NCBI GenBank assembly: GCA_963920765.1
Contig: OY987248.1
Span: 21,238,539 to 21,302,538 of the forward strand
DNA: 64,000 nucleotides
DNA from: Ulota crispa
Lineage: Eukaryota > Streptophyta > Bryopsida > Orthotrichales > Orthotrichaceae
Direction: 5' to 3'
Shown here: piece after piece, positions 1 to 64,000 of the stretch
How the letters are laid out: the number at the start of each line of letters is the position of its first letter
How positions within the stretch are numbered: the first letter of the stretch is position 1
Made by a program: the position numbers and the translations under genes
The notes under the pieces: generated by a model
Told to the model about the DNA's origin: nothing
What the model saw: the letters and a program-made list of their open reading frames with translations, nothing else
Databases searched by the model: none

Positions 1-489
1 TAAAAGAAAAAATATTGTTTATTACAACATTACAACCTTTGGGATTGGCAATTTTCATTTCCATAATTAAATTCTTCACAATTTAATGTTTTGAATCATT
101 CTTTACTTTTTTTTACTAACTAATTATTTTCCATATGTTATAGAACTCCAAATGATTTGAAACTTTTTTAACATGTACTTTACTTAGGTGGGATAAGGAA
201 TTTAGAGAAGCACCACCTGCATGGCCTTTTTCCTTAGGAATTTCACCTTCTGAAGGGTAGCTGCCCAGTTTTTCACAAGACGTTTTTGAATATTCAAACA
301 ATTCTAACTCCAATCCACATGGAGGAAAACTATAAATTTTTTTCCACATCTTCTAAAACCATTCTTCTACAAGATCCTATGGTCACATATACATAAAAAT
401 GTTTTTGTTTTAAAAATTGGTTGATTCTCTAAAAAAGGCAGTTTTGGAGAGTTTTTGGTGAAAACTTTGCTTGGTCCTTGAGGGGTTAA
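1..489. mobile_element. TTAA-5 MITE, right part only (left end lies outside the window)
   Basis: The sequence matches the right half of the element at 13416-15266, including the core CCATTGGGATTGGCAATTTT (here CCTTTGGGATTGG) and the box at 370-460 ahead of the end. It finishes with TTGGTCCTTGAGGGG followed by TTAA (486-489). Short open frames inside it recur in other copies and are not genes. Confidence 0.75.
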
Positions 490-587
490 GTTCTTTGAAA
501 TGTAAAATTTTGTAAAGAACACAAGATTTATGATTAAATTAAAGAAGGTAGTGCCTTTGCTGTGTGTATTTGCATATTTTTGCCACA

Positions 588-1555
588 TTAACCCCTAAAG
601 GATCAAGCCCTTTCTTTTTGTGAAAGTGACTAAAAACTACCACTTCTGGGGGAATGAGTAGAAAGGTAGAAAAACAACTTTTTTTTTGGAAACCCAACCA
701 TCAAGTCTTGCCCTAGACTATGGGAGATACTTGTGGAAAAAAATTCAAAATATTCTAGATGTGCAGAATTGAGATATTGACATCTAAAAAGCAAAAAAAA
801 AAAAAAAAAAAAACCCTATTGCCCAAATATTCCAGAAGCCTTTGACCTCTCCAACATCAAAAAAATTGCTCTACACAAAGTTGAGGTTTATTTTCCATGT
901 AGAAGACCAAGTTAGGTAAGTGTGAGAGAATTTTCAAAAGAAATGGAGGTGTGAATCATACTTTGTAAATTCTTGCAATGTCATAAGGCCATGAAATTTG
1001 CATATACACTAGGCAAAATTGAAGAATTTATATAAAGTTCACACATCTGAATTACTTTGATCCAAATGGTAAAAACCAAGGAATCTTAGTCTACTACAAC
1101 TTGGAAAAAAAAAAACCAGAAAAAAAAAAAAACAAAGAGCCCAAAAAAGTTATGCACCAAATTTTACAAAGTGTAAAAAGAATGGAGGTTTGGGAGTACC
1201 ATACCTACCCACAAACTAAAACTTCTCATAACTTTCATCTCATCAATCAAAATTGAATAATTCAAAGCTTCCCACATATACATAAATCTACAAAACCAAT
1301 TTCAGATTTTTATTTTTTTTAAATGCAAATTTTCAAGAGATTTTTGGGATGCCAACCCTCCCCTGCTTTTCAGAAATTCATGCATAACTTCTTCAATAAA
1401 TATCAAAATGATGAAGAAATTAGATGCCAACATAGATTTTTGAATTCCTCATCTTCCATAAAACTTTCAAAAAATCACACAAAGTAAGTTAACCATAGAT
1501 ACATGCCTGAAATCCCATTTGTCTCCCAAAGGGACAACGGTCCTTTAGAGATTAA
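588..1555. mobile_element. TTAA-2 MITE, complete, 968 bp
   Basis: It begins TTAA-CCCCTAAAGGATCAAGCCC at 588 and ends ACGGTCCTTTAGAGATTAA at 1555. Relatives are at 5096-6057 (opposite orientation), 51448-53124 and 56316-57271. The two halves have different subterminal sequences: one with a CTGCCACTT-type module, the other with the GGGCATGTACNTATGG-type module. Confidence 0.85.
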
Positions 1556-1738
1556 GGACTTTTAAAAAGGCTCTTTTGGCATGTGCTTGGTGTTATGAGA
1601 AAACAAAATGCACCACTAGAAAAATTTGAATCAATATACAAACTTGTGCAATAAAGTACTCCCTTAGTCCCATTATAAAGCTCCAAAAAACTTCTCCATG
1701 AGGGATTAACTGTATTTTTAGTCATTATGCTAGTGACA

Positions 1739-2045
1739 AATGCATTCTAGAATCAATATATCACCTACCAAATTTTTGCAAAATCTCAAGTTTTTATGTT
1801 GCCATTTAGGCACCTAAATTCCATGCAAAAAGTACCATATTTGTGCATAGTTTGTGAAGGCTGCCGGCTCCTTTTTATATTAGTCTTTGTACTCATGACA
1901 CCTACATCCTAGAACCAATATACCCTCTACCAAATGTGGGCAAAATTTCCAGCTTTGAAGTTTCCATTTGGGCACCCAAATTCCATGCAAAAAGTACCAT
2001 ATTTGTACATGTTGCTAGCTCCTCATTATTGATGATTTATAAGAT
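1739..2045. repeat. Diverged tandem duplication, about 155 bp per unit
   Basis: Two adjacent units share TAGAA-CAATATA-CC-CTACCAAAT, then CCATTT-GGCACC, then AATTCCATGCAAAAAGTACC and ATATTTGT-CAT. The first lies at about 1739-1892, the second at about 1898-2045. The remainder of 1556-2399 holds no gene I can recognise. Confidence 0.7.
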
Positions 2046-2399
2046 TAGCAGCAACAATGGTACCTCATATGGGCAAGGCCAAGCTTGTTAGTAGAGAAAT
2101 GCTCCCAAATTGCTTAACTTGCCCTAGTGAGATCATTGGACATGACAAATGCTTTCTCAACAATTCAAACAAGTAAAAGGGAGCTTTTTAGTGGGACAAT
2201 AACTATGCCTCATTTGGAGCTTTATATTGAGACAGAGGGAGTAGCTACCATATTGGATTTAAGAGCACAAGCTACACTTAACTTCATAACTGGAATCGTG
2301 TTAATCAAACAAATTTGTAATAGGATAAACATAATTGAAAAGAATCAAGTTTTTCAATGATTTGTATCTAATATCTCACATGTTTTTATGTTGATTCTT

Positions 2400-3141
2400 T
2401 TAACCCTTGAGCGCCCATGTCATTTTCACTAAAATTAGAGTTTTGGGAGACCTACTACTTTGATGCATCTTATCTTAGTCAATTGGATGATCCACAAAAA
2501 GTGACCTTTGAAAATGGTAAAATTTCTACTTAGAAAGTGGCTTGCAAATTTTGGGAAAATTTGACCATGGGAGATGGGAGATTATAACATTTGATCAAAC
2601 AAAATGTGATGGCAAAATCTCAGTTTTTGGCACGTAGTTGCTATTTCATGATTTAAAAAAATTATGTAAGCCCCTAATTGATCTCAATTTTAATGAGTAG
2701 CAAGATTAGATGTGAATGCACACATGTCCAAATCTTTTTATGTTAAGTTTTAGGGCTTCAATTGCTATAGCACCAAAAACAATGATAGCACAATTGGTTG
2801 GGGTTGCCACAACAAGGGCCTAAAACATGCTTGCACCCTTGCCAGAAAATTTTCTACTACCACAAAACACATGCAAGGAAGCTTGCAAGGGGTATCAACC
2901 AATTGCAACCTCTAAGACATTGCTTGTCACCATGCTTTATATGGCATTTCACCCAATCAAGGCTCTTGAGGCACTTGTACAACATTTGGCTGGCCTTGCC
3001 ATTACTCCACTTCCATGGACCACTTGAATGCCTTCATGATTGTGATTTACAACAAGATCAAAAAATTAAATCCAATGCCTCAGACAAGCCTCTGAAATCA
3101 TGTGAGGACATTTTTTGTCCTCTAGGACATTCAAGGGTTAA
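2400..3141. mobile_element. TTAA-9 MITE, 742 bp
   Basis: It begins TTAA-CCCTTGAGCGCCCATG and ends CATTCAAGGG-TTAA. A 740-bp relative lies at 55580-56319 in the same orientation, sharing interior text such as GTAGCAAGATTAGATGTGAA and the ACAACATTTGGCT segment. The open frames at 2798-3145 and 2827-3027 are inside this repeat and are not supported as genes. Confidence 0.85.
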
Positions 3142-3828
3142 ATGAACTAATATTCCTTTGCCCACTCTTAACATTGTCTCTCTTAATTTCTTGTGACTTT
3201 TCACTCTCCATTTTCATGCCTTTTCCTCTCCCTCCTTCTTTGTCTAAATTTCAAATTTCAAGTTTGTAATGACAAATAGACACCCAACGATCAATAAGCG
3301 ACACTCAATACTCTATAATAAAAAAAATCTTTGAAATTTTTGTTGTATTAGAGAATCTTGAATTCTCTGTGACAAACAAACACGTGCTGCTTTATAATAG
3401 AGGCATGAATAGATTTTTTGCTGTTTCGATTGAATTTTTATTATTATTAAAAATATGTCAACATTTTAAACGAAGAATATTTCTTTTCCTACTTGAAGCA
3501 TGAAGTTTGACTATCTATCTATCATATTGCTTACTTCATATATGCATTTGTAGGTTAGAATCTCCAATCCATACCATAAATAAGGTATTCCGTTTTTTTG
3601 AAATTGTTAAAAGGGAATACACTTCATGAGGAGGATGGGGTCTTTTGGTTTCATGTTCACCCTTTGAAAGCTACCTTTCCCCCTGTTGTATGAATGAACT
3701 CTCAACCATCCAACTACATTCATGCTCACATGGATTGTATTTTGAATCCCTTTCAAGCTAGCAAGATCATGTTTCATACCTCACATTTTCATCACCCTTG
3801 TTGTAAAATGTGAATGTACCATTAGGGG
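3142..3828. other. No gene; contains a dispersed repeat shared with 18906-19095
   Basis: About 3600-3805 is related to 18906-19095 in the same orientation. Both carry GAACTCTCAACCAT or GAGCTCTCAACTAT, then TGCTCA-ATGG-TTGTATTT, then a CATACC-CAC-TTTTCA segment. What this dispersed repeat derives from is unknown. I see no coding signal. Confidence 0.45.
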
Positions 3829-4065
3829 TTAACCCCTCAGCGCCCGGAGTTGTTTTAGGGTTTAGGAGAAAATGAGGATTTAATGACCACCAGAGCTTGG
3901 AAAGTTACATCCAGAAGAAGTGACCATAGGATTTGAAAAGGGACTACCTTCTCTACTGATGGGGACTAGCCACAATCGTTTTCACCGTACAAATCAAGAG
4001 AAAAAGTGAGATCAAGCTGCAATCCCCAGTGACAAGATTCCGTCGCTAGGGCGCTTAAGGGTTAA
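3829..4065. mobile_element. TTAA-12 MITE, 237 bp
   Basis: It begins TTAA-CCCCTCAGCGCCCGGAG and ends AGGGCGCTTAAGGG-TTAA. The 228-bp relative at 8515-8742 shares TTTAGGAGAAAATG, GACTACCTTCT and TTTTCACCGTAC. The left TTAA is preceded by ATTAGGGG, so this element may abut the end of another TTAA element. Confidence 0.8.
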
Positions 4066-5095
4066 GGATCAGACATTAGGGGTTAAGGGTTAGAGAGTTG
4101 CCGAGCTAACCTTTATTTGCACAAATTTTTGGTAGGACTTTACCTTATTTTGGCACGACATTGCAAAAATCTTGGGGGAAACACTGGGTGAATCATCAAA
4201 TCCATCTCAAAGGAACATTGGATTTGCTATTGGGATGAATGTCACTAATATATTGTTCTCTTTCTGGATGGAACTTACTAATGAAGAGCTGATTTTGGGG
4301 ATGAACATTTTTCTTCCTTTTGGAGGTATTTTAAGTTTGCAGTCCTTGAGCCCAATTAACTTCAAGAGGCCACTTTAAGCAATTTTTGGGATAAACTTTA
4401 TGATTTAATCTTCCCTTGCATAGAGATAGTCATCCATGTATGCAAGAAAACTTCATCACTAGTGGAAATAATCAGTGTTATACTTGGAAGCTAAGGTCAC
4501 TTGTTAGTCCCACTTGTGCAATTTGTTGTATTACTGAAAGCCCTTTGGGGCACGGGGTTGGCCCCCAAAAAAAAAACCATTCTCAATGAAGGCGTTTATT
4601 TTATTTTGTTTTTAAATCAAATTCAAATTGTAAGTAACAACATTAGCCAAAACTTGACCTTTTGGAGGGACAAAGAAAAGGGGTGGCTAACTTTGACCAT
4701 TTTTTACTATTTTTTATTTTTCATATTTAAAAAAATTGATGTATGAAATGATCTCCTTATTATTTTTTCCTTTAAACTGATACCTAATTCGAAGCTTTTT
4801 ATTCCATTATGAGCTCAAAACCATTCAGATTTTCTAATTGGTTCCATACAACAATTTATTTAGCATTTGCTAATCAGTCTTCATTACAAACAAATGATTC
4901 GAAATCAGAAAACAATTCCACACTTTGCAAATCTTATAGTACCATAATATAAACAAAAAGCAAGAATTGCAAGAATAATGTACATATATAGTAATATATA
5001 TAGTAGTTTACCAATGGTTTATCTAAGATTTCTGACACATATATGAAGGATTTCCCAAGTAGATGTTTCAATATGATTTAATTGGAAAATTTTAA
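4066..5095. other. AT-rich stretch without a recognised gene
   Basis: Short open frames at 4172-4378 and 4501-4746 lack any recognisable domain and sit in AT-rich DNA. I see no TIR pair that explains the whole stretch. Confidence 0.4.
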
Positions 5096-6057
5096 TTAAC
5101 CCCTAAAGGACCATTGTCCCTTTGAGGGACAATTGGGATTTTGGGCATGTACATATGGTTAAACTACTTTCTGTGATTTTCTAAAACTTTTATTGAAGGT
5201 TAAGAATTCAAAGATCTACATGGGAATGCAACTTTTTCTTCATTCTAACATTTGATGAAGAAGTTATGCATGTTTTTTTGAAAAAAGCTGTTCAAAGGCC
5301 AGCTAAAAACATTTATAAATTTTTCATTTTTTTCAAATAAAATCTGAAATAGATTCTTTAGACTTATATAGACATGGGGCCGTGGGGGGCTTTGAATCAT
5401 TTGATTCTCATAGATGAGATGAAAGTTATGAGGAGTATTTGTTTGCGGGCAGTTCTAGATTCTCTACTCTAAAATAAACTTTGAAGTCCTTTATTTTACT
5501 CAATTTTCATTATTTTGGAAAAAACAAAACAAAACCAAAGGATGTAGATTTATATCACAACATTATAACCATTGGGATTTGCATTTTTTGTTTTAATAAT
5601 TAATTTCTTAACAATTTAGTGATTTGACTCATTCTCTACTCTTTTTACTTACTATTTTTTCTCAAGTGTTGTATAGTTCCAATTGATTTGAAATTTCTCC
5701 CACACATACCTAACTTGGTCTTCTACATGGGAAAAAAATCCACAACTTTGCGTAGAGGAATTTTTTTGATATAGGAGTGGTCAACGGCTTCTAAAATTTT
5801 TGAATAGTACAAAAAAAAAAAAAACCTTTTTCTTCACTTCATATGTAAATATCTCACCCCTTTTCATTTGGAATAAGCTCACTTTTTTCCCAAGTAACTC
5901 ATACTGTCTAGAGCAAGATCTTACAGTTTGATTTCAAATAAAAAAATAAATAAAAATTTAAAAAAAAAAAAAAAAAAAAAACCTTTCCTTTCATCCCCAT
6001 AAGTGGCAGTTTTTGGTGTTTTTCACAGAGAAAAGGACCTGGTCCTTTAGGGGTTAA
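5096..6057. mobile_element. TTAA-2 MITE, 962 bp, reverse of the 588-1555 copy
   Basis: It begins TTAA-CCCCTAAAGGACCATTG and ends ACCTGGTCCTTTAGGGG-TTAA. The first 40 bp include the hairpin TTGTCCCTTTGAGGGACAA. The interior carries two copies of the AAGTTATG-type box and the CATTGGGATTTGCATTTTT core shared with other TTAA families. Confidence 0.87.
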
Positions 6058-7683
6058 TAATTTAAAAGTATTATATCTAAGTGAGGAGATTTATTAGAAC
6101 TAAAGGAATGTAGTTTAAAATGTTCTCTAAAGAATCCAATTAACATATGATTTACCCTCCAATAGTCACATTTGCCCTCATATATTAATTAATTACGTTC
6201 CAAACTAGACTATAAATGTAGACATTTATTGGCATTGGACATACTTGTTGAATGCAAGGTTGAATGCATGGCAATGGGTTTGTCTAACTCAAAGTGTGTG
6301 AATTAAGTGAAAGAATGTTGCATTCTTAGAATTTTAGAGCATCATGCCACTCATTTACACATATTAGAACAAAAATGTAGATTGCAAATGAGTGTAGATT
6401 TATTAGGCTACTTAACAAAACAAAAGTAAAAATAGGATGGATTTATTTTTATGAGTGGAAGTAAGTTGAATGAGGGAGTTGCACTAGAGCAGTTGATTGT
6501 TTGAATACTAGTTCACAAATGTACATTGACAATCTATAATTCTCTATCTATCCTAAAATGATTGTCCACATTCAATCCCCAACTTTTTTTCACTAGTTTT
6601 GAGTAGGTTGTATAGAATCTTATTGACATCTAGTTCATAAACAAAATTGGCAAACTCATGCAATTAGCTACGTTGATTCTTGTGGAATAGAATTTGGATT
6701 CACATGAATTAAGTTGTTTTCAATATAATCAATGAAAGCAATGCAAAAAAGTTGCAATAGAAAACAAGGAACAAATTTTTTGGAACAAAGGGAGTACCAA
6801 TGTAGATTGCCAATACATGAACACACTCTATAACACAAACGCAAATTACTAGTGCATGCACATTTTAGAAATGGAAACCACTAGTACATGAACACATTTT
6901 AGAACACAAACATTGGGCTATTAAGACATGAATCACCAAATAGATACGTAAATGGATACTGCATATATGTACCTTAAATAGTGTCAAATACAAGAGGGGG
7001 TTTGCACAAGGGTATCTGATTGTTAGAAAATGTAGTTCCTTGCCACTCTAGTTTACATACTCTAGTTCCCAACATGCACTTTTGGAACATGAGCCCATTG
7101 TAAAACATATGTGGTACATGAGCACAAATGGTTGTATGGGTGGGTAAAGGGGATGTGTACTTTAAAGGAGTGTTGACTGGGAGAGGGGGTTTACCCCCAA
7201 GAGTGCTTGATTTGGCCCACGCACATGTGGGCGTAAACTGGTCTAGCAATGCGGAGCTGACAGGGGTTATTGCAGCCACTTTTTGCTTGCCCCCCACCTC
7301 AGCCAGATTTGGGTTCGAGAAAGGACTCGTGCATGATCTAAGCTCTTGCACATTTGGGCCCACCCTCCCAAAAAATGCACCACAAAAATCGCATTGGGTA
7401 CCAAAAACTGAGTTTTTGGTTGCACGTGCGTGCACCAATTGCCAGCAATTCTACAAGGGGATTGGAATGGACGGGCATGAGAGCCACTTGGATGACTTGG
7501 CCCTTGCAGAGCCCTCTCAATTAAAAAAAGTACTTCAAATAAGGCTAAAGTAAACGTGGGCTAAGATATTTCCAAGATATCCCTGCTTTGCTTTCCACCA
7601 ATAGATGTACTTTTCTTTACTTTTGCTTGTCCCATTAAATTTGGTTACATTTTCAGGGCATTTGTGGGGTATTTTATGGTTAG
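6058..7683. other. Intergenic; GC-richer patch at 6970-7560 with antisense-overlapping open frames
   Basis: Most of this stretch is AT-rich and featureless to me. Around 6974-7553 the GC content rises and two open frames overlap on opposite strands: 154 codons on minus (6974-7438) and 141 codons on plus (7128-7553). Neither shows a domain I know. Overlapping long frames in a local GC-rich patch often arise by chance, so I do not call either a gene. Confidence 0.35.
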
Positions 7684-8518
7684 TTATCCCCTGAGCGCCT
7701 AGCTTAGGATCACTTTGGGGAAGGGCCGTGAGACCAACCTGCACTTAAAATGTTGTAGCATACAAAAAAAGCCATCCACGCGTATGGAACTTTGTAATTA
7801 ATTCTTTATTTCAGCCTAGAGCTCTGTCCTGAGCCTTGGCTTGTGTGACCGTACCAATTAGGTTTGTATAATGGTCAAATTTTGTTTGACTTTTTTTTAG
7901 GTCCAATTTTATGGGTGCCTAGCTACGGTACGAGGTGAATCAGGGCTCAGTTCACGGAATTTTGCTACAAAAATTTAGGTGAAGGTTTGTCAATGGGTCT
8001 CTTGACTACTCTCCAAATTTTGGAAAAAATGGACAAGTAACCGAGTACCAAATGTGACTCCAAATGCAAGCACCCCAAAATGAAAAACCGGAAAGCCGGT
8101 ATGGTCACAACTGACACGTCAGCCTTGCAGTTCCTCTCGAGAGGTTCTTGCAATGCGCGGACGACAAACGTACCATAGATAGTGTTGTGGGTTAGGCGGA
8201 GCGTGGGACGCATTCCATGCTAGCGCGAAGGTCACCCTCACGAACAGTACCCAACTATCTCCGACCAATGGCATAGGTCCATGCTTTGCCACTAAATTGC
8301 TTCAAAACCCACTTTTGCCCATGATGCAATTGTCTAGCGTGTGGCACAAGCCATTCAATGCACCCGAAAACCACTCCCCAAACTCAAATGATCACAAATA
8401 GTACCTTTGGTACTTTATTCCAGCCATTACGTCCCCATCTAGAACCACAACAACCAAAAATATAATTGAGAGGGCCGGTTTTGGGGACCCTAGGCGCTCA
8501 AGGGTTAACCCCTGAGTG
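7684..8518. mobile_element. TTAA-13 MITE, 835 bp, GC-richer than its neighbours
   Basis: It begins TTAT-CCCCTGAGCGCCTAG (target site mutated from TTAA) and ends CCTAGGCGCTCAAGGG-TTAA at 8515-8518. These ends are inverted repeats. It is the only copy in the window. Its right TTAA is also the left TTAA of the element at 8515-8742. The open frame at 7965-8213 has no recognisable domain. Confidence 0.7.
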
Positions 8519-8742
8519 CCTAGAGTTATTTTAGGATTTAGGAGAAAATGGGGGGTTTAATGGCCACTATAGCTTGAAAATTTACATCTAGAAAAAGTGA
8601 TTGCAAGATTTGAAAAAGGACTACCTTCTTTGCTGATGGAGACCAACCATGACTATTTTCACCGTACAGATTGAGAGAAATAGTGAGATAAAGTTTGTGG
8701 GCCCATTAACAATATAATGTCGATCGGGCGCTCAGGGGTTAA
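8515..8742. mobile_element. TTAA-12 MITE, 228 bp
   Basis: It begins TTAA-CCCCTGAGTGCCTAGAG and ends CGGGCGCTCAGGGG-TTAA. It is related to 3829-4065 and shares one TTAA with the preceding TTAA-13 element. Confidence 0.83.
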
Positions 8743-8834
8743 ACATACCCATAAATCTAAGGGTCACTTTATACTAAGAGTCAAGGACATGAAAACTTGG
8801 GGTCATTTTATCCAAAATTTTAGCCCAAATAACA

Positions 8835-9559
8835 TTAACCCCTAAAGGACCAAGTGTCCCTTTGGGGAACAAATGGGACTTTTGGCATGTACCTATGGCT
8901 AAATTACTTTGTGTAATTTTTTGAAACTTTTATGGAAGATGGGGGATTCAAAGACCTTTGTGGGCATCTAATTTTTACCTTATTCCAACATTTATTGAAG
9001 AAGTTAAAAACGAATATATGAGAATTCTAGTTTGGCGGGCAGCCCCAAAACTTCTTTAAAAATTGCATTTTTAAATAAAAATTTGAGGTTAGTTCTTTAC
9101 ACTTAAGTATATGTGGGAAGCTTCAAATCATTCAATTCTAATTGATGAGATAAAAGTTATGAGGCGTTTTAGTTTGCGAGTAGGTGTGGAAAATCTCAAA
9201 ACTATGCCTATGTCCAAACTAAAACTTCTCATAACTTTCATTTCATCAATTAGAATTGAATGATTCAAAGCTTCTCGCATATACATAAGTCTAAAGAACT
9301 AACCTCAAACTTTTATTTTTTTTAAATGCAACTTTTAAAAATGTTTTTGGGCTGCCCGCCAAACAAAATTTCTCATACATTCATTTTTAACTTCTTCAAT
9401 AAATGTTGGAATGTGGAAAAAATTAGATGCCCACAAAGACCTTTGAATTCCCCATCTTCCATAAAAATTTCAAAAAATTACACAAAGTAGTTTAGCCATA
9501 AGTACATGCCCGAAATCCCATTTGTCCCCTGTAGGTACAAGAGGTCCTTTAGGGGTTAA
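8835..9559. mobile_element. TTAA-3 MITE, 725-bp near-perfect palindrome
   Basis: It begins TTAA-CCCCTAAAGGACCAAGTG and ends GAGGTCCTTTAGGGG-TTAA. The two halves are reverse complements over about 350 bp each, folding at about 9190-9210. A second copy of exactly the same length is at 52158-52882. It is inserted in the older MITE at 8758-10662. The uninterrupted relative has a single TTGA at 29946-29949 (plus strand) at the matching position. Confidence 0.9.
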
Positions 9560-9782
9560 GAACGGCCCCAAATCATTCATCATAATATGAGTATAGCAAG
9601 GGTCAGTTTTTAAGTGTGTATAAAGATTTCAAAGCCAAAAAGTTGAGGTTATTAGTGTAAACCTTGATAATTGTAGGAAAAGATGGATTTTTTTAAAAAC
9701 CAAGTAGAGCTATTGATGTTTTTTATTCCATCTTGTGGTATTGGCTATCTCAAATGTTTTTGTTGGTTCAAACAATCATACT

Positions 9783-10327
9783 TTAACCCCCAAGCGCTCA
9801 AGCGACCATTTTTTGGTTGCTGCCTATTTTTTGCGGGCCGCCTGAGATAAAATAAAAATCTAAAAAAACTCTTTTTTTGTAATAGAAAATCAAGTCTACT
9901 TTCCAACCCAACTTGAATCATGTGAATCCAAGTTAAATTTAATCAAGGAGACTTTTTCAAAGAAAAATACTTCAATATTTGCTTGTGTTTGTAAAATTTA
10001 CTATTTCAGGAAACTAATGATGTTCTCTCCTTTGAAAAGATTGCATTTTTGAAATTTACAATAGAATTTCTATTTTTAACCAATCACACCAAATTTTAAA
10101 ATCTATGCATAAGATTTGTAATTTTGGTGAATATTAAATGGTAATTGCTTCTAAATTCATTAAATAAAAATCCAAAACTTTTTTTGAATGTTGGACTATA
10201 TGGATAATTACTAAACATCATGATTCTTGTTTTCTCTTTTGAAGCAAACTTCATCAAAGTTACATAAGTATTTTTTTTATAATACGTCTATGTTTTGCCC
10301 TTACCCCCTTGGGTGTTTAGGGGTTAA
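9783..10327. mobile_element. TTAA-7 MITE, 545 bp, reverse orientation
   Basis: It begins TTAA-CCCCCAAGCGCTCAAGCG and ends CCCCTTGGGTGTTTAGGGG-TTAA. Relatives of 551 and 548 bp are at 18355-18905 and 59212-59759 in the opposite orientation. It is the second insertion into the older MITE at 8758-10662. The empty relative carries one TTAA at 29724-29727. Confidence 0.87.
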
Positions 10328-10684
10328 TAAGAACTAATAAGAACTAATTTTGACCTAGAAGCCAAAAATTGGCTTCTTGTTAATAGAAGACCAAACTTTT
10401 GGAGTTGGGGCCGTATTAGATCTTGTTATTTAATTTTCAAATATTTTCTAAACATTTGACCTCATTATAAAAAGAATTCTACTTTTTCTACATATTTTTT
10501 TGAATGTTCACTTTTTTTATGTTACAATTGACGTTAAAGTTTACATCTAAATGTTGTGTTTGATGTCATTACTAATATAAGCACTAGTGGATGTCCAAAA
10601 AAACCCGTCAAAAAAAACACATGTTTTTTATAGTGCCTTGACTCCTAGTGTAAAGGCCTTGAGGTTATTTTAGAGAATCAACCC

Positions 10685-11546
10685 AATGAGAAGTCAACAT
10701 CGGGAGTGTCACACGTTGCAACCTTGAAAAAGCCCCCGTGGGGGGAAAAAACCGGTGCATCTGGAGACAGCAACATTCGTGAATTAGTATGAAACTAGGT
10801 ACATGAAAAAACCCTTATCAAGGGAAAAAGCCCGGATATCCCATATGGGATGAAAACCAGGAGCATCTGCAGAACTATCTAAAGAAGCTTGAGCTCGATA
10901 CTTAAAGGAGCGATGGGAAATAAATCCATTGCATGCTGAGAATTGTGTAAATCTCTAGGTCGAAGATAAGGTAGCAAGGTCTGTGGCCTGCATGTATTGC
11001 TGACCCATGTATATCTAGGTCAGTGCCGAGAAATGAAAAACGCCAAAGCATCTAAGTCTTGAGTCTCTATGTCGATGCTAAGAGGGCTGGTGGCTCATAA
11101 AACCATCAAAATCTATCCCCATCCAGTTTGTAGAACAGGGGCGGGTCAGTTATCCATTTGGCTCTGAAGGTAAATTCAAGGGCAGCCATGGTGTCTTCCT
11201 CTTGCTTATACTGATGAATAGATCGCCAAGTTGCAAGTCCAGCATGAATTGTAGAGCTCCATGCTCTCCGCATAAGACGGTCAAGTGCTGGTGGTTTATC
11301 TTGGAAGCGTCTTTGACACCTTTCAGTCCAAATGTTCCATATCATGTAACTTCGAAGGAAATCCCAAGGATGGTGTCCGCACACGTATTGGAGTTCCTTC
11401 GCGTCGGAAGTGGGGACTTTGAATTTCCCAAGTAGCGTGCTCTTCCATGTCTTGTGCCTCGATCCTCTGTGCCAAATGTTGCAACTTTGACTTGTAGAGT
11501 AAAGGCTGTAAAGCCACTCTAATTGTAAAAAATATTCTTTTTTCAA
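10685..11546 (-). mobile_element. Probable LINE 3' fragment (end of ORF2 plus 3' untranslated region)
   Basis: On the minus strand an open frame (11106-11546) is followed by about 400 bp of GC-richer untranslated sequence. That sequence includes CACGGGGGCTTTTTC and two other GGTTTTT/GGCTTTTT-type stretches, which I associate with plant non-LTR retrotransposon tails. The element is broken on its 5' side: no reverse transcriptase or endonuclease region is present, and the sequence passes into a Tourist-like MITE at 11608. The exact 3' end is not defined. Confidence 0.45.
11106..11546 (-). pseudogene. C-terminal fragment of a LINE-type ORF2 protein
   Basis: The 146-residue frame contains HPWDFLRSYMIWNIWTERCQ near the middle, then RRFQDKP. 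This W-x(3)-R-x-Y-x-IW-x-IW-x-ER-x-R pattern resembles the segment that follows the zf-RVT zinc-binding region at the C-terminus of plant LINE polyproteins. Residues after it (about 80-146) show no further motif. The frame opens without any upstream catalytic domain, so it cannot encode an active retrotransposon protein. The assignment rests on motif resemblance only. A reader should treat it as a decayed mobile-element remnant; a small host gene is less likely because the untranslated part downstream also looks LINE-like. Confidence 0.45.
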
Positions 11547-11607
11547 AAGAAATTAAAAGATGTAATTAATCAATATTTGGGGATAATTGGTATGTAATTT
11601 ATTGTTA

Positions 11608-11955
11608 GAGCATCTCCAATGGTTTCCCAAGCAAGGCCCAAACCTCAAAAAAAAGTGTGTGTTGGCATAAAAAGGCTTTAGCAACCTTCTATCTTCCTCA
11701 TCAAACTCTTTGAATTGGCAACCATGCACCTGCAATTGGCAATGTTTTTGCTTTTACCAATGTTGTAACTTGCATTTTGAGTGGTCATTTTCAATTAACC
11801 AAATGTAAGTCTCCTACAAAAATGTCAAGTGGTTTTTAAAAGTTTGTTGTTCAACACTTTTCACAAACCCTTGTGCCACTCAAATGAAAAGTGATCTCTT
11901 AGGTAATGCAAGCTTGAAATATATGTTCTTCCAACAGACCATGTTGCTAATGCTC
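11608..11955. mobile_element. Tourist-like (PIF/Harbinger) MITE, diverged, 348 bp
   Basis: The left end GAGCATCTCCAATGG follows TTA (11605-11607). The right end AATGCTC is followed by TTA (11956-11958), a 3-bp direct target duplication typical of PIF/Harbinger. The right terminal repeat is much diverged. Confidence 0.5.
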
Positions 11956-12111
11956 TTAGCCAATTGAAATGAAAAAAATTGGTAGAATTTTGAAATTACA
12001 TTGGCCATATTTTTAGATTTTGTATGTTTATTTATTTATATGGGAAAATTTTACTACAGACTAGTGAAAATTTTGTTGAAAATTGGTATATTTTAAAATA
12101 TCTCTTAAGGG

Positions 12112-12391
12112 TAATTATCACCCAAATTTGGAGTTTTTACCCATGTAGTAGAATGCATAATTGATTTGAGGTGCTGAAGAGCATCACACATCAATCTTGA
12201 GCAATAGCATGTCTTGGATACATGTCTCTTGTAGGTTGCACTTTCTCAGGAAACTAATATTTTTTGATAGGGAGTTCAAAATGTACAATTATCCATCCAA
12301 ATTTGGGTGTTTCCTTGTATAGTACATTAGTTAATCAATTAGGTTTAAAATGCAAGAGTTTCACACGTTAACTATGGGCAATGCCATGTTC
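12112..12391. repeat. Diverged direct duplication, about 165-bp offset
   Basis: A segment with AATTATCACCCAAATTTGG and GCAATAGCATGTCTTGG (about 12112-12216) recurs as AATTATCCATCCAAATTTGG and GCAATGCCATGTTCTTAA (about 12280-12393). The second unit is cut by the TTAA-1 element at 12392. Confidence 0.5.
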
Positions 12392-13322
12392 TTAACCCCT
12401 AAAGGACTGTTGTCCCTTCAGGGGACAAATGGGATTTTGGGCAGGTACCTACGGCCTCAATTTTTGTCTTAATTTTTTGAAACTTTTTTTGAAAATAGAA
12501 AAACACATTAGCTTTTGGGAATCTAATTTTTATTCCAAGTGATGCCTGGGAGCAAAAGTTATGCCCAAATAAGCACAAATTTGGGAACTAGGGGTAGCAA
12601 AAAAAATTCTTACAAAAACTTGAATTTTTTTATTTTTTTATTTTTTCTTATAGATTATATCTTTGTCTACATCTGAAGCTTTGATTCATTCCATTTGGAC
12701 TAGTCATGAGAAAATTATGGACCATCTTGTTTTTCGGGCAACTCAAGCATCTTCTTGAAAAAATAACTTGTAAACTTCATTTTTGAATGCAAGTCTAACA
12801 TTTTTTCAAAAAAAACTGTTGGAGAGGGTGAAGTTTGCTTTCTAGAACAATCTCACCATTGGGATTATTGCATTTCAATTCCATTGCAAGGTTATTAGCA
12901 ATTTAAGTTTTTGTTCAATCTTGTACCTTCTTCTACCTAATGATTTTTTAAAGAATGAAAATTAAGTTTTATTTATTTATTTATTTTTTCTCAAGATTCC
13001 CAACTCAACTTCCCACCATGCAAAAATAGAATTTCAAACTCTATGGAGCAAAAATTTTAAGTTAAAAATGTTCAAAGTTAAAAAATCTAGTCAAGCAAGG
13101 TGCAAAAAAAGCTATTTTTACACTTTAAATGCATATATCTTCCAGTTTGTGAGGTCAAAGTTATTGAGTTTTGTATGACACATTCTTATAGTAGTCTAGC
13201 ACAAGATCCTACGGTCAGATATGCAAAATGCCTGATTTTCAAACTTTTTTACTCTTTGCCATAGAGGTGGCAGTTTTGAGTGTGTTTTGACAAAATAAAG
13301 GCCATGGTCCTTTAGGGGTTAA
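12392..13322. mobile_element. TTAA-1 MITE, 931 bp
   Basis: It begins TTAA-CCCCTAAAGGACTGTTG and ends GCCATGGTCCTTTAGGGG-TTAA. Three relatives of 929-930 bp are at 34717-35645, 39093-40022 and 53121-54049 (reverse). The interior has two AAGTTATG-type boxes (12522-12597 and 12677-12747) and the CACCATTGGGATTATTGCAT core. Confidence 0.9.
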
Positions 13323-13415
13323 TGTATATTTTACATTATTATTTTTCTTCTTCTTGGAACTTGGTGGGCGGACAATTAATCTAAATCCTCCTAGATATAT
13401 ACAAAAATTAATGTT

Positions 13416-15266
13416 TTAACCCCTAAAGGATCAAACCTTCATTTTTAGAAACATAGCAATTTTGGGCAGGTACTATACGTGTGGTTGGAGCTTTTCATAT
13501 TTTAGGCTGAAATTTTAACCCCTAAAGGCCCAAGGAGCCCACTTTGGGCTTTATGAGAATTTGGGCAAGCTCTCTTGACTTCATAATTTGGAATTTTTCA
13601 TAAAATTTTAGGATGGATGCTACTCATCATAATCTACATGTGAAGCTTTATTTCATGTCATTCCAATAAGTAATGCAAAAGTTATAAGGTTTTTTCAATT
13701 TCAATGTCAAATCAAGCAGCAAAAAATATATTCTAAAATTTTTAATTTTATTTTTATAGAACTGTATAGATTGATACCTACTCAAAAAAGATTGAATCAC
13801 TCAATTCCAAATAATGAAGTAAGAGTTACAAGGAGTTTTCTTTTGCAGGCAATGAAGGTAGGAAGAGGGTAGAAAAAACATAGAAAGTTATCTTTTACTC
13901 TCAATTTTGAAAATTTTCAAATGAAAATGAAAAAGAAAGTTACAAATTGACTGTTAGAGACTTGGAACATTCTCACCATTGGGATTAACAATTTTCAAAT
14001 TCTTCCAAAACTTATTAGCATATAAGTTACATCTTTCATTCATCAATACCTTTCACTTTACAATTTTTGTAAAAATGAATCCAAATTTCTTTTGGTTAAT
14101 TGTTTTTATATATGCTTTCAACCCATTTTCCAACATATTGCAAAAATTGCACAAGAAATACAACATACATATTTTTCTCTAAAAAGTTTGAAAATCAAAA
14201 CTTCACCTTCTAGAAGGATTAGAAAAACCTACATTTTGAAGTTTGGGCACATTGATCTTGAAATTGGTGGGGAGATTCATTCTAAAATTTTGGGACAATG
14301 TAGTTGTGCAAGTCAACCAAAGGATCCTACAATGGGATTTGTGAAAAAGTAAGTTTCAATGAATATTTTGACCCTAGTTTGGGGACTAGTATTTTGAAGC
14401 AGTTTTGGGCCTCTAAACACAAAAGAATTTTAGGGGTTAACAGAATGTGGAGACAACGTTTATCTTTCATATTCACTAAATTTCATGACATTTGGAGTTA
14501 TGAGTAAAAAGTTATGGCCTCATATGTTGTTTTTTACATTTGTTGGGCAGCCTAGTCAGATTTTTAAAAATCATTTTTTTCAAAAACAATTCTTTTAAAT
14601 TGGTTGAGGAGATTTATGTGAATGTAGGAAGCTTTGAACCATTCTGTTTGGATCAACAAGATGAAAGTTATGAGGATTTTTAGTTTGCGGATAGTTATGG
14701 ATTCACTACTCTAAAATTAACTCTGAAGTCCTTTATTTTACTCAATTTTCATTATTTTGGAAAAAACAAAACAAAAGCAAAGGATGTAGATTTTTTATTA
14801 GAACATTACAACCATTGGGATTGGCAATTTTCATCTCCATAATTAAATTTTTAACAATTCAGTGTTTTGAATCATTCTCTACTTCTTTGTTTCTCTTAAA
14901 AAATTTCCATATGTTATACAATTCCAAATGATTTGAAACTTTTTTGACATGTACTTTACTTAAGTGGAATAAGGAATTTATAGAAGCACCACCCACATGG
15001 CCTTTTTTCCTTAGGAATTTCACCTTCCCAAGGGTAGTTGCCCAATTTTTCACAAGACGTTTTTGAATATTCAAACCATTCTAACTTCCAATCCACATGG
15101 TGGAAAACTCTGAATTTTTTTCCACATCTGCTGCAACCATTCTTTTACAAGATCCTACAGTCACATATGCATAAAAATGTTTTTGTTTTCAAATTTGGTT
15201 GATGCTCTAAAATGGCAGTTTAGGAGAGTTTTTGGTGAAAACTTTGCTTGGACCTTTAGGGGTTAA
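13416..15266. mobile_element. TTAA-5 MITE interrupted by a TTAA-4 element
   Basis: It begins TTAA-CCCCTAAAGGATCAAACC and ends TTGGACCTTTAGGGG-TTAA. Removing the inner element (13515-14440) leaves 929 bp. Relatives are 1-489, 30275-32297 and 36130-36736. The 30275 relative reads straight through the insertion point with one TTAA (30357-30360). Confidence 0.88.
13515..14440. mobile_element. TTAA-4 MITE, 926 bp, nested in a TTAA-5 element
   Basis: It begins TTAA-CCCCTAAAGGCCCAAGG and ends AAAAGAATTTTAGGGG-TTAA. Next to the left end lies the hairpin AGCCCACTTTGGGCTT. Relatives are 23916-24830 (reverse, 915 bp) and 26780-27572 (793 bp, internally shortened). Confidence 0.9.
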
Positions 15267-15389
15267 CAACGTCAAAAGTATCTTTGAGATGGTGTCTTTT
15301 ATCACTATTTGCCTACTACATCTATAGAACATTACTTGCATTGGATCACTAACAACTAACACTCAAACAATTTATTTTTCATATTTTTT

Positions 15390-15597
15390 TTAACCCTTCA
15401 ACATTTGAGTGTGCCACTATGACCAATACAAGGTATCTTCTTTGTATTTGGAATAGATTTACACCTTTATTACATTTGAGATCAACAAAAAAATTGGAAT
15501 ATAGATCAATGCAATTCTAGTGAGCTATTCAAAATCTCAAATTAAAACTTCTTTGTTGGTACAAATGCAACACGCACCTATAATGCATGCACGTTAA
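15390..15597. mobile_element. TTAA-14 MITE, about 208 bp, right end diverged
   Basis: It begins TTAA-CCCTTCAACATTTGAG and is related along its length to 37242-37474, sharing TTGTATTTGGAATGGAT-like text, GGAATATAGAT-AA-GCAATT and GAGCTA-T. Its right boundary is a TTAA at 15594 but the expected GGGG end is missing. Confidence 0.55.
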
Positions 15598-16005
15598 CCC
15601 ATTAAGGACTAGTCGACCAGTTCCTGGTTGATTTTGACTCTTTTCAGTTTGTAGAGAGAGCATGTCAAGGAATTTGATGACATGGCAAAGGGGACAAGTC
15701 TGGGGAATTGGAAAGTGAAGAGTTTAGGACAATAACCATGCCAATTTGAGGTGGCATGTGGCTAGAGGGTTGAAAAAACTAAAAGAGTATTGGCTAAAAA
15801 TACACCAAAAAGTGCAAAAAGATTGTCATAACAACTAGAGAGTGAGCATAATTCATGATGCATAACACTAAACATTGCAAGATACTTCCATCTATACGAT
15901 CAAATCTGTGATAGACATCTGTATTCAATAACCCTAAAATGTTCCCCAAATGGAAATACAAAGAATTGCCCACCCCAGAATTGACCATGGTTGTTAAAGG
16001 GTTAG
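15594..16005. mobile_element. Possible TTAA-type element, about 412 bp
   Basis: The left end reads TTAA-CCCATTAAGGAC and the right end GTTGTTAAAGGG-TTAG, giving a loose inverted pair. The left TTAA would be shared with the TTAA-14 element. The ATTAAGGAC start resembles the tiny elements at 25100 and 30208. No second full copy is present, so the boundaries are tentative. Confidence 0.35.
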
Positions 16006-16028
16006 GGGGAAAAAACTCATAAAATAAA

Positions 16029-16638
16029 TAGGGGGTTTCAGAAATCTCAAAAAAACGGTGAACAAATGGTTGTGAACACGTTTTTGTTCATGGTGAACGT
16101 GAAGTCACAAAAGAGAACGAGCCATGAGAACCTCCAAGAGGTCCTCATGGCTTGTTCATGCGTGAACGACGTGAAGCCTCTCCTCCTTGCCTCTCTCGCT
16201 AGCTCCGATTGTGTTCCTGTTGCTCTTGTGCCCGCGCCCGTTTGTAGGGTTGCCCGCCTCTTGGGTCTCGCTTCGGGCCTCTGGCTCTTGCTCCGTGCCT
16301 CTAGACAGTTTGGATGCAAAGTTGATTGCCAGGTTAAGGTCATTCAAGGAATCACAATGTGCGAGAAGCGACAATGGTGGAGCTGAAGAGATCTTGATTA
16401 GAAGCGGACAATTGTGGAGATGATGGGTTCCAGATTAGAAGTAACGATGGTGGAGTGCAAGGGATCCGGACGGAATTAGTGATTGTGAACAGAGTTGAAA
16501 GGGTGGTGAGTAGTGCATTACAGTTTGAATATTTGAATAGGTGATCGCGAGGACATGAACGGTGGCTTGACTAACTTGTTCACCAATTTCATGCACGTGA
16601 ACAAAATTGCTTGCAAACGACATATCTGAAACCCCCTA
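16029..16638. mobile_element. TIR element with GC-rich interior and GTGAAC/GTTCAC repeats, 610 bp
   Basis: The ends TAGGGGGTTTCAGAAAT and ATATCTGAAACCCCCTA are inverted repeats. Subterminal GTGAAC motifs (and GTTCAC on the other strand) occur repeatedly at 16057-16180 and again near 16578-16605. At 16119-16157 the arms CGAGCCATGAGAACCTC and GAGGTCCTCATGGCTTG form a hairpin. Several short frames overlap in the GC-rich middle (16066-16423) on both strands and carry no known domain. The superfamily is undetermined. Confidence 0.65.
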
Positions 16639-17197
16639 ATGCGTGCACTTTCATCGGTTTAATTGTCTATTGGCTGTGTACATTTGAATAGTGGCAAACC
16701 TATTGTTTTTGAGAGAAGGATTTGGGGGTTTCATCCATTCTTCTATTCAAAAAAATTATAGATTTTATTCCCTCACCGTGCCAAAGGACGAAATATGACA
16801 TCTCACCTGTTGTTTTGCCTCTCTTTTTTTTGAGGTTTTTTTTTTTTTACCTGCTACCGTAAGGTAGTCAATTTCAAATTGTCAATGGCAAAAATTTGAC
16901 CACAAAAATTACTTGGGAGGTGACTGACATGTACTGGGGTTTTGAGGGTACACCTCATGTTGTACCTGGATGGGCTGATCAGATGCATGTGGCCCTATTA
17001 TTGGTCAGAAATGATGGATAGGGGGTCATTCTTTTCCTCTGTCTCAAGCCTAAAAGCCTGCCAAATTCGTCCCTTTAGGGTGTACCTATTCATGAAGGGG
17101 ATATCGTTCCTATTGAAAGGGATATAATACCCCCCCACCCTCGATGGGATGGTCCAAAGACTTCAAACAACCCATCTATTAAAACCCAACACCACCA
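16639..17197. other. No gene recognised
   Basis: This is moderately AT-rich sequence with homopolymer runs near 16830-16850 and a C-run at 17131. I see no coding or transposon signal that I can support. Confidence 0.35.
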
Positions 17198-17206
17198 TTA
17201 AAAAAA

Positions 17207-17530
17207 GGAATTTTTTTATGGATAGCCATGAAGTTTGTCATATTTGTATAGATACTCCTAGTTTTTCAGAAATTGCATAAAATACTTTTGGATCATGGTT
17301 TTTGGGTGTTTGTTTTGTTGTGCATTTTATTTCCTTTGTGATTAATGTTGAAGCAAGGAGTGCAATAGTACAAATAAGAAACAACGTGCGCACAAAGGGA
17401 GAAGAAAGTGGCATGCACATTAGAACAAGCGCCTAGAAATTATGGTCCAAGAGTATTTGTGCAATTTTTGAAAATCCAAGAGTATCTATATAGATATTGC
17501 AAACTGGAGGGGTATCCATGAAATTTTTCC
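17207..17530. mobile_element. Mutator-like (MULE) MITE with 9-bp target duplication, 324 bp
   Basis: Long terminal inverted repeats (about 100 bp, imperfect) begin GGAATTTTTTTATGGATAGC and end ACCCCTCC-GTATCC-type text in inverse. Both arms contain ATAGATACTC and GGA-CATA/GGATCAT segments. The flanks are TTAAAAAAA (17198-17206) and TTAAAATAA (17531-17539), 8 of 9 identical, as expected for a Mutator-type insertion. Confidence 0.65.
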
Positions 17531-17539
17531 TTAAAATAA

Positions 17540-18354
17540 TAACCCCACCCATAAAAAATCCAACCCCACTACATGTGGTTTACCCTATTATCACTCCACC
17601 CCTATTATCACTTCTCTATATTCAACAAATAATGTCTTTTAGGGTTTAGTTTCAAATCCAACTTTACAAGTATTGCAAGAAAGGTCTTAGAGTCCTTTGC
17701 TGGTAGTGCAATTTTTGTTCCATTTGACCAAAATTGCAAAAGATATGGCGTATTAGCTATGAAGACCTTAGTTAGATATACAATTTATTGCCCTAATGCC
17801 TTAGCTATAGCAATGTCAGTTGCAAAATACCAAAAACAATTGAAATTTGTCAACTAAGTTAGCGCTTATGGATGACCACATAGGTTAAGGAAAAGGAGAA
17901 GAAATTCAAAGATGAAAATGACAGAATATGATAATGTTTGACTATGAAAACTTCTAAGAAAGTGATAGAGATGTGATAATAGGACAATTTCAAATTTGAG
18001 CAGAATCGTGACCTTACCTCATTGAAACCTTGATAACTAAGTCATACTTCACTCATTTAGAAATTTGGAACTTGGTACAAAACCTTGACTTAATTATCTT
18101 TTAGATGATATCATGATCATGACTTTTGGTGTATTGTAGATTTTTTTATTTAATATTTGAATTAAGGCCCAATGATAATAGGGTAAACAACCTATATTTC
18201 TAATTCAAATAGTGTTTGCACTCATGAATCTAATTTTAACTCTAGTCTATTGTGGTATATGAGTTGCATCTTTGACTCTTCAAAGTTGCAATTTGCTCCC
18301 ATGGAATTATACTTTCCAAAGAATTTAGATGTTGAAAGCCAATAGTCAGGGTAT
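17540..18354. other. No gene recognised
   Basis: This is AT-rich DNA without long frames, clear terminal repeats or low-complexity arrays. Confidence 0.35.
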
Positions 18355-18905
18355 TTAACCCCTAAACGTCCCAAGGGGGTAAGGGCAAAACATAGATGCG
18401 TTATAAAATGTTATTTTTGTAACTTTAATAAAGGTTGCTTCAATAGAGAAAAAAAAAATCATGACCTTTAGTAATTATCCGTACAGTCAAACATTCTAAA
18501 AAAATTGAACTCTAATTTAATGAATTTAGAAGCATTTACTATTTAATATTCATCAAAATTACAAATTTGATTCATAAAATTTAAAACCTGGCATGATTGG
18601 TTAAAAGTAGACATTATATTCAAAACTTCAAAAATGCAATCTTTTTGAAGGAGAGAACATCATTAATTTTCCAAAATAATAAATTTTGTAACACTAGCAA
18701 ATATTAAAATGTTTGTCTTTGAAAAATTCTCCTTCATGGATTTTAACTTGGATTGACATGATTCAAATTGGGTTGAAAAATATACTTGCTTTCCTATATA
18801 AAAACATTTTTCATTCTTTCAAAAAATGTTTTTTTTTTTCCATTTCAGGCCACCCGCAAAAAGGACAGTGACCAAAAAAAGGTAGATTGGGCGTTTAGAG
18901 GTTAA
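18355..18905. mobile_element. TTAA-7 MITE, 551 bp
   Basis: It begins TTAA-CCCCTAAACGTCCCAAGG and ends TTGGGCGTTTAGAGG-TTAA. Relatives are 59212-59759 (same orientation) and 9783-10327 (reverse). Confidence 0.88.
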
Positions 18906-19095
18906 ATCCCACTCGAAAGATGAGGTATTTTCGTTCCGTGTTTGCCCTTTGTAGTTCATATTACCCCTATCGTGGAAATGAGCTCTCAACTATGGGGTGC
19001 ACCTATGCTCATATGGGTTGTATTTCAAACTCCTCTAGAACTTGGCAAGATGGGATTCATACCCCACCTTTTCAACAGCCTTCGTGTTCCTTAGG
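18906..19095. repeat. Dispersed repeat shared with about 3600-3805
   Basis: Both copies share GAGCTCTCAAC/GAACTCTCAAC, CTCATATGGGTTGTATTTC-like text and GATTCATACC-CACCTTTTCA. Neither copy has terminal repeats that I can define. Confidence 0.45.
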
Positions 19096-19210
19096 TGTTG
19101 GCTAGAATCGGTTTGTATGGTCCAGGTTTGTTTGTATTTGTGTTTTCCATGCAGTTTTTGGCTGGGTCGTATGCTTTACCATTGCAACTGATCTTCTTTA
19201 ATTTTTGTGA

Positions 19211-19211
19211 A

Positions 19212-19299
<88 letters not shown>
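19211..19299. repeat. (AAT)n microsatellite, about 89 bp
   Basis: This is an uninterrupted array of about 30 AAT units. It directly borders the hAT-like MITE at 19303. The polyasparagine frame across it is an artefact of the repeat. Confidence 0.97.
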
Positions 19300-19302
19300 G
19301 TA

Positions 19303-19707
19303 GGGAATTACTAAAGCAACATCCTAAATGCTAACAGGACATCCCTTTGAGCATGAAATTTGATAATTTAGTGCTATTTTTTATTTATTAAGTGGTCCAT
19401 CATTCATTCAATCACAACGTTATCACTTCCTTGAAAGAAAACAAGACAAATACAAAAAAATGAAATATTATTGCACTGATACTATTTTTTTATTTATTTT
19501 TGCTTCAAGTAACTCAAAAGTCCTATGTTTTTAGTTTGAAATTTAAGCAATCTTATTTTATTTTTAGTGTAGCCTTTAAATGATAAAGGTGAAACAAATC
19601 TTTTGATCCAAATTCAAAAAATCAGCAAAATCAGTTATAAAAATCACATTTTCATGCTCAGAGGGGGTGTCCCGTTAGCAATTTAGGGTGTTGCTATAGT
19701 AATTCCC
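19303..19707. mobile_element. hAT-like MITE with 8-bp target duplication, 405 bp
   Basis: The ends GGGAATTACTAAAGCAACAT and GTTGCTATAGTAATTCCC are inverted repeats that continue through about 45 bp (TAACAGGACATCC against TAACGGGACACCC). The 8-bp flank TAATAGTA is identical on both sides (19295-19302 and 19708-19715), matching the hAT target size. It inserted at the edge of the AAT microsatellite. Confidence 0.8.
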
Positions 19708-19736
19708 TAATAGTACAAGAAAAACCATGGTATACC

Positions 19737-20041
19737 AAATATTACATTTAGGTTGCCTTAACAATTAGGTTGTCTTATCTTGAAATTTTATCTTGTGACT
19801 CATCACTTGGTCATTTTAGACGCACATGTAACTCTTTACATATTAAGATTTCACATGATTTATAGCTTGGATGCCACTAGTTTGTTTTATTGCAGCTATA
19901 TTATTGTTGTCAAGCCTTTTAATTTTGTTTTTTTGCCATAAGTGTTGATGAAAGTTACTATAGTATCAATAAGTATTCATATAGTGTAAAATGTCAAGAA
20001 ACTAGTGTGAGGCAACCTAATTACCTAAATGAAATGTTTAG
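19737..20041. mobile_element. GGTTGCC-type TIR MITE, about 305 bp
   Basis: The left end AAATATTACATTTAGGTTGC and the right end TAGGTAATTAGG-type text in inverse (GGCAACCTAATTACCTAAAT) pair up. Related copies are 26303-27781 and 29374-30206; a lone left end occurs near 42150-42172. The superfamily is not assigned. Confidence 0.6.
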
Positions 20042-20048
20042 TATACAG

Positions 20049-21660
20049 TAGTGGAGGTGCAATAGTCAATGATTTTGGCTGCCACTGACTTCCTCAGGAA
20101 TTGCAAGTACTTTTGCATAGAAACAGATATTTTACGCCGTCCAGAAGTTCCACCTTATCTCAAGAGAATTCCCCCAAAAAAAACCTTGTTAATTTAGCAT
20201 TTTATTTGGGGATTGTGCACCCCAGCATTGTGCTATGGATAATATTGTCAGGCAACTTGCCCATGGTCTCTCTCTCTTTGATTGCTGGCATTGTTGAAAA
20301 AAAAGAAAAAAGAAAAAAGAAAAACCTCAAATGTGGATCAAATTCCTCTAAATATTATTGGAGGAGTGTTTGTAAATTTTGGCATATTTCTTTTATGGCA
20401 AGTAAGCTTGTAGAAATTGCTAAACAAGTTGGATGTTGAATGTGAACAAGGGCTGATTTGGATGGACGGGACCCAAAATTAAACCACTGAGAGAATTATA
20501 TTTGACAAGTTTATTTTACCCTTTTATTATCCAAATGTGAATTTTTTTAGTTGGTTGTGTTTTTGAACAATACAATTTCAACTAGTTGGATGGTTTAGAG
20601 GCTAACAAACACGTAATGGGGTTGGTGTAGAATTGGACAAGTAAAGATGGGTAGAAATGGGTTTTGGGGGCATTAAAGGGCGCTAAAATATAGGATTTAG
20701 GGCTCCTATCCTTGATCATGTATGTATTTTGTTTGTTTTTGCACTTACCTTTTTCTCTTGCTTCACCAGGAACACTTTCTTATATATTAGAACTCAATTG
20801 TGCGAAGTTAGAAGGTTATTGGCCTGTCAATGGTGTAGGGTTATACCAAGTTCAATTCTTCCTCAGTGTGCAATAAAAGTCTAATTTTAGGCTCCAAATG
20901 GGCAAGTGTGCTAAACCAAATGATTCCAATGTGTCATACTTCTATTTAGATGATTGATCTGTCCAAAACAAAAATTTGTGGAAAAGAATCTGAAGAATTT
21001 GGAGGTAAGCAAAATCCAGTAACTTACAAGAATATTTGAGGAGAATTGACTATCACCACAAAGTCAGTTAGTTGAAACGGCAAAAAAAATCTTGTTGAAT
21101 TTTGAAACTATCAAATAAAAGCCAAAATTTTCCAAAAGCATAAACATGGTAAAAACGTAGGCTATATCCAATACATGGATGCATGCGATCAAAGTGGATT
21201 AAAATGGGAAATGTTAGGTTTTAGCCGGTGAAGTTCAAATATCTCAGTAAATTACCAGGGAGAGATTATAACCCCCCACCCCCCTCCATACACTTTGGGA
21301 GCTCCCTAGCAATGTACATTTTAAAAGGAAATCACGTTCATGAATATATATATATAGGAGTGAATATAGCTATTAAGTTTACAACTATTTTTGTATTTTA
21401 CCTTAGATAAAAAAAATGGGGCTTGCACGCACACCTTGGGTCCGTCACTCCGTCCACATATGAGTATTCTAATTTGGAATGGATACATTGTATATACTAT
21501 AGCAAAATCATTATATACAATGGGTGAATGTTTCTCCTAGATTTATACTTATAGTGGTCCACAGTAGGTTTGCTGTTTTCTTTCAAATCACTATGATAAG
21601 CAAGTTCACAAACCTTAAAGCTTGTAGTGTCAAAGAAAACTTGTCTGTGCTTTTGAACTA
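20049..21660. other. No gene recognised
   Basis: The 112-codon frame at 20101-20439 is lysine-rich because of an AAAAGA-type purine stretch (20297-20325) and has no domain. The rest shows no TIR pair or coding signal that I can support. Confidence 0.35.
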
Positions 21661-21663
21661 CTT

Positions 21664-22064
21664 AATTGATATGTGTACCACACCTTTTCAATTACTATAC
21701 CACATCCTAAAGTAAATTTTAAATTTCTACCATCAAAAAGCTGAATTTGAAAATTTGGAATTCAGATTTGGACTTAGAGACCATGAGTCTAGAACCGCAA
21801 AAAAAAGTTGCAATTCAACAACACCCAATGAAAAAATTAATCTTTTTTACAAACAAAAGTAAAAGTAACACTTTTTTCCCTAGCTAAACTTTTTCATTGG
21901 GTGTTGTTGAATTGAAACTTTTTTTATGGTTCTAGACTAAATCATGGTCTCTAAGTCCAAATCCAAATTCCAAATTCTCAAATTCAGCTTTATGATGGTA
22001 GAAATCTAAAATTTACTCTAAGGGTGTGGTACGGTAATTGAAAGGGTGTGGTACATATCAATTC
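21664..22064. mobile_element. Hairpin MITE, about 400 bp (TTGATATG-TACCACACC family)
   Basis: The two arms are reverse complements almost to the centre. They start AATTGATATGTGTACCACAC and end GTGTGGTACATATCAATT, and share GAATTCAGATTTGGACTTAG and CAACACCCAATGAAAAA. A relative is at 59780-60201. No clear target duplication is visible. Confidence 0.75.
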
Positions 22065-23915
22065 CCTAATAATAATACTTGTCAAAAATATTGTAATTCA
22101 TTGTATATGGTGAATTCAGTGTAGGAAGTAGAGAATGAGCACTAAAATAGTGGAAATCATAAACTATTCCCAAATTCACTTGGTTGAAAACAATACTAAT
22201 TCATGCCATTAATTTGTACAATGTTAATTTACAAAAGATGCACTGTTTGGAACTCTATAAAGTTGGTACAAGCATTGAATTGAATTAGTAAACCCAAACT
22301 AGCTCCTTTGCTCATTTGTAGCCTTGTATAACTTTGCACTAGCTTTAAGTTGCTTCTTTACAAGTAGGACAAATTAGAGCACTTACTAACTCATTTATGT
22401 TTATTTAAAGATCTATTTGCACTTTGCATTTGGAATGTTGTTTGCAAAAGTACAATAAAGGGAGTTCGGCACACCTTTAAACAATCACTTTGACTGCACT
22501 AGTTTTAACACCAAATGCAAATAGGCCATCCTTTGCCAAGTGTGTTCATTTGTAGTACATGAAATTATTTTATTAAAGTGAGAATGTTTTGAAGGTGTGC
22601 AAAAAGTCAATCCTAAGAACCTTGCCGACATCTCTTAGCAAAATCATGCCTCTGTTCTTGAAAAAATATCTACTTGTGCAATAATGTACAATATGACTTC
22701 ATCTACTTGTTTGAAGTAATTACACTATTTGAAAAAGATATCATTAATTTTTATGAGGTCAACTTGAAAGAACTTAAACTTCGTATTTCACTATTTTTTT
22801 TTATAAAGTTGCAACAAATTTATTTTGATATAAGTGGGAAATCCGAAAGCTCTCAACGTAATTAGAATAACTTTAAAATTTGTTGTATGCTGTGCTCAAA
22901 GTCTTTAATTTATATAGCAAGTATGTGAATGGTAAGGACATTCTTTTAGTTTTGAAATTTTCTACAATTCAAAAAACATACATTGATACTAAAAATAGCA
23001 TTGTTAAAAAGGTGACTCAATTTCAAGTATGGAAAACACCTAGCATCTCATTTAGGAAAATTTCTACTCAATGAAAACAGTTGTTAAATGTTGCAAATGC
23101 TACTTATATGTTGCGCATGGCATTTAATCAAATTCAACTAAGTGAAATAGCCTCTCAGATTACAATAGGGCATATTTTCTAGTAATGCTTCAAATTCTAG
23201 GTTGCTGATATAAATTGGTGTCGAAATTACCTGCCACATGTAAAAAATTTACTTGTTAAATTTCAAGAAAGTACGTTACTTTTCCAAAATAAATTACACC
23301 AAAGCACTCATTATTTTTTGTTCAATTCTTTTTAATGTTCTAAATCTAAATATAGCAGTCGTTTTAGTAGTGCTAAATCTCACTATATAATATGGTTTCA
23401 TCTATTTTATCTGTTTCACATCCATCCATTTTATTTTTAAATCTACTTAACAACCTTTCTTTGATTGCTTGATTTGAAAGGTGCATCAATATTTCAATAA
23501 GGAATGTTTGGCATATTTTCTTTATATTTGGAAGGCCATTAAGGAAATAGCCTTTTAATATTGAATACCTTATTGAGATTATAAAGACCTCTCAAATATG
23601 GCTAAAACATCAAAGAAGAAAAATTGACATTCAAAGCCTATGATCTAGTTAAGTTTATAGTCCCATTACCAAATCCCTAATTCCTCCATCCCTCCATTAT
23701 AACTTCCTTCCTACTAAATCCCAATACCTACCCCAAGGAGTCCATGCCTTTATACTTTAGCAGTCCTTCATTTTTAGATTGACATTTCAATTGCAATATC
23801 TCAACTTTTTCATACAATATGGACGATTTGCACATATTTTGATACGGTACTCTTGTTAAGTTTCCCTTCATTAGATTATACACTATTTCTCTTCTCACCG
23901 TTTCAATAGAGAATA
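22065..23915. other. Long AT-rich stretch without a recognised gene
   Basis: I find no domain-bearing frame, no terminal repeat pair and no array here. The frames at 22674-22865 and 22880-23074 are short and AT-driven. Confidence 0.35.
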
Positions 23916-24830
23916 TTAACCCCCAAAATTTCTTTTGTGTTTAGAGGTCCAAAACTGCTTCAAAATACTAGACCCAAACCACGGTCAAAATTTTCATTGA
24001 AATTTACTTCTTAACAAATCCAACCATAGGATCCTTTGATTGACCTGCACAACTACATTGTCCCAAAATTTCAGAATGAATCTCCCCACCAATTGCAAGA
24101 TCAACGTGCTTAAATTTCAAGATGTAGGCTTTTCTAGTCCTTCCAAAAGGTGAAGTTTTGATTTTCAAAATTTTTAGAAAAAAACACATATGTTGTATTT
24201 CTTATGCAATTTTTGCAATATGTCAGAATATGGTTTGAAAGCATATATACAAAAATTTAACCAAAAAAAAAAATTGGATTCATTTTTACAAAAATTGTAA
24301 AGTGAAAGGTATTGATGAATGAAAGATATAACTAATATGCTAATAAGTTTTGGAAGAATTTGAAAATTGTTAATCCCAATGGTGAGAATGCTCTAACAGA
24401 CAATTAGTAACTTTATTTTTCATTTGAAAATTTTCAAAATTGAGAGTGAAAGATAACTTTCTATGTTTTTTCTACCCTCTTCCTACCTTCATTGCCCGCA
24501 AAAGAAAACTCCTTGTAACTCTTACCCCATTATTTGGAATTGAGTGATTCAATCTTTTTTGAGTAGGTATCAATCTATACAATTCTATAAAAAAATTAAA
24601 AAAAGAATTTAGAATTTTTTTTGCTACCCTGTTTGACAATGAAATTGAAAAAACCTTCTAACTTTTGCAATACATATTGGAATGACATGAAATAAAACTT
24701 CACATGTAGATTATGATGAGTAGCATCCATCCTAAAAATTTCATGAAAAGATTTCAAATTATGAAGTCAATAGAACTTGCCCAAGTTCTCATAAGGCCCA
24801 AAGTGGGTTCCTTGGGCCTTTAGGGGTTAA
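23916..24830. mobile_element. TTAA-4 MITE, 915 bp, reverse orientation
   Basis: It begins TTAA-CCCCCAAAATTTCTTTTG and ends CTTGGGCCTTTAGGGG-TTAA. It is the reverse complement of the 13515-14440 element along its full length. The open frame at 24004-24189 recurs in that relative, so it is element sequence and not a gene. Confidence 0.9.
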
Positions 24831-25099
24831 AGCTCAAAAGCCCGATACATTCAACAATCAGATTTGATTTTCCTTGCAGAATATTTTCCAAAAGAAATCT
24901 CTTGGTTTATTGTGATGCTTTCAAGGTTTGTTTTTTAATGTTTCTCTGTCTTCTCGTGCAAGAGAGTCCATACATAACATGGTGTTTCAAATCTCAGGAA
25001 TGTAAATCCGTTTTATGGAGGCTTTTTTGCATAAACAATTGGGGCTCTTCTCATACAAAATTGCATGTCCTTTCAGAAGAAACCAAAAGCTTTGAGAAG

Positions 25100-25179
25100 T
25101 TAACCCGTTAATGACCGAGCGACCAATATGTGGTCAATTCCTAGTGTATTTTGGGACCCTCTAGTCGTTAATGGGTTAA
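25100..25179. mobile_element. Tiny TTAA element, 80 bp
   Basis: It begins TTAA-CCCGTTAATGACCGAGCG and ends CTAGTCGTTAATGGG-TTAA, a terminal inverted repeat of about 12 bp (CCCRTTAACGAC). The interior repeats short pieces such as GACC-AATATGTGGTCAATT. The 71-bp unit at 30208-30278 has a similar left end. Confidence 0.6.
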
Positions 25180-25437
25180 CAAGGTGTAGAAAAGTTTAGT
25201 CGCAAGATCTTTTGAAAGATAAATTCTGGAATCTAAGTATGAAACATCAAATTCTTTCCCTCATAAAAGGTCCCAAAGGAAAAAAAAATCTCCAAAAAGG
25301 GCCAACCTTTGAAATTCCCCACTTTTCCTTACTTTCCCCACTTTTCCTTACTTTAGGAGCACATTATTTTGGTTTTCTCCTGAGAAGATGCTAAATTGTG
25401 TGAGAAGACCCTAAATTTTTCATGCAAAAACACTATA

Positions 25438-25763
25438 AAGTAGGAGGCTCATAAACCACCCATGCTCTAAAACCGTCCACCTTCTTAAATGCATATTATC
25501 TGTACATGTTATTTTTCATAAGTTTCAAAAATGTACCAATAATGTACATTTGAGGATGTGGGCACTTTTAGAGCCCTATGTCACTTCAACTTCAAAATAA
25601 TATAACTATTTCTCCAAAGCTCCAAAAAATATGAAACAACTTGAATTAGATGCCATTTCCTCATATCTTTCAAAATTTGTTTACTCTAAAATATTTCAAG
25701 ATGTTTCATCTCCTCAAAATTCAATTTCAGCCCTTACATGGTCGGTTTATGAGCCTCCTACTT
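25438..25763. mobile_element. TIR MITE (AAGTAGGAGGCTCAT), about 326 bp
   Basis: The left end AAGTAGGAGGCTCATAAACC and the right end GGTTTATGAGCCTCCTACTT are a perfect 20-bp inverted pair. The interior is not palindromic. A target duplication is not obvious, so the superfamily is open. Confidence 0.65.
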
Positions 25764-26302
25764 TTGAGAAGATGGAGTTTAGGGGTTTCAAACCTAGATG
25801 AAAATTCCCTTTTCCTGAGGTGTTTTTGAGTAGGGCATTACCCAAGTCTTTTTCCATGAGACACCCAAAGTTTTGTAAACCTAACGATGTGTGGAAAAGT
25901 ACAAGCATGGATTCCCACATGTGAGGAAGTGGGAAAAACAACAAAGAAAACCACCACGAAAAATCAGGATAGTTCTCCTTAGTGGAAAAGCACGCATTAC
26001 AACGTGAAGGGATAGCACGCGGTTCTTTTTCTTGGCATATTTTTGCCTAAATTTTATCTCAATCTGACATTAGGTACCATTACATTAAATATTTGAGTGA
26101 AAATGTGGATGAAATTGCCGAAATCCTCCCCAAGCAAACACTATGTTTGCCAAAACTTAGGTGAAAGTTACTAGTATTAGTAAATTTTATGGATGAACAT
26201 GGACACATTGTTGATAATATCCAACTATATCCAAATTTTCTTTACATGCTTGCATTCTTGGGTGCAGGCCTTGTTCAAAATAAAAATAAAGAACTCTACA
26301 TT
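25764..26302. other. No gene recognised
   Basis: This is intergenic sequence between two MITEs. The minus frame at 25747-25944 has no recognisable domain. Confidence 0.35.
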
Positions 26303-27781
26303 AAATAATGCATTTAGGTTGCCTTCACAATTAGGTTGTCTTACCCTGGTCAGTTATCCCACAACTCATCACTTAGCCATTGAAGATACATGTAAGGTAG
26401 GCACACCCATAAGCGTGGAATATATGGGTTTTGAAGTAGGTAAAACAATTGACTAACTTTGAAAAAATTATTGTAAGTTAGGAAATGAAAACCAAACAAA
26501 TTGGCATCAATTTCAAGGTTCCAACTGCAAGCATTTGTTCACAAATATTTTTCAAATTTTGAAATCACTAAAATTGTAAGAACTATGTGTAAGAATGCTA
26601 AAAACAAGGCTTGTTGGTTCTTAAATAGTGAGATGGGTACTCAAAACCTCATGCTAGTCACCCACAACCATCACTTTGTCACCCATAACTATCACTTAAG
26701 TCTTGACTTAAGTACCCATAACCAACCTGACTTTGTCAGTGACTCCCATGGGGACGTCACGCCCATGGGTGCGGCTACCTTAACCCCTAAAGGACCAAGG
26801 AGCCCACTTTGGGCTTTATGAGAACTTGGCAGGCTCTCTTGATTTCATAATTTGGAATCTTTTCATGAAATTTTTAGGATGGATGCTACTCATCATAATC
26901 TACATGTGAAGCTTTATTTCATGTCATTCCGATAAGTATTGCAAAAGTTAGAAGGTTTTTCAATTTCATTGTCAAACAGGGTAGCAAAAAAAAATCCTAA
27001 ATTCTTTTTTAATTTTTTTATAGAATTGTATAGATTGATACCTACTCAAAAAAGATTGAATCACTCAATTCCAAATAATGAGGTAAGAGTTACAAGGAGT
27101 TTTCTTTTGCGAGCAATGAAGGTAGGAAGAGGGTAGAAAAAACATAGAAAGTTATCTTTTACTCTCAATTTTGAAAATTTTCAAATGAAAAATAAAGTTA
27201 CTAATTGTCTGTTAGAGCATTCTCACCATTGGGATTAACAATTTTCAAATTCTTCCAAAACTTATTAGCATATTAGTTATATCTTTCATTCATCAATACC
27301 TTTCACTTTACAATTTTTGTAAAAATGAATCCAAATTTTTTTTTGTTAGATTTTTTTATACATGCTTTCAACGCATTTTCCAAGATATTTCCAGAATTGC
27401 AAAAGAAATACATCTCAAACTTTGAGACAATGTAGTTGTGCAAGTCAACCAAAGGATCCTACGGTTGGATTTGTTTAAAAGTAAGTTTCAATGAAGATTT
27501 AGGCCTTACTTTGGGGACTAGTATTTTGAAGCAGTTTTGGGCCTCTAAACACAAAAGAATTTTAGGGGTTAACTCTCTAAATACTTGAATTTCACATAGT
27601 TTATGATTTGGTTATTGCTAATTTGATTTCCTGCAGCTTAGATGCTCTTATCAAACCCTTTAAAATTTATTTATTGCAATAATTTTTTAGGAAGATTGCT
27701 GTAGCAATCATAAATATCATAAATATTTATATAGTGTAGAATGTTAAGAAATTAGTCTTGGGCAACCCAAACGCAATATTT
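26303..27781. mobile_element. GGTTGCC-type MITE interrupted by a TTAA-4 element
   Basis: The left end AAATAATGCATTTAGGTTGC and the right end GGGCAACCCAAACGCAATAT match the ends of 19737-20041 and 29374-30206. The right part also shares TTATATAGTGTAGAATGT-AAGAAA with the 19.7-kb copy. The TTAA-4 copy 26780-27572 lies inside. A lone TAAGGTAGGCACACCC end at about 26394 suggests a further, partial insertion. Confidence 0.55.
26780..27572. mobile_element. TTAA-4 MITE, 793 bp, internally shortened
   Basis: It begins TTAA-CCCCTAAAGGACCAAGG and ends AAAAGAATTTTAGGGG-TTAA. Compared with 13515-14440 it lacks about 130 bp in its right half, near 27410. It is otherwise collinear. Confidence 0.88.
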
Positions 27782-27790
27782 GTTGTTAGA

Positions 27791-28535
27791 AACCAACCTT
27801 GAAAAAGGAAACACCGCTTTTCCTTACTTTCGACCTCGAGAGAGAATGTTATTGGTGGCTCCTCTTCCAATTCCTGCTATTCCTTCCAAATTTGTAGGAA
27901 AAAGCACTGGATAACTTAGAAGAAGGCCCAGAACTGTGGAAAAGCAGGAGTTGCAACTGGGAAGATAGGGCTTTAGTCAGCTTCCTGGCAAATCACCACT
28001 CTCCGGAATAGATGGGAATACCCTTAAAAACCTCCTTAAAAATAATATCCAAAACCCTATTAGAAAAAAACAAAAAATAAAAACAAAAACAAAAAAACAA
28101 AAGGATTGAAGAAGGGTTGGCAAAGGGGTCAGTCAGAGAAGGTGCTTCCAGAGAGATCCGGCACTATTATCTGAGCTAATCAATTCACAGAATCCAGAGG
28201 AAAAAAGCCTGGTTCCTCATAGGAGAGAGTCTGTTGAACTCTGTTCCCACTGCACGTTAGGACAAAGGCCCTGGGGTCCATCATGCGACGGTCCTCAGGC
28301 CTCCACCAAGCCCATCACCAGAAGCAATCCAGACTCCAGTCCAGAGGCGAGTCCTTTTTTTAATAGAAAACGCAGAGTCCGCCTCCATCTTTCCCCGAAT
28401 TCCCTCTTTTCCTTTACGTGGACCTAGCGTTGAAAACGTCCATGCCTCTTACTAACAACGAAAATAGTAAAAATTTGCCCTTGTTGTGGAGTAGTTTAGT
28501 TACATCTCACTCCAGCACAGTTGAGTGAGTTGACT
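27791..28535. other. No gene recognised; moderately GC-rich with an A-rich stretch
   Basis: An A-rich low-complexity tract (about 28063-28103) separates two GC-richer patches. Text such as CCTCAGGCCTCCACC gives an exonic or leader-like composition, but no frame has a recognisable domain. A fragment of a gene or a decayed element are both possible. Confidence 0.3.
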
Positions 28536-28873
28536 AAGGGCCGGTTCAGACCAGGACGTCCACAGCGTCTGGACGAAATTATAAGCAATCTCATTGGTCA
28601 ATTGTAGTGTTTTGTCCACAATGGCATTCACACTAAAATGGACGTTCAGCATAGCAAAGTCCACATTAGCGGTCACTCCTGCCAAAATTGTCAATGAAAC
28701 AGTAGTGGGAAGTGGACAAGTTTGAGGTTACCTCAAGAGGTGACCTCAATCTTGTCTAAAGGACAAAACGTTCTTCATTCGCATGGCAATTTTCCTCCGG
28801 AACTTATCGGACAAAGCACTAGACACAAGCTTTTCTCCACACGCTGTGGACGCCCTAGTCTGAACCGGCCCTT
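28536..28873. mobile_element. TIR MITE (AAGGGCCGGTTCAGAC), 338 bp
   Basis: The left end AAGGGCCGGTTCAGAC and the right end GTCTGAACCGGCCCTT form an inverted repeat that continues to about 34 bp with two mismatches and includes CGTCCACAGCGT. I cannot see a convincing target duplication, so I leave the superfamily open. Confidence 0.7.
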
Positions 28874-29373
28874 AATTGAGGGCATCCTTAATCCAAACCC
28901 TCCATTGGGGCTTGGCAATGGCTATTATAGAGCTTTGTCATGTGGCCTCAAGCAAAGTAGGCGACACATCGGCTCCTCCAGCCTACATCAATTGAGAGAT
29001 GCAAATTTTGTTTTTCTCAAGTTTTTTTAGGGTCTCTATTTTAACTTGCAAATTAGTCACTATTTCTTTGACAGTATTATAGAGAGCACTTTGAAGGACT
29101 CTTAAAGGCAGTTGAAACTACCAAGTGTAGCTCAAGTTTCATTGTATCTTTGAGATCACACCCCACATGCAAGGTGCATTGGACCAGGTTTGCAATTCTC
29201 AGGCTAAGAATCATTGTAGGAGTGTCATTGCAAAATCAGTATACCTCCTCAATTGAGAATGCTTTGAGGGCATCTAAATCCAACCATGATTAAAAGTTTT
29301 CAAATTTGTCTTGATTATTTTACAAATTTTTGGTAGTAACTCTTGAAATTTTCAATTTGGGTTTGATCTTGTT
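28874..29373. other. No gene recognised
   Basis: I see no feature that I can support. Confidence 0.35.
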
Positions 29374-30206
29374 AAATTTTGCATTAAGGTTGCCTTTACA
29401 ATTAATTTGCCTTATCTTAACTAGTTACTTCATGTCTAATTGCTTAGCCAGTAGGAGACACATGCAAATCTCTAAAAACTAAGGACCGCTGTACACTACG
29501 AGTTGAGGTTGGTTTCTAGCCTCTAATACGCATAATAATCAAATTTGATTGGTTCATATTTTGAAAATGGCTTTAAGGCTTTTACTCTAGGAGTCAAGGG
29601 CTGACTTTTCAAAACATAATTTAATACTTGAAAGACAAGATCTGACACGGTCCTAACTCCAAAATTTGGGTCTCCTAAAAATGTGAAGTCAATTCTTGGC
29701 CTCGGGGCTATTGTCACATTTTATTAAAATATGAATTTCTTAACAAAAAAACATTATTTTGAGATACTCAACACCATCGGTTGGAGTAAAATATCAATAG
29801 TTGTCCTTGGTTTCTTTAGTATCCCTTTTTTCCAAAATTTTCAAAATTTACTCTAGTGGTCCCAACTTTTTGGCCTCAAAACCTTTACACATAAGAGATT
29901 TAGCCCCCACTATATTCATATTAAATTGGGCAATTGGGGCCATTCTTGAGGTCGTTTGGGCTAAAACTTTGGTCAAAATGACCCCAAGTTTTCATGCCCT
30001 TGACTCCTAGTATAAAGCGGCCCTAACATTTCACATGATATACAATTTGAACATAACTAAATTTTGTTTATAACTTTGTTATTTTTGCCTAGCCTCACAG
30101 TTTATGTGTTGCAGTGACTATTGATAAAAATTACTATAGTCTCAGTAATTATTTATATGATTGAGTAATGTGAATACTGTGAGGAAACCAAAACATAATA
30201 TTTAGT
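29374..30206. mobile_element. GGTTGCC-type MITE interrupted by a GTCAAGG-family MITE
   Basis: The left end AAATTTTGCATTAAGGTTGC and the right end GAGGAAACCAAAACATAATA match the family at 19737-20041 and 26303-27781. Inner flanks such as GTGTTGCAGTGACTATTGAT also correspond. The MITE at 29574-30024 lies within. Confidence 0.55.
29574..30024. mobile_element. GTCAAGG-family TIR MITE, 451 bp
   Basis: The left end TTTACTCTAGGAGTCAAGGG and the right end CCCTTGACTCCTAGTATAAA are an inverted pair. It matches the reverse complement of the disrupted copy at 8758-10662 and provides the uninterrupted reference for the two TTAA insertions there. Confidence 0.72.
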
Positions 30207-30207
30207 G

Positions 30208-30278
30208 TTGACCCGTTAATGCCTAGAGGTCCAGAAATACACGGAAAATCAACCGTACTCTAGTCGATTGGGCGTTGA
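30208..30278. mobile_element. Possible tiny TTAA-type element, 71 bp
   Basis: It begins TTGA-CCCGTTAATGCCTAGAGG and ends GATTGGGCG-TTGA, sharing the last tetranucleotide with the TTAA-5 element at 30275. Its left end resembles the 80-bp element at 25100, but the right terminal repeat is weak. Confidence 0.4.
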
Positions 30279-30732
30279 CCCCTAAAGGACGAGACCCCTT
30301 TTTTTAGAAACGTAACAATTTCGTGATTGGAGCTTTTCATATTTTAGGTTGAAATTTTAATAGAATGTGAGAATGAGGTTTATCATTCACATACACTAAA
30401 TTTCATGACATTTGAAATTATGAGTAAAATGTTATGGCCTATTATACTGTTTTTTACGTTTGTCAAGGCAGCCTGAGTATTTTTTTTAAATCGCTTTTTT
30501 CAAAAACAAATTTTTTGAATTGGTTTAGGAGATTTCTGTGAATGTTGGAAGCTATGAATCATTCCTTTTGGATCAACAAGATAAAAGTTATGAAGATTTT
30601 TTGTTTGCAGGCAGTTATGGATTCTCTACTCCAAAATAAACTTTGAAGTCCTTTATTTTACTCAATTTTCAACATATTGGAAAAAAATAAAGCCAAAGGA
30701 TGTAGATTGTTTGTTACATCATCACATCCGTT

Positions 30733-31834
30733 CACTAGTAGAAAATTGTGTTGAAGTCAACATAAACTACATGATGTTTTCACGCTTTTAACCCCTAAAG
30801 GACCAAGCGGCTGTTCAACACCCACTTGAGAACTCGGGTAGGGTCATATGAAGTCAATTTTTATTGGATGTTCTCAAAATTGTTACACAAGATGCAAGTA
30901 TGTATCTCGTAAGTAGAAATGTAATTTTTTCCCCAATCGGATGCCCGGTTCAAAAGTTATGTCACCCAAAAGAATTTGGGCACCTCAGGCAGCTTGGACA
31001 TCTTTGGAGAATCTTATGCTAAAACTCTCAACAAATTTTGAAATTTGACAAGTATGTAACTAAAATATATAATATACAATTATCAAAAAAAAAATTAAAA
31101 ATTAAACTAAACTAAACTTTCACATTACATTTAGAAGGGAGTAAAACTTTGTTGACTATGTTCCGGTAGTTTCAAGAAAAAAAATCTCCTCTAACTTCAA
31201 GCCCTATTATCTTTCAATATATAAATCCAAAACTCTTGAAACTTTTTCCCACATATTCCTAATAATTGTCTCTAACTTTTCCCTGTTTAGATTTCAAATA
31301 AAAGACTATCTCATTGCACAAGAAATCTTGAAAGAATGACTAATGTATTGCCAATTCACTAAACCTCCTTGCACTACATGGTAATTTAGAATAAGCTAGA
31401 TTCTATCTTTGCATGCAAAAATTTTCATGAGTGAACCTAACATCATATACTTGTGAATGGTCATAAAGCTCAAATTTATGTAGAGCAAAAATTTTACTCT
31501 AAGAAGGCTCAAAAACTGCTGATCTTTTTTTGTAGGAATGAAAAAAAGTTGTTTTTCTCACTTCAAACATTATAATCTTACAATCCGCACTATCAAATGG
31601 GCTGATTTTTTTTTGCACACATTAGCTTATCTGTTTGACACACTTTTGTATGGTTGGAATTAAGAAAAAAGGTTTTTATTTTCAATTTTGGGCAATGCAC
31701 TCAAAGTTGGCAGTTTCTGAGATTTTTTTTCAAAAAACATCCTTGGTCCTTTAGGGGTTAACACAAATTTTTGCGTTAGAAGCATGAAAACATCATGTAG
31801 TTTATGTTGACTTCAACACAATTTTCTACTAGTG
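30733..31834. mobile_element. CACTA-like MITE (132 bp) carrying a TTAA-6 insertion
   Basis: The ends CACTAGTAGAAAATTGTGTT and CACAATTTTCTACTAGTG are inverted repeats extending over about 50 bp. The flanks are GTT on both sides (30730-30732 and 31835-31837), the 3-bp target expected for CACTA elements. Relatives of the host TTAA-5 element have no insertion here (CATTGGGATTGG against CGTTGGAATTGG). Without the inner element the MITE is 132 bp and almost entirely palindromic. Confidence 0.85.
30788..31761. mobile_element. TTAA-6 MITE, 974 bp
   Basis: It begins TTAA-CCCCTAAAGGACCAAGCGG and ends CCTTGGTCCTTTAGGGG-TTAA. It is the only copy in the window, but shares with other families the AAAAGTTATG...GGCAGCTTGG box near 30950-31010 and the TTGGCAGTTT module before the right end. 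It is inserted near the centre of the CACTA-like MITE. Confidence 0.85.
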
Positions 31835-32599
31835 GTTGGAATTGGCGTTTTTCATTTCCTATAATTAAATCCATTATACTTTAGTGTTTTGAATCATTCT
31901 CTATTTCTTTTTACCTACTAATTTTTTTCCATGTGTTATACAACTCCAAATGATTTGAAACTTTTTTGACATGTACTTTACTTAGGTGGAATAAGGAATT
32001 TAGAGAAGCATCACCCACATGGCTTTTTTTCCTTAGGAATTTCACCTTCTGAAGGATAGCTGCCTCATTTTTCACGAGACATTTTTTGAATATTCAAACC
32101 ATTTTAACTTCCAATCCACATGATGGAAAACTCTAAAAAAAAATTCAGATTTTCTAAAATCATTCTTATACAAGATTCTATGGTTATATATGCATAAAAA
32201 TGTTTTTGTTTTAAAATTTGGTTGATGTTATGAAAATGGCAGTTTTGAAGAGTTTTTGGTGAAAACTTTGCTTGGTCTTTTAGGCCTTAGGGGTTCATGG
32301 GTTAAAGGAAAAGGAGGGATTGGGAAAAAGATGGAAGCGGACCCTGCGTTTACTAAAAAAAACTCACCTCTAGATTGCGTCAGTGGGCGACCTTCAGAGT
32401 TCAGCGTCCAGCCATATCCTTCGATCCAAAGTGCATCCATTATCTAGAGGTCCGGACCCTCGCCTGTCGCTTATGTCCGGTAGCCATGGCATGATGGCAA
32501 CCACTCATCACATATCTGACATGCATGCATGCATGCAGGGTCTTACTCTTATATCTGCCTTTTGTCAGTAAGGTCCGACTATTGTGTACAGATTGTGTT

Positions 32600-33200
32600 C
32601 GGTTAGTTCGTTCCTCCGGTAGATTTCATCCAGATTTCGTCCATCCCCTTCCGAGTCGGTGGTGGATGAGGCGTTGTGACGCTGGCCTCACGACTTATGA
32701 ATGGGGCTGGAGTCACTGGACTTGGTTCAGACTGTTCGTCGGCGGTGCTGCCACCGAACTCTGTCCATGTGGATGAGAAATTGTCGGATGGTGGAACTGG
32801 AGGTTGCGACTGACTGGCACGTGGATGTGGTTTGTGCCCCCCGTTTGTGGTGGATGAATGAAGGTCTTGCGATGGGTGGTAGTCTGGTAGAAGGGTGTTT
32901 GCCATTGGGGTCATGACAAGTGACTCTACCTGCTCCATCAATTTCTGGATGAATTTCTGATGGCTTTCGTGGATGAACTGTGGATGGTTCGTGTGCACAG
33001 AATTTGTTGTGGGTGGATTTTGTGCATGAGCTGACGATAGTTTTGTGGATAAATTGCGGATGGGTAATGGATGGTGTTTGCCTTTTTATTGCCGATGGTT
33101 TTTCTGAGGGCAAATTGTTAACGGTCTGTATAGATAACTTGAAGACGAATTGCATATGGTTTTGAGGAAAATTGTGATGGCTTGTGTGGATGATTTGTGT
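32600..33200. repeat. GTGGATG-rich degenerate repeat region
   Basis: The motif GTGGATG or close variants (TGGATGA, CGGATGG) recurs many times at irregular spacing. Long frames on both strands (for example minus 32727-33299, 190 codons) follow from this repetition and lack any domain. Subterminal repeats of a larger DNA transposon could look like this, but I cannot identify its ends. A (CATG)n run lies just upstream at about 32520-32537, a poly-A run at 33603-33626, and the rest of 32298-34169 is featureless. Confidence 0.4.
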
Positions 33201-34077
33201 TGGATGGTTAGTGATTGTTGTCACAACTACTATGCAATTACTATGCGATAGTGAGACTAATATTAGTGCCAAAACATATATTGTGTATACAAGGCACATG
33301 TGGCATTAAGGTGAAAAAACAGTTTTATTTTGAAAGATTGTTCAATTTTATACCTCAAATGTGATTTTGTGAACTTTAATTCTGTTATTTTATTCTTTTA
33401 AATCTATTCAGAAAACCATGACCAGAGAATTCCCAAGTGGTTGTTTTGGATGCATTTTTACAAAAACTTTAAATCAAGAAATAAGAAAAGCAGTTAGAGG
33501 TTCAAATGCATAGGTGAGTGTCTCCAATATTATTGTGTTTAGAAAATTAGAGCATTCCCGAAAGCAAATGATTACATGCAAAGTGTTGACTTAGAAAGAA
33601 AGACAAAAAAAAAAAAAAAAAAAAACCAACAAATTACACCCATATGAGCAACATTGTTTTCAAAGACATTCCATGAAAGAGTAGAGTTATTAATACCGGG
33701 CAACATGGTCCAAACTCCAACGTCAATTTCGGAATTTCAGAAAAGAGTTTATAAGATGATCTACTGTAAAATCAAAAAAGCCCAAAGAAACAATCATTTT
33801 CCAGAATGAAAATTGGGCAGTTCGAGGGCCCACCTTTTGTCGAATGTCTAATAAAATCCTACCACGGGAATAATTGCACATGCAATTTATTCAACTCAAG
33901 ACCAAGTGGAAGACCTAGCAAGTCCTATTAAATTGCAATTCTACCCGCTCGATCGCTTTGCTGAAGAAATTAAGACCGAAATGTAATAATCTAAAAATGG
34001 CAACAACATCACCATACTTATTTGAAAGTCTCCCCCATACAAAACAATCCTTTTCCGGAGAATGAAAGATCAACCTT

Positions 34078-34079
<2 letters not shown>

Positions 34080-34109
<30 letters not shown>
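34080..34109. repeat. Poly-T tract, 30 bp
   Basis: This is an uninterrupted run of T. It might be the tail of a minus-strand retroposed sequence, but no partner element is recognisable next to it. Confidence 0.9.
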
Positions 34110-34110
<1 letters not shown>

Positions 34111-34169
34111 ACAAATGTAGGCATAAGATCTTGTACTACACTAGTATAAAAAGATGTACAGTCTGGTAT

Positions 34170-35940
34170 TAGGTATATATGAACTGCTAGTTTGAGCATG
34201 TGAGCTTTTTGGTTAAAACATGGAGTACAATGGGTCCATTTTCGTAGGAAAAAATATCATTGCATCCTTATGCAATGTAAAGCAAGTATACCAAAATTCA
34301 ATTCCTAAAAATCAAAACTTCATTTTTGGTGAATTGTTTTGTAAGTAAATCATGGTTTTACATGATGATTTATTGAAAAATGTTGGTGATGAGATTTTGA
34401 GATTAGATTCTATGGATATGTAGAAAACATCCATATGCACATCTTCCATGCTAAAAATACCCCCTTAAGTAATAAAATCTTTACCAAGAAAACATTCAAT
34501 GAAACTTGTGATAGCCCAAACTTTGTAAAATACATATTTTTTTATGAAAATTAAAATTTGTTGTTTGACTCAAATATTGTAACTAAGTTTGTATCTCTAA
34601 ACATCATATTTTGTTTACTTGATGAAAAGCTAGTTAAAAAACAAAAATATATACTTTACAAAATTTGGGCCTATCACAAGTTTCATCGAATTTTTAGTTA
34701 GTCAATTTTTTGTTACTTAACCCCTAAAGGACCATTGTCCCTTCAAGGGACAAATGGGATTTTGGGCAGGTACCTACGGCCTCAATTTTTGTCTTAATTT
34801 TTTGAAACTTTTTTTGAAAATAGAAAAACACATTAGCTTTTGGGGAATCTAATTTTTATTCCATTTGATGCCAGCGAGCAAAAGTTATGCCCAAATAAGC
34901 ACAAATTTGGGGACTAGGGGCAGCAAAAAAAATTCTTACAAAAACTTGAAAAAAAAATTATTTATTTTTTCTTATAGATTATATCTTTATCTACTTCTGG
35001 AGCTTTGATTCATTCCATTTGGACTAGTTATGAGAAAGTTATGGACAATCTTGTTTTTCGGGCAACTCAAGCATCTTCTTGAAAAAATAACTTATAAACT
35101 TCATTTTTGAATGCTGATTTAACAATTTTTCAAAAAAAATTGTTGGAGAGGGTGAAGTTTGCTTTCTAGAACAATCTCACCATTGGGATTATTGCATTTC
35201 AATTCCATTGTAGGGTTATAAGCAATTTAAGTTTTTCTTCAATCTCATACCTTCCTCTACCTAATGTTTTTTTAAAGAATGAAAATTAAGTATTCTTTTT
35301 TGAGATTTTTTCCCAAGATTCCTAACTCAACTTCCCACCATGCAAAAATAGAATTTCAAACTCTATGGTGCAAAAATTTTAAGTTAAAAATGTTCAAAGT
35401 TAAAAAATCTCGTCAAGCAAGGTGCAAAAAAAGTTGTTTTTTACTTTTTAAATGCAAATATCTTCCAATCTGTGCGGTCAAAGTTCTTGAGTTTTGTATA
35501 ACACATTTTTATTATAGTCTAGCACAAGATCCTACGGTCAGATATGCAAAATGCTTGATTTTCAAACTTTTATACTCTTTGCCATAGAGGTGGCAGTTTT
35601 GAGTGTGTTTTGACAAAATAAAGGCCATGGTCCTTTAGGGGTTAAGGGGGGTTTTTTTAGCATGGAAGATGTGCATATGGATGTTTTCTACATATCCATA
35701 GAATCTAATCTCAAAATCTCATCACCAACATTTTTCAATAAATCATCATGTAAAACCATGATTTACTTACAAAACAATTCACCAAAAATGAAGTTTTGAT
35801 TTTTAGGAACTGAATTTTGGTATACTTGCTTTACATTGCATAAGGATGCAATGATATTTTTTCCTACCAAAATGGACCCATTGTACTCCATGTTTTAACC
35901 AAAAAGCTCACATGCTCAAACTAGCAATTTGTATGTACCT
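34170..35940. mobile_element. Giant foldback element, about 850 bp before a TTAA-1 insertion split it
   Basis: The segment 34170-34468 is the reverse complement of 35642-35940, both 299 bp and nearly identical (for example GAGCATGTGAGCTTTTTGG against CCAAAAAGCTCACATGCTC). The complementarity continues inward: TTAAGTAATAAAATC pairs with TGTTACTTAA, and GAAACTTGTGATAG pairs with CTATCACAAGTTTC. Without the TTAA-1 element (34717-35645) this is one palindrome with its centre near 34593. No transposase or clear target duplication is visible. Confidence 0.75.
34717..35645. mobile_element. TTAA-1 MITE, 929 bp
   Basis: It begins TTAA-CCCCTAAAGGACCATTG and ends GCCATGGTCCTTTAGGGG-TTAA. The subterminal hairpin TTGTCCCTTCAAGGGACAA is perfect. 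It interrupts the right arm of the 34170-35940 palindrome. The open frame at 35279-35587 recurs as a mutated frame in the other copies and is element DNA. Confidence 0.92.
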
Positions 35941-36129
35941 TGTACCCAACTGTAGAAAAAAACTCAGGAGTTTTCGTCATGTTGATTGTTAGATATTTGA
36001 GTTTGAATTGACTAAAATCCTTTTTTGTTTTTGCAAAAATCTAGGCAATTGCACTTCACAATGTCATATTTGTATGAAAAAACTCCAAAATGATTGTTGT
36101 TTTTTGGATTTGTTCTTTAAAGCAAGTTG

Positions 36130-36736
36130 GGTACACACTTGAATTTTTTTCAAATCATTTGGAACTGTAAAACACATGGAAAAATTGATAAGTAAATAGA
36201 AGTAGAGAATGATTCAAACCACTAAATTGTAAAGAACTTAATTATGGAAATGAAATATTCCAATCCAAATGATTGTGATGTTGTGATAAATTAGCTAGAA
36301 CCTTTATTTTTATTTTGTTCTAAAATATTGAAAATTGAGTAAATTAATGGACTTCAAAGTTTATTTTAGGGTAGAGAATCCATAACTGCCCGCAAAAAAA
36401 TCTCCTTGTAACTTCATCTCATTGATTAAAATGGAATGATTCAAAACTTCCCAAGTATACATAAATCTAAACAACCAAATTCAAAAAAAAAAATCAAAAT
36501 TAAAATGTATTTTGAAAGAAATTTTTGTTTGCCCATTTAGCAAAGAAAATAACATATCATGTCATATCTTTTGAATCATGAAGTCAAAAGTTATGAAAAC
36601 TGTTGGACCTTAGAGCTACTCTGTGGACACATCATGTGTGACAATTCCAAAGAAAAAAAATGAAAAAGCCATTAGTAGTGAGCTGCCCAAAATTGCTATG
36701 TTGCCAAAAAAAGGTGTTCAGGTCTTTAGAGGTTGA
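36130..36736. mobile_element. TTAA-5 MITE, reverse, truncated on its left
   Basis: The right end reads GGTCTTTAGAGG-TTGA. The interior is the reverse complement of TTAA-5 elements, with CATAACTGCCCGCAAA-type text, AATGGAATGATTCAAAACTT and AAATTGCTATGTTGCC. Homology fades near 36130 and no left end is found, so roughly a third is missing. Confidence 0.65.
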
Positions 36737-36759
36737 GCTCTCCTTAATACTAAACGCTA

Positions 36760-37094
36760 GAGCATCTCCATCAATCCTGCAAAATATCGCATTAGGGACA
36801 TTTTTGGATGAGAGGAGAGCAATTAATGCTTAGACCGGCTAAGATATTCTCCCCTGCATTGCCAAATTTGCAACTCCTTTAAACACTATTGTTCTTTAAT
36901 TAATTGATAGATTGAGTAAGCAATGATGGAGAATCTATCTACTTTTTCAAAAATGAGGCTTGTTATAGGTGGAACATTGTTCTACCTAGGTGCACACTCG
37001 ATTGCACATGTGGGGGAAATCATTGTTCAATTCTATAAACAAAAAACATTGCAATTTGCCAAGATGAAAAACTATAAGTTGGCTAGAGATGCTC
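36760..37094. mobile_element. Tourist-like MITE, 335 bp
   Basis: The left end GAGCATCTCCATC is preceded by CTA and the right end AGAGATGCTC is followed by TTA, so the 3-bp target has one mismatch. The two open frames inside (36923-37135 and 36986-37198) overlap on opposite strands and have no domain. Confidence 0.5.
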
Positions 37095-37241
37095 TTAGTA
37101 GGGAAGGTGATGTCACTAACATACAACAAAAATGAAAAGAACGAGAGGTGAAACCTCTTAGAAACACTGAGTTTGTTTAGGGGGAAATGAGGAGACAAGA
37201 ATAAGCTTATTTAGAAGTATGATTGATAGAAATTACTTTGT

Positions 37242-37474
37242 TTAACCCTTAAACTTTGGAAAGACCTTTGCAATCAACACAATTTGGGGTATTTTTCTTG
37301 TATTTGGAATGGATCCACACCTCTACTACATTTGAAATCAACAAAGAAGTTGGAATATAGATAAACGCAATTCTAATGAGCTACTTGAGATCCCAAGTTA
37401 AAATTTCTTGTTGGTAGCAAATGCCAAATATACAGCAACGTATCTACTATGCCCTCTTGATGTTTAGGGGTTAA
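37242..37474. mobile_element. TTAA-14 MITE, 233 bp
   Basis: It begins TTAA-CCCTTAAACTTTGGAAAG and ends TTGATGTTTAGGGG-TTAA. It is related to 15390-15597, and its right end resembles those of TTAA-11 elements (TTGATGTTTAGGGG). Confidence 0.72.
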
Positions 37475-37610
37475 AAGTTTAATTCTTGAACTTTATACCC
37501 AACTTGAGGGTTTGGGTTTTCAATGAATTCTTGAAGACCTATGACATTTAAGAAGTAAAGCTAGTTGAAGCTTTTTAGAAATATAGAAGCTCTTTACAAA
37601 GCTATAATAA

Positions 37611-38079
37611 GAGCATCTAGACCAGTTGGCCGGTGGAATGACACGCCATATGACTCAGCCTAGCCCCTTCATGGAGAATCGGCTTGTTATATAATTCTTG
37701 TGTTCACCAGATTGAGTTTAAGATGACGTGTTACAATGTTTGGAATTAAAAACTATGCCAAAAATAGTTGCAATTTATGGATGCTCTAGGCATTTTTGCC
37801 ACGACAGCATGGGCAAGTCAATAGTTTAGACTTTAGAGAACTGATGGCAAATAAATTGGGGCCTCACCAACCATCAAGACAATAAATAAAAGTGTCAAAG
37901 CCACAATTTAAGCATGGTACAAATGAAAACTACCACGGCAACTGAGAGTGCCCGGAGCCTTCTTTGATGCGGCTAGGCAAAAATTTGCCATCACTGTGTC
38001 AAAGCTAAACACTCTAAAATCAGAAACAATTCTAAGGCCACGATAAATGACAGGCCAAAGCCAACTAGTGGAGATGCTC
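37611..38079. mobile_element. Tourist-like MITE with TAA target duplication, 469 bp
   Basis: The left end GAGCATCTAGACCAGTTGGC follows TAA (37608-37610). The right end GCCAACTAGTGGAGATGCTC precedes TAA (38080-38082). The ends are inverted over about 20 bp with a few mismatches. Direct TAA flanks fit PIF/Harbinger. Confidence 0.68.
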
Positions 38080-38097
38080 TAACCCTCTATAGAGGGT

Positions 38098-38248
38098 TGA
38101 AAAACGACAATAAACAACTAGGTCACAACAACTGCACAATAATCATACAAGTGTAATTAAGTCATTTTGTAATTGTGTCATAATTGTTGTATAATTATGC
38201 ACTGACTCTACAATTATTGTGACCTAGCTGTTTATTGCCGTTTTTCTA
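38098..38248. mobile_element. Hairpin MITE, about 150 bp
   Basis: The arms TGAAAAACGACAATAAACA and TGTTTATTGCCGTTTTTCTA are complementary, and pairing continues inward through CTAGGTCACAA/TTGTGACCTAG. It adjoins a short perfect palindrome AACCCTCTATAGAGGGTT at 38081-38098. Confidence 0.65.
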
Positions 38249-38250
38249 CT

Positions 38251-39092
38251 AATGCTACCAATAACATCAAATTGCCATAAAAAAACCATATTAATTGATA
38301 CTAACGTGCAATTCACAACAAGTGCAATTGATTTATATCAATCCTCCATAAATGTAAATAAGCACCGTTAAAACAAACTCCGATTTTCAAGTGAACATCA
38401 ATGAAATGATTAGCCTCTTGATGGTAGCAATTGCTTTGATTTTTTTGATAGGAATTTTTTATATAAAGTACAATTTAAGAAAGCAATTGAATGATCAATT
38501 TCAAACAAAAGCATGAGACTATAGTCCACAGATTATATCTACAGGGTTAAGGTTACCATTTTAGTTACTTATAATTAATTTGAAAAAAGAATAAATGATT
38601 CATAAAACATTCTAAAACTAGTTGCGGATATGAACACCAATGATTTTTACTGTGGATTTTCTTATAATTTATCAACCCTAAATTATCTGAGATGTGTTTG
38701 AAGATTTGTATTATAATTTTTTTTGAAGCTGTATTTGAAATGTTATTTTTTGAATTAAAAACCTTAATTATGATTTTATGAACCATATAATACTTGCAAA
38801 TTTTTAAAGAAATGTATCATGCAAATACTAAAAAACCTATAAAAAATCTATCACCATGTAAATGAATAAGAAATTTGAGCTTTTGCGTGCACAATACTTG
38901 TTTGTGTGTATTCATTGTTTGAATTTGAATACTTGGTCCTTAATCCTTAAGAGTACAAGCTTCCATTAAATGAACAATGAATAATTCCAAATGCATCTTG
39001 TAAAAGCTATATAAAGTAAATAAATTACATTTGAGATGTTTAGGATTCTATATTTGTTTGTTTCTCATCCTTGTGATTAGTTAGTTTGATCA
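38251..39092. other. No gene recognised
   Basis: This is AT-rich DNA. The minus frame at 38565-38786 is lysine/asparagine-rich and has no domain. Confidence 0.35.
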
Positions 39093-40022
39093 TTAACCCC
39101 TAAATTCTTGAGTGTCCCCTCAAGGGATAAATGAGATTTTGGACAGGTACCTACAATTTCAATTTTTGTCTTGATTTTTTGAAACTTTTTTTGAAAATAG
39201 GAAAACACATTAACTTTTGGGGAGTATAATTTTATTCCAATCGATGACCAGAAGCAAAAGTTATGCCTAGATAAGCAAAAAATTATGCAAATTGGGCAGC
39301 AAATTTTTTTAACAAAAACTTGAATTTTTTTTTATTTTGTTTTTTTCCTCATAGGTTATGGTTTTGTTTACATCTGAAGCTTTGATTCATACCATTTGGA
39401 CTAGTTATGAGAAAATTATGGACAATCTTGTTTTTTGGGCAGTTTAAGCATCTTATTGAAAAAATAACTTATAAACTTCATTTTTGAATGCAAGTTTAAC
39501 ATTTTTCCAAAAAAAATTGTTGGAGAGGGTGAAGTTTGTTTGCTAGAACAATCTCACCATTGGGATTATTGAGTTTCAATTCCATTGCAAGGTTATTAAC
39601 AATTTAAGTTTTTGTTCAATCTTGTACCTACTTCTACCTAATGTTTTATTAAGAATGAAAATTAAGTATTTTTTGTTTTGATTTTTTTCCAAAGATTCTC
39701 AACTCAATTTCCCACCATACAAAAATAAACCTCAAAACTCTATGGTGCAAAAATTTTAAGTTAAAAAACTTCAAAGTCAAATAGTCTTGTCATGCAAGGT
39801 GCAAAAAAGTTTGTTTTTTACACTTTGAATGCAAATATCTTGCAATCTGTGCGGACAAAGTTTATGAATTTTTATTTCCACATTCTTATACTAGTCTAGT
39901 ACAAGATCCTACGGTTAGATATGCAAAAACACCAGTTTTCAAATTTTTTAGCTCTTTGCAATAGAAATGGCAATTTTGAATGTCTTTTGACAAAATAAAG
40001 GCCCCAGTGATTTAGGGGTAAA
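39093..40022. mobile_element. TTAA-1 MITE, 930 bp, right target copy mutated
   Basis: It begins TTAA-CCCCTAAATTCTTGAGTG and ends CCCAGTGATTTAGGGG-TAAA. It aligns end to end with the copies at 12392 and 34717 but is the most diverged of the four, so it is probably the oldest. Confidence 0.87.
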
Positions 40023-40080
40023 TGATTCATGATTTTTGCTCAATGCTTTTATTCACTTTATGAGTATAGCACAAGGAGAT

Positions 40081-40207
40081 ACATGCAAACTATCAAGGAA
40101 ATACATGCAAACCATCAAGGAGGTACATGCAAACCATCAAGGAGGTACATGCAAATCATCAAGGAGATACATGCAAGTCATCAAAGAGATACATGCAAAT
40201 TATTGAC
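40081..40207. repeat. 22-bp tandem array, five full units
   Basis: Five consecutive 22-bp units of ACATGCAAACCATCAAGGAGAT are followed by a partial unit. Decayed copies continue to about 40345 (for example GACATGCAAAACATT and GAGATATGCAAAACACTC). Because the period is not a multiple of three, the open frame at 40029-40247 is unlikely to be a gene. Confidence 0.92.
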
Positions 40208-40345
40208 TTACAAGTGTATAACATCAAGAGATACAAGCACAACGTAGGGAGATATATACACGCAAAACCTCATAAAAGACATGCAAAACATTTATAGATA
40301 CATGAAAATCATTAGGAGAGATATGCAAAACACTCAAAGAACTCT

Positions 40346-40792
40346 GGGTATTCAGGGACACAGAGTCCATAGTAGAAGCATACTCCATAATTAGTTAAAA
40401 ACGTCATTATTCAAACCAATTATACACATATCCAAAGTATTTTTCAACGTACTACTACGTGTCCTTCACACTGTTATAGCACTCTCCGAAATACGCCTGA
40501 AAGGAAGAAAAAAAGCAAAAAAGATAAAAGGCTGGTAATTACAGCATTCTGAAATCAGTAGGTAATTTTATCGTATCCGACGGTGGATAATGATCGTAGA
40601 GTCGGTACCAGGTACTGCCCTCAACACCCACTAACCCTAATAAATCAAGGTAGTGGCAAATTAATTTGGAGACAGGCATTGTCTTGCTTTTTTATTAAAT
40701 GAATACCTTTTGGAAGTTAGGACAGACATGACTTAACTCTAAATCCTAACACTTTTTCCATGGACGAAGGCAATTGTGGTATTATTTGAAAG
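40346..40792. other. No gene recognised
   Basis: This lies between the tandem array and a TTAA-11 element. I see nothing in it that I can support. Confidence 0.35.
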
Positions 40793-41156
40793 TTAACCCT
40801 TAAAGGACGGATGGATCACCGTGGCTTGTCCTGGCTGTAGCATTTTACAATGTTTTGCACATGGGCATTAGTAGTATTGCTTCAAAAAGTTGGAAAAGTC
40901 AATAGTGCATGGTGCCCTCATGAAAATTGCAAGAATGGGTGCTTGGGAGCTAACACCATGTATCTGAATCTTATCACAATTTGAGTTACAAAAAAAATGA
41001 ATGCATCTCAAGAGGTAATTTTTTGTCTTCCATGATGGACCATGTGTTTATGGTCACTTCTAAAAAGTCAGATGAAAAATGACATCTTTCTAAATCACAA
41101 ATTCTTTTTTCAAAGCAAGAGGACGTTTTTCGTCCTCCTTGATGTTTAGGGGTTAA
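40793..41156. mobile_element. TTAA-11 MITE, 364 bp, reverse orientation
   Basis: It begins TTAA-CCCTTAAAGGACGGATGG and ends CTCCTTGATGTTTAGGGG-TTAA. A perfect hairpin of GAGGACG and CGTCCTC lies about 20 bp from the right end. Relatives are 43277-43631 and 57268-57576. Confidence 0.87.
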
Positions 41157-42160
41157 ACTTCCCATCTCTTACCAAAATATCAATTCACCACATAACAAAA
41201 TGGGGAAAGACAGGGAAACTTTTGGTAAAAGGCAATCCTTTCTCAGAACCCACCACAGTCAGTACTGACTACTGAGCCACTCAAGTTGGGCAGAAAAAAG
41301 TGTAAACGTAATTATATATTGTAATTTTCTAGCCAATTGAGCTGAGATGCCACCACTTGCAGGGAGGGTCCACTTCTGGGTAAATGGCAAACCTTGCAAT
41401 TGGCCCCATGACGTGCACTTCGGAATTGGAACACTTGATGGCCATCTGGAGCCCATGCAAGGTTCATATCTCAGTATCCAGGCACTCCTGAGTTGACATA
41501 AACAGCGGATGACTTATACCACTTCATCCATCCACCATCTCTTCCATCCATTTGTCAGTCCGTCCATGGGTCCATGGGTGTCCGTAGATATTTAACTTTG
41601 GGAAGTGGATGGGTTTGGGTGCCATAGCCAGCCAGCTGCATGGTGGCATTTGCGCACACTTTGCAGATGCTGCATAATGTTGAGGAGGGGGGTGGCCAAG
41701 GAGGGACACGGAGAATGTGCAGATTGGCTGGAGGACAAGGTGCTCCATGACTTATTGTTGTACTTTGCTTGACCCTTGGATGGATCCCCTTGGTCCCTTA
41801 CTTCTGATCTGCTACTACTATTACGTCTTTGGACTCATGATGCCAACATGGGCATTTCCCTAGGTGAGAGGGAGACACACCCCTTGCCTATGTCACAATT
41901 CTCCCACTGACTCCCAACCTCCTCTTCCTCCCTCATGCACATGTAAGGGCCTCCTCCCATGTGAGGGGGTGGCCGGTGGTGATAAAAATAGACCATCGAT
42001 CATTGGTCAAATTGGAATTTTAGAAAATTAGAACTCCATCTGACTGATGATCAGTGGTTTATTTTTTGTCTTTATTGGTTACGCACTTCACATGGAAGGA
42101 GGTACTAAGCTCACATTCCTAATTATTCAATTGTGTTGATTCTATAGTACACTGAATATT
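41157..42160. other. No gene recognised; GC-richer with CCATC-type repeats near 41520
   Basis: CATCCA/CCATC motifs cluster at 41525-41580, followed by GC-richer unique sequence with short frames on the minus strand (41259-41456 and 41524-41748) that have no recognisable domain. It may be part of a decayed DNA transposon. Confidence 0.3.
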
Positions 42161-42183
42161 GCGTTTAGGTTGCCACACACACT

Positions 42184-42338
42184 AAGGGCCGCTTTACATA
42201 TGGGGGCCGGGCCAATTTGGCTTGGGGCTGATTGCCTCAAATTTCAACCCACATTTTGCTTAAGGCCGGCCTCCACACCTAATTAAAATAAGATTATAGT
42301 GGGGTTGATTGTCTCATATGTAAAGGCCTTAAGGCCAA
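42184..42338. mobile_element. Possible small TIR MITE, about 155 bp
   Basis: The left end AAGGGCCGCTTTACATATG and the right end CATATGTAAAGGCCTT are an inverted pair. It sits next to a lone GGTTGCC-type end (about 42150-42172). Its first bases resemble the right end of the GTCAAGG family read in reverse (AGGGCCGCTTTA), so it may be a short relative. Confidence 0.45.
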
Positions 42339-43276
42339 GGAGTTGGGCCAATTCAATAAAGCTAAGCCATCTTTACGCTAGAGGTGAGAAGTTGTGACAA
42401 AAATCTCTTATGGGCCATGGCTTGTTTTCAAAAAGCTAGCCTTTAGAGATAATGGCTTCTTCTTGCAATGTAAAGTGAGAATAGGCCACAACATTTTTTT
42501 AAATGAATTAGTATCTTTATTTTTTATTCTTTAAATTGAAACAATGACATGATGATAAACAAGAAAAAAAATAGAGTTGGACAAAGAGGGACGTTGTCAA
42601 AATGTGCATGAACCCTAAACATGAAGTTTGAAACAAACTCTTAAAATTTTTGTTTGCATTATCAAGGTGTATCATACCAATTGCATTTGTTTATTTTCTT
42701 TTTATCAACCACAAAGCATTTATAATATTTTTGCATACTAATTGGTTCTTCCAAAAATCAAGTTTTATGTACATAGTATCTAGCAAAATAAATACTATTG
42801 AGTTATAGATCATCAAGAGTATCTAGCATAAAAGATGATAGAAAAAAAATCAACATATCAACATATGCAAGGTTTACATAAAAACTTCTTGAGAAGCATA
42901 GAAGGAAAAAATGATTTGCAAATAGATACAAAATATACAAGCCTAGTGTTTTTTATACACACAAGAACTAGTTAGTAAACCCATTTAGCAAGCTAAGTAC
43001 CCTAGGCCCCCCAGGCCCCTAGGGCCCCAGGCCTCCAGGGCCCCAGGCCCCCAGGCCCCCCATGCCCCCCATTAGATTTGGTGAAGAATTGATTACATGG
43101 GAAGGGTTTGAGTGGGGAATGGATCTTTTTGGCCACACTTATATTTAGTGTAACAAGCAATGTGTGGGAACTGTGAAGAACATGCTATCATTACAAAGTC
43201 AATCGATTAAAATGATAACATAAATAATATGGTTGAGATTTGAAACTATAGTGGTGCCTTGTTAGGATGAACCTTT
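42339..43276. other. No gene recognised; contains a GC-rich repeat tract
   Basis: This is AT-rich intergenic sequence apart from the CCAGGCCCC-type tract at 43001-43070, listed separately. Confidence 0.35.
43001..43070. repeat. GC-rich CCAGGCCCC minisatellite-like tract
   Basis: About 70 bp consist of imperfect repeats such as CCAGGCCCC, AGGGCCCC and GGCCTCCAGGGCC, embedded in very AT-rich DNA. The units are partly self-complementary (GGGGCC/GGCCCC). Confidence 0.9.
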
Positions 43277-43631
43277 TTAACCCCTAAACGTCGAGGAGGA
43301 CAAAAAACGTCCTCCCACTCTGAAAAACGATTCTGTGATTCATAAAAAAAGTTGTTTTTCATTTAATTTTTTCAAAAGTGACCATAAACACATGGTCCAT
43401 CATGGAAGACAAATATTACTGCTTGAGATACATTCATTTTGTTCTATAACCCAAATTGTGATACATGGTGTTAGCTCCCAAGCTGCCCTTCTTGCAATTT
43501 TCATGAGGGCACCATACACTATTGACTTTTCCAACTTTTTGAAGCAATACTACTGGTGCCCATGTGAAAAACACTATAGAATGCTACAGGCAGGGCAAGC
43601 CACGGTGATCCATCCGTCCTTTAAGGGTTAA
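43277..43631. mobile_element. TTAA-11 MITE, 355 bp
   Basis: It begins TTAA-CCCCTAAACGTCGAGG and ends ATCCGTCCTTTAAGGG-TTAA. The hairpin GAGGAC-N-GTCCTC lies in the first 40 bp. The 98-codon frame at 43335-43631 runs through its right end and is element DNA. Confidence 0.88.
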
Positions 43632-44243
43632 GAAAAAGGATGGCTAAGGTGATTGTCCTTGTCCCATTCACTGTTGGAACAAGTGTTTTGTGCATGAGTA
43701 AGAAACAATGCCCTTATAAGGAAAAATCATCTTTTGCATTAGTGCCCTGGTGGTTGCTTTCCAAACAAAACGTGTCTGGATAAGAACTTCACCTTTGCTT
43801 GTGCCATCTAGCATACCTTTGCCGTCATTGCCGTTACTTGTCCTAGCAGCAACACATCCAATTGCTACAATGAATGCTTTCCTAAGATAAAATGAATTTT
43901 TGTCTGTATACCTTCATCTTAGCAAAGGCACTATTGTACCAAGAAAAAACTATGTGATATTTGAAACCATCAAAAAAAAATTAGTTGAAATTAAAAACTA
44001 CAAGAGAAAGGTTAGTTGAGATTTCCAAATAAATAAATTATAATTTATTATATTGTGTTTTGTAAAAAAGATTTTGTACATGCCTAAAAAGCTATTTGAA
44101 ACTGGGAAATGCTCAATTTTAGCATGTGAAATTCAAAAATCTCCCCAAAATTTGCTGCTGCACTTTGTGTTTCTTTTCTCCTTTTATAGAGTTTGGTTCA
44201 TTAACCAGTATGGGAATAGAACAATTATTGGTGGGTGTAATAT
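43632..44243. other. No gene recognised
   Basis: I see no feature that I can support. Confidence 0.35.
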
Positions 44244-45016
44244 TTAACCCCTAAAGGACTAAAGTGCCCAATATGGCCACAAGGGGTGCTTGGAGGTGTG
44301 AAAGTATACAAAAGAGGTATTTTTAGCTCAAATTTTGGTTTGCCACTCAAGTCCAAATGGAGTTGCTAGTTCAATAAAAATTTCTAATTGGCTTGTTTCT
44401 TGATGCATCTCCTTTGCTCTAGATTCTACATGGAATATGGAAAATATTTTATTTTTTCAACAATTAGGAGAAGAATGTCTTTGGGCAAACAAAGGGAGTG
44501 GCTTAGAGAGCAAATGGAATGCCTGCTTTCATGTCTCGTATTGTACAAGGGAGAAGTTTGGTGATGTGTCACGTTTTTTTCTTAATTTGGGCAAGGTTTT
44601 TATAGCTCTAAAGTAAGGAGCTAGTGGACTCTAGCTACTTTGAGTGACCATATCTTTTGGAGTTTTTTTCCATTTATGGAATTTGTTTTTTTCATCAAGT
44701 ACAGCAAGACACAATCTCATGGGATTAACCATTAGGTATATCTTTTTTTTGAGAAAATATTACAAGAAAGTCCAAAATCCATAGTTTGAACTGTTGCCCA
44801 AATTGAAAAACATGAGATTCTCAACGGTGGAGATTTTGCAGATTTACTTGGATTTGAAATCAAATTGGGTTAAATCATTTCATTTATAGTTGGGTATAGA
44901 ATGACCAATTTGGATTGTGTGATTACTTGTTCAACTTTCCAAAAACTAGGGGAATATATTGAAGGTTTCATGTTGGAATTATGCTAAATTTTCTTAGCAA
45001 GACGCTTAGGGGTCAA
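44244..45016. mobile_element. TTAA-10 MITE, 773 bp
   Basis: It begins TTAA-CCCCTAAAGGACTAAAG and ends GACGCTTAGGGG-TCAA, with the right target mutated. The 775-bp element at 60812-61586 is its reverse complement along the full length, for example the GATTAACCATTAGGTA segment and its complement. Confidence 0.86.
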
Positions 45017-46915
45017 GGAGAAGGGAACCACATCCCTTGTGAAGAATGTCCACATCCTTACTCGCCGAATTTAACTAGTGAAAAGTTCTCATCTTCTTTT
45101 GAGGTGCCCTCAAAATGCTTGTCTCCCATCCTTGCTCACCAAACATGTGTTGTAATAGTCAATCGATTAATCAAAAAATGCTAGTTAAACTTATGATAAA
45201 TAAAGATTTTAGGACCTTTGCTTGACATGTTAGGATTTTGTGCCATGCCAATATTTTGAGGAGGCTAGAGCACTTATCATAAGTTTGAAACCCACTACTA
45301 GGTGAAAAATATTTTTTGAAATTTTTTTCCCTTTTGAAATTATGCAACAACTAACTTAAATGTTGTTATATAATTTAACAAACTAATTGTAGAATCTTGA
45401 AAATTATTCAACCATGCACTAATTTGCAAAATTTTACTAAGACTGAGCTGTGCATTTTGGGATTAGAATGATCAAGGGTAATTTAAATTGTCAAAATGAC
45501 CAAATCAAAAAAGGAAAAAAAAAAACTTCAAATACAAAATTACTTATGATACAACGTTTACAAAATATAGAGAAGCTTAGATGCTGTAGAACACAACTTT
45601 AGAAAGATCCTATTAACATTCAAAGACTATGAGTTGTGATGCAGAAGATATTGTACTTCAAAGAAAGGGGAATAAGCAAAAATTGTTTTATGACTCGAGG
45701 ATAGGAGCTTGGAATTGTATCCATTCTGACTTTGTATAAATTTTGAAATTGTCGATGTCATATGGTATCTTTTATTGTATTTAAAACATAGTAAAGGACC
45801 ACACAATACTTCAAAACGATCTTACAAACATTTTATTTTATATTTGATTTTGATTCAAATGATAAATTTTAGAGAGTGCATCCATATGTTCAATCGTATG
45901 GTTATGATGATTTATGGATCACAATTTAATTAGTTACTTAAAAAGCTATCATATGTGATCCTTTAAAATTTTACTTTTCAACACATCTACATGTCTTTAT
46001 GCCCATAAGGAGTTAAACAATTAACCCCCAAATGCCCAAATGAGAAAAAGCAACTACTCGTACAAATGCAGGAATTGAAATAAATAATTTGAGAAGATTT
46101 AAAGAAGATAAGTAAATGTAACAATGACAAGAAGAACTTTATCCTAGATCTTTTGATAAACATAAATATGTATTAGTTGCCAATATAATTAGTTACGAGC
46201 TTACTAAGTGACCTTTCAATTTTTTTGAATTAGAATGCTTAGAAATGAATCTATTATTACCTGGATTAAAAAAGGTCTGAATTTACTTTGGAAGTAAAGC
46301 ATTGATTATGGTAGCCTCAAAAATATACTTTAATTTTCTACAAAATCATAGATTACGATTTTCCTTTTTGCCACCATTGTCACATATTATCACATTTTCG
46401 AAAGTTTCCCATATGACTTGATTTTTACTCTCAAATTTAGGGTTCTTTCTTTTGGCAAATTTTAGCTTGAATCTTATCTCAAAAAACCTTTGGCTATCAT
46501 TACACTAAGAAGTTTGGGTGAAAAGTGGATGGATTGAATTGCCAAATCCTTCCTTGAGAGCAAAAACATCATTTACCAAATTTTGAATGAAAGTAGCTTA
46601 TGTTCGTGATTTTTTGGACAAACTTTCACATGTCATTCATTCTTTCCAATCTTTAGGTAAATTTTCTTTACCTGCGTGCATTTTGGGGTGCGGGTCGCTC
46701 TACCCTGCTCGACCCCAATGGTACAAATAGTGGCCACTTCCAACTTTTAACCACATGCATATGACAGGTTTGAAGAATTTAATAACATGCAAAGGAAAGC
46801 AAGAATGGAAGGATTATATGAAATTTGGGAGCCAAGGGGGTGCCAAAACAGGTAAGTGGGGGAGTAGGGGACTAGGTCACTAGGAACTAGGTCTAGGGAG
46901 ACCCCCAACATGGAA
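45017..46915. other. Upstream intergenic region of the MYB gene
   Basis: AT-rich sequence without a recognised element extends to about 46660, then GC content rises toward the gene. At 46021 a TTAA-CCCCCAAATGCCC start looks like a TTAA-element left end, but no matching right end follows within 2 kb, so it may be a remnant. Confidence 0.35.
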
Positions 46916-46922
46916 ACGTGGC
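46916..46922 (+). promoter_or_regulatory. Possible G-box/ABRE-like site
   Basis: ACGTGGC, a G-box core recognised by plant bZIP and bHLH proteins, lies about 95 bp upstream of the TATA-like box. A second CACATGTGG E-box-like palindrome follows at once. The role is inferred from position and sequence only. Confidence 0.3.
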
Positions 46923-47016
46923 CACATGTGGGGCCTGAATTAAAAGGCGAGCCTACGGCCTACGCTACGCCCCAAATATGCTCTCCCCACTCAAATTAGA
47001 CACCCGTGATATCCCC

Positions 47017-47023
47017 TATATAG
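47017..47023 (+). promoter_or_regulatory. TATA-like box of the MYB gene
   Basis: TATATAG follows a CCCC run at the start of the GC-richer island. It would place transcription start near 47045-47055 and give a leader of about 660 nt. An alternative start near the CT-rich tract at 47551-47573 would make the leader about 150 nt. Confidence 0.4.
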
Positions 47024-47049
47024 ATGAAAATCATCCACAACGGATGAGG

Positions 47050-47716
47050 ATGGAATGAACGCGCCAGCCCTCCACGAAGCAGCGCCCTCCTCGCCGCAGG
47101 CAGGCAACAAGAGAGAGTGGCCGCCCTACGCAGGCCTTTTTCTCTCCGGCCCTCCGAGAGTTTCACGGTCCTCCTCATCTACAGTCCATACATCACATAC
47201 TCCCCGCCCGGTGGGTTATTGCAATACGCGCTACTACTACTCCTTGGATTCAAGTGCGTTTTGGAGCCTCGGGAAGGGGGGGCCATTTTTAGCACAGGAA
47301 TGCACAACTAGGGCCGCAGGGGTAATAACAACGACCACGGAGACGATGAAGAGCGTGCTCTGAACCTCGCTTGCTCTTTTCTTCTTTGAAGACTCCGTCT
47401 GAGAATGTGGTAGTTGTTGCCGTGTTGTTGAGAGAGTTGGTGGGTTGCGTTTTGTCACGGGATTGGTGACGAATCCTTAACAATTTTTCGTATCTGTGGA
47501 TCCGACGCCTCCTTGGGTCACATCGATTGGTGGGGTTCCATTAGAGTTTGCTTCTTTCTCTCTCTCTCTATCTGGATTCTGTGGAAATCCTTTAGCTCTT
47601 GCATTCCGGGGCTATAGAACACTTTTTGTTACTCTCTTTGTGGTGGTGGTGGGTTTTCCTCCATTTGGAGTTGGTATCCCGTGGTCGTCAAGCTGGCAGC
47701 CCTGGAGCACAACGAG
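47050..47716 (+). other. Putative 5' leader of the MYB gene with upstream open frames
   Basis: If transcription starts at the TATA-like box, the leader holds several ATGs. One opens a 102-codon frame at 47055-47363. A very short one starts at 47044 if the start site lies upstream of it. A pyrimidine tract of CT repeats at 47551-47573 resembles the Y-patch seen near plant start sites. An unrecognised leader intron cannot be excluded. Confidence 0.35.
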
Positions 47717-49559
47717 ATGAGCAGGCGGTGCTCGCACTGCGGCCTCAATGGCCACAACAGCCGGACGTGCCCCGACCGCGGGGTGCGCCTGTTCGGCGTC
47801 CGACTGACGGACGTCGTGAGCAGCATGAACATGCGCAAGAGCGTCAGCATGAACAACCTCAACCACTACGCCAACCCCCACAATCCCCCGTCCCCTCCGG
47901 AACCGTCCGAGTCCGGCGCTCCCCCTGACGGATACGTCTCAGATGGGTTGGTCCAGACCTCTAACAACGCTCGCGAACGCAAAAAAGGTACCCAAAAATC
48001 CCCCTCTTTAGCCATGTCTAAGCATTTGCTCCTTCTTGGGTTCTGCCTCTTTAGCAAATCCGGATACATGCAAGCAGTTCTGCAGAAATGTACTACAATT
48101 TGTCACAGTCTCGAACTTGCCTTTTTCATAACAGGGTTATCTTTAGAGCTAAACTCATTACCGAAATTTACGCAACTAAGAATCCTACTCATGCACAAAT
48201 TCTTTAAGAGAGCTTCATTGCAAGATTTGAAGGATTTGTGAGTCTTTTAACGTAGTTTGAAACTATCCTATTGATGTGTCGAATGGTATATTTAAGTGTT
48301 TTGAATTATCGTTTGTTTGAGAGATTGTACTTGAATAGCATTGCCAACCTTGAAATGTAGTCCTCGTTAGATGTGAAGTAATCGGCATTGTGAATGTTAG
48401 TTCCAAGTAGCAAAAAGCAATTCTATTCACAATAAAAGTTCTGGGTGATATTTGTAGAGCGTCTTTGGGAATTATGGGGTCTAAGTAGATGTTTTTGTAC
48501 TGTGACAGGTGTGCCGTGGACGGAAGACGAACATCGGCTATTTCTGCTTGGATTGCAGAAACTGGGGAAGGGTGACTGGAGAGGTATCTCCCGCAACTTC
48601 GTACAAACGCGGACGCCAACCCAGGTGGCTAGTCATGCGCAGAAGTACTTCATCCGGCAAAGCAACATGAACAAGAGAAAGAGACGGTCAAGTCTGTTCG
48701 ACATTGTATCCGAATCGGTAGGTGTCAATACTCTCCCCGTTTGTCGTTTCTAGAGAGAGACTTGCACATTCTCTCTCTATGCAAGTCTCTCTCTAGCGAT
48801 GTTTTCGATATAGCTGCATGGGTGTTGTTACTGAATGTGTGGTTGATTATGTTATAGGGTGTTCCCACGATTGCCGAGGAGTCGACATCGGTGGCGAGTC
48901 AAGAGCAGAGCAACCCCATGCATCAGTTAAGCTTGGGACCGAGCTCCATGTACTCGCCGGGAGTGTTATACGAGCCAACTCCAATGCAGGGGTATGGTGG
49001 ATTGGCAGCGCGGCCTTATTCAATGCCGAAGCACATGACGCTTCCCATGGCTCTACCGTTGATGACCATTGGTAACTCCGGAGCAGCAGTGACAGCGGAT
49101 CAAGTCACCGAAGTGGTAGGCATGGGCTACAGCATGGAGAGCTCTGCAATCCAGAGACCAGTGCCGATGAACTACACCATGGAAGCAAATGGAGTGGAGA
49201 GAAATGACAAAGGCCCAGCTCTGTCTCTAGGCGGCTCCTCAGGACTGCCAAAGCTCCCCTTTTCATTCAATTCCTGGCCAGGGCAAGGGTTTAGGGTGCC
49301 CACAAGCTCGTCTCCTCCGAACTCCAACATTGTCAGACCTACAGCCAAGGTGGCTGCTGTCAATGCCACACCGATCAAGCTCGAGGACGATTCCAAGGAC
49401 ATAGCGCAGCTTAGCTTAGGGTTGTCACCTCCGGAGCCTTCTCAATTAACCGCCAAGCTTCTCGACCCTCCGTCCAGACATTCCTCCGCGTTTCATGTGA
49501 ACTCCACCTTCGACACCAACAGTATACAACAAGGAGTGAACGCCATCAGCGTGGTTTGA
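47717..49559 (+). CDS. Single-repeat MYB transcription factor, zinc-knuckle + SHAQKYF class (MYBS3/KUA1-like)
   Basis: This gene encodes a 393-residue DNA-binding protein in three exons: 47717-47987, 48509-48717 and 48858-49559, with GT-AG introns of 521 and 140 bp. Residues 5-18 ([14 protein letters not shown]) form a CX2CX4HX4C zinc knuckle, followed by the conserved [11 protein letters not shown]. The MYB repeat (about 91-141) starts VPWTEDEH, has the helix 2 segment [12 protein letters not shown] and ends in VASHAQKYF (130-138), the signature of this plant class. NKRKRRSS (145-152) is a likely nuclear signal. LSLGL (345-349) fits an LxLxL EAR repression motif. The start ATG gives the family's usual MxRRCSHC N-terminus; no stop intervenes upstream for 36 nt, but that extension lacks an ATG. 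Known relatives (rice MYBS3, Arabidopsis KUA1/MYBH) bind TATCCA or I-box type sites and mostly repress sugar, growth or senescence genes. The exact orthologue cannot be decided here. The gene looks intact. Confidence 0.95.
48750..48796 (+). other. Perfect 17-bp inverted repeat in MYB intron 2
   Basis: CTAGAGAGAGACTTGCA (48750-48766) and its exact complement TGCAAGTCTCTCTCTAG (48780-48796) surround a 13-nt loop within the 140-bp intron. In RNA this would be a stable stem taking up a third of the intron. Whether it influences splicing is unknown. Confidence 0.8.
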
Positions 49560-50738
49560 AAAGGCATAGCTTTTTTCAGCATTTTTTTTGGGTTTCGTTT
49601 TAGAGTTTGAGAGTGTCTCAGCGCAACTCCGGTGTAGATGATGACTGACACAGCCTGCAATGAAAAAAAAAAACAAACGAGCTATTCTGGTTATGGTTAT
49701 GGTTCCCTCTCCCTTGTAGACTAAATTTTTTATGTACATATCTACATTTATTTTTGTGCCAGAGGCCCTTATAGGCAGTTTTTTAGCAGTTGTAAATTAT
49801 AGTGAAAAAAAAGAGGGGTAGCTTAGCTTTTTGTTTTCTTCTTGAGAGTTGAGCGAGCTAAGGAATGGCGTCAGTTGCTATTATTCCCCTCTGAGTTTCT
49901 CTTGTACTTCTACAACGTTTTTTTTATGGACAATTGCTTGGACTGTCTTTTAGTAAAAACTCACCTCTTGTTGTTGCATAGCTCTTTGTGGGGAATTTTG
50001 CACGGTGGTGTGTTGGATGAAGTTCCACATGGCAAGCGGGGAACTCATGTAGGAGCCCCCGGAGTTTGTTGTGGTGATATTATAGAGGGGTTTGAGTGTG
50101 TAGGAGGGATTCATTCACATTGAAATGGGGAGAGATTGGGGAAATCTGGAACCACATTCTAGTGTGTACTTGCTGGCCGGTAATCATGGTCTGAATATAG
50201 GTTGCAGGTGGGGTTTCAGTGTTCTCACTGACACAGTCAATGAATTGGAAAGCTGCAGAGGTGCGTGCCTGTGCTCCGGAATTGTGGGATTTTTTTGTTT
50301 TGTTTTCTTGTCCCGCAATTCTATGATTATTTTACATGGTTATCTGTTTTGTTTTTTGAGAATTTCAAAAAGAGTAGAACAAAGAAGAGAGTTGGAGTAT
50401 GCAGGCAGGCTCGGCTGTCTTGTTTTATTTTTGCAGTAAGTTACCAGTTGCAGCATCATGAGCATCTGAAGGTGTTGTCGTGTGGTGCACATTTTACAGA
50501 CGCTTGATTGGGGTTTCGTGTACATCGTTTTGCAGGTGGTGTTTCAGAGTTGACTAAAGGAATAATTGTAGATATTTGCAAATCTTCTGATAGGATTGGT
50601 AATGAAGTTTTGTTTAAACAATTCAAACGTGCAACAAATAGTTGAATGATAAAGGCAACACAACAGTGCAATTAAACACAAGTCAAACCTGCGAATTATC
50701 CACATCAAAGTCCAAGATGTAGAACATTCTATAGTTTG
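49560..50738 (+). other. 3' region of the MYB gene, then intergenic
   Basis: Downstream of the stop, GC content stays raised to about 50110. There are several T-rich and TGTA-containing stretches (for example TTTTTATGTACATATCTAC near 49730) that may serve as plant polyadenylation elements, but no AATAAA. Frames at 49842-50123 and 50125-50439 have no recognisable domain and are probably transcribed trailer or chance. Confidence 0.4.
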
Positions 50739-50794
50739 TTAGAGCATCCCCAATCCAGCCGTAACAGAGGCAAGGCTAAAGCTTGTGCATCGTG

Positions 50795-51451
50795 TTAACC
50801 CCTCACCGCACATGGTATTTTTGAGTATTTCAGAATTTGCTTGAAACTGAACAAAATGCCAGCGTTTTTATCATTCTTATTAATTTTCTCTGAAGCCCAA
50901 CCGTACAAATTCAAAGTAAACATGCTGTAGATCACACAAGAAAAAAAACCACAACAATATCATTTATGGATTGAAAGATTATAATGTTTGATCATGAGGG
51001 TGTTAAAAATTGGAAAAGTGATTTGAAGTCTTTTAATCCTCTTTTTGCATCTCAAACCTAAAAATTGAGGGTACCAAAAAAATATGAGTATGTAAAAGTC
51101 TAACATGTATAACCCCAATCAATTTACAGCTTCTCAAAATCTATTCTACTATTTTTTTAAATGAATTTTTAATGTGAATTTTTCTCCAAGATCTAGTGTA
51201 CTTGAGGATCATTTCCAAGAGCCTTCAACACTAAAAAGTGAAGATTTGCAGTGGACACCCTTGCACAAAATCTTGAATAGACAAATCACTTTAATTCATT
51301 TTCAAAATCAAACTCCTAATGCTAAAACTAAACTTCAATAAGAGTTTAAAAATAATAATAATCACTAAAACAAATCTTGAAAAAAGGTTGCACATCTCTA
51401 TATAAAATTTAGAGGGGCCCAGTTTGGGCCTCTTGGGCGGTGAGGGGTTAA
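50795..51451. mobile_element. TTAA-8 MITE, 657 bp
   Basis: It begins TTAA-CCCCTCACCGCACATGG and ends CTTGGGCGGTGAGGGG-TTAA. It is the reverse complement of the 654-bp element at 61994-62647, with TTATGGATTGAAAG and ATGTTTGATCA in common. Its right TTAA is the left TTAA of the next element. Confidence 0.88.
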
Positions 51452-53124
51452 CCCTTAAAGGCCCAAGCCCTTTTTTTGTGAAAATTACTCAAAACTGCCA
51501 CTTTTGGGGGAGTGAGGAGAAATGTAATTTTTTTTTTTCTTTTCAAAATCCAACCAAAAGATCTTGCCCTAGACTATGGGAGGTACTTGTGGGATCAAAA
51601 TCAGCTCATTCTAGTAGTAGAGGAGTGAGATATTGACATTTGAAGTGAAAACAAAAGTTTTTTTCCTTGCTACCCAAAAATTTCAGAAGCCTTTGACAAC
51701 TCCTATATCAAAAAAATTGCTCTACGCAAAGTTGAGGTTTCATTTTCCCATGTAGAAGACCAAGTTAGGTAAATGTGGGAGAATTTTCAAATGAAACGGA
51801 GGTGTGGATCATACTTTGTAAAACCTTGCAATGCCGTAAGGTCATGAAATTTGCATATACACTTGGCAAAATTGGAGGATTTATGTAAAATTCAAAAACC
51901 CAAATCCAAATGGTGGAAACCAAGGAATCTTAGTCTACTACAACTTGCAAATAAATAAAATCAAAAAACAAATACACAAAGAGCTCAAAAAAGTAAAACA
52001 ACAAGTTTTACAAGGGGGAAAAGGAATGGAGGTTTGCAAGTCCCATACCTACCCGCAAACTAAAATTTCCCATTACATTCATCTCATTTATCAAAATTGA
52101 AAGATTCGAAGCTTCTCAAATACATAAAAATTTAAAGAACCAATTTCAAGGTTTTATTTAACTCCTAAAGGACCAAAGTCCCCTCGTGGGACTTTTGGGA
52201 TTTTGGGCATGTACTTATGGCTAAACTACTTTGTGTAATTTTTTGAAACTTTTATGGAAGATGGGGAATTCAAAGATCTATGCGGGCATCTAATTTTTTT
52301 CCTCATTCCAACATTTTTTGAAGAAGTCAAAAATGAATTTATGAGAATTTTAGTTCGGCGGGCAGCCCAAAAACTTCTTTAAAAATTGCATTTTTAAAAA
52401 TAAAAATTTGAGGTTAGGTCTTTAGATTTATGTATATGTGGGAAGTTTTGAATCATTCAATTCTAATTGATGAAATGAAAGTTATGAGAAGTTTTAGTTT
52501 GCGGGTAGGTGTGGAGAATCTCAAAACTATGCCTACATGCAAATAAAACTTCTCATAACTTTTATCTCATCAATTAGAATTGAATGATTCAAAACTTCCC
52601 ACATATACATAAGTCTAAAGACCTAACCTCAAATTTTTGTTTTAAAAAATGCAACTTTTAAAGAAGTTTTTGGGCTGCCCGCCGAACTAAAATTCTCATA
52701 AATTCATTTTTAACTTCTTCAATAAATGTCAAAATGAGGAAAAAATTAGATGCCCGCATAGATCTTTGAATTCCCCATCTTCCATAAAAGTTTCAAAAAA
52801 TCACGCAAAGTAGTTTACCCATAGGTATGTGCCCGAAATTCCATTTGTCCCCGAAAAGGGGGTTTGGTCCTTTGGGGGTTAAAAAGTTGCAAGTTTTTTT
52901 TTTTTTTTTTTTTTTGCTGCCCGATTCTCCCTTGTTTTTCAATTATTCATGCATAACTTCTCCAATAATTGTCAGAATGAAGAAAAAATTAGATTCCCAC
53001 GTAGATCTTATAATTCCCCATCTTCAATAAAAGTTTCACAAAATCACACAAAGTAGCTTAGCCATAGGTACCTGCCCAAAATCCCATCTGTCCCTCGAGG
53101 GGACAATGGGCGTTTAGGGGTTAA
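51448..53124. mobile_element. TTAA-2 MITE interrupted by a TTAA-3 element
   Basis: It begins TTAA-CCCTTAAAGGCCCAAGCC and ends ATGGGCGTTTAGGGG-TTAA. Without the inner palindrome (52158-52882) it measures 956 bp, matching 588-1555 in the same orientation. It shares a TTAA with its neighbour on each side. Confidence 0.88.
52158..52882. mobile_element. TTAA-3 MITE, 725-bp near-perfect palindrome
   Basis: It begins TTAA-CTCCTAAAGGACCAAAG and ends TTTGGTCCTTTGGGGG-TTAA. The arms (for example GTTCGGCGGGCAGCCCAAAA and TTTTGGGCTGCCCGCCGAAC) are complementary over about 350 bp. Its length is identical to the copy at 8835-9559. Confidence 0.9.
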
Positions 53125-54049
53125 CCCCTAAAAGACCATGGCCTTTATTTTGTCAAAAGACACTCAAAACTGCCACCTCTATGACAAAGAGTAAAAAAGT
53201 TTGAAAATCAGGCATTTTGCATATCTAACTGTAGGATCTTGTGCTAGACTATTACAAGAATATGTCATACAAAACTCAAGAACTTTAACTACACAGATTG
53301 GAAGATATTTGCATTTAAAAAGTAAAAAACAACTTTTTTTGCACCTTGCTTGATTAGATTTTTTAACTTTGAACATTTTTAACTTAAAAATTTTGCATCA
53401 CAAAGTTTGGAGTTCTATTTTAGCATGGTGGGAAGTTGAGTTGGGAATCTTGGGAAAAAATCTCAAAAAAGAATACTTAATTTTCATTCTTTAAAAAAAC
53501 ATTAGGTAGAAGAAGGTATGAGATTGAAGAAAAACTTAAATTGCTAATAACCCTGCAATGGAATTGAAACGCAATAATCCCAATGGCGAGATTATTCTAG
53601 AAAGCAAACTTCACCCTCTCCAACAATTTTTTTTGAAAAAATGTTAAATTTGTATTCAAAAATGAAGTTTATAAGTTATTTTTTCAAGAAGATGCTTGAG
53701 TTGCCCAAAAAACAAGATTGTCCATAACTTTCTCATAACTAGTCCAAATGGAATGAATCAAAGCTCCAAAAGTAGATAAAGATATAATCTATGAGAAAAA
53801 CAAATTAAATTTTGTTTTCAAGTTTTTGTAAGAATTTTTTTTGCTGCCCCTAGTCCCCAAATTTGTGCTTATTTGGGCATAACTTTTGCTCGCTGGCATC
53901 AATTGGAATAAAAATTAGATTCCCCAAAAGCTAATGTGTTTTTCTATCTTAAAAAAAGGTTTCAAAAATTAAGACAAAAATTGAGGCTGTAGGTACCTAC
54001 CCAAAATCCCATTTGTCCCTTGAAGGGACAATGGTCCTTTAGGGGTTAA
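53121..54049. mobile_element. TTAA-1 MITE, 929 bp, reverse orientation
   Basis: It begins TTAA-CCCCTAAAAGACCATGG and ends CAATGGTCCTTTAGGGG-TTAA. It is the reverse complement of the elements at 12392, 34717 and 39093. The open frame at 53179-53376 recurs in the 34717 copy. Confidence 0.9.
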
Positions 54050-54423
54050 ACAGGGCTTGAGCAAAAACATGGGTCCAATGCAGCAGTTAATTGTAACTGC
54101 ATTTTTCAGGGCTCCCCACATAAGAGTCCCTCCTATGCATAATTGTACTATTTGGAGAGTCATGCTTACCACTCCTGAGTGTTTGATTCTCTGACTCTGA
54201 CGCATTTACATGCAATTTTAGATATTCTGACATGAATCTCTTCACATAAGCACTCGAAAAAGACATAAACTATTAAAAATTTGTGGTTAGTGAGTGTCAG
54301 ACCTTATTTGCATTGGGGGTTGCTGGACTGGGAAATGCCCTTGCTCTGTAACTGACTGTGAGTCAGACACGATTTGACAGAGTTTCTAGAACTACTTTCC
54401 CAACTAGATTGGGGATGCCCTTA

Positions 54424-54562
54424 GGTCATCCCCAATGTATGCATAACACGACACTCTAAAACCCAGCTTGACATATTAACAGCCATCAAATCATGATCTG
54501 ATGGCTGTTATATGTCAAACTTGATTTTGGCGTGCTCTATTACGGATACATTAGGGATGCCC
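54424..54562. mobile_element. Tourist-like hairpin MITE, 139 bp
   Basis: The ends GGTCATCCCCAATGTATG and CATTAGGGATGCCC, and the inner arms TTAACAGCCATCA and TGATGGCTGTTA, make it almost entirely palindromic. TTA stands at both flanks (54421-54423 and 54563-54565), each shared with the neighbouring MITE. Confidence 0.78.
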
Positions 54563-54565
54563 TTA

Positions 54566-54993
54566 GAGCATCTCCAATCTTGGGCGCCACACGGGCAAGT
54601 GCAGGGCCTAGCCTCCAAAAGCTAGGGAAATTAGGTCCAGCTATGGCACACCTAACGGGAAAATTTGGCCAGTCACGCCAGAATTTGTCCTAGAGTCACC
54701 AAGTTCCAATGTCTCAATCAAATTTTCCAGCGCTTAAATCTAGTATCTTGCAGCTAAAATTGTAGCTGTAAATATGCAATGAATAGTAGCGAGGAACAAG
54801 AATAGTGAGTGAGATACAGGAATCGGGAGCAGGAGATGGATTGATGTTGCAAAGGGAACCAGGACCCACCGATGGTGAGCGTAGTTTTTGTGAGCACTGG
54901 GTCTCCCGCCCAAAGGGCTTGTTGCCAAATGAATTAACGCACGCCACATCCCGTGTGGAGTGCACCGTGTGGCACCCAAGACTGGAGATGCTC
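54566..54993. mobile_element. Tourist-like MITE with TTA target duplication, 428 bp
   Basis: The left end GAGCATCTCCAATCTTGGGC and the right end CCCAAGACTGGAGATGCTC are inverted repeats that run for about 29 bp to CCACACGG/CCGTGTGG. The flanks are TTA on both sides. The open frames inside have no domain. Confidence 0.82.
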
Positions 54994-55065
54994 TTAGGGC
55001 TGAAAATGCAACAAACACGTTAAAAAAGAGATAGAGCTTGTAATCATTGGCATGTGTAAGCAAGT

Positions 55066-55204
55066 AAGGTAGACACACCCATACCTGACCCTCTAAGAAT
55101 TATGATCCTATGTACCGAGCATGTTCATTTCATTTTTGAAATGAACATGCCAGATACAGAAGGGTTGAAATTCTAACACGGTCGAAATAAGGTGTGTCTA
55201 CCTT
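55066..55204. mobile_element. Small hairpin MITE (AAGGTAGRYAYACCC family), 139 bp
   Basis: The ends AAGGTAGACACACCC and GGTGTGTCTACCTT are complementary, and the centre ATTTCATTTTTGAAAT is palindromic. A sister element is at 61636-61775. TA next to each end would fit a mariner-type target, but this is not proven. Confidence 0.65.
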
Positions 55205-55579
55205 AGAATTAAAGAAAATTGGTTTGGGTTGAAGAAATGAGCAATTCATAGCCGCCTTTAAAATTGGCTTTTTCATTGGTCGTGCCACAGGCACCCGTCA
55301 ATGCTAGCAGGTAAGGAAAACTTGGATAGAAATGAATAGAATCAAACGATGTGTGCACATTTATCATAAAATTCACTAATTTTAACATAGTTCTTTCAAA
55401 TATTGGATAGCTTAGTGTTAGCTTAGGGAGGTATATGGAAATTTTATCCATTTTTTTGTCCGATTTTTTTTAGTGTAATGGTAGCCAATCACAAATCTAG
55501 GTAAGATTTTGGCAAAAATTTGTCAACTTTTTAAATGATGGATCATAGTCATAAAAAACAATGGAGCCTTTTTCAATGC
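55205..55579. other. No gene recognised
   Basis: The minus frame at 55209-55451 has no recognisable domain. Confidence 0.35.
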
Positions 55580-56319
55580 TCAACCCCTAAGCGCCCAAGT
55601 TATTTTCACTAAAAAAATTGGTTTTTGGAGGCCTGCAACTTTGGTGCACCATATCTTAGTCAAATGGATGATCCACAAAAAGTGACCACTGAAAATAATG
55701 GAACACCTCCTTAGAAAACAACTTGCAACTTTTGGGAACAATTAATTGTGGGAGATGGAAAATTCTAACATTTGATCAAACATGTGATGGCGGAATCTCA
55801 TATTTTGGCAAGTTGTTGCTATTTATTAATTTTTACAAAATTCTATAAGCATCTGATTCATCTCAAAAGTTGTGAGTAGCAAGATTAGATGTGAATGCAC
55901 ACACTTGCAAATCATTGAAGAGTGCACTTCTTTGTGTGTCAAGTTTTGGGGCTTCAAATTGCTATTGTATTTGGTGAGGGTTGCCACAATAAGGGTCTAG
56001 AACATGCTTGAACCCTTGCCAACAGATTTCTCACTACCACAAAGCACACATAAAGAAGTTTGCAAAGGATATTGACTACTTGCAACTTGTAAAACATTGC
56101 TTGTCACCACTCCCCGTATGGTGTTTCATCCAATCATATCTCTTGTAGCACTTGTACAACATTTGGCTTTCCTTGGCCATTACTCCATTGACTTAGACAA
56201 CTTGAATGCCTTGTTATTTGTGGTTTATAGCAAGGCCACAAATTTAGATCCACTGCCTCAAAGGGGCTTGTGAAATCATGTGAGACCACTTTAAGAACTA
56301 TGGGGCATTCAAGGATTAG
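55580..56319. mobile_element. TTAA-9 MITE, 740 bp
   Basis: It begins TCAA-CCCCTAAGCGCCCAAG and ends GGGGCATTCAAGGA-TTAG. It aligns along its length with the 742-bp copy at 2400-3141. Both target copies have mutated, so it is probably older. The last tetranucleotide is shared with the next element. Confidence 0.82.
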
Positions 56320-57271
56320 CCCTTAAATGTTGATATGGACATTATTTGTTTGATGGATGATAAAACTGTGAAAATCACTAAAAACTGCCACTTCTAGGAG
56401 GTTTAGCAAAAAAGGATTTTCTATTTTTATTTTGGGAAATCCAACCATAGGATCTTGCTCCAGACTAGAATAGTTACTTTTGGGAAAAAAATCAGCTCAT
56501 TCTAGATGGAGAGAAGTGAAATATTTACATCTAAAGTGACAAAAAAAGTTTTTTTCAATGCTGTCCAAAAATTTCAGAAGCCTTTGACCATGCTTATAAC
56601 AAAAAAATGCTCTACCCAAAGTTGCACTTTATTTTTTCCATGTAGGAGATCAAGTTAGGTATGTGTAGGAGAATTTTCAAATCAATTGGAACTATACAAC
56701 ACATGGGAAAAATTAATAAAGTAAAAAGAAGTAGAGAATGAGTTAAAACGCTAAATTGTTAAGAATTTAATTATAGAAATAAAAAATGCAAATCCCCACC
56801 GTTGTAATGTTGTGACAAACAACCTTCTTCCGTTGATTTAGTTTTTTTTCCAAAATATTGAAAATTGAGTAAAATAAAGGACTTCAAAGATTATTTTAGA
56901 GTAGAGAATCCATAATTGCCCGCAAACAACAACTCCTTGTAACTTTCATTTCATTGATTGAAATGGAATGATTCAAAGCTTCTCATGTATAAAATAATCT
57001 AAAGAACCAATTTAGTTTTTTCAATTTAAAAAAAAAAGAAATAATTTTTAAAGAAGTTTTTGGACTGCTAGTCCTCCCCAAATTTTCATAAATTCATGCA
57101 TTATTTCTTCATCAAATGTTGGAATGAAGAAAAAATTAGGTGCCCACAAAGATTTTTGAATTCCTCACCTTCAATGAAAGTTTCAGAAAATCACACAAAG
57201 TAGTTTAGCCATAGGTACATGCCCAAAGTCCAACATGTCCCCCAAAGGGACAATGGTCCTTTAGGGGTTAA
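56316..57271. mobile_element. TTAA-2 MITE, 956 bp
   Basis: It begins TTAG-CCCTTAAATG and ends GGACAATGGTCCTTTAGGGG-TTAA. The orientation is the same as 588-1555. It holds the CTGCCACTTCTAGG module on its left and AATTGCCCGCAAAC in the middle. Confidence 0.84.
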
Positions 57272-57576
57272 GATGTTTTTTGTTTTGTTTTTCATCCATT
57301 TTTGTAAGAACAATCACAAAGACATAGTCTGTTGTGGAAGACAAAAAATAATCTCAATGAATGCACTCATATTTTCAAGTAACCCAAATTGTGAGAAGAC
57401 TCTCAAATATGGTGTTAGGTCCCATGTTGCCCTTCTTGCAATTACCACAAGGGTAACACTCAATGTTGACTTATGCAAATTTCCAAACAATGTTAAAAGA
57501 AGTATGCACTTGCCACACCAATGTAGCGCCATTATAATGGGCAACCACAATGACTAGCGTGATGTTTAAGGATTAA
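57268..57576. mobile_element. TTAA-11 MITE, 309 bp, left end missing
   Basis: The interior and right end (GCGTGATGTTTAAGGA-TTAA) match 43277-43631 in the same orientation, including ATGGTGTTAG-TCCCA and CCCTTCTTGCAATT. The left 50 bp with its terminal repeat are absent, where it meets the TTAA-2 element. The overlapping frames at 57219-57557 and 57314-57550 are element DNA. Confidence 0.72.
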
Positions 57577-59211
57577 ATTGTTTTTATTTTGTATGTGTTA
57601 AAATGACTTCTAGGCTCTAGTGTTAAATAACATTATGTATGTACAATAATTATGACATTTTCAAATTTTGCAAAGAATGTGCAATTGCAAAGTGTGTTGT
57701 TAGCAAGAATTTAATGTGTCAATTTAATGCATGAGTTGTATATGTAGTATAGTACGTAACACTTATAACCAACAACTATTGCCTCAACAAGAAATACTAA
57801 AGCACAATTAATATAATTGCTAGCTCAGAAGCAATTCTGCCAACAAGAAGAACAAACCCTAGCTTCATCTTGGTGTTTTTGGATTTTTAGTAACTTTTTT
57901 CTTTATGGATAAAATGACCACTCATTGAGAGTTGGTGGTCATAAATGTCATGCACCATATAACATTTTGAAAAGAAAGAAAGGTTCACTCTAGTTTATAA
58001 TATTTTAAGAATCTTCATGAGTTTTTCCTTGTGAAACGAGTTCATTATTGTTATTTGGTATGGTTTTCTTCACCCCTCCAATGCAAAATGAAACAATGCA
58101 AAACACAAATGTACGGTATAATACAGCATTGTTTAAGGAGAAATTTTAGCTTCACCGCCTAAAATCTTGCATTTTCCAATTTTATTCAGTTTTTCATGAG
58201 CATGCACCAGTTATTTCCTATAAAATTTCTATACTTCTATAACCTGGATTTTTACTTGGTCGTTTCAAATTTCCAGTTTCTTTTGCAATTTCAACTGCCT
58301 GACAAGACACTAAAAGCCTGTTATCCCCAAACACTCTAATATAATTTCCTTCACTCTTTTGAAGTTTGCATCAATAGAGAGGATGCTAGGCTTTACAATA
58401 AAAAAGCATTATAGATCTGCAAACATTATTTCAGAAGAATTTAGTATAAAGATTTATTTTTAGAGACATAACTTCTAGATTTATATTGATTGATTGATTT
58501 TTTTTTTGCGGTTAGCTAAATATCATGTTCTACAAAGTTTGCTGAAATCTTGAAAGAGAACTCAATGCCAAATAAAAAGTCAATTGTTCTTCTAATAACA
58601 AGATTACTACAAGAAATTGTGTCTTAATTGACATGCTCGAATTGACTAAATGTGTCCAAAATGACAAAAAGACTGTCAAATTGGACAATTTCTGTAGGTA
58701 TAGCCATGTTGATTTAAACATGTTTTTGTCATTTTGGACAGTTTCTCTTGTAGCAATATTGTAATACTAATAATGTATTGGATGTTTTGTAATTTTTGGA
58801 AAGAGATTGTCGTTAATTAGTTTAAAATATGTCATTACAAAGAAAACATAATTCAATGTAGGGTCTGGGAAATGTATGAGATTTTTTAGTAGATTTCCTT
58901 CAATTCTTGTATTGAATCGGTTTATCAAGGAGCCCTTTTGGTTATTTTCTCTATTTCACATTAAAAGTAAAAATTTTAAAGATTTTTGACTAGCTTTTAG
59001 TGTTTACAAATTGCAAACGACTTTTTCTCATTTCAATTGGCTAGCATTGAATTAATGGTTGGTTCTTCCTAGACCTTGATTCAATCATTAAAAACATGCA
59101 ATTTTAAACGATTTATCCTTCTTTAAGGTGTTGTTTCAATTGTAGTATCATTTAATGCATCCTTGTCATGTAGGAATTGCTATAGATTACAACTTCTTTT
59201 CCAAACTTCTA
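57577..59211. other. No gene recognised; contains one small hairpin
   Basis: Apart from the CACTA-like hairpin at 58614-58756 this AT-rich stretch shows nothing that I can support. Confidence 0.35.
58614..58756. mobile_element. Possible CACTA-related hairpin MITE, 143 bp
   Basis: The left end TTACTACAAGAAATTGTG and the right end CAGTTTCTCTTGTAGCAA are inverted and each differs by one or two bases from the common plant CACTA end CACTACAAGAAA. The inner arms share GTCCAAAATGACAAAAA. No 3-bp target duplication is evident. Confidence 0.5.
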
Positions 59212-59759
59212 TTAACCCCTAAATGTTCAAGGGGGTAAGGGCAAAACATAGATGTGTTATAAAATGATACTTTTGTAATTTTGGTGAAGATTGCTTCAAA
59301 AGAGAAAACAAGAATCATGATCTTCAGTAATTATCCATAGGGTCAAACATTCAAAAAAAGTTTTGGACTCTTATTTAATGAATTTAGAAGCATATATATT
59401 TTAATATTCATTGAAATTACAAGTTCTATTCATAGAATTTAAAATTTGGTTTGATTGGTTGAAAATAAACATTCTATTCATAACTTTAAAAATACAATAT
59501 TTTTGAAGGAGAGAACATCATTAGTTTCCCAAAATAGTAAATTTTGCAACACTAACAAAAATTGAAGTGTTTGTCTTTGAAAAATTCTCCTTCATGGAGC
59601 CTAATTTGAATTGACATGTTCCAAACTCGGTTGGAAAGTAGACTTGCTTTCTTATATAAAAGTGTTTTTTATATTTATTTTGAGTGTTGTTTGAATTTCG
59701 GGCAGCCCGCAAAAAAGGGCAACGACCTGGAAATGGTTGATTGGGCATTTAGGGGTTAA
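59212..59759. mobile_element. TTAA-7 MITE, 548 bp
   Basis: It begins TTAA-CCCCTAAATGTTCAAGG and ends TTGGGCATTTAGGGG-TTAA. It aligns with 18355-18905 end to end. Confidence 0.89.
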
Positions 59760-59779
59760 AGCAATAGATTACACACAAA

Positions 59780-60201
59780 GGGGATTGATATGTCTACCAC
59801 ACACTTTTAGCTATTCTACCATACCCCGGGGTAAATTTTAGATTGTTACATCCAAATAGTTGAATTTGAGAATTTGGAATTCAGATTTGGACTTAGAGAC
59901 CTTGATTTTGTCTAGAACCATTAAAAAAATGTTGTAATTGGACAACACCCAATGAAAAAGCTTAGCTTGGGGAAAATATTGCTTTTACTTTTGTTTATAA
60001 AAAAGATAAGCTTTTTCATTAGGTGTTGTTCAATTAGAACATTTTATGATTTTAGACTAAATCACGGTCTCTAAGTCCAAATTTGAATTCCAAATTCTCA
60101 AATTCAACTTTTTGATGGTAAAAATCTAAAATTTACCAAGTCAGTGTGGTAAGTGAGTGTGGTAGAATAGGTGAAAGGGTGTGGTGGACATATCAATCCC
60201 C
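59780..60201. mobile_element. Hairpin MITE, 422 bp, relative of 21664-22064
   Basis: The ends GGGGATTGATATGTCTACCA and TGGACATATCAATCCCC are inverted, with long complementary arms sharing GAATTCAGATTTGGACTTAG, AACACCCAATGAAAAAGCTTA and their complements. The ends are better kept than in the 21.6-kb copy, but no target duplication is obvious. Confidence 0.75.
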
Positions 60202-60811
60202 AACTGCAAATGTCCTAAACGATTAGGTTTGACATAAAAAATATCTAGGTCGGCACCTATTAGTGGCAAAAGAACATTTGTGAAAGAAGATATAATATTC
60301 AACATCCCTTTTGTTGAAAGAGCATGTGCAATGAGAAATCAATTTACAACCATTGCAACAAAGAAGGTCATTGGCAATTGCCAATTCATCTTTGTTGCAG
60401 AATAAACTACTTTTTTTTTTAAGGTGAAATTTTATGTAGTGTTGCACAAACCTAAAAGGGTGTTGGTGGTAGTCAACCCGTCCGTGACATAGAAGGCTAA
60501 AATGTTTTACTAAAATGTTGGCAGTCAACAAGTCCTCTTCGCAAAAAAATCGCAGTAGAAGCAATTTGGAAAAGTCACATGCACCATCAATGGATTTGTT
60601 ATTAAGTTCTTCTTGACTATTTGCTTCAACTTGTAAAAATGCAAACATTTTTTGTAAAGCTATATAATTGAATCTAGAAATGGTAGAATTACATATTTTC
60701 CGGAAAAAATTTTACAAATTTTATTGAAACATGAAGTGTTGGAATAGCATGGACTTGCCATGAAGTGGAAGCTGCATGGCAGACACTTTGTAGGTTAGAG
60801 GCTGAAAAGAC
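60202..60811 (-). other. Unassigned region with one 141-codon minus-strand frame
   Basis: The frame at 60223-60648 encodes a cysteine- and histidine-rich stretch (CCNGCKLISHCTC near its end) that I do not recognise. No introns, partner frames or homologous copy in this window support it. A decayed transposase or a chance frame are both possible. Confidence 0.25.
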
Positions 60812-61586
60812 TTAACCCCTAAGCATCTTGTTAAGAAAAATTAGCATACCTCCAATATGGAACCTTGAACACATTCCCTTAATTTTTAGAAAGTTGATCA
60901 AGTATTCACACAATCCAGACCAGTCATTTTATACCCAATTATAAATTAAAAGTTTAAAACTAGTTTGATTTCAAATCCAAGTAAATTTGTAAAATTCACA
61001 CAATTGAGAATCTTATATTTGTTAATTTGGGTAGCAGTTCATAATATGGATTTTGGACTTTGATGTGATTTTTCCCAAAAAAAATAATTACCTAATGGTT
61101 AATCCCATGAGACGGTGTCCATCTATATTTGATGGAAAAAAACTCCTCAAATGGGAAAAAACTCCAAAACTTATGGTCATTCAAAGTAAGTGGATCTAGC
61201 TGGCTCACTACTTTAGAGTTACAAAAACCTTACGCAATCAAGAAAAAAAAAAGTGACACATCACCAACCTTCTCTCCTATACATGGGAGTATGGGCTTCC
61301 AACCCATTCCATCCAAAATTCCTCCATCCACAATGCAATGTTCATTGCCTATAGGTACTCTCACTAATAGTTTTAATATTAAAAATAATAAATACAAATG
61401 TTTGGGTGCAAAATCTAGAGGCTTCAAGGAACAACAAACTAATCCAAAAGTTTTGTTGGACTTTTAACTCCATTTGGACTTGAGTGGCAAACCAAAACTT
61501 GAGCATGCAATGCCTTTTTTGTCTACTTTTACACCTCCAAGAACCCCATTTGGCCATATTGGGCTCTTTGGGCCTTTAGGGGTTAA
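60812..61586. mobile_element. TTAA-10 MITE, 775 bp, reverse orientation
   Basis: It begins TTAA-CCCCTAAGCATCTTG and ends TTTGGGCCTTTAGGGG-TTAA. It is the reverse complement of 44244-45016. The open frames at 61129-61467 and 61230-61427 lie inside and oppose one another. Confidence 0.87.
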
Positions 61587-61635
61587 CCTGCTCTTGTGTT
61601 GAGGTTCCAGAAATCTTTGGAGTTGCATTGTGTAT

Positions 61636-61775
61636 AAGGTAAGTATACTCATTTTTGACCATGTACCCAATTTTGTCACTATGTACCGCGGGTGGTCATT
61701 TAAATTTGAAATGACCACCCCTAGGTACATAGTGATAGAATTGGGTACATGGTTGGGAATGGGTATACCTACCTT
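61636..61775. mobile_element. Small hairpin MITE (AAGGTAGRYAYACCC family), 140 bp
   Basis: The ends AAGGTAAGTATACTC and GGGTATACCTACCTT are complementary. The arms include CATGTACCCAATT/AATTGGGTACATG and the centre is ATTTAAATTTGAAAT. Its sister is 55066-55204. Confidence 0.7.
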
Positions 61776-61993
61776 ACTACCAAGGCTCAAGGAGTTGGGG
61801 CCTTATGCAATTGGGCCTCAAATTAGTTGAATTGCTTGCCCTTAATCTTGCAAAATTACAAGGTTACAAATGAGCATCATAGCTTGAAGCATGAAGCACT
61901 AGAGGAGACTTTGGAACTTTTAGCTTGAATTGTGGAGACTTTAATTTCTTTTGTCAGTGCAAAATGTTGGAGGCTCATTTACAAATGACTTTC

Positions 61994-62647
61994 TTAACCC
62001 CTAAATGTCAAAGGCACCACATTATGGTGTTGACAATACTTTCAACTTCTATAAAACCTAACTAAGTTGTTATCTTAAGTAGATTTTATTTTTTTAACTA
62101 TTCTTTCTGAAGTATAGTTTTAGTATCAAAAACCCAATTTTATAAACCAATTATTATGATTTTTCTATTCAAGATTTTGTGCAAGGGTGTCCATTGCAAT
62201 CTTGACTTTTTTAGCGTCGCAAGCTCTTAGAAATGAGCCTCAAACACACTAGACCTTGGAGAAAAATTTACACTAGAAATTCATTTAAAAATATTGTAAA
62301 AGAGACTTTGAAAAGCCATAAATCAATTGTAGTTATGTATGTTATGTCCTTTAACCCCATCTTTTTCTTGTGACCATTTTTTTAATTTGACATGTAAAAA
62401 GAGGATTGCAAGAATTCAAGTCATTTTCACAATTTTAACACCCTCTTGATCAAACATTATTTAACTTTCAATCCATAAATGATATTGTTGTGTTTTGTTT
62501 TTGTATGTGATCTCTAACATATGTAGTTTGATTTTGTACGGTTACAATTGAAAAAAAACTAATACAACTTATCAAAATTTTTGCTTTTTGTTCAACTTAA
62601 AACAAATTCCTAGAAGCTCAAAAAGTGCCTTGGCATTTAGGGGTTAA
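61994..62647. mobile_element. TTAA-8 MITE, 654 bp, reverse of 50795-51451
   Basis: It begins TTAA-CCCCTAAATGTCAAAGG and ends GCCTTGGCATTTAGGGG-TTAA. It shares its full interior in reverse complement with the 50.8-kb copy. Confidence 0.88.
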
Positions 62648-62700
62648 GCTCATTAGGATAGATTATTTCCAATTTACTTTCAACTCATTAAGGCATCTCC

Positions 62701-63264
62701 ATTGGTGGCTCAAACACACTCAAAGTGGATGAAAAATGTTGAGGCCCCTCTCAAAGCCCTCTCAAGACACTTTGTCTTATCGTGTCTAGCAAGGGCCCTT
62801 TGAGAGGGGAATGCTAAATCGTGAGCACGGATTCATGAGCCGTGAGCGTAAGTATTTTGTCAAAATATTAAATTTCATCTATAAATGTGTACATAGGACC
62901 TTACAATTGCACATTATAAACATTCATCTTTTGAAGAATTGTTGTTTTTTAAGGTTTTCCATTAGTTTTGAGCTCAAAATTGATTCCCGCTCACAAAATC
63001 TTGGCTCACCGCTCATAGGCTCACCGTTCTATGCTCACAAAATAGCTTACCTCCCCTTTGAGACACTATTCATCATTAATAATGATCTTAAGTTTAGTGG
63101 ATTTTATCCTCTACTTTCCTTGATAAGTAGTCAGATGATTATTTATGGGGCATGTTGAAGTGCCACACCAACTTTTTGAGGAGCGTGGGTGGAAATCAAG
63201 GAGCTTGAGGCCCTTTCAAGAATAGATGAAAACCTTTGAACGTGCCATACTAGTGGAGATGCTT
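62701..63264. mobile_element. Tourist-like MITE with TTA flanks, 564 bp, with GTGAGC repeats inside
   Basis: The left end AGGCATCTCCATTGGTGGC follows TTA (62698-62700). The right end TAGTGGAGATGCTT precedes TTA (63265-63267). Inside, GTGAGC/GCTCAC motifs cluster at 62821-62850 and 62990-63045 in opposite orientation, which suggests a second decayed element within it. Confidence 0.55.
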
Positions 63265-63267
63265 TTA

Positions 63268-64000
63268 CTTCCTATCTCACTTTGGGACATGTGACATGAC
63301 TTAAGTGACCCCAACCTTGCAAAAGGACAGAAAAACACATTCCAAGGCACCTACCCTTGCTCATGGTGGAAATCCCCTATTGGTTGGGCATGGGACGTTA
63401 GTGACAATGGGTGCTTCCACCTTAAAAGCATCCAAGTTAAGGAAAGTTTTGGACAAAGAGGGAGTAATTAGCATGTCTGACCAAGACATTCTCCTTTACA
63501 CAACAAAGATTCCATTTACCCAGTACACAACAACTCCATCATATACTATTCTTTCTTCTACAAAATTAGGCTGAATAATCAATGATGGGGAACATGATTA
63601 CTCTTGCAAACAAAGAGATATATACTTGATTGGAAGTTAATTTACTTAGTTGACCAGGTGGGGTAACAACTGGTCAATGCTGGACACAAGCGACACTGTG
63701 TTTCACAATGATGAAGTTTTTGAGGTCAACTGGAGCTATCCTCGTTCCCAAAAATGAGTATTCCTTTCAAAAAATTCTCGACACACTTTAACTATCTTTG
63801 TAAAGAATGATTTCGGATAAGTAGTAATTTTGAAGTATTTTTTTAGCTAGCTTTTTGTTTGCCTTAAAAAGGTGTTATTATATTCAAACCGCATTGTAAA
63901 CACACAATCATAAAAGCGTATCTCTTTTATTTTGCAAGCATTAGCGAGTTTAATCATTGGTTTGTTTCAATAGAAGTTACCAAGGCTTACATTGTGAAGA
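63268..64000. other. No gene recognised
   Basis: The 89-codon frame at 63305-63574 has no domain that I recognise. No terminal repeat pair is visible before the window ends. Confidence 0.35.

Follow-up and report, generated by a model that had tools for sequence, protein, structure and literature searches.

The transposon piggyBac, familiar chiefly from insects, serves animal geneticists as a standard tool, and its presence in plants is generally regarded as negligible. The window considered here, a stretch of 64,000 nucleotides from the moss Ulota crispa, is crowded with short repeats that are flanked by TTAA and bounded by inverted repeats beginning with CCC, raising the question of which transposase superfamily mobilized them and whether its source can be found in the same genome. 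In all likelihood, these repeats are non-autonomous piggyBac elements (miniature inverted-repeat transposable elements, MITEs), whose ends would be recognized by a piggyBac-superfamily transposase encoded by longer relatives.

The ends themselves are well distinguished from chance. Exact TTAACCCCTAAA ends occur 34 times in the window, compared with zero or one in each of 20 Markov-1 controls, and 49 times when up to one mismatch is allowed (0–3 in the 20 controls). At two mismatches the signal is weaker, with 73 ends in the window against 7–20 in the controls, so that some of the 24 two-mismatch window ends are attributable to chance. Genome-wide, the 12-mer end is present in 30,972 exact copies, compared with 77 of the reversed pattern, and 85% (7,555/8,876) of the exact 14-mer CCCCTAAAGGACCA ends have TTAA directly before them. 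This fraction is an independent figure, whereas the window pairs had been selected for near-TTAA flanks; 24 of the 27 pairs have TTAA on both sides, and the remaining three carry a one-base variant on one side. Among the 54 ends of these pairs, chosen for their likeness to CCCCTAAA, 51 begin with CCC and the others with TCT, CTC, and CCT. The TTAA flanks and piggyBac-like ends of the original prediction are therefore real. Its description of a plant genome dominated by such MITEs holds for the host, a moss, but is too strong as regards dominance: exact ends are about 4.7 times as dense in the window as in the genome on average (34 observed, 7.2 expected), so that the window is not typical of the genome.

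The 27 paired elements are listed below by position in the window, with no strand assigned. They are short, non-coding, present in high copy number, and bounded by inverted repeats, as MITEs are; 24 of them measure 225–966 bp, while those at 51452, 13420, and 30279 reach 1.7–2.0 kb owing to a further element nested in each.

592–1551: MITE, piggyBac-type, 960 bp; aligns at its two ends with those of L032 (7.17 kb, transposase-bearing)
3833–4061: short MITE, 229 bp; ends CCCCTCAGCGCC / CCCTTAAGCGCC
5100–6053: MITE, 954 bp; 88% identity between its left end and that of L032 over 183 bp
8509–8738: short MITE, 230 bp; family of 3833–4061
8839–9555: MITE, 717 bp; family of 52162–52878; related uninserted site with TCAA
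9787–10323: MITE, 537 bp; family of 18359 and 59216
12396–13318: MITE, 923 bp; family of 34721, 39097, and 53125
13420–15262: older MITE; split by the insertion 13519–14436
13519–14436: MITE, 918 bp; one TTAA at the junction of a related copy that lacks it
18359–18901: MITE, 543 bp; family of 9787 and 59216
23920–24826: MITE, 907 bp; family of 13519 and 26784
26784–27568: MITE, 785 bp; family of 13519 and 23920
30279–32301: older MITE, left flank TTGA; split by 30792–31757; right end uncertain
30792–31757: MITE, 966 bp; both termini match those of L029 (5.08 kb)
34721–35641: MITE, 921 bp; sits within a repeat with inverted arms; family of 12396, 39097, and 53125
37246–37470: short MITE, 225 bp; paired ends
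39097–40018: MITE, 922 bp, right flank TAAA; family of 12396, 34721, and 53125
40797–41152: MITE, 356 bp; family of 43281–43627
43281–43627: MITE, 347 bp; family of 40797–41152
44248–45012: MITE, 765 bp, right flank TCAA; family of 60816
50799–51447: MITE, 649 bp; ends CCCCTCACCG; family of 61998
51452–53120: MITE; split by 52162–52878
52162–52878: MITE, 717 bp; nested in 51452–53120; family of 8839–9555
53125–54045: MITE, 921 bp; left TTAA in common with the neighboring element; family of 12396, 34721, and 39097
59216–59755: MITE, 540 bp; family of 9787 and 18359
60816–61582: MITE, 767 bp; family of 44248
61998–62643: MITE, 646 bp; ends CCCCTAAATG; family of 50799

Together these elements account for 30.3% of the window (19,379 bp), a share that rises to 33.8% (21,628 bp) when partial copies are included, and they fall into about a dozen families in our reading of a self-BLAST grouping. 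The earlier figures of about 38 copies in at least 14 families, occupying about 39% of the window, were of the right order and somewhat high.

Related uninserted sites were sought for all 27 insertions, yielding a single TTAA for two of them and a degenerate site for two more. For the insertion at 34721–35641, a single TTAA is found at four related sites lacking it (two in L029, one in L024, and one in L018). TTAA is the target site and is duplicated on insertion, as in the piggyBac superfamily. The unit of plant telomeres is CCCTAAA, which is contained in CCCCTAAA, and the ends could on that account be read as captured telomere-like repeats rather than transposon ends; the existence of related uninserted sites, together with the occurrence of the ends as single units, arranged in inverted pairs at TTAA with family-specific sequence after them, leaves this reading a practically negligible probability.

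The autonomous source, as originally predicted, is absent from the window, where a profile built from the piggyBac transposases of this genome gives no match at E values up to 10. Elsewhere in the genome, the proposed search for an element with the same ends encoding a DDE_Tnp_1_7 (piggyBac) transposase succeeded with L032, an element of 7,171 bp with TTAA on both sides and inverted repeats whose first 14 bases are identical (CCCCTAAAGGACCA) and begin with CCC. Its ends are 72–88% identical to those of window MITEs, and one window MITE is related to it as if by deletion, with both ends homologous and the middle missing. The piggyBac domain of L032 is spread over three frames, frameshifted and with stops, and as a transposase partner this element is a fossil. 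Decayed DDE_Tnp_1_7 genes are likewise encoded by L012/L022, the partners for CCCCTAAATG ends, whose mutual alignment begins at a CCCCTAAATGCC end, a boundary set by homology rather than by motif. Among five long pairs of ends selected by their spacing (L029–L032 and L036), only L032 is a transposase element; L030, L031, and L036 were rejected, each consisting of separate MITE copies, and L029 (5.08 kb, same ends) contains no recognizable transposase, Pfam giving no match for the two frames tried among its eight open frames of at least 75 aa.

Plant MITEs are often of the PIF/Harbinger type, as a plant review also states, and Harbinger-type transposases are abundant in this genome (150 DDE_Tnp_4 matches), so the repeats might be Tourist-type MITEs whose TTA/TAA target duplication has been misread as TTAA. 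A 3-bp direct duplication, however, is unable to yield TTAA outside both ends of one inverted repeat, and it is piggyBac that L032 carries between these ends. A 3-bp TWA duplication combined with a DDE_Tnp_4 partner sharing these ends was not seen at two loci of the 150 matches, each inspected over 7 kb: L038 has no CCCCTAAA end and shows TTA plus GGCCCGCTTTACAT on both sides, and L037 has a single CCCCTAAA end, roughly 2.3 kb away on one side, with no counterpart facing it. The PIF/Harbinger partner that had been named as a refutation did not appear at these loci, and such an origin is highly improbable.

The transposase side of the piggyBac assignment is represented by 120 DDE_Tnp_1_7 match rows in the genome (best E value 1.3e-73), of which only 10 are stop-free; scoring took in 116 of 527 candidates, and three open frames were confirmed as DDE_Tnp_1_7 by Pfam. 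When the L019 transposase is aligned to the piggyBat and Trichoplusia ni piggyBac chains (6x67, 9c0f), three aspartate motifs are in register, placing the catalytic DDD triad of the superfamily in this copy. A Cys-rich C-terminus is seen in L001, the single copy inspected. Ten delimited piggyBac elements measure 5.0–7.5 kb, compared with 2.2–3.5 kb for the bee piggyBac elements described in PMC10140906. No ends were found within 1.5 kb of eight transposases because the elements are longer than that. A bracket search, in which matched CCC-type ends surrounded 9 of 20 transposase loci and GGG-type ends none of 20, was set aside as support: several of the nine pairs use the ends of neighboring MITEs, which are dense enough to give some accidental brackets, such as L009 479–9595. 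Homology boundaries were for this reason relied on instead, as in L009/L018, which align at 90% end to end over 5.0 kb, running through the piggyBac gene.

Kolobok and Sola3 also use TTAA, and either superfamily could own the ends, with the piggyBac genes as unrelated neighbors; L029, having the ends without a recognized transposase, would fit such an arrangement. Against it stand the L009/L018 homology, which spans the whole element including the piggyBac gene, and the piggyBac gene between matching ends in L032. End types also appear to track the piggyBac tree, which unites the transposases of the CCCCTAAA-ended elements L032, L011 (right end alone found), L012, and L022 in a single six-member group (100% SH-aLRT). 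Two changes of the CCCCTAAA label, not one, are required on this tree, because no ends were found for L016 and L023, and an equally good fit arises in 7 of 500 shuffles; the supported group suggests that end types follow transposase phylogeny. Ownership by Kolobok or Sola3 is very unlikely.

Under the piggyBac assignment, the MITEs would have kept terminal inverted repeats that read CCCCTAAAGG(A/C)CC or closely resemble it. Such ends would be recognized by a piggyBac-superfamily transposase that longer relatives elsewhere in this genome encode, and the enzyme would cut the MITEs out and paste them into TTAA sites. piggyBac chemistry proceeds through hairpin intermediates and seamless excision, and we infer that by this route the L032-type transposase lineage may have moved the MITEs in trans.

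Many piggyBac genes here are accompanied by an unrecognized protein module upstream. Three copies of the module gave no match in Pfam, and the wider open frames gave none above the cut-off. No solved relative was found at E values up to 0.2, and its structure model, which is weak (mean pLDDT 64.8), has no fold match at E values up to 0.001. In 36 of its 91 matches, the module lies upstream of, and on the same strand as, a transposase that was scored.

The moss elements resemble T. ni piggyBac and bat piggyBat in the TTAA target, the CCC-type short inverted repeats, the DDE_Tnp_1_7 transposase with three aspartate motifs, and perhaps, to judge from the one copy examined, the Cys-rich C-terminus, but differ in their moss host, in the upstream module of many copies, and in their abundance, with about 31,000 exact ends genome-wide. 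Animal piggyBac MITEs are non-autonomous, short, and TTAA-flanked, with the ends of a longer partner; the moss copies match this description except for their plant host. With piggyBac ends numbering in the tens of thousands and many diverged transposases, this moss shows that a plant can carry and amplify piggyBac, making the distribution, origin, and silencing of piggyBac in land plants testable, and it serves as a warning that bryophyte TTAA MITEs may have been classed as Harbinger or unknown repeats. We put forward only tentatively, and regard as somewhat doubtful, the wider proposal that a deep and diversified piggyBac lineage with its own upstream module resides in mosses and, perhaps having crossed over from another kingdom, drove the largest expansion of piggyBac MITEs so far seen in a land plant.

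The earlier view that piggyBac is known mainly from animals, fungi, and protists requires modification, as its occurrence in plants is already in print, at trace level where amounts are given. PiggyBac is named among plant or angiosperm superfamilies in two reviews, and no published report of piggyBac amplification in a moss was among the matches listed. In plant repeat tables, PiggyBac accounts for 1,230 copies (0.00%) in the fern Ceratopteris and 1 copy in Stipa, in contrast to the moss, where a transposase partner has been identified and the share of these elements in the genome is estimated by extrapolation at about 6–7%.

The repeats of the window are very probably piggyBac MITEs residing in a moss. 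Exact TTAACCCCTAAA ends occur 34 times on its two strands, against 0-1 in each of 20 composition-matched Markov-1 sequences, and pairing of ends yielded 27 elements, with TTAA at both flanks in 24 and a one-base variant at one flank in the remaining three. The abundance of TTAA-flanked MITEs with piggyBac-like ends was thus confirmed, while the figures of the original prediction (38 copies, 14 families, 39%) proved a little high: paired elements occupy 30.3% of the window, or 33.8% including partial copies, and self-BLAST of the window resolves about a dozen families with copy identities of about 70-95%. The interval 46700-50795, surrounding the following gene, is free of any paired MITE.

Window 48436-48750: Myb-domain gene, near 48.4 kb

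Together with light-harvesting genes, this gene is consistent with a plant origin of the DNA. A tandem array of 5.8 copies of a 22-bp unit lies at 40072-40199.

The use of TTAA as target was examined by joining the flanks of each insertion over one TTAA and running these junctions against the window and the fetched loci, which gave junction-spanning matches for 7 of 27 insertions. MITE 34721-35641 corresponds to a single TTAA at four related sites that lack the insertion (L029, a 5.08-kb element elsewhere in the genome, has two of them, and the fetched loci L024 and L018 one each), and MITE 13519-14436 to a single TTAA at one such site (window 30323-30429). A degenerate uninserted site (TCAA, TTGA) was the counterpart of insertions 8839-9555 and 52162-52878; 51452, 53125 and 30792 were dropped as their matches represented neighbours or inverted flanks. 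An inverted-arm repeat family (window 34157-34716 and 35646-35954; L029 395-1271) contains a TTAA into which a MITE has inserted.

Genome-wide, DDE_Tnp_1_7, the piggyBac transposase domain, gave 120 match rows (best 1.3e-73), with 116 of 527 candidates scored; 10 rows are stop-free, and Pfam assigns the domain to three open frames. Twenty transposase loci were read out. The protein of L019 gave matches to piggyBat at 2.5e-20 and to T. ni piggyBac at 7.2e-19, its three aspartate motifs lining up with theirs. L009 and L018 share 90% identity over 5.0 kb, in an alignment bounded on each side by their CCC(C/T)TCAT ends; TTAA flanks three of these four ends, and the left flank of L018 reads TTCA. 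L012 (5.74 kb) and L022 (5.45 kb) are related elements with CCCCTAAATGCC ends, the type found in window MITEs at 59755 and 62643, and one L022 flank is TCAA. A further repeat with inverted arms, about 400 bp long, is present in the window (21665-22067, 59779-60201), inside L012 and L022, and in locus L025.

For the CCCCTAAAGGACCA ends, long plus-to-minus end spacings were picked blind to transposases and five pairs were fetched. One pair, L032, delimits an element of 7,171 bp, flanked by TTAA at either end, whose piggyBac domain is split across three frames. Over its left 183-201 bp, L032 shares 86-88% identity with the MITE ends at 5090-5272 and 53124-52924, and both its ends match both ends of MITE 588-1555 (at 84% across 198 bp and 72% across 552 columns). 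The expectation that an autonomous-type partner with identical ends would encode DDE_Tnp_1_7 was therefore borne out by L032, in which that domain is split. L029 (G000:C1:459800-465050) likewise has TTAA-flanked CCCCTAAAGGACCA ends, and both ends of MITE 30792-31757 find matches in it; no recognisable transposase was found in it, and its content may be captured DNA or an unrecognised gene.

A tree was built from 20 transposases, those of 19 fetched loci (L025 excluded) and that of L032. In it, L032, L011, L012 and L022 grouped with L016 and L023 at 100% SH-aLRT, and the CCCTTTA, CCCTTGA, CCCCTCA and CCCCTAAGC end types fall elsewhere. For L011, the right end alone was recovered. The end-type label needs two changes, because no ends were found at L016 and L023, and 7 of 500 shuffles were equally good. 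As judged from these sequences, end types appear to follow transposase phylogeny.

Ownership of the window ends by a PIF/Harbinger-type transposase is exceedingly improbable: such transposases are common in the genome (150 matches), but the two loci fetched, 7 kb each, are not bracketed by CCCCTAAA ends, so that the search for a Harbinger partner with the same ends, made at two of the 150, returned none. At one locus, a single CCCCTAAA end lies off to one side; the second locus, L038, has TTA and GGCCCGC inverted ends. Window 42182-42358 matches an end of L038, and Harbinger-derived DNA is therefore also present in the window.

The window (G000:C7:21238539-21302538) belongs to the analysed assembly of 274.8 Mb in 157 contigs, which is 0.2 Mb short of the full record; the published Ulota crispa assembly cbUloCris4.1 is given as 275.00 Mb in 408 scaffolds, and the main text of that paper contains neither 'transpos' nor 'repeat' (PMC11803377). 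By strand, TTAACCCCTAAA occurs 15,477 and 15,495 times (reversed control, 41 and 36), TTAACCCCTAAAGGACCA 3,781 and 3,774 times (control, 0) and CCCCTAAAGGACCA 4,405 and 4,471 times (control, 0); from the latter two counts, TTAA directly precedes 85% of CCCCTAAAGGACCA ends. The exact 12-mer averages 7.2 per 64 kb, making the window about 4.7 times richer than the genome mean. Multiplying the genome-wide end count by the window coverage for each exact end (570-640 bp) gives a crude MITE share of roughly 18-20 Mb, or 6-7%, and a genome dominated by such MITEs is not demonstrated. Plant repeat tables list piggyBac at trace level (PMC6890710, PMC8319324), one study includes it among superfamilies found across all groups studied (PMC4438587), and two reviews name it as a plant or angiosperm superfamily (PMC10794571, PMC10004981). 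Searches for piggyBac with moss, bryophytes, Physcomitrella, land plants, and mosses together with DNA transposons, produced no report of piggyBac amplification in moss among the matches listed. The kind of element is already known; its host and scale are unexpected.

In 9 of the 20 loci, namely L014 and eight similar to it, the transposase is preceded on its own strand by a conserved block of about 110 residues.

L014:2522-2896, plus strand: upstream module, reference copy (conserved block; eight further loci by similarity)

Searching the genome with this copy gave 91 matches, 36 of which have one of the 116 scored transposase places 1.4-4.5 kb downstream in the same orientation; flipping the strands gave 0 such pairs, and six position shifts gave 0-1. 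The other 55 have no scored transposase downstream, for which the 411 candidates left unscored may account. L014-type copies gave no Pfam match, and neither a solved structure nor a known fold matched convincingly; the predicted model is helical and weak. The module may represent an N-terminal exon or else a separate, second protein. Harbinger elements have a second protein that binds DNA or the transposase, and by analogy the module could be a candidate binder of either.
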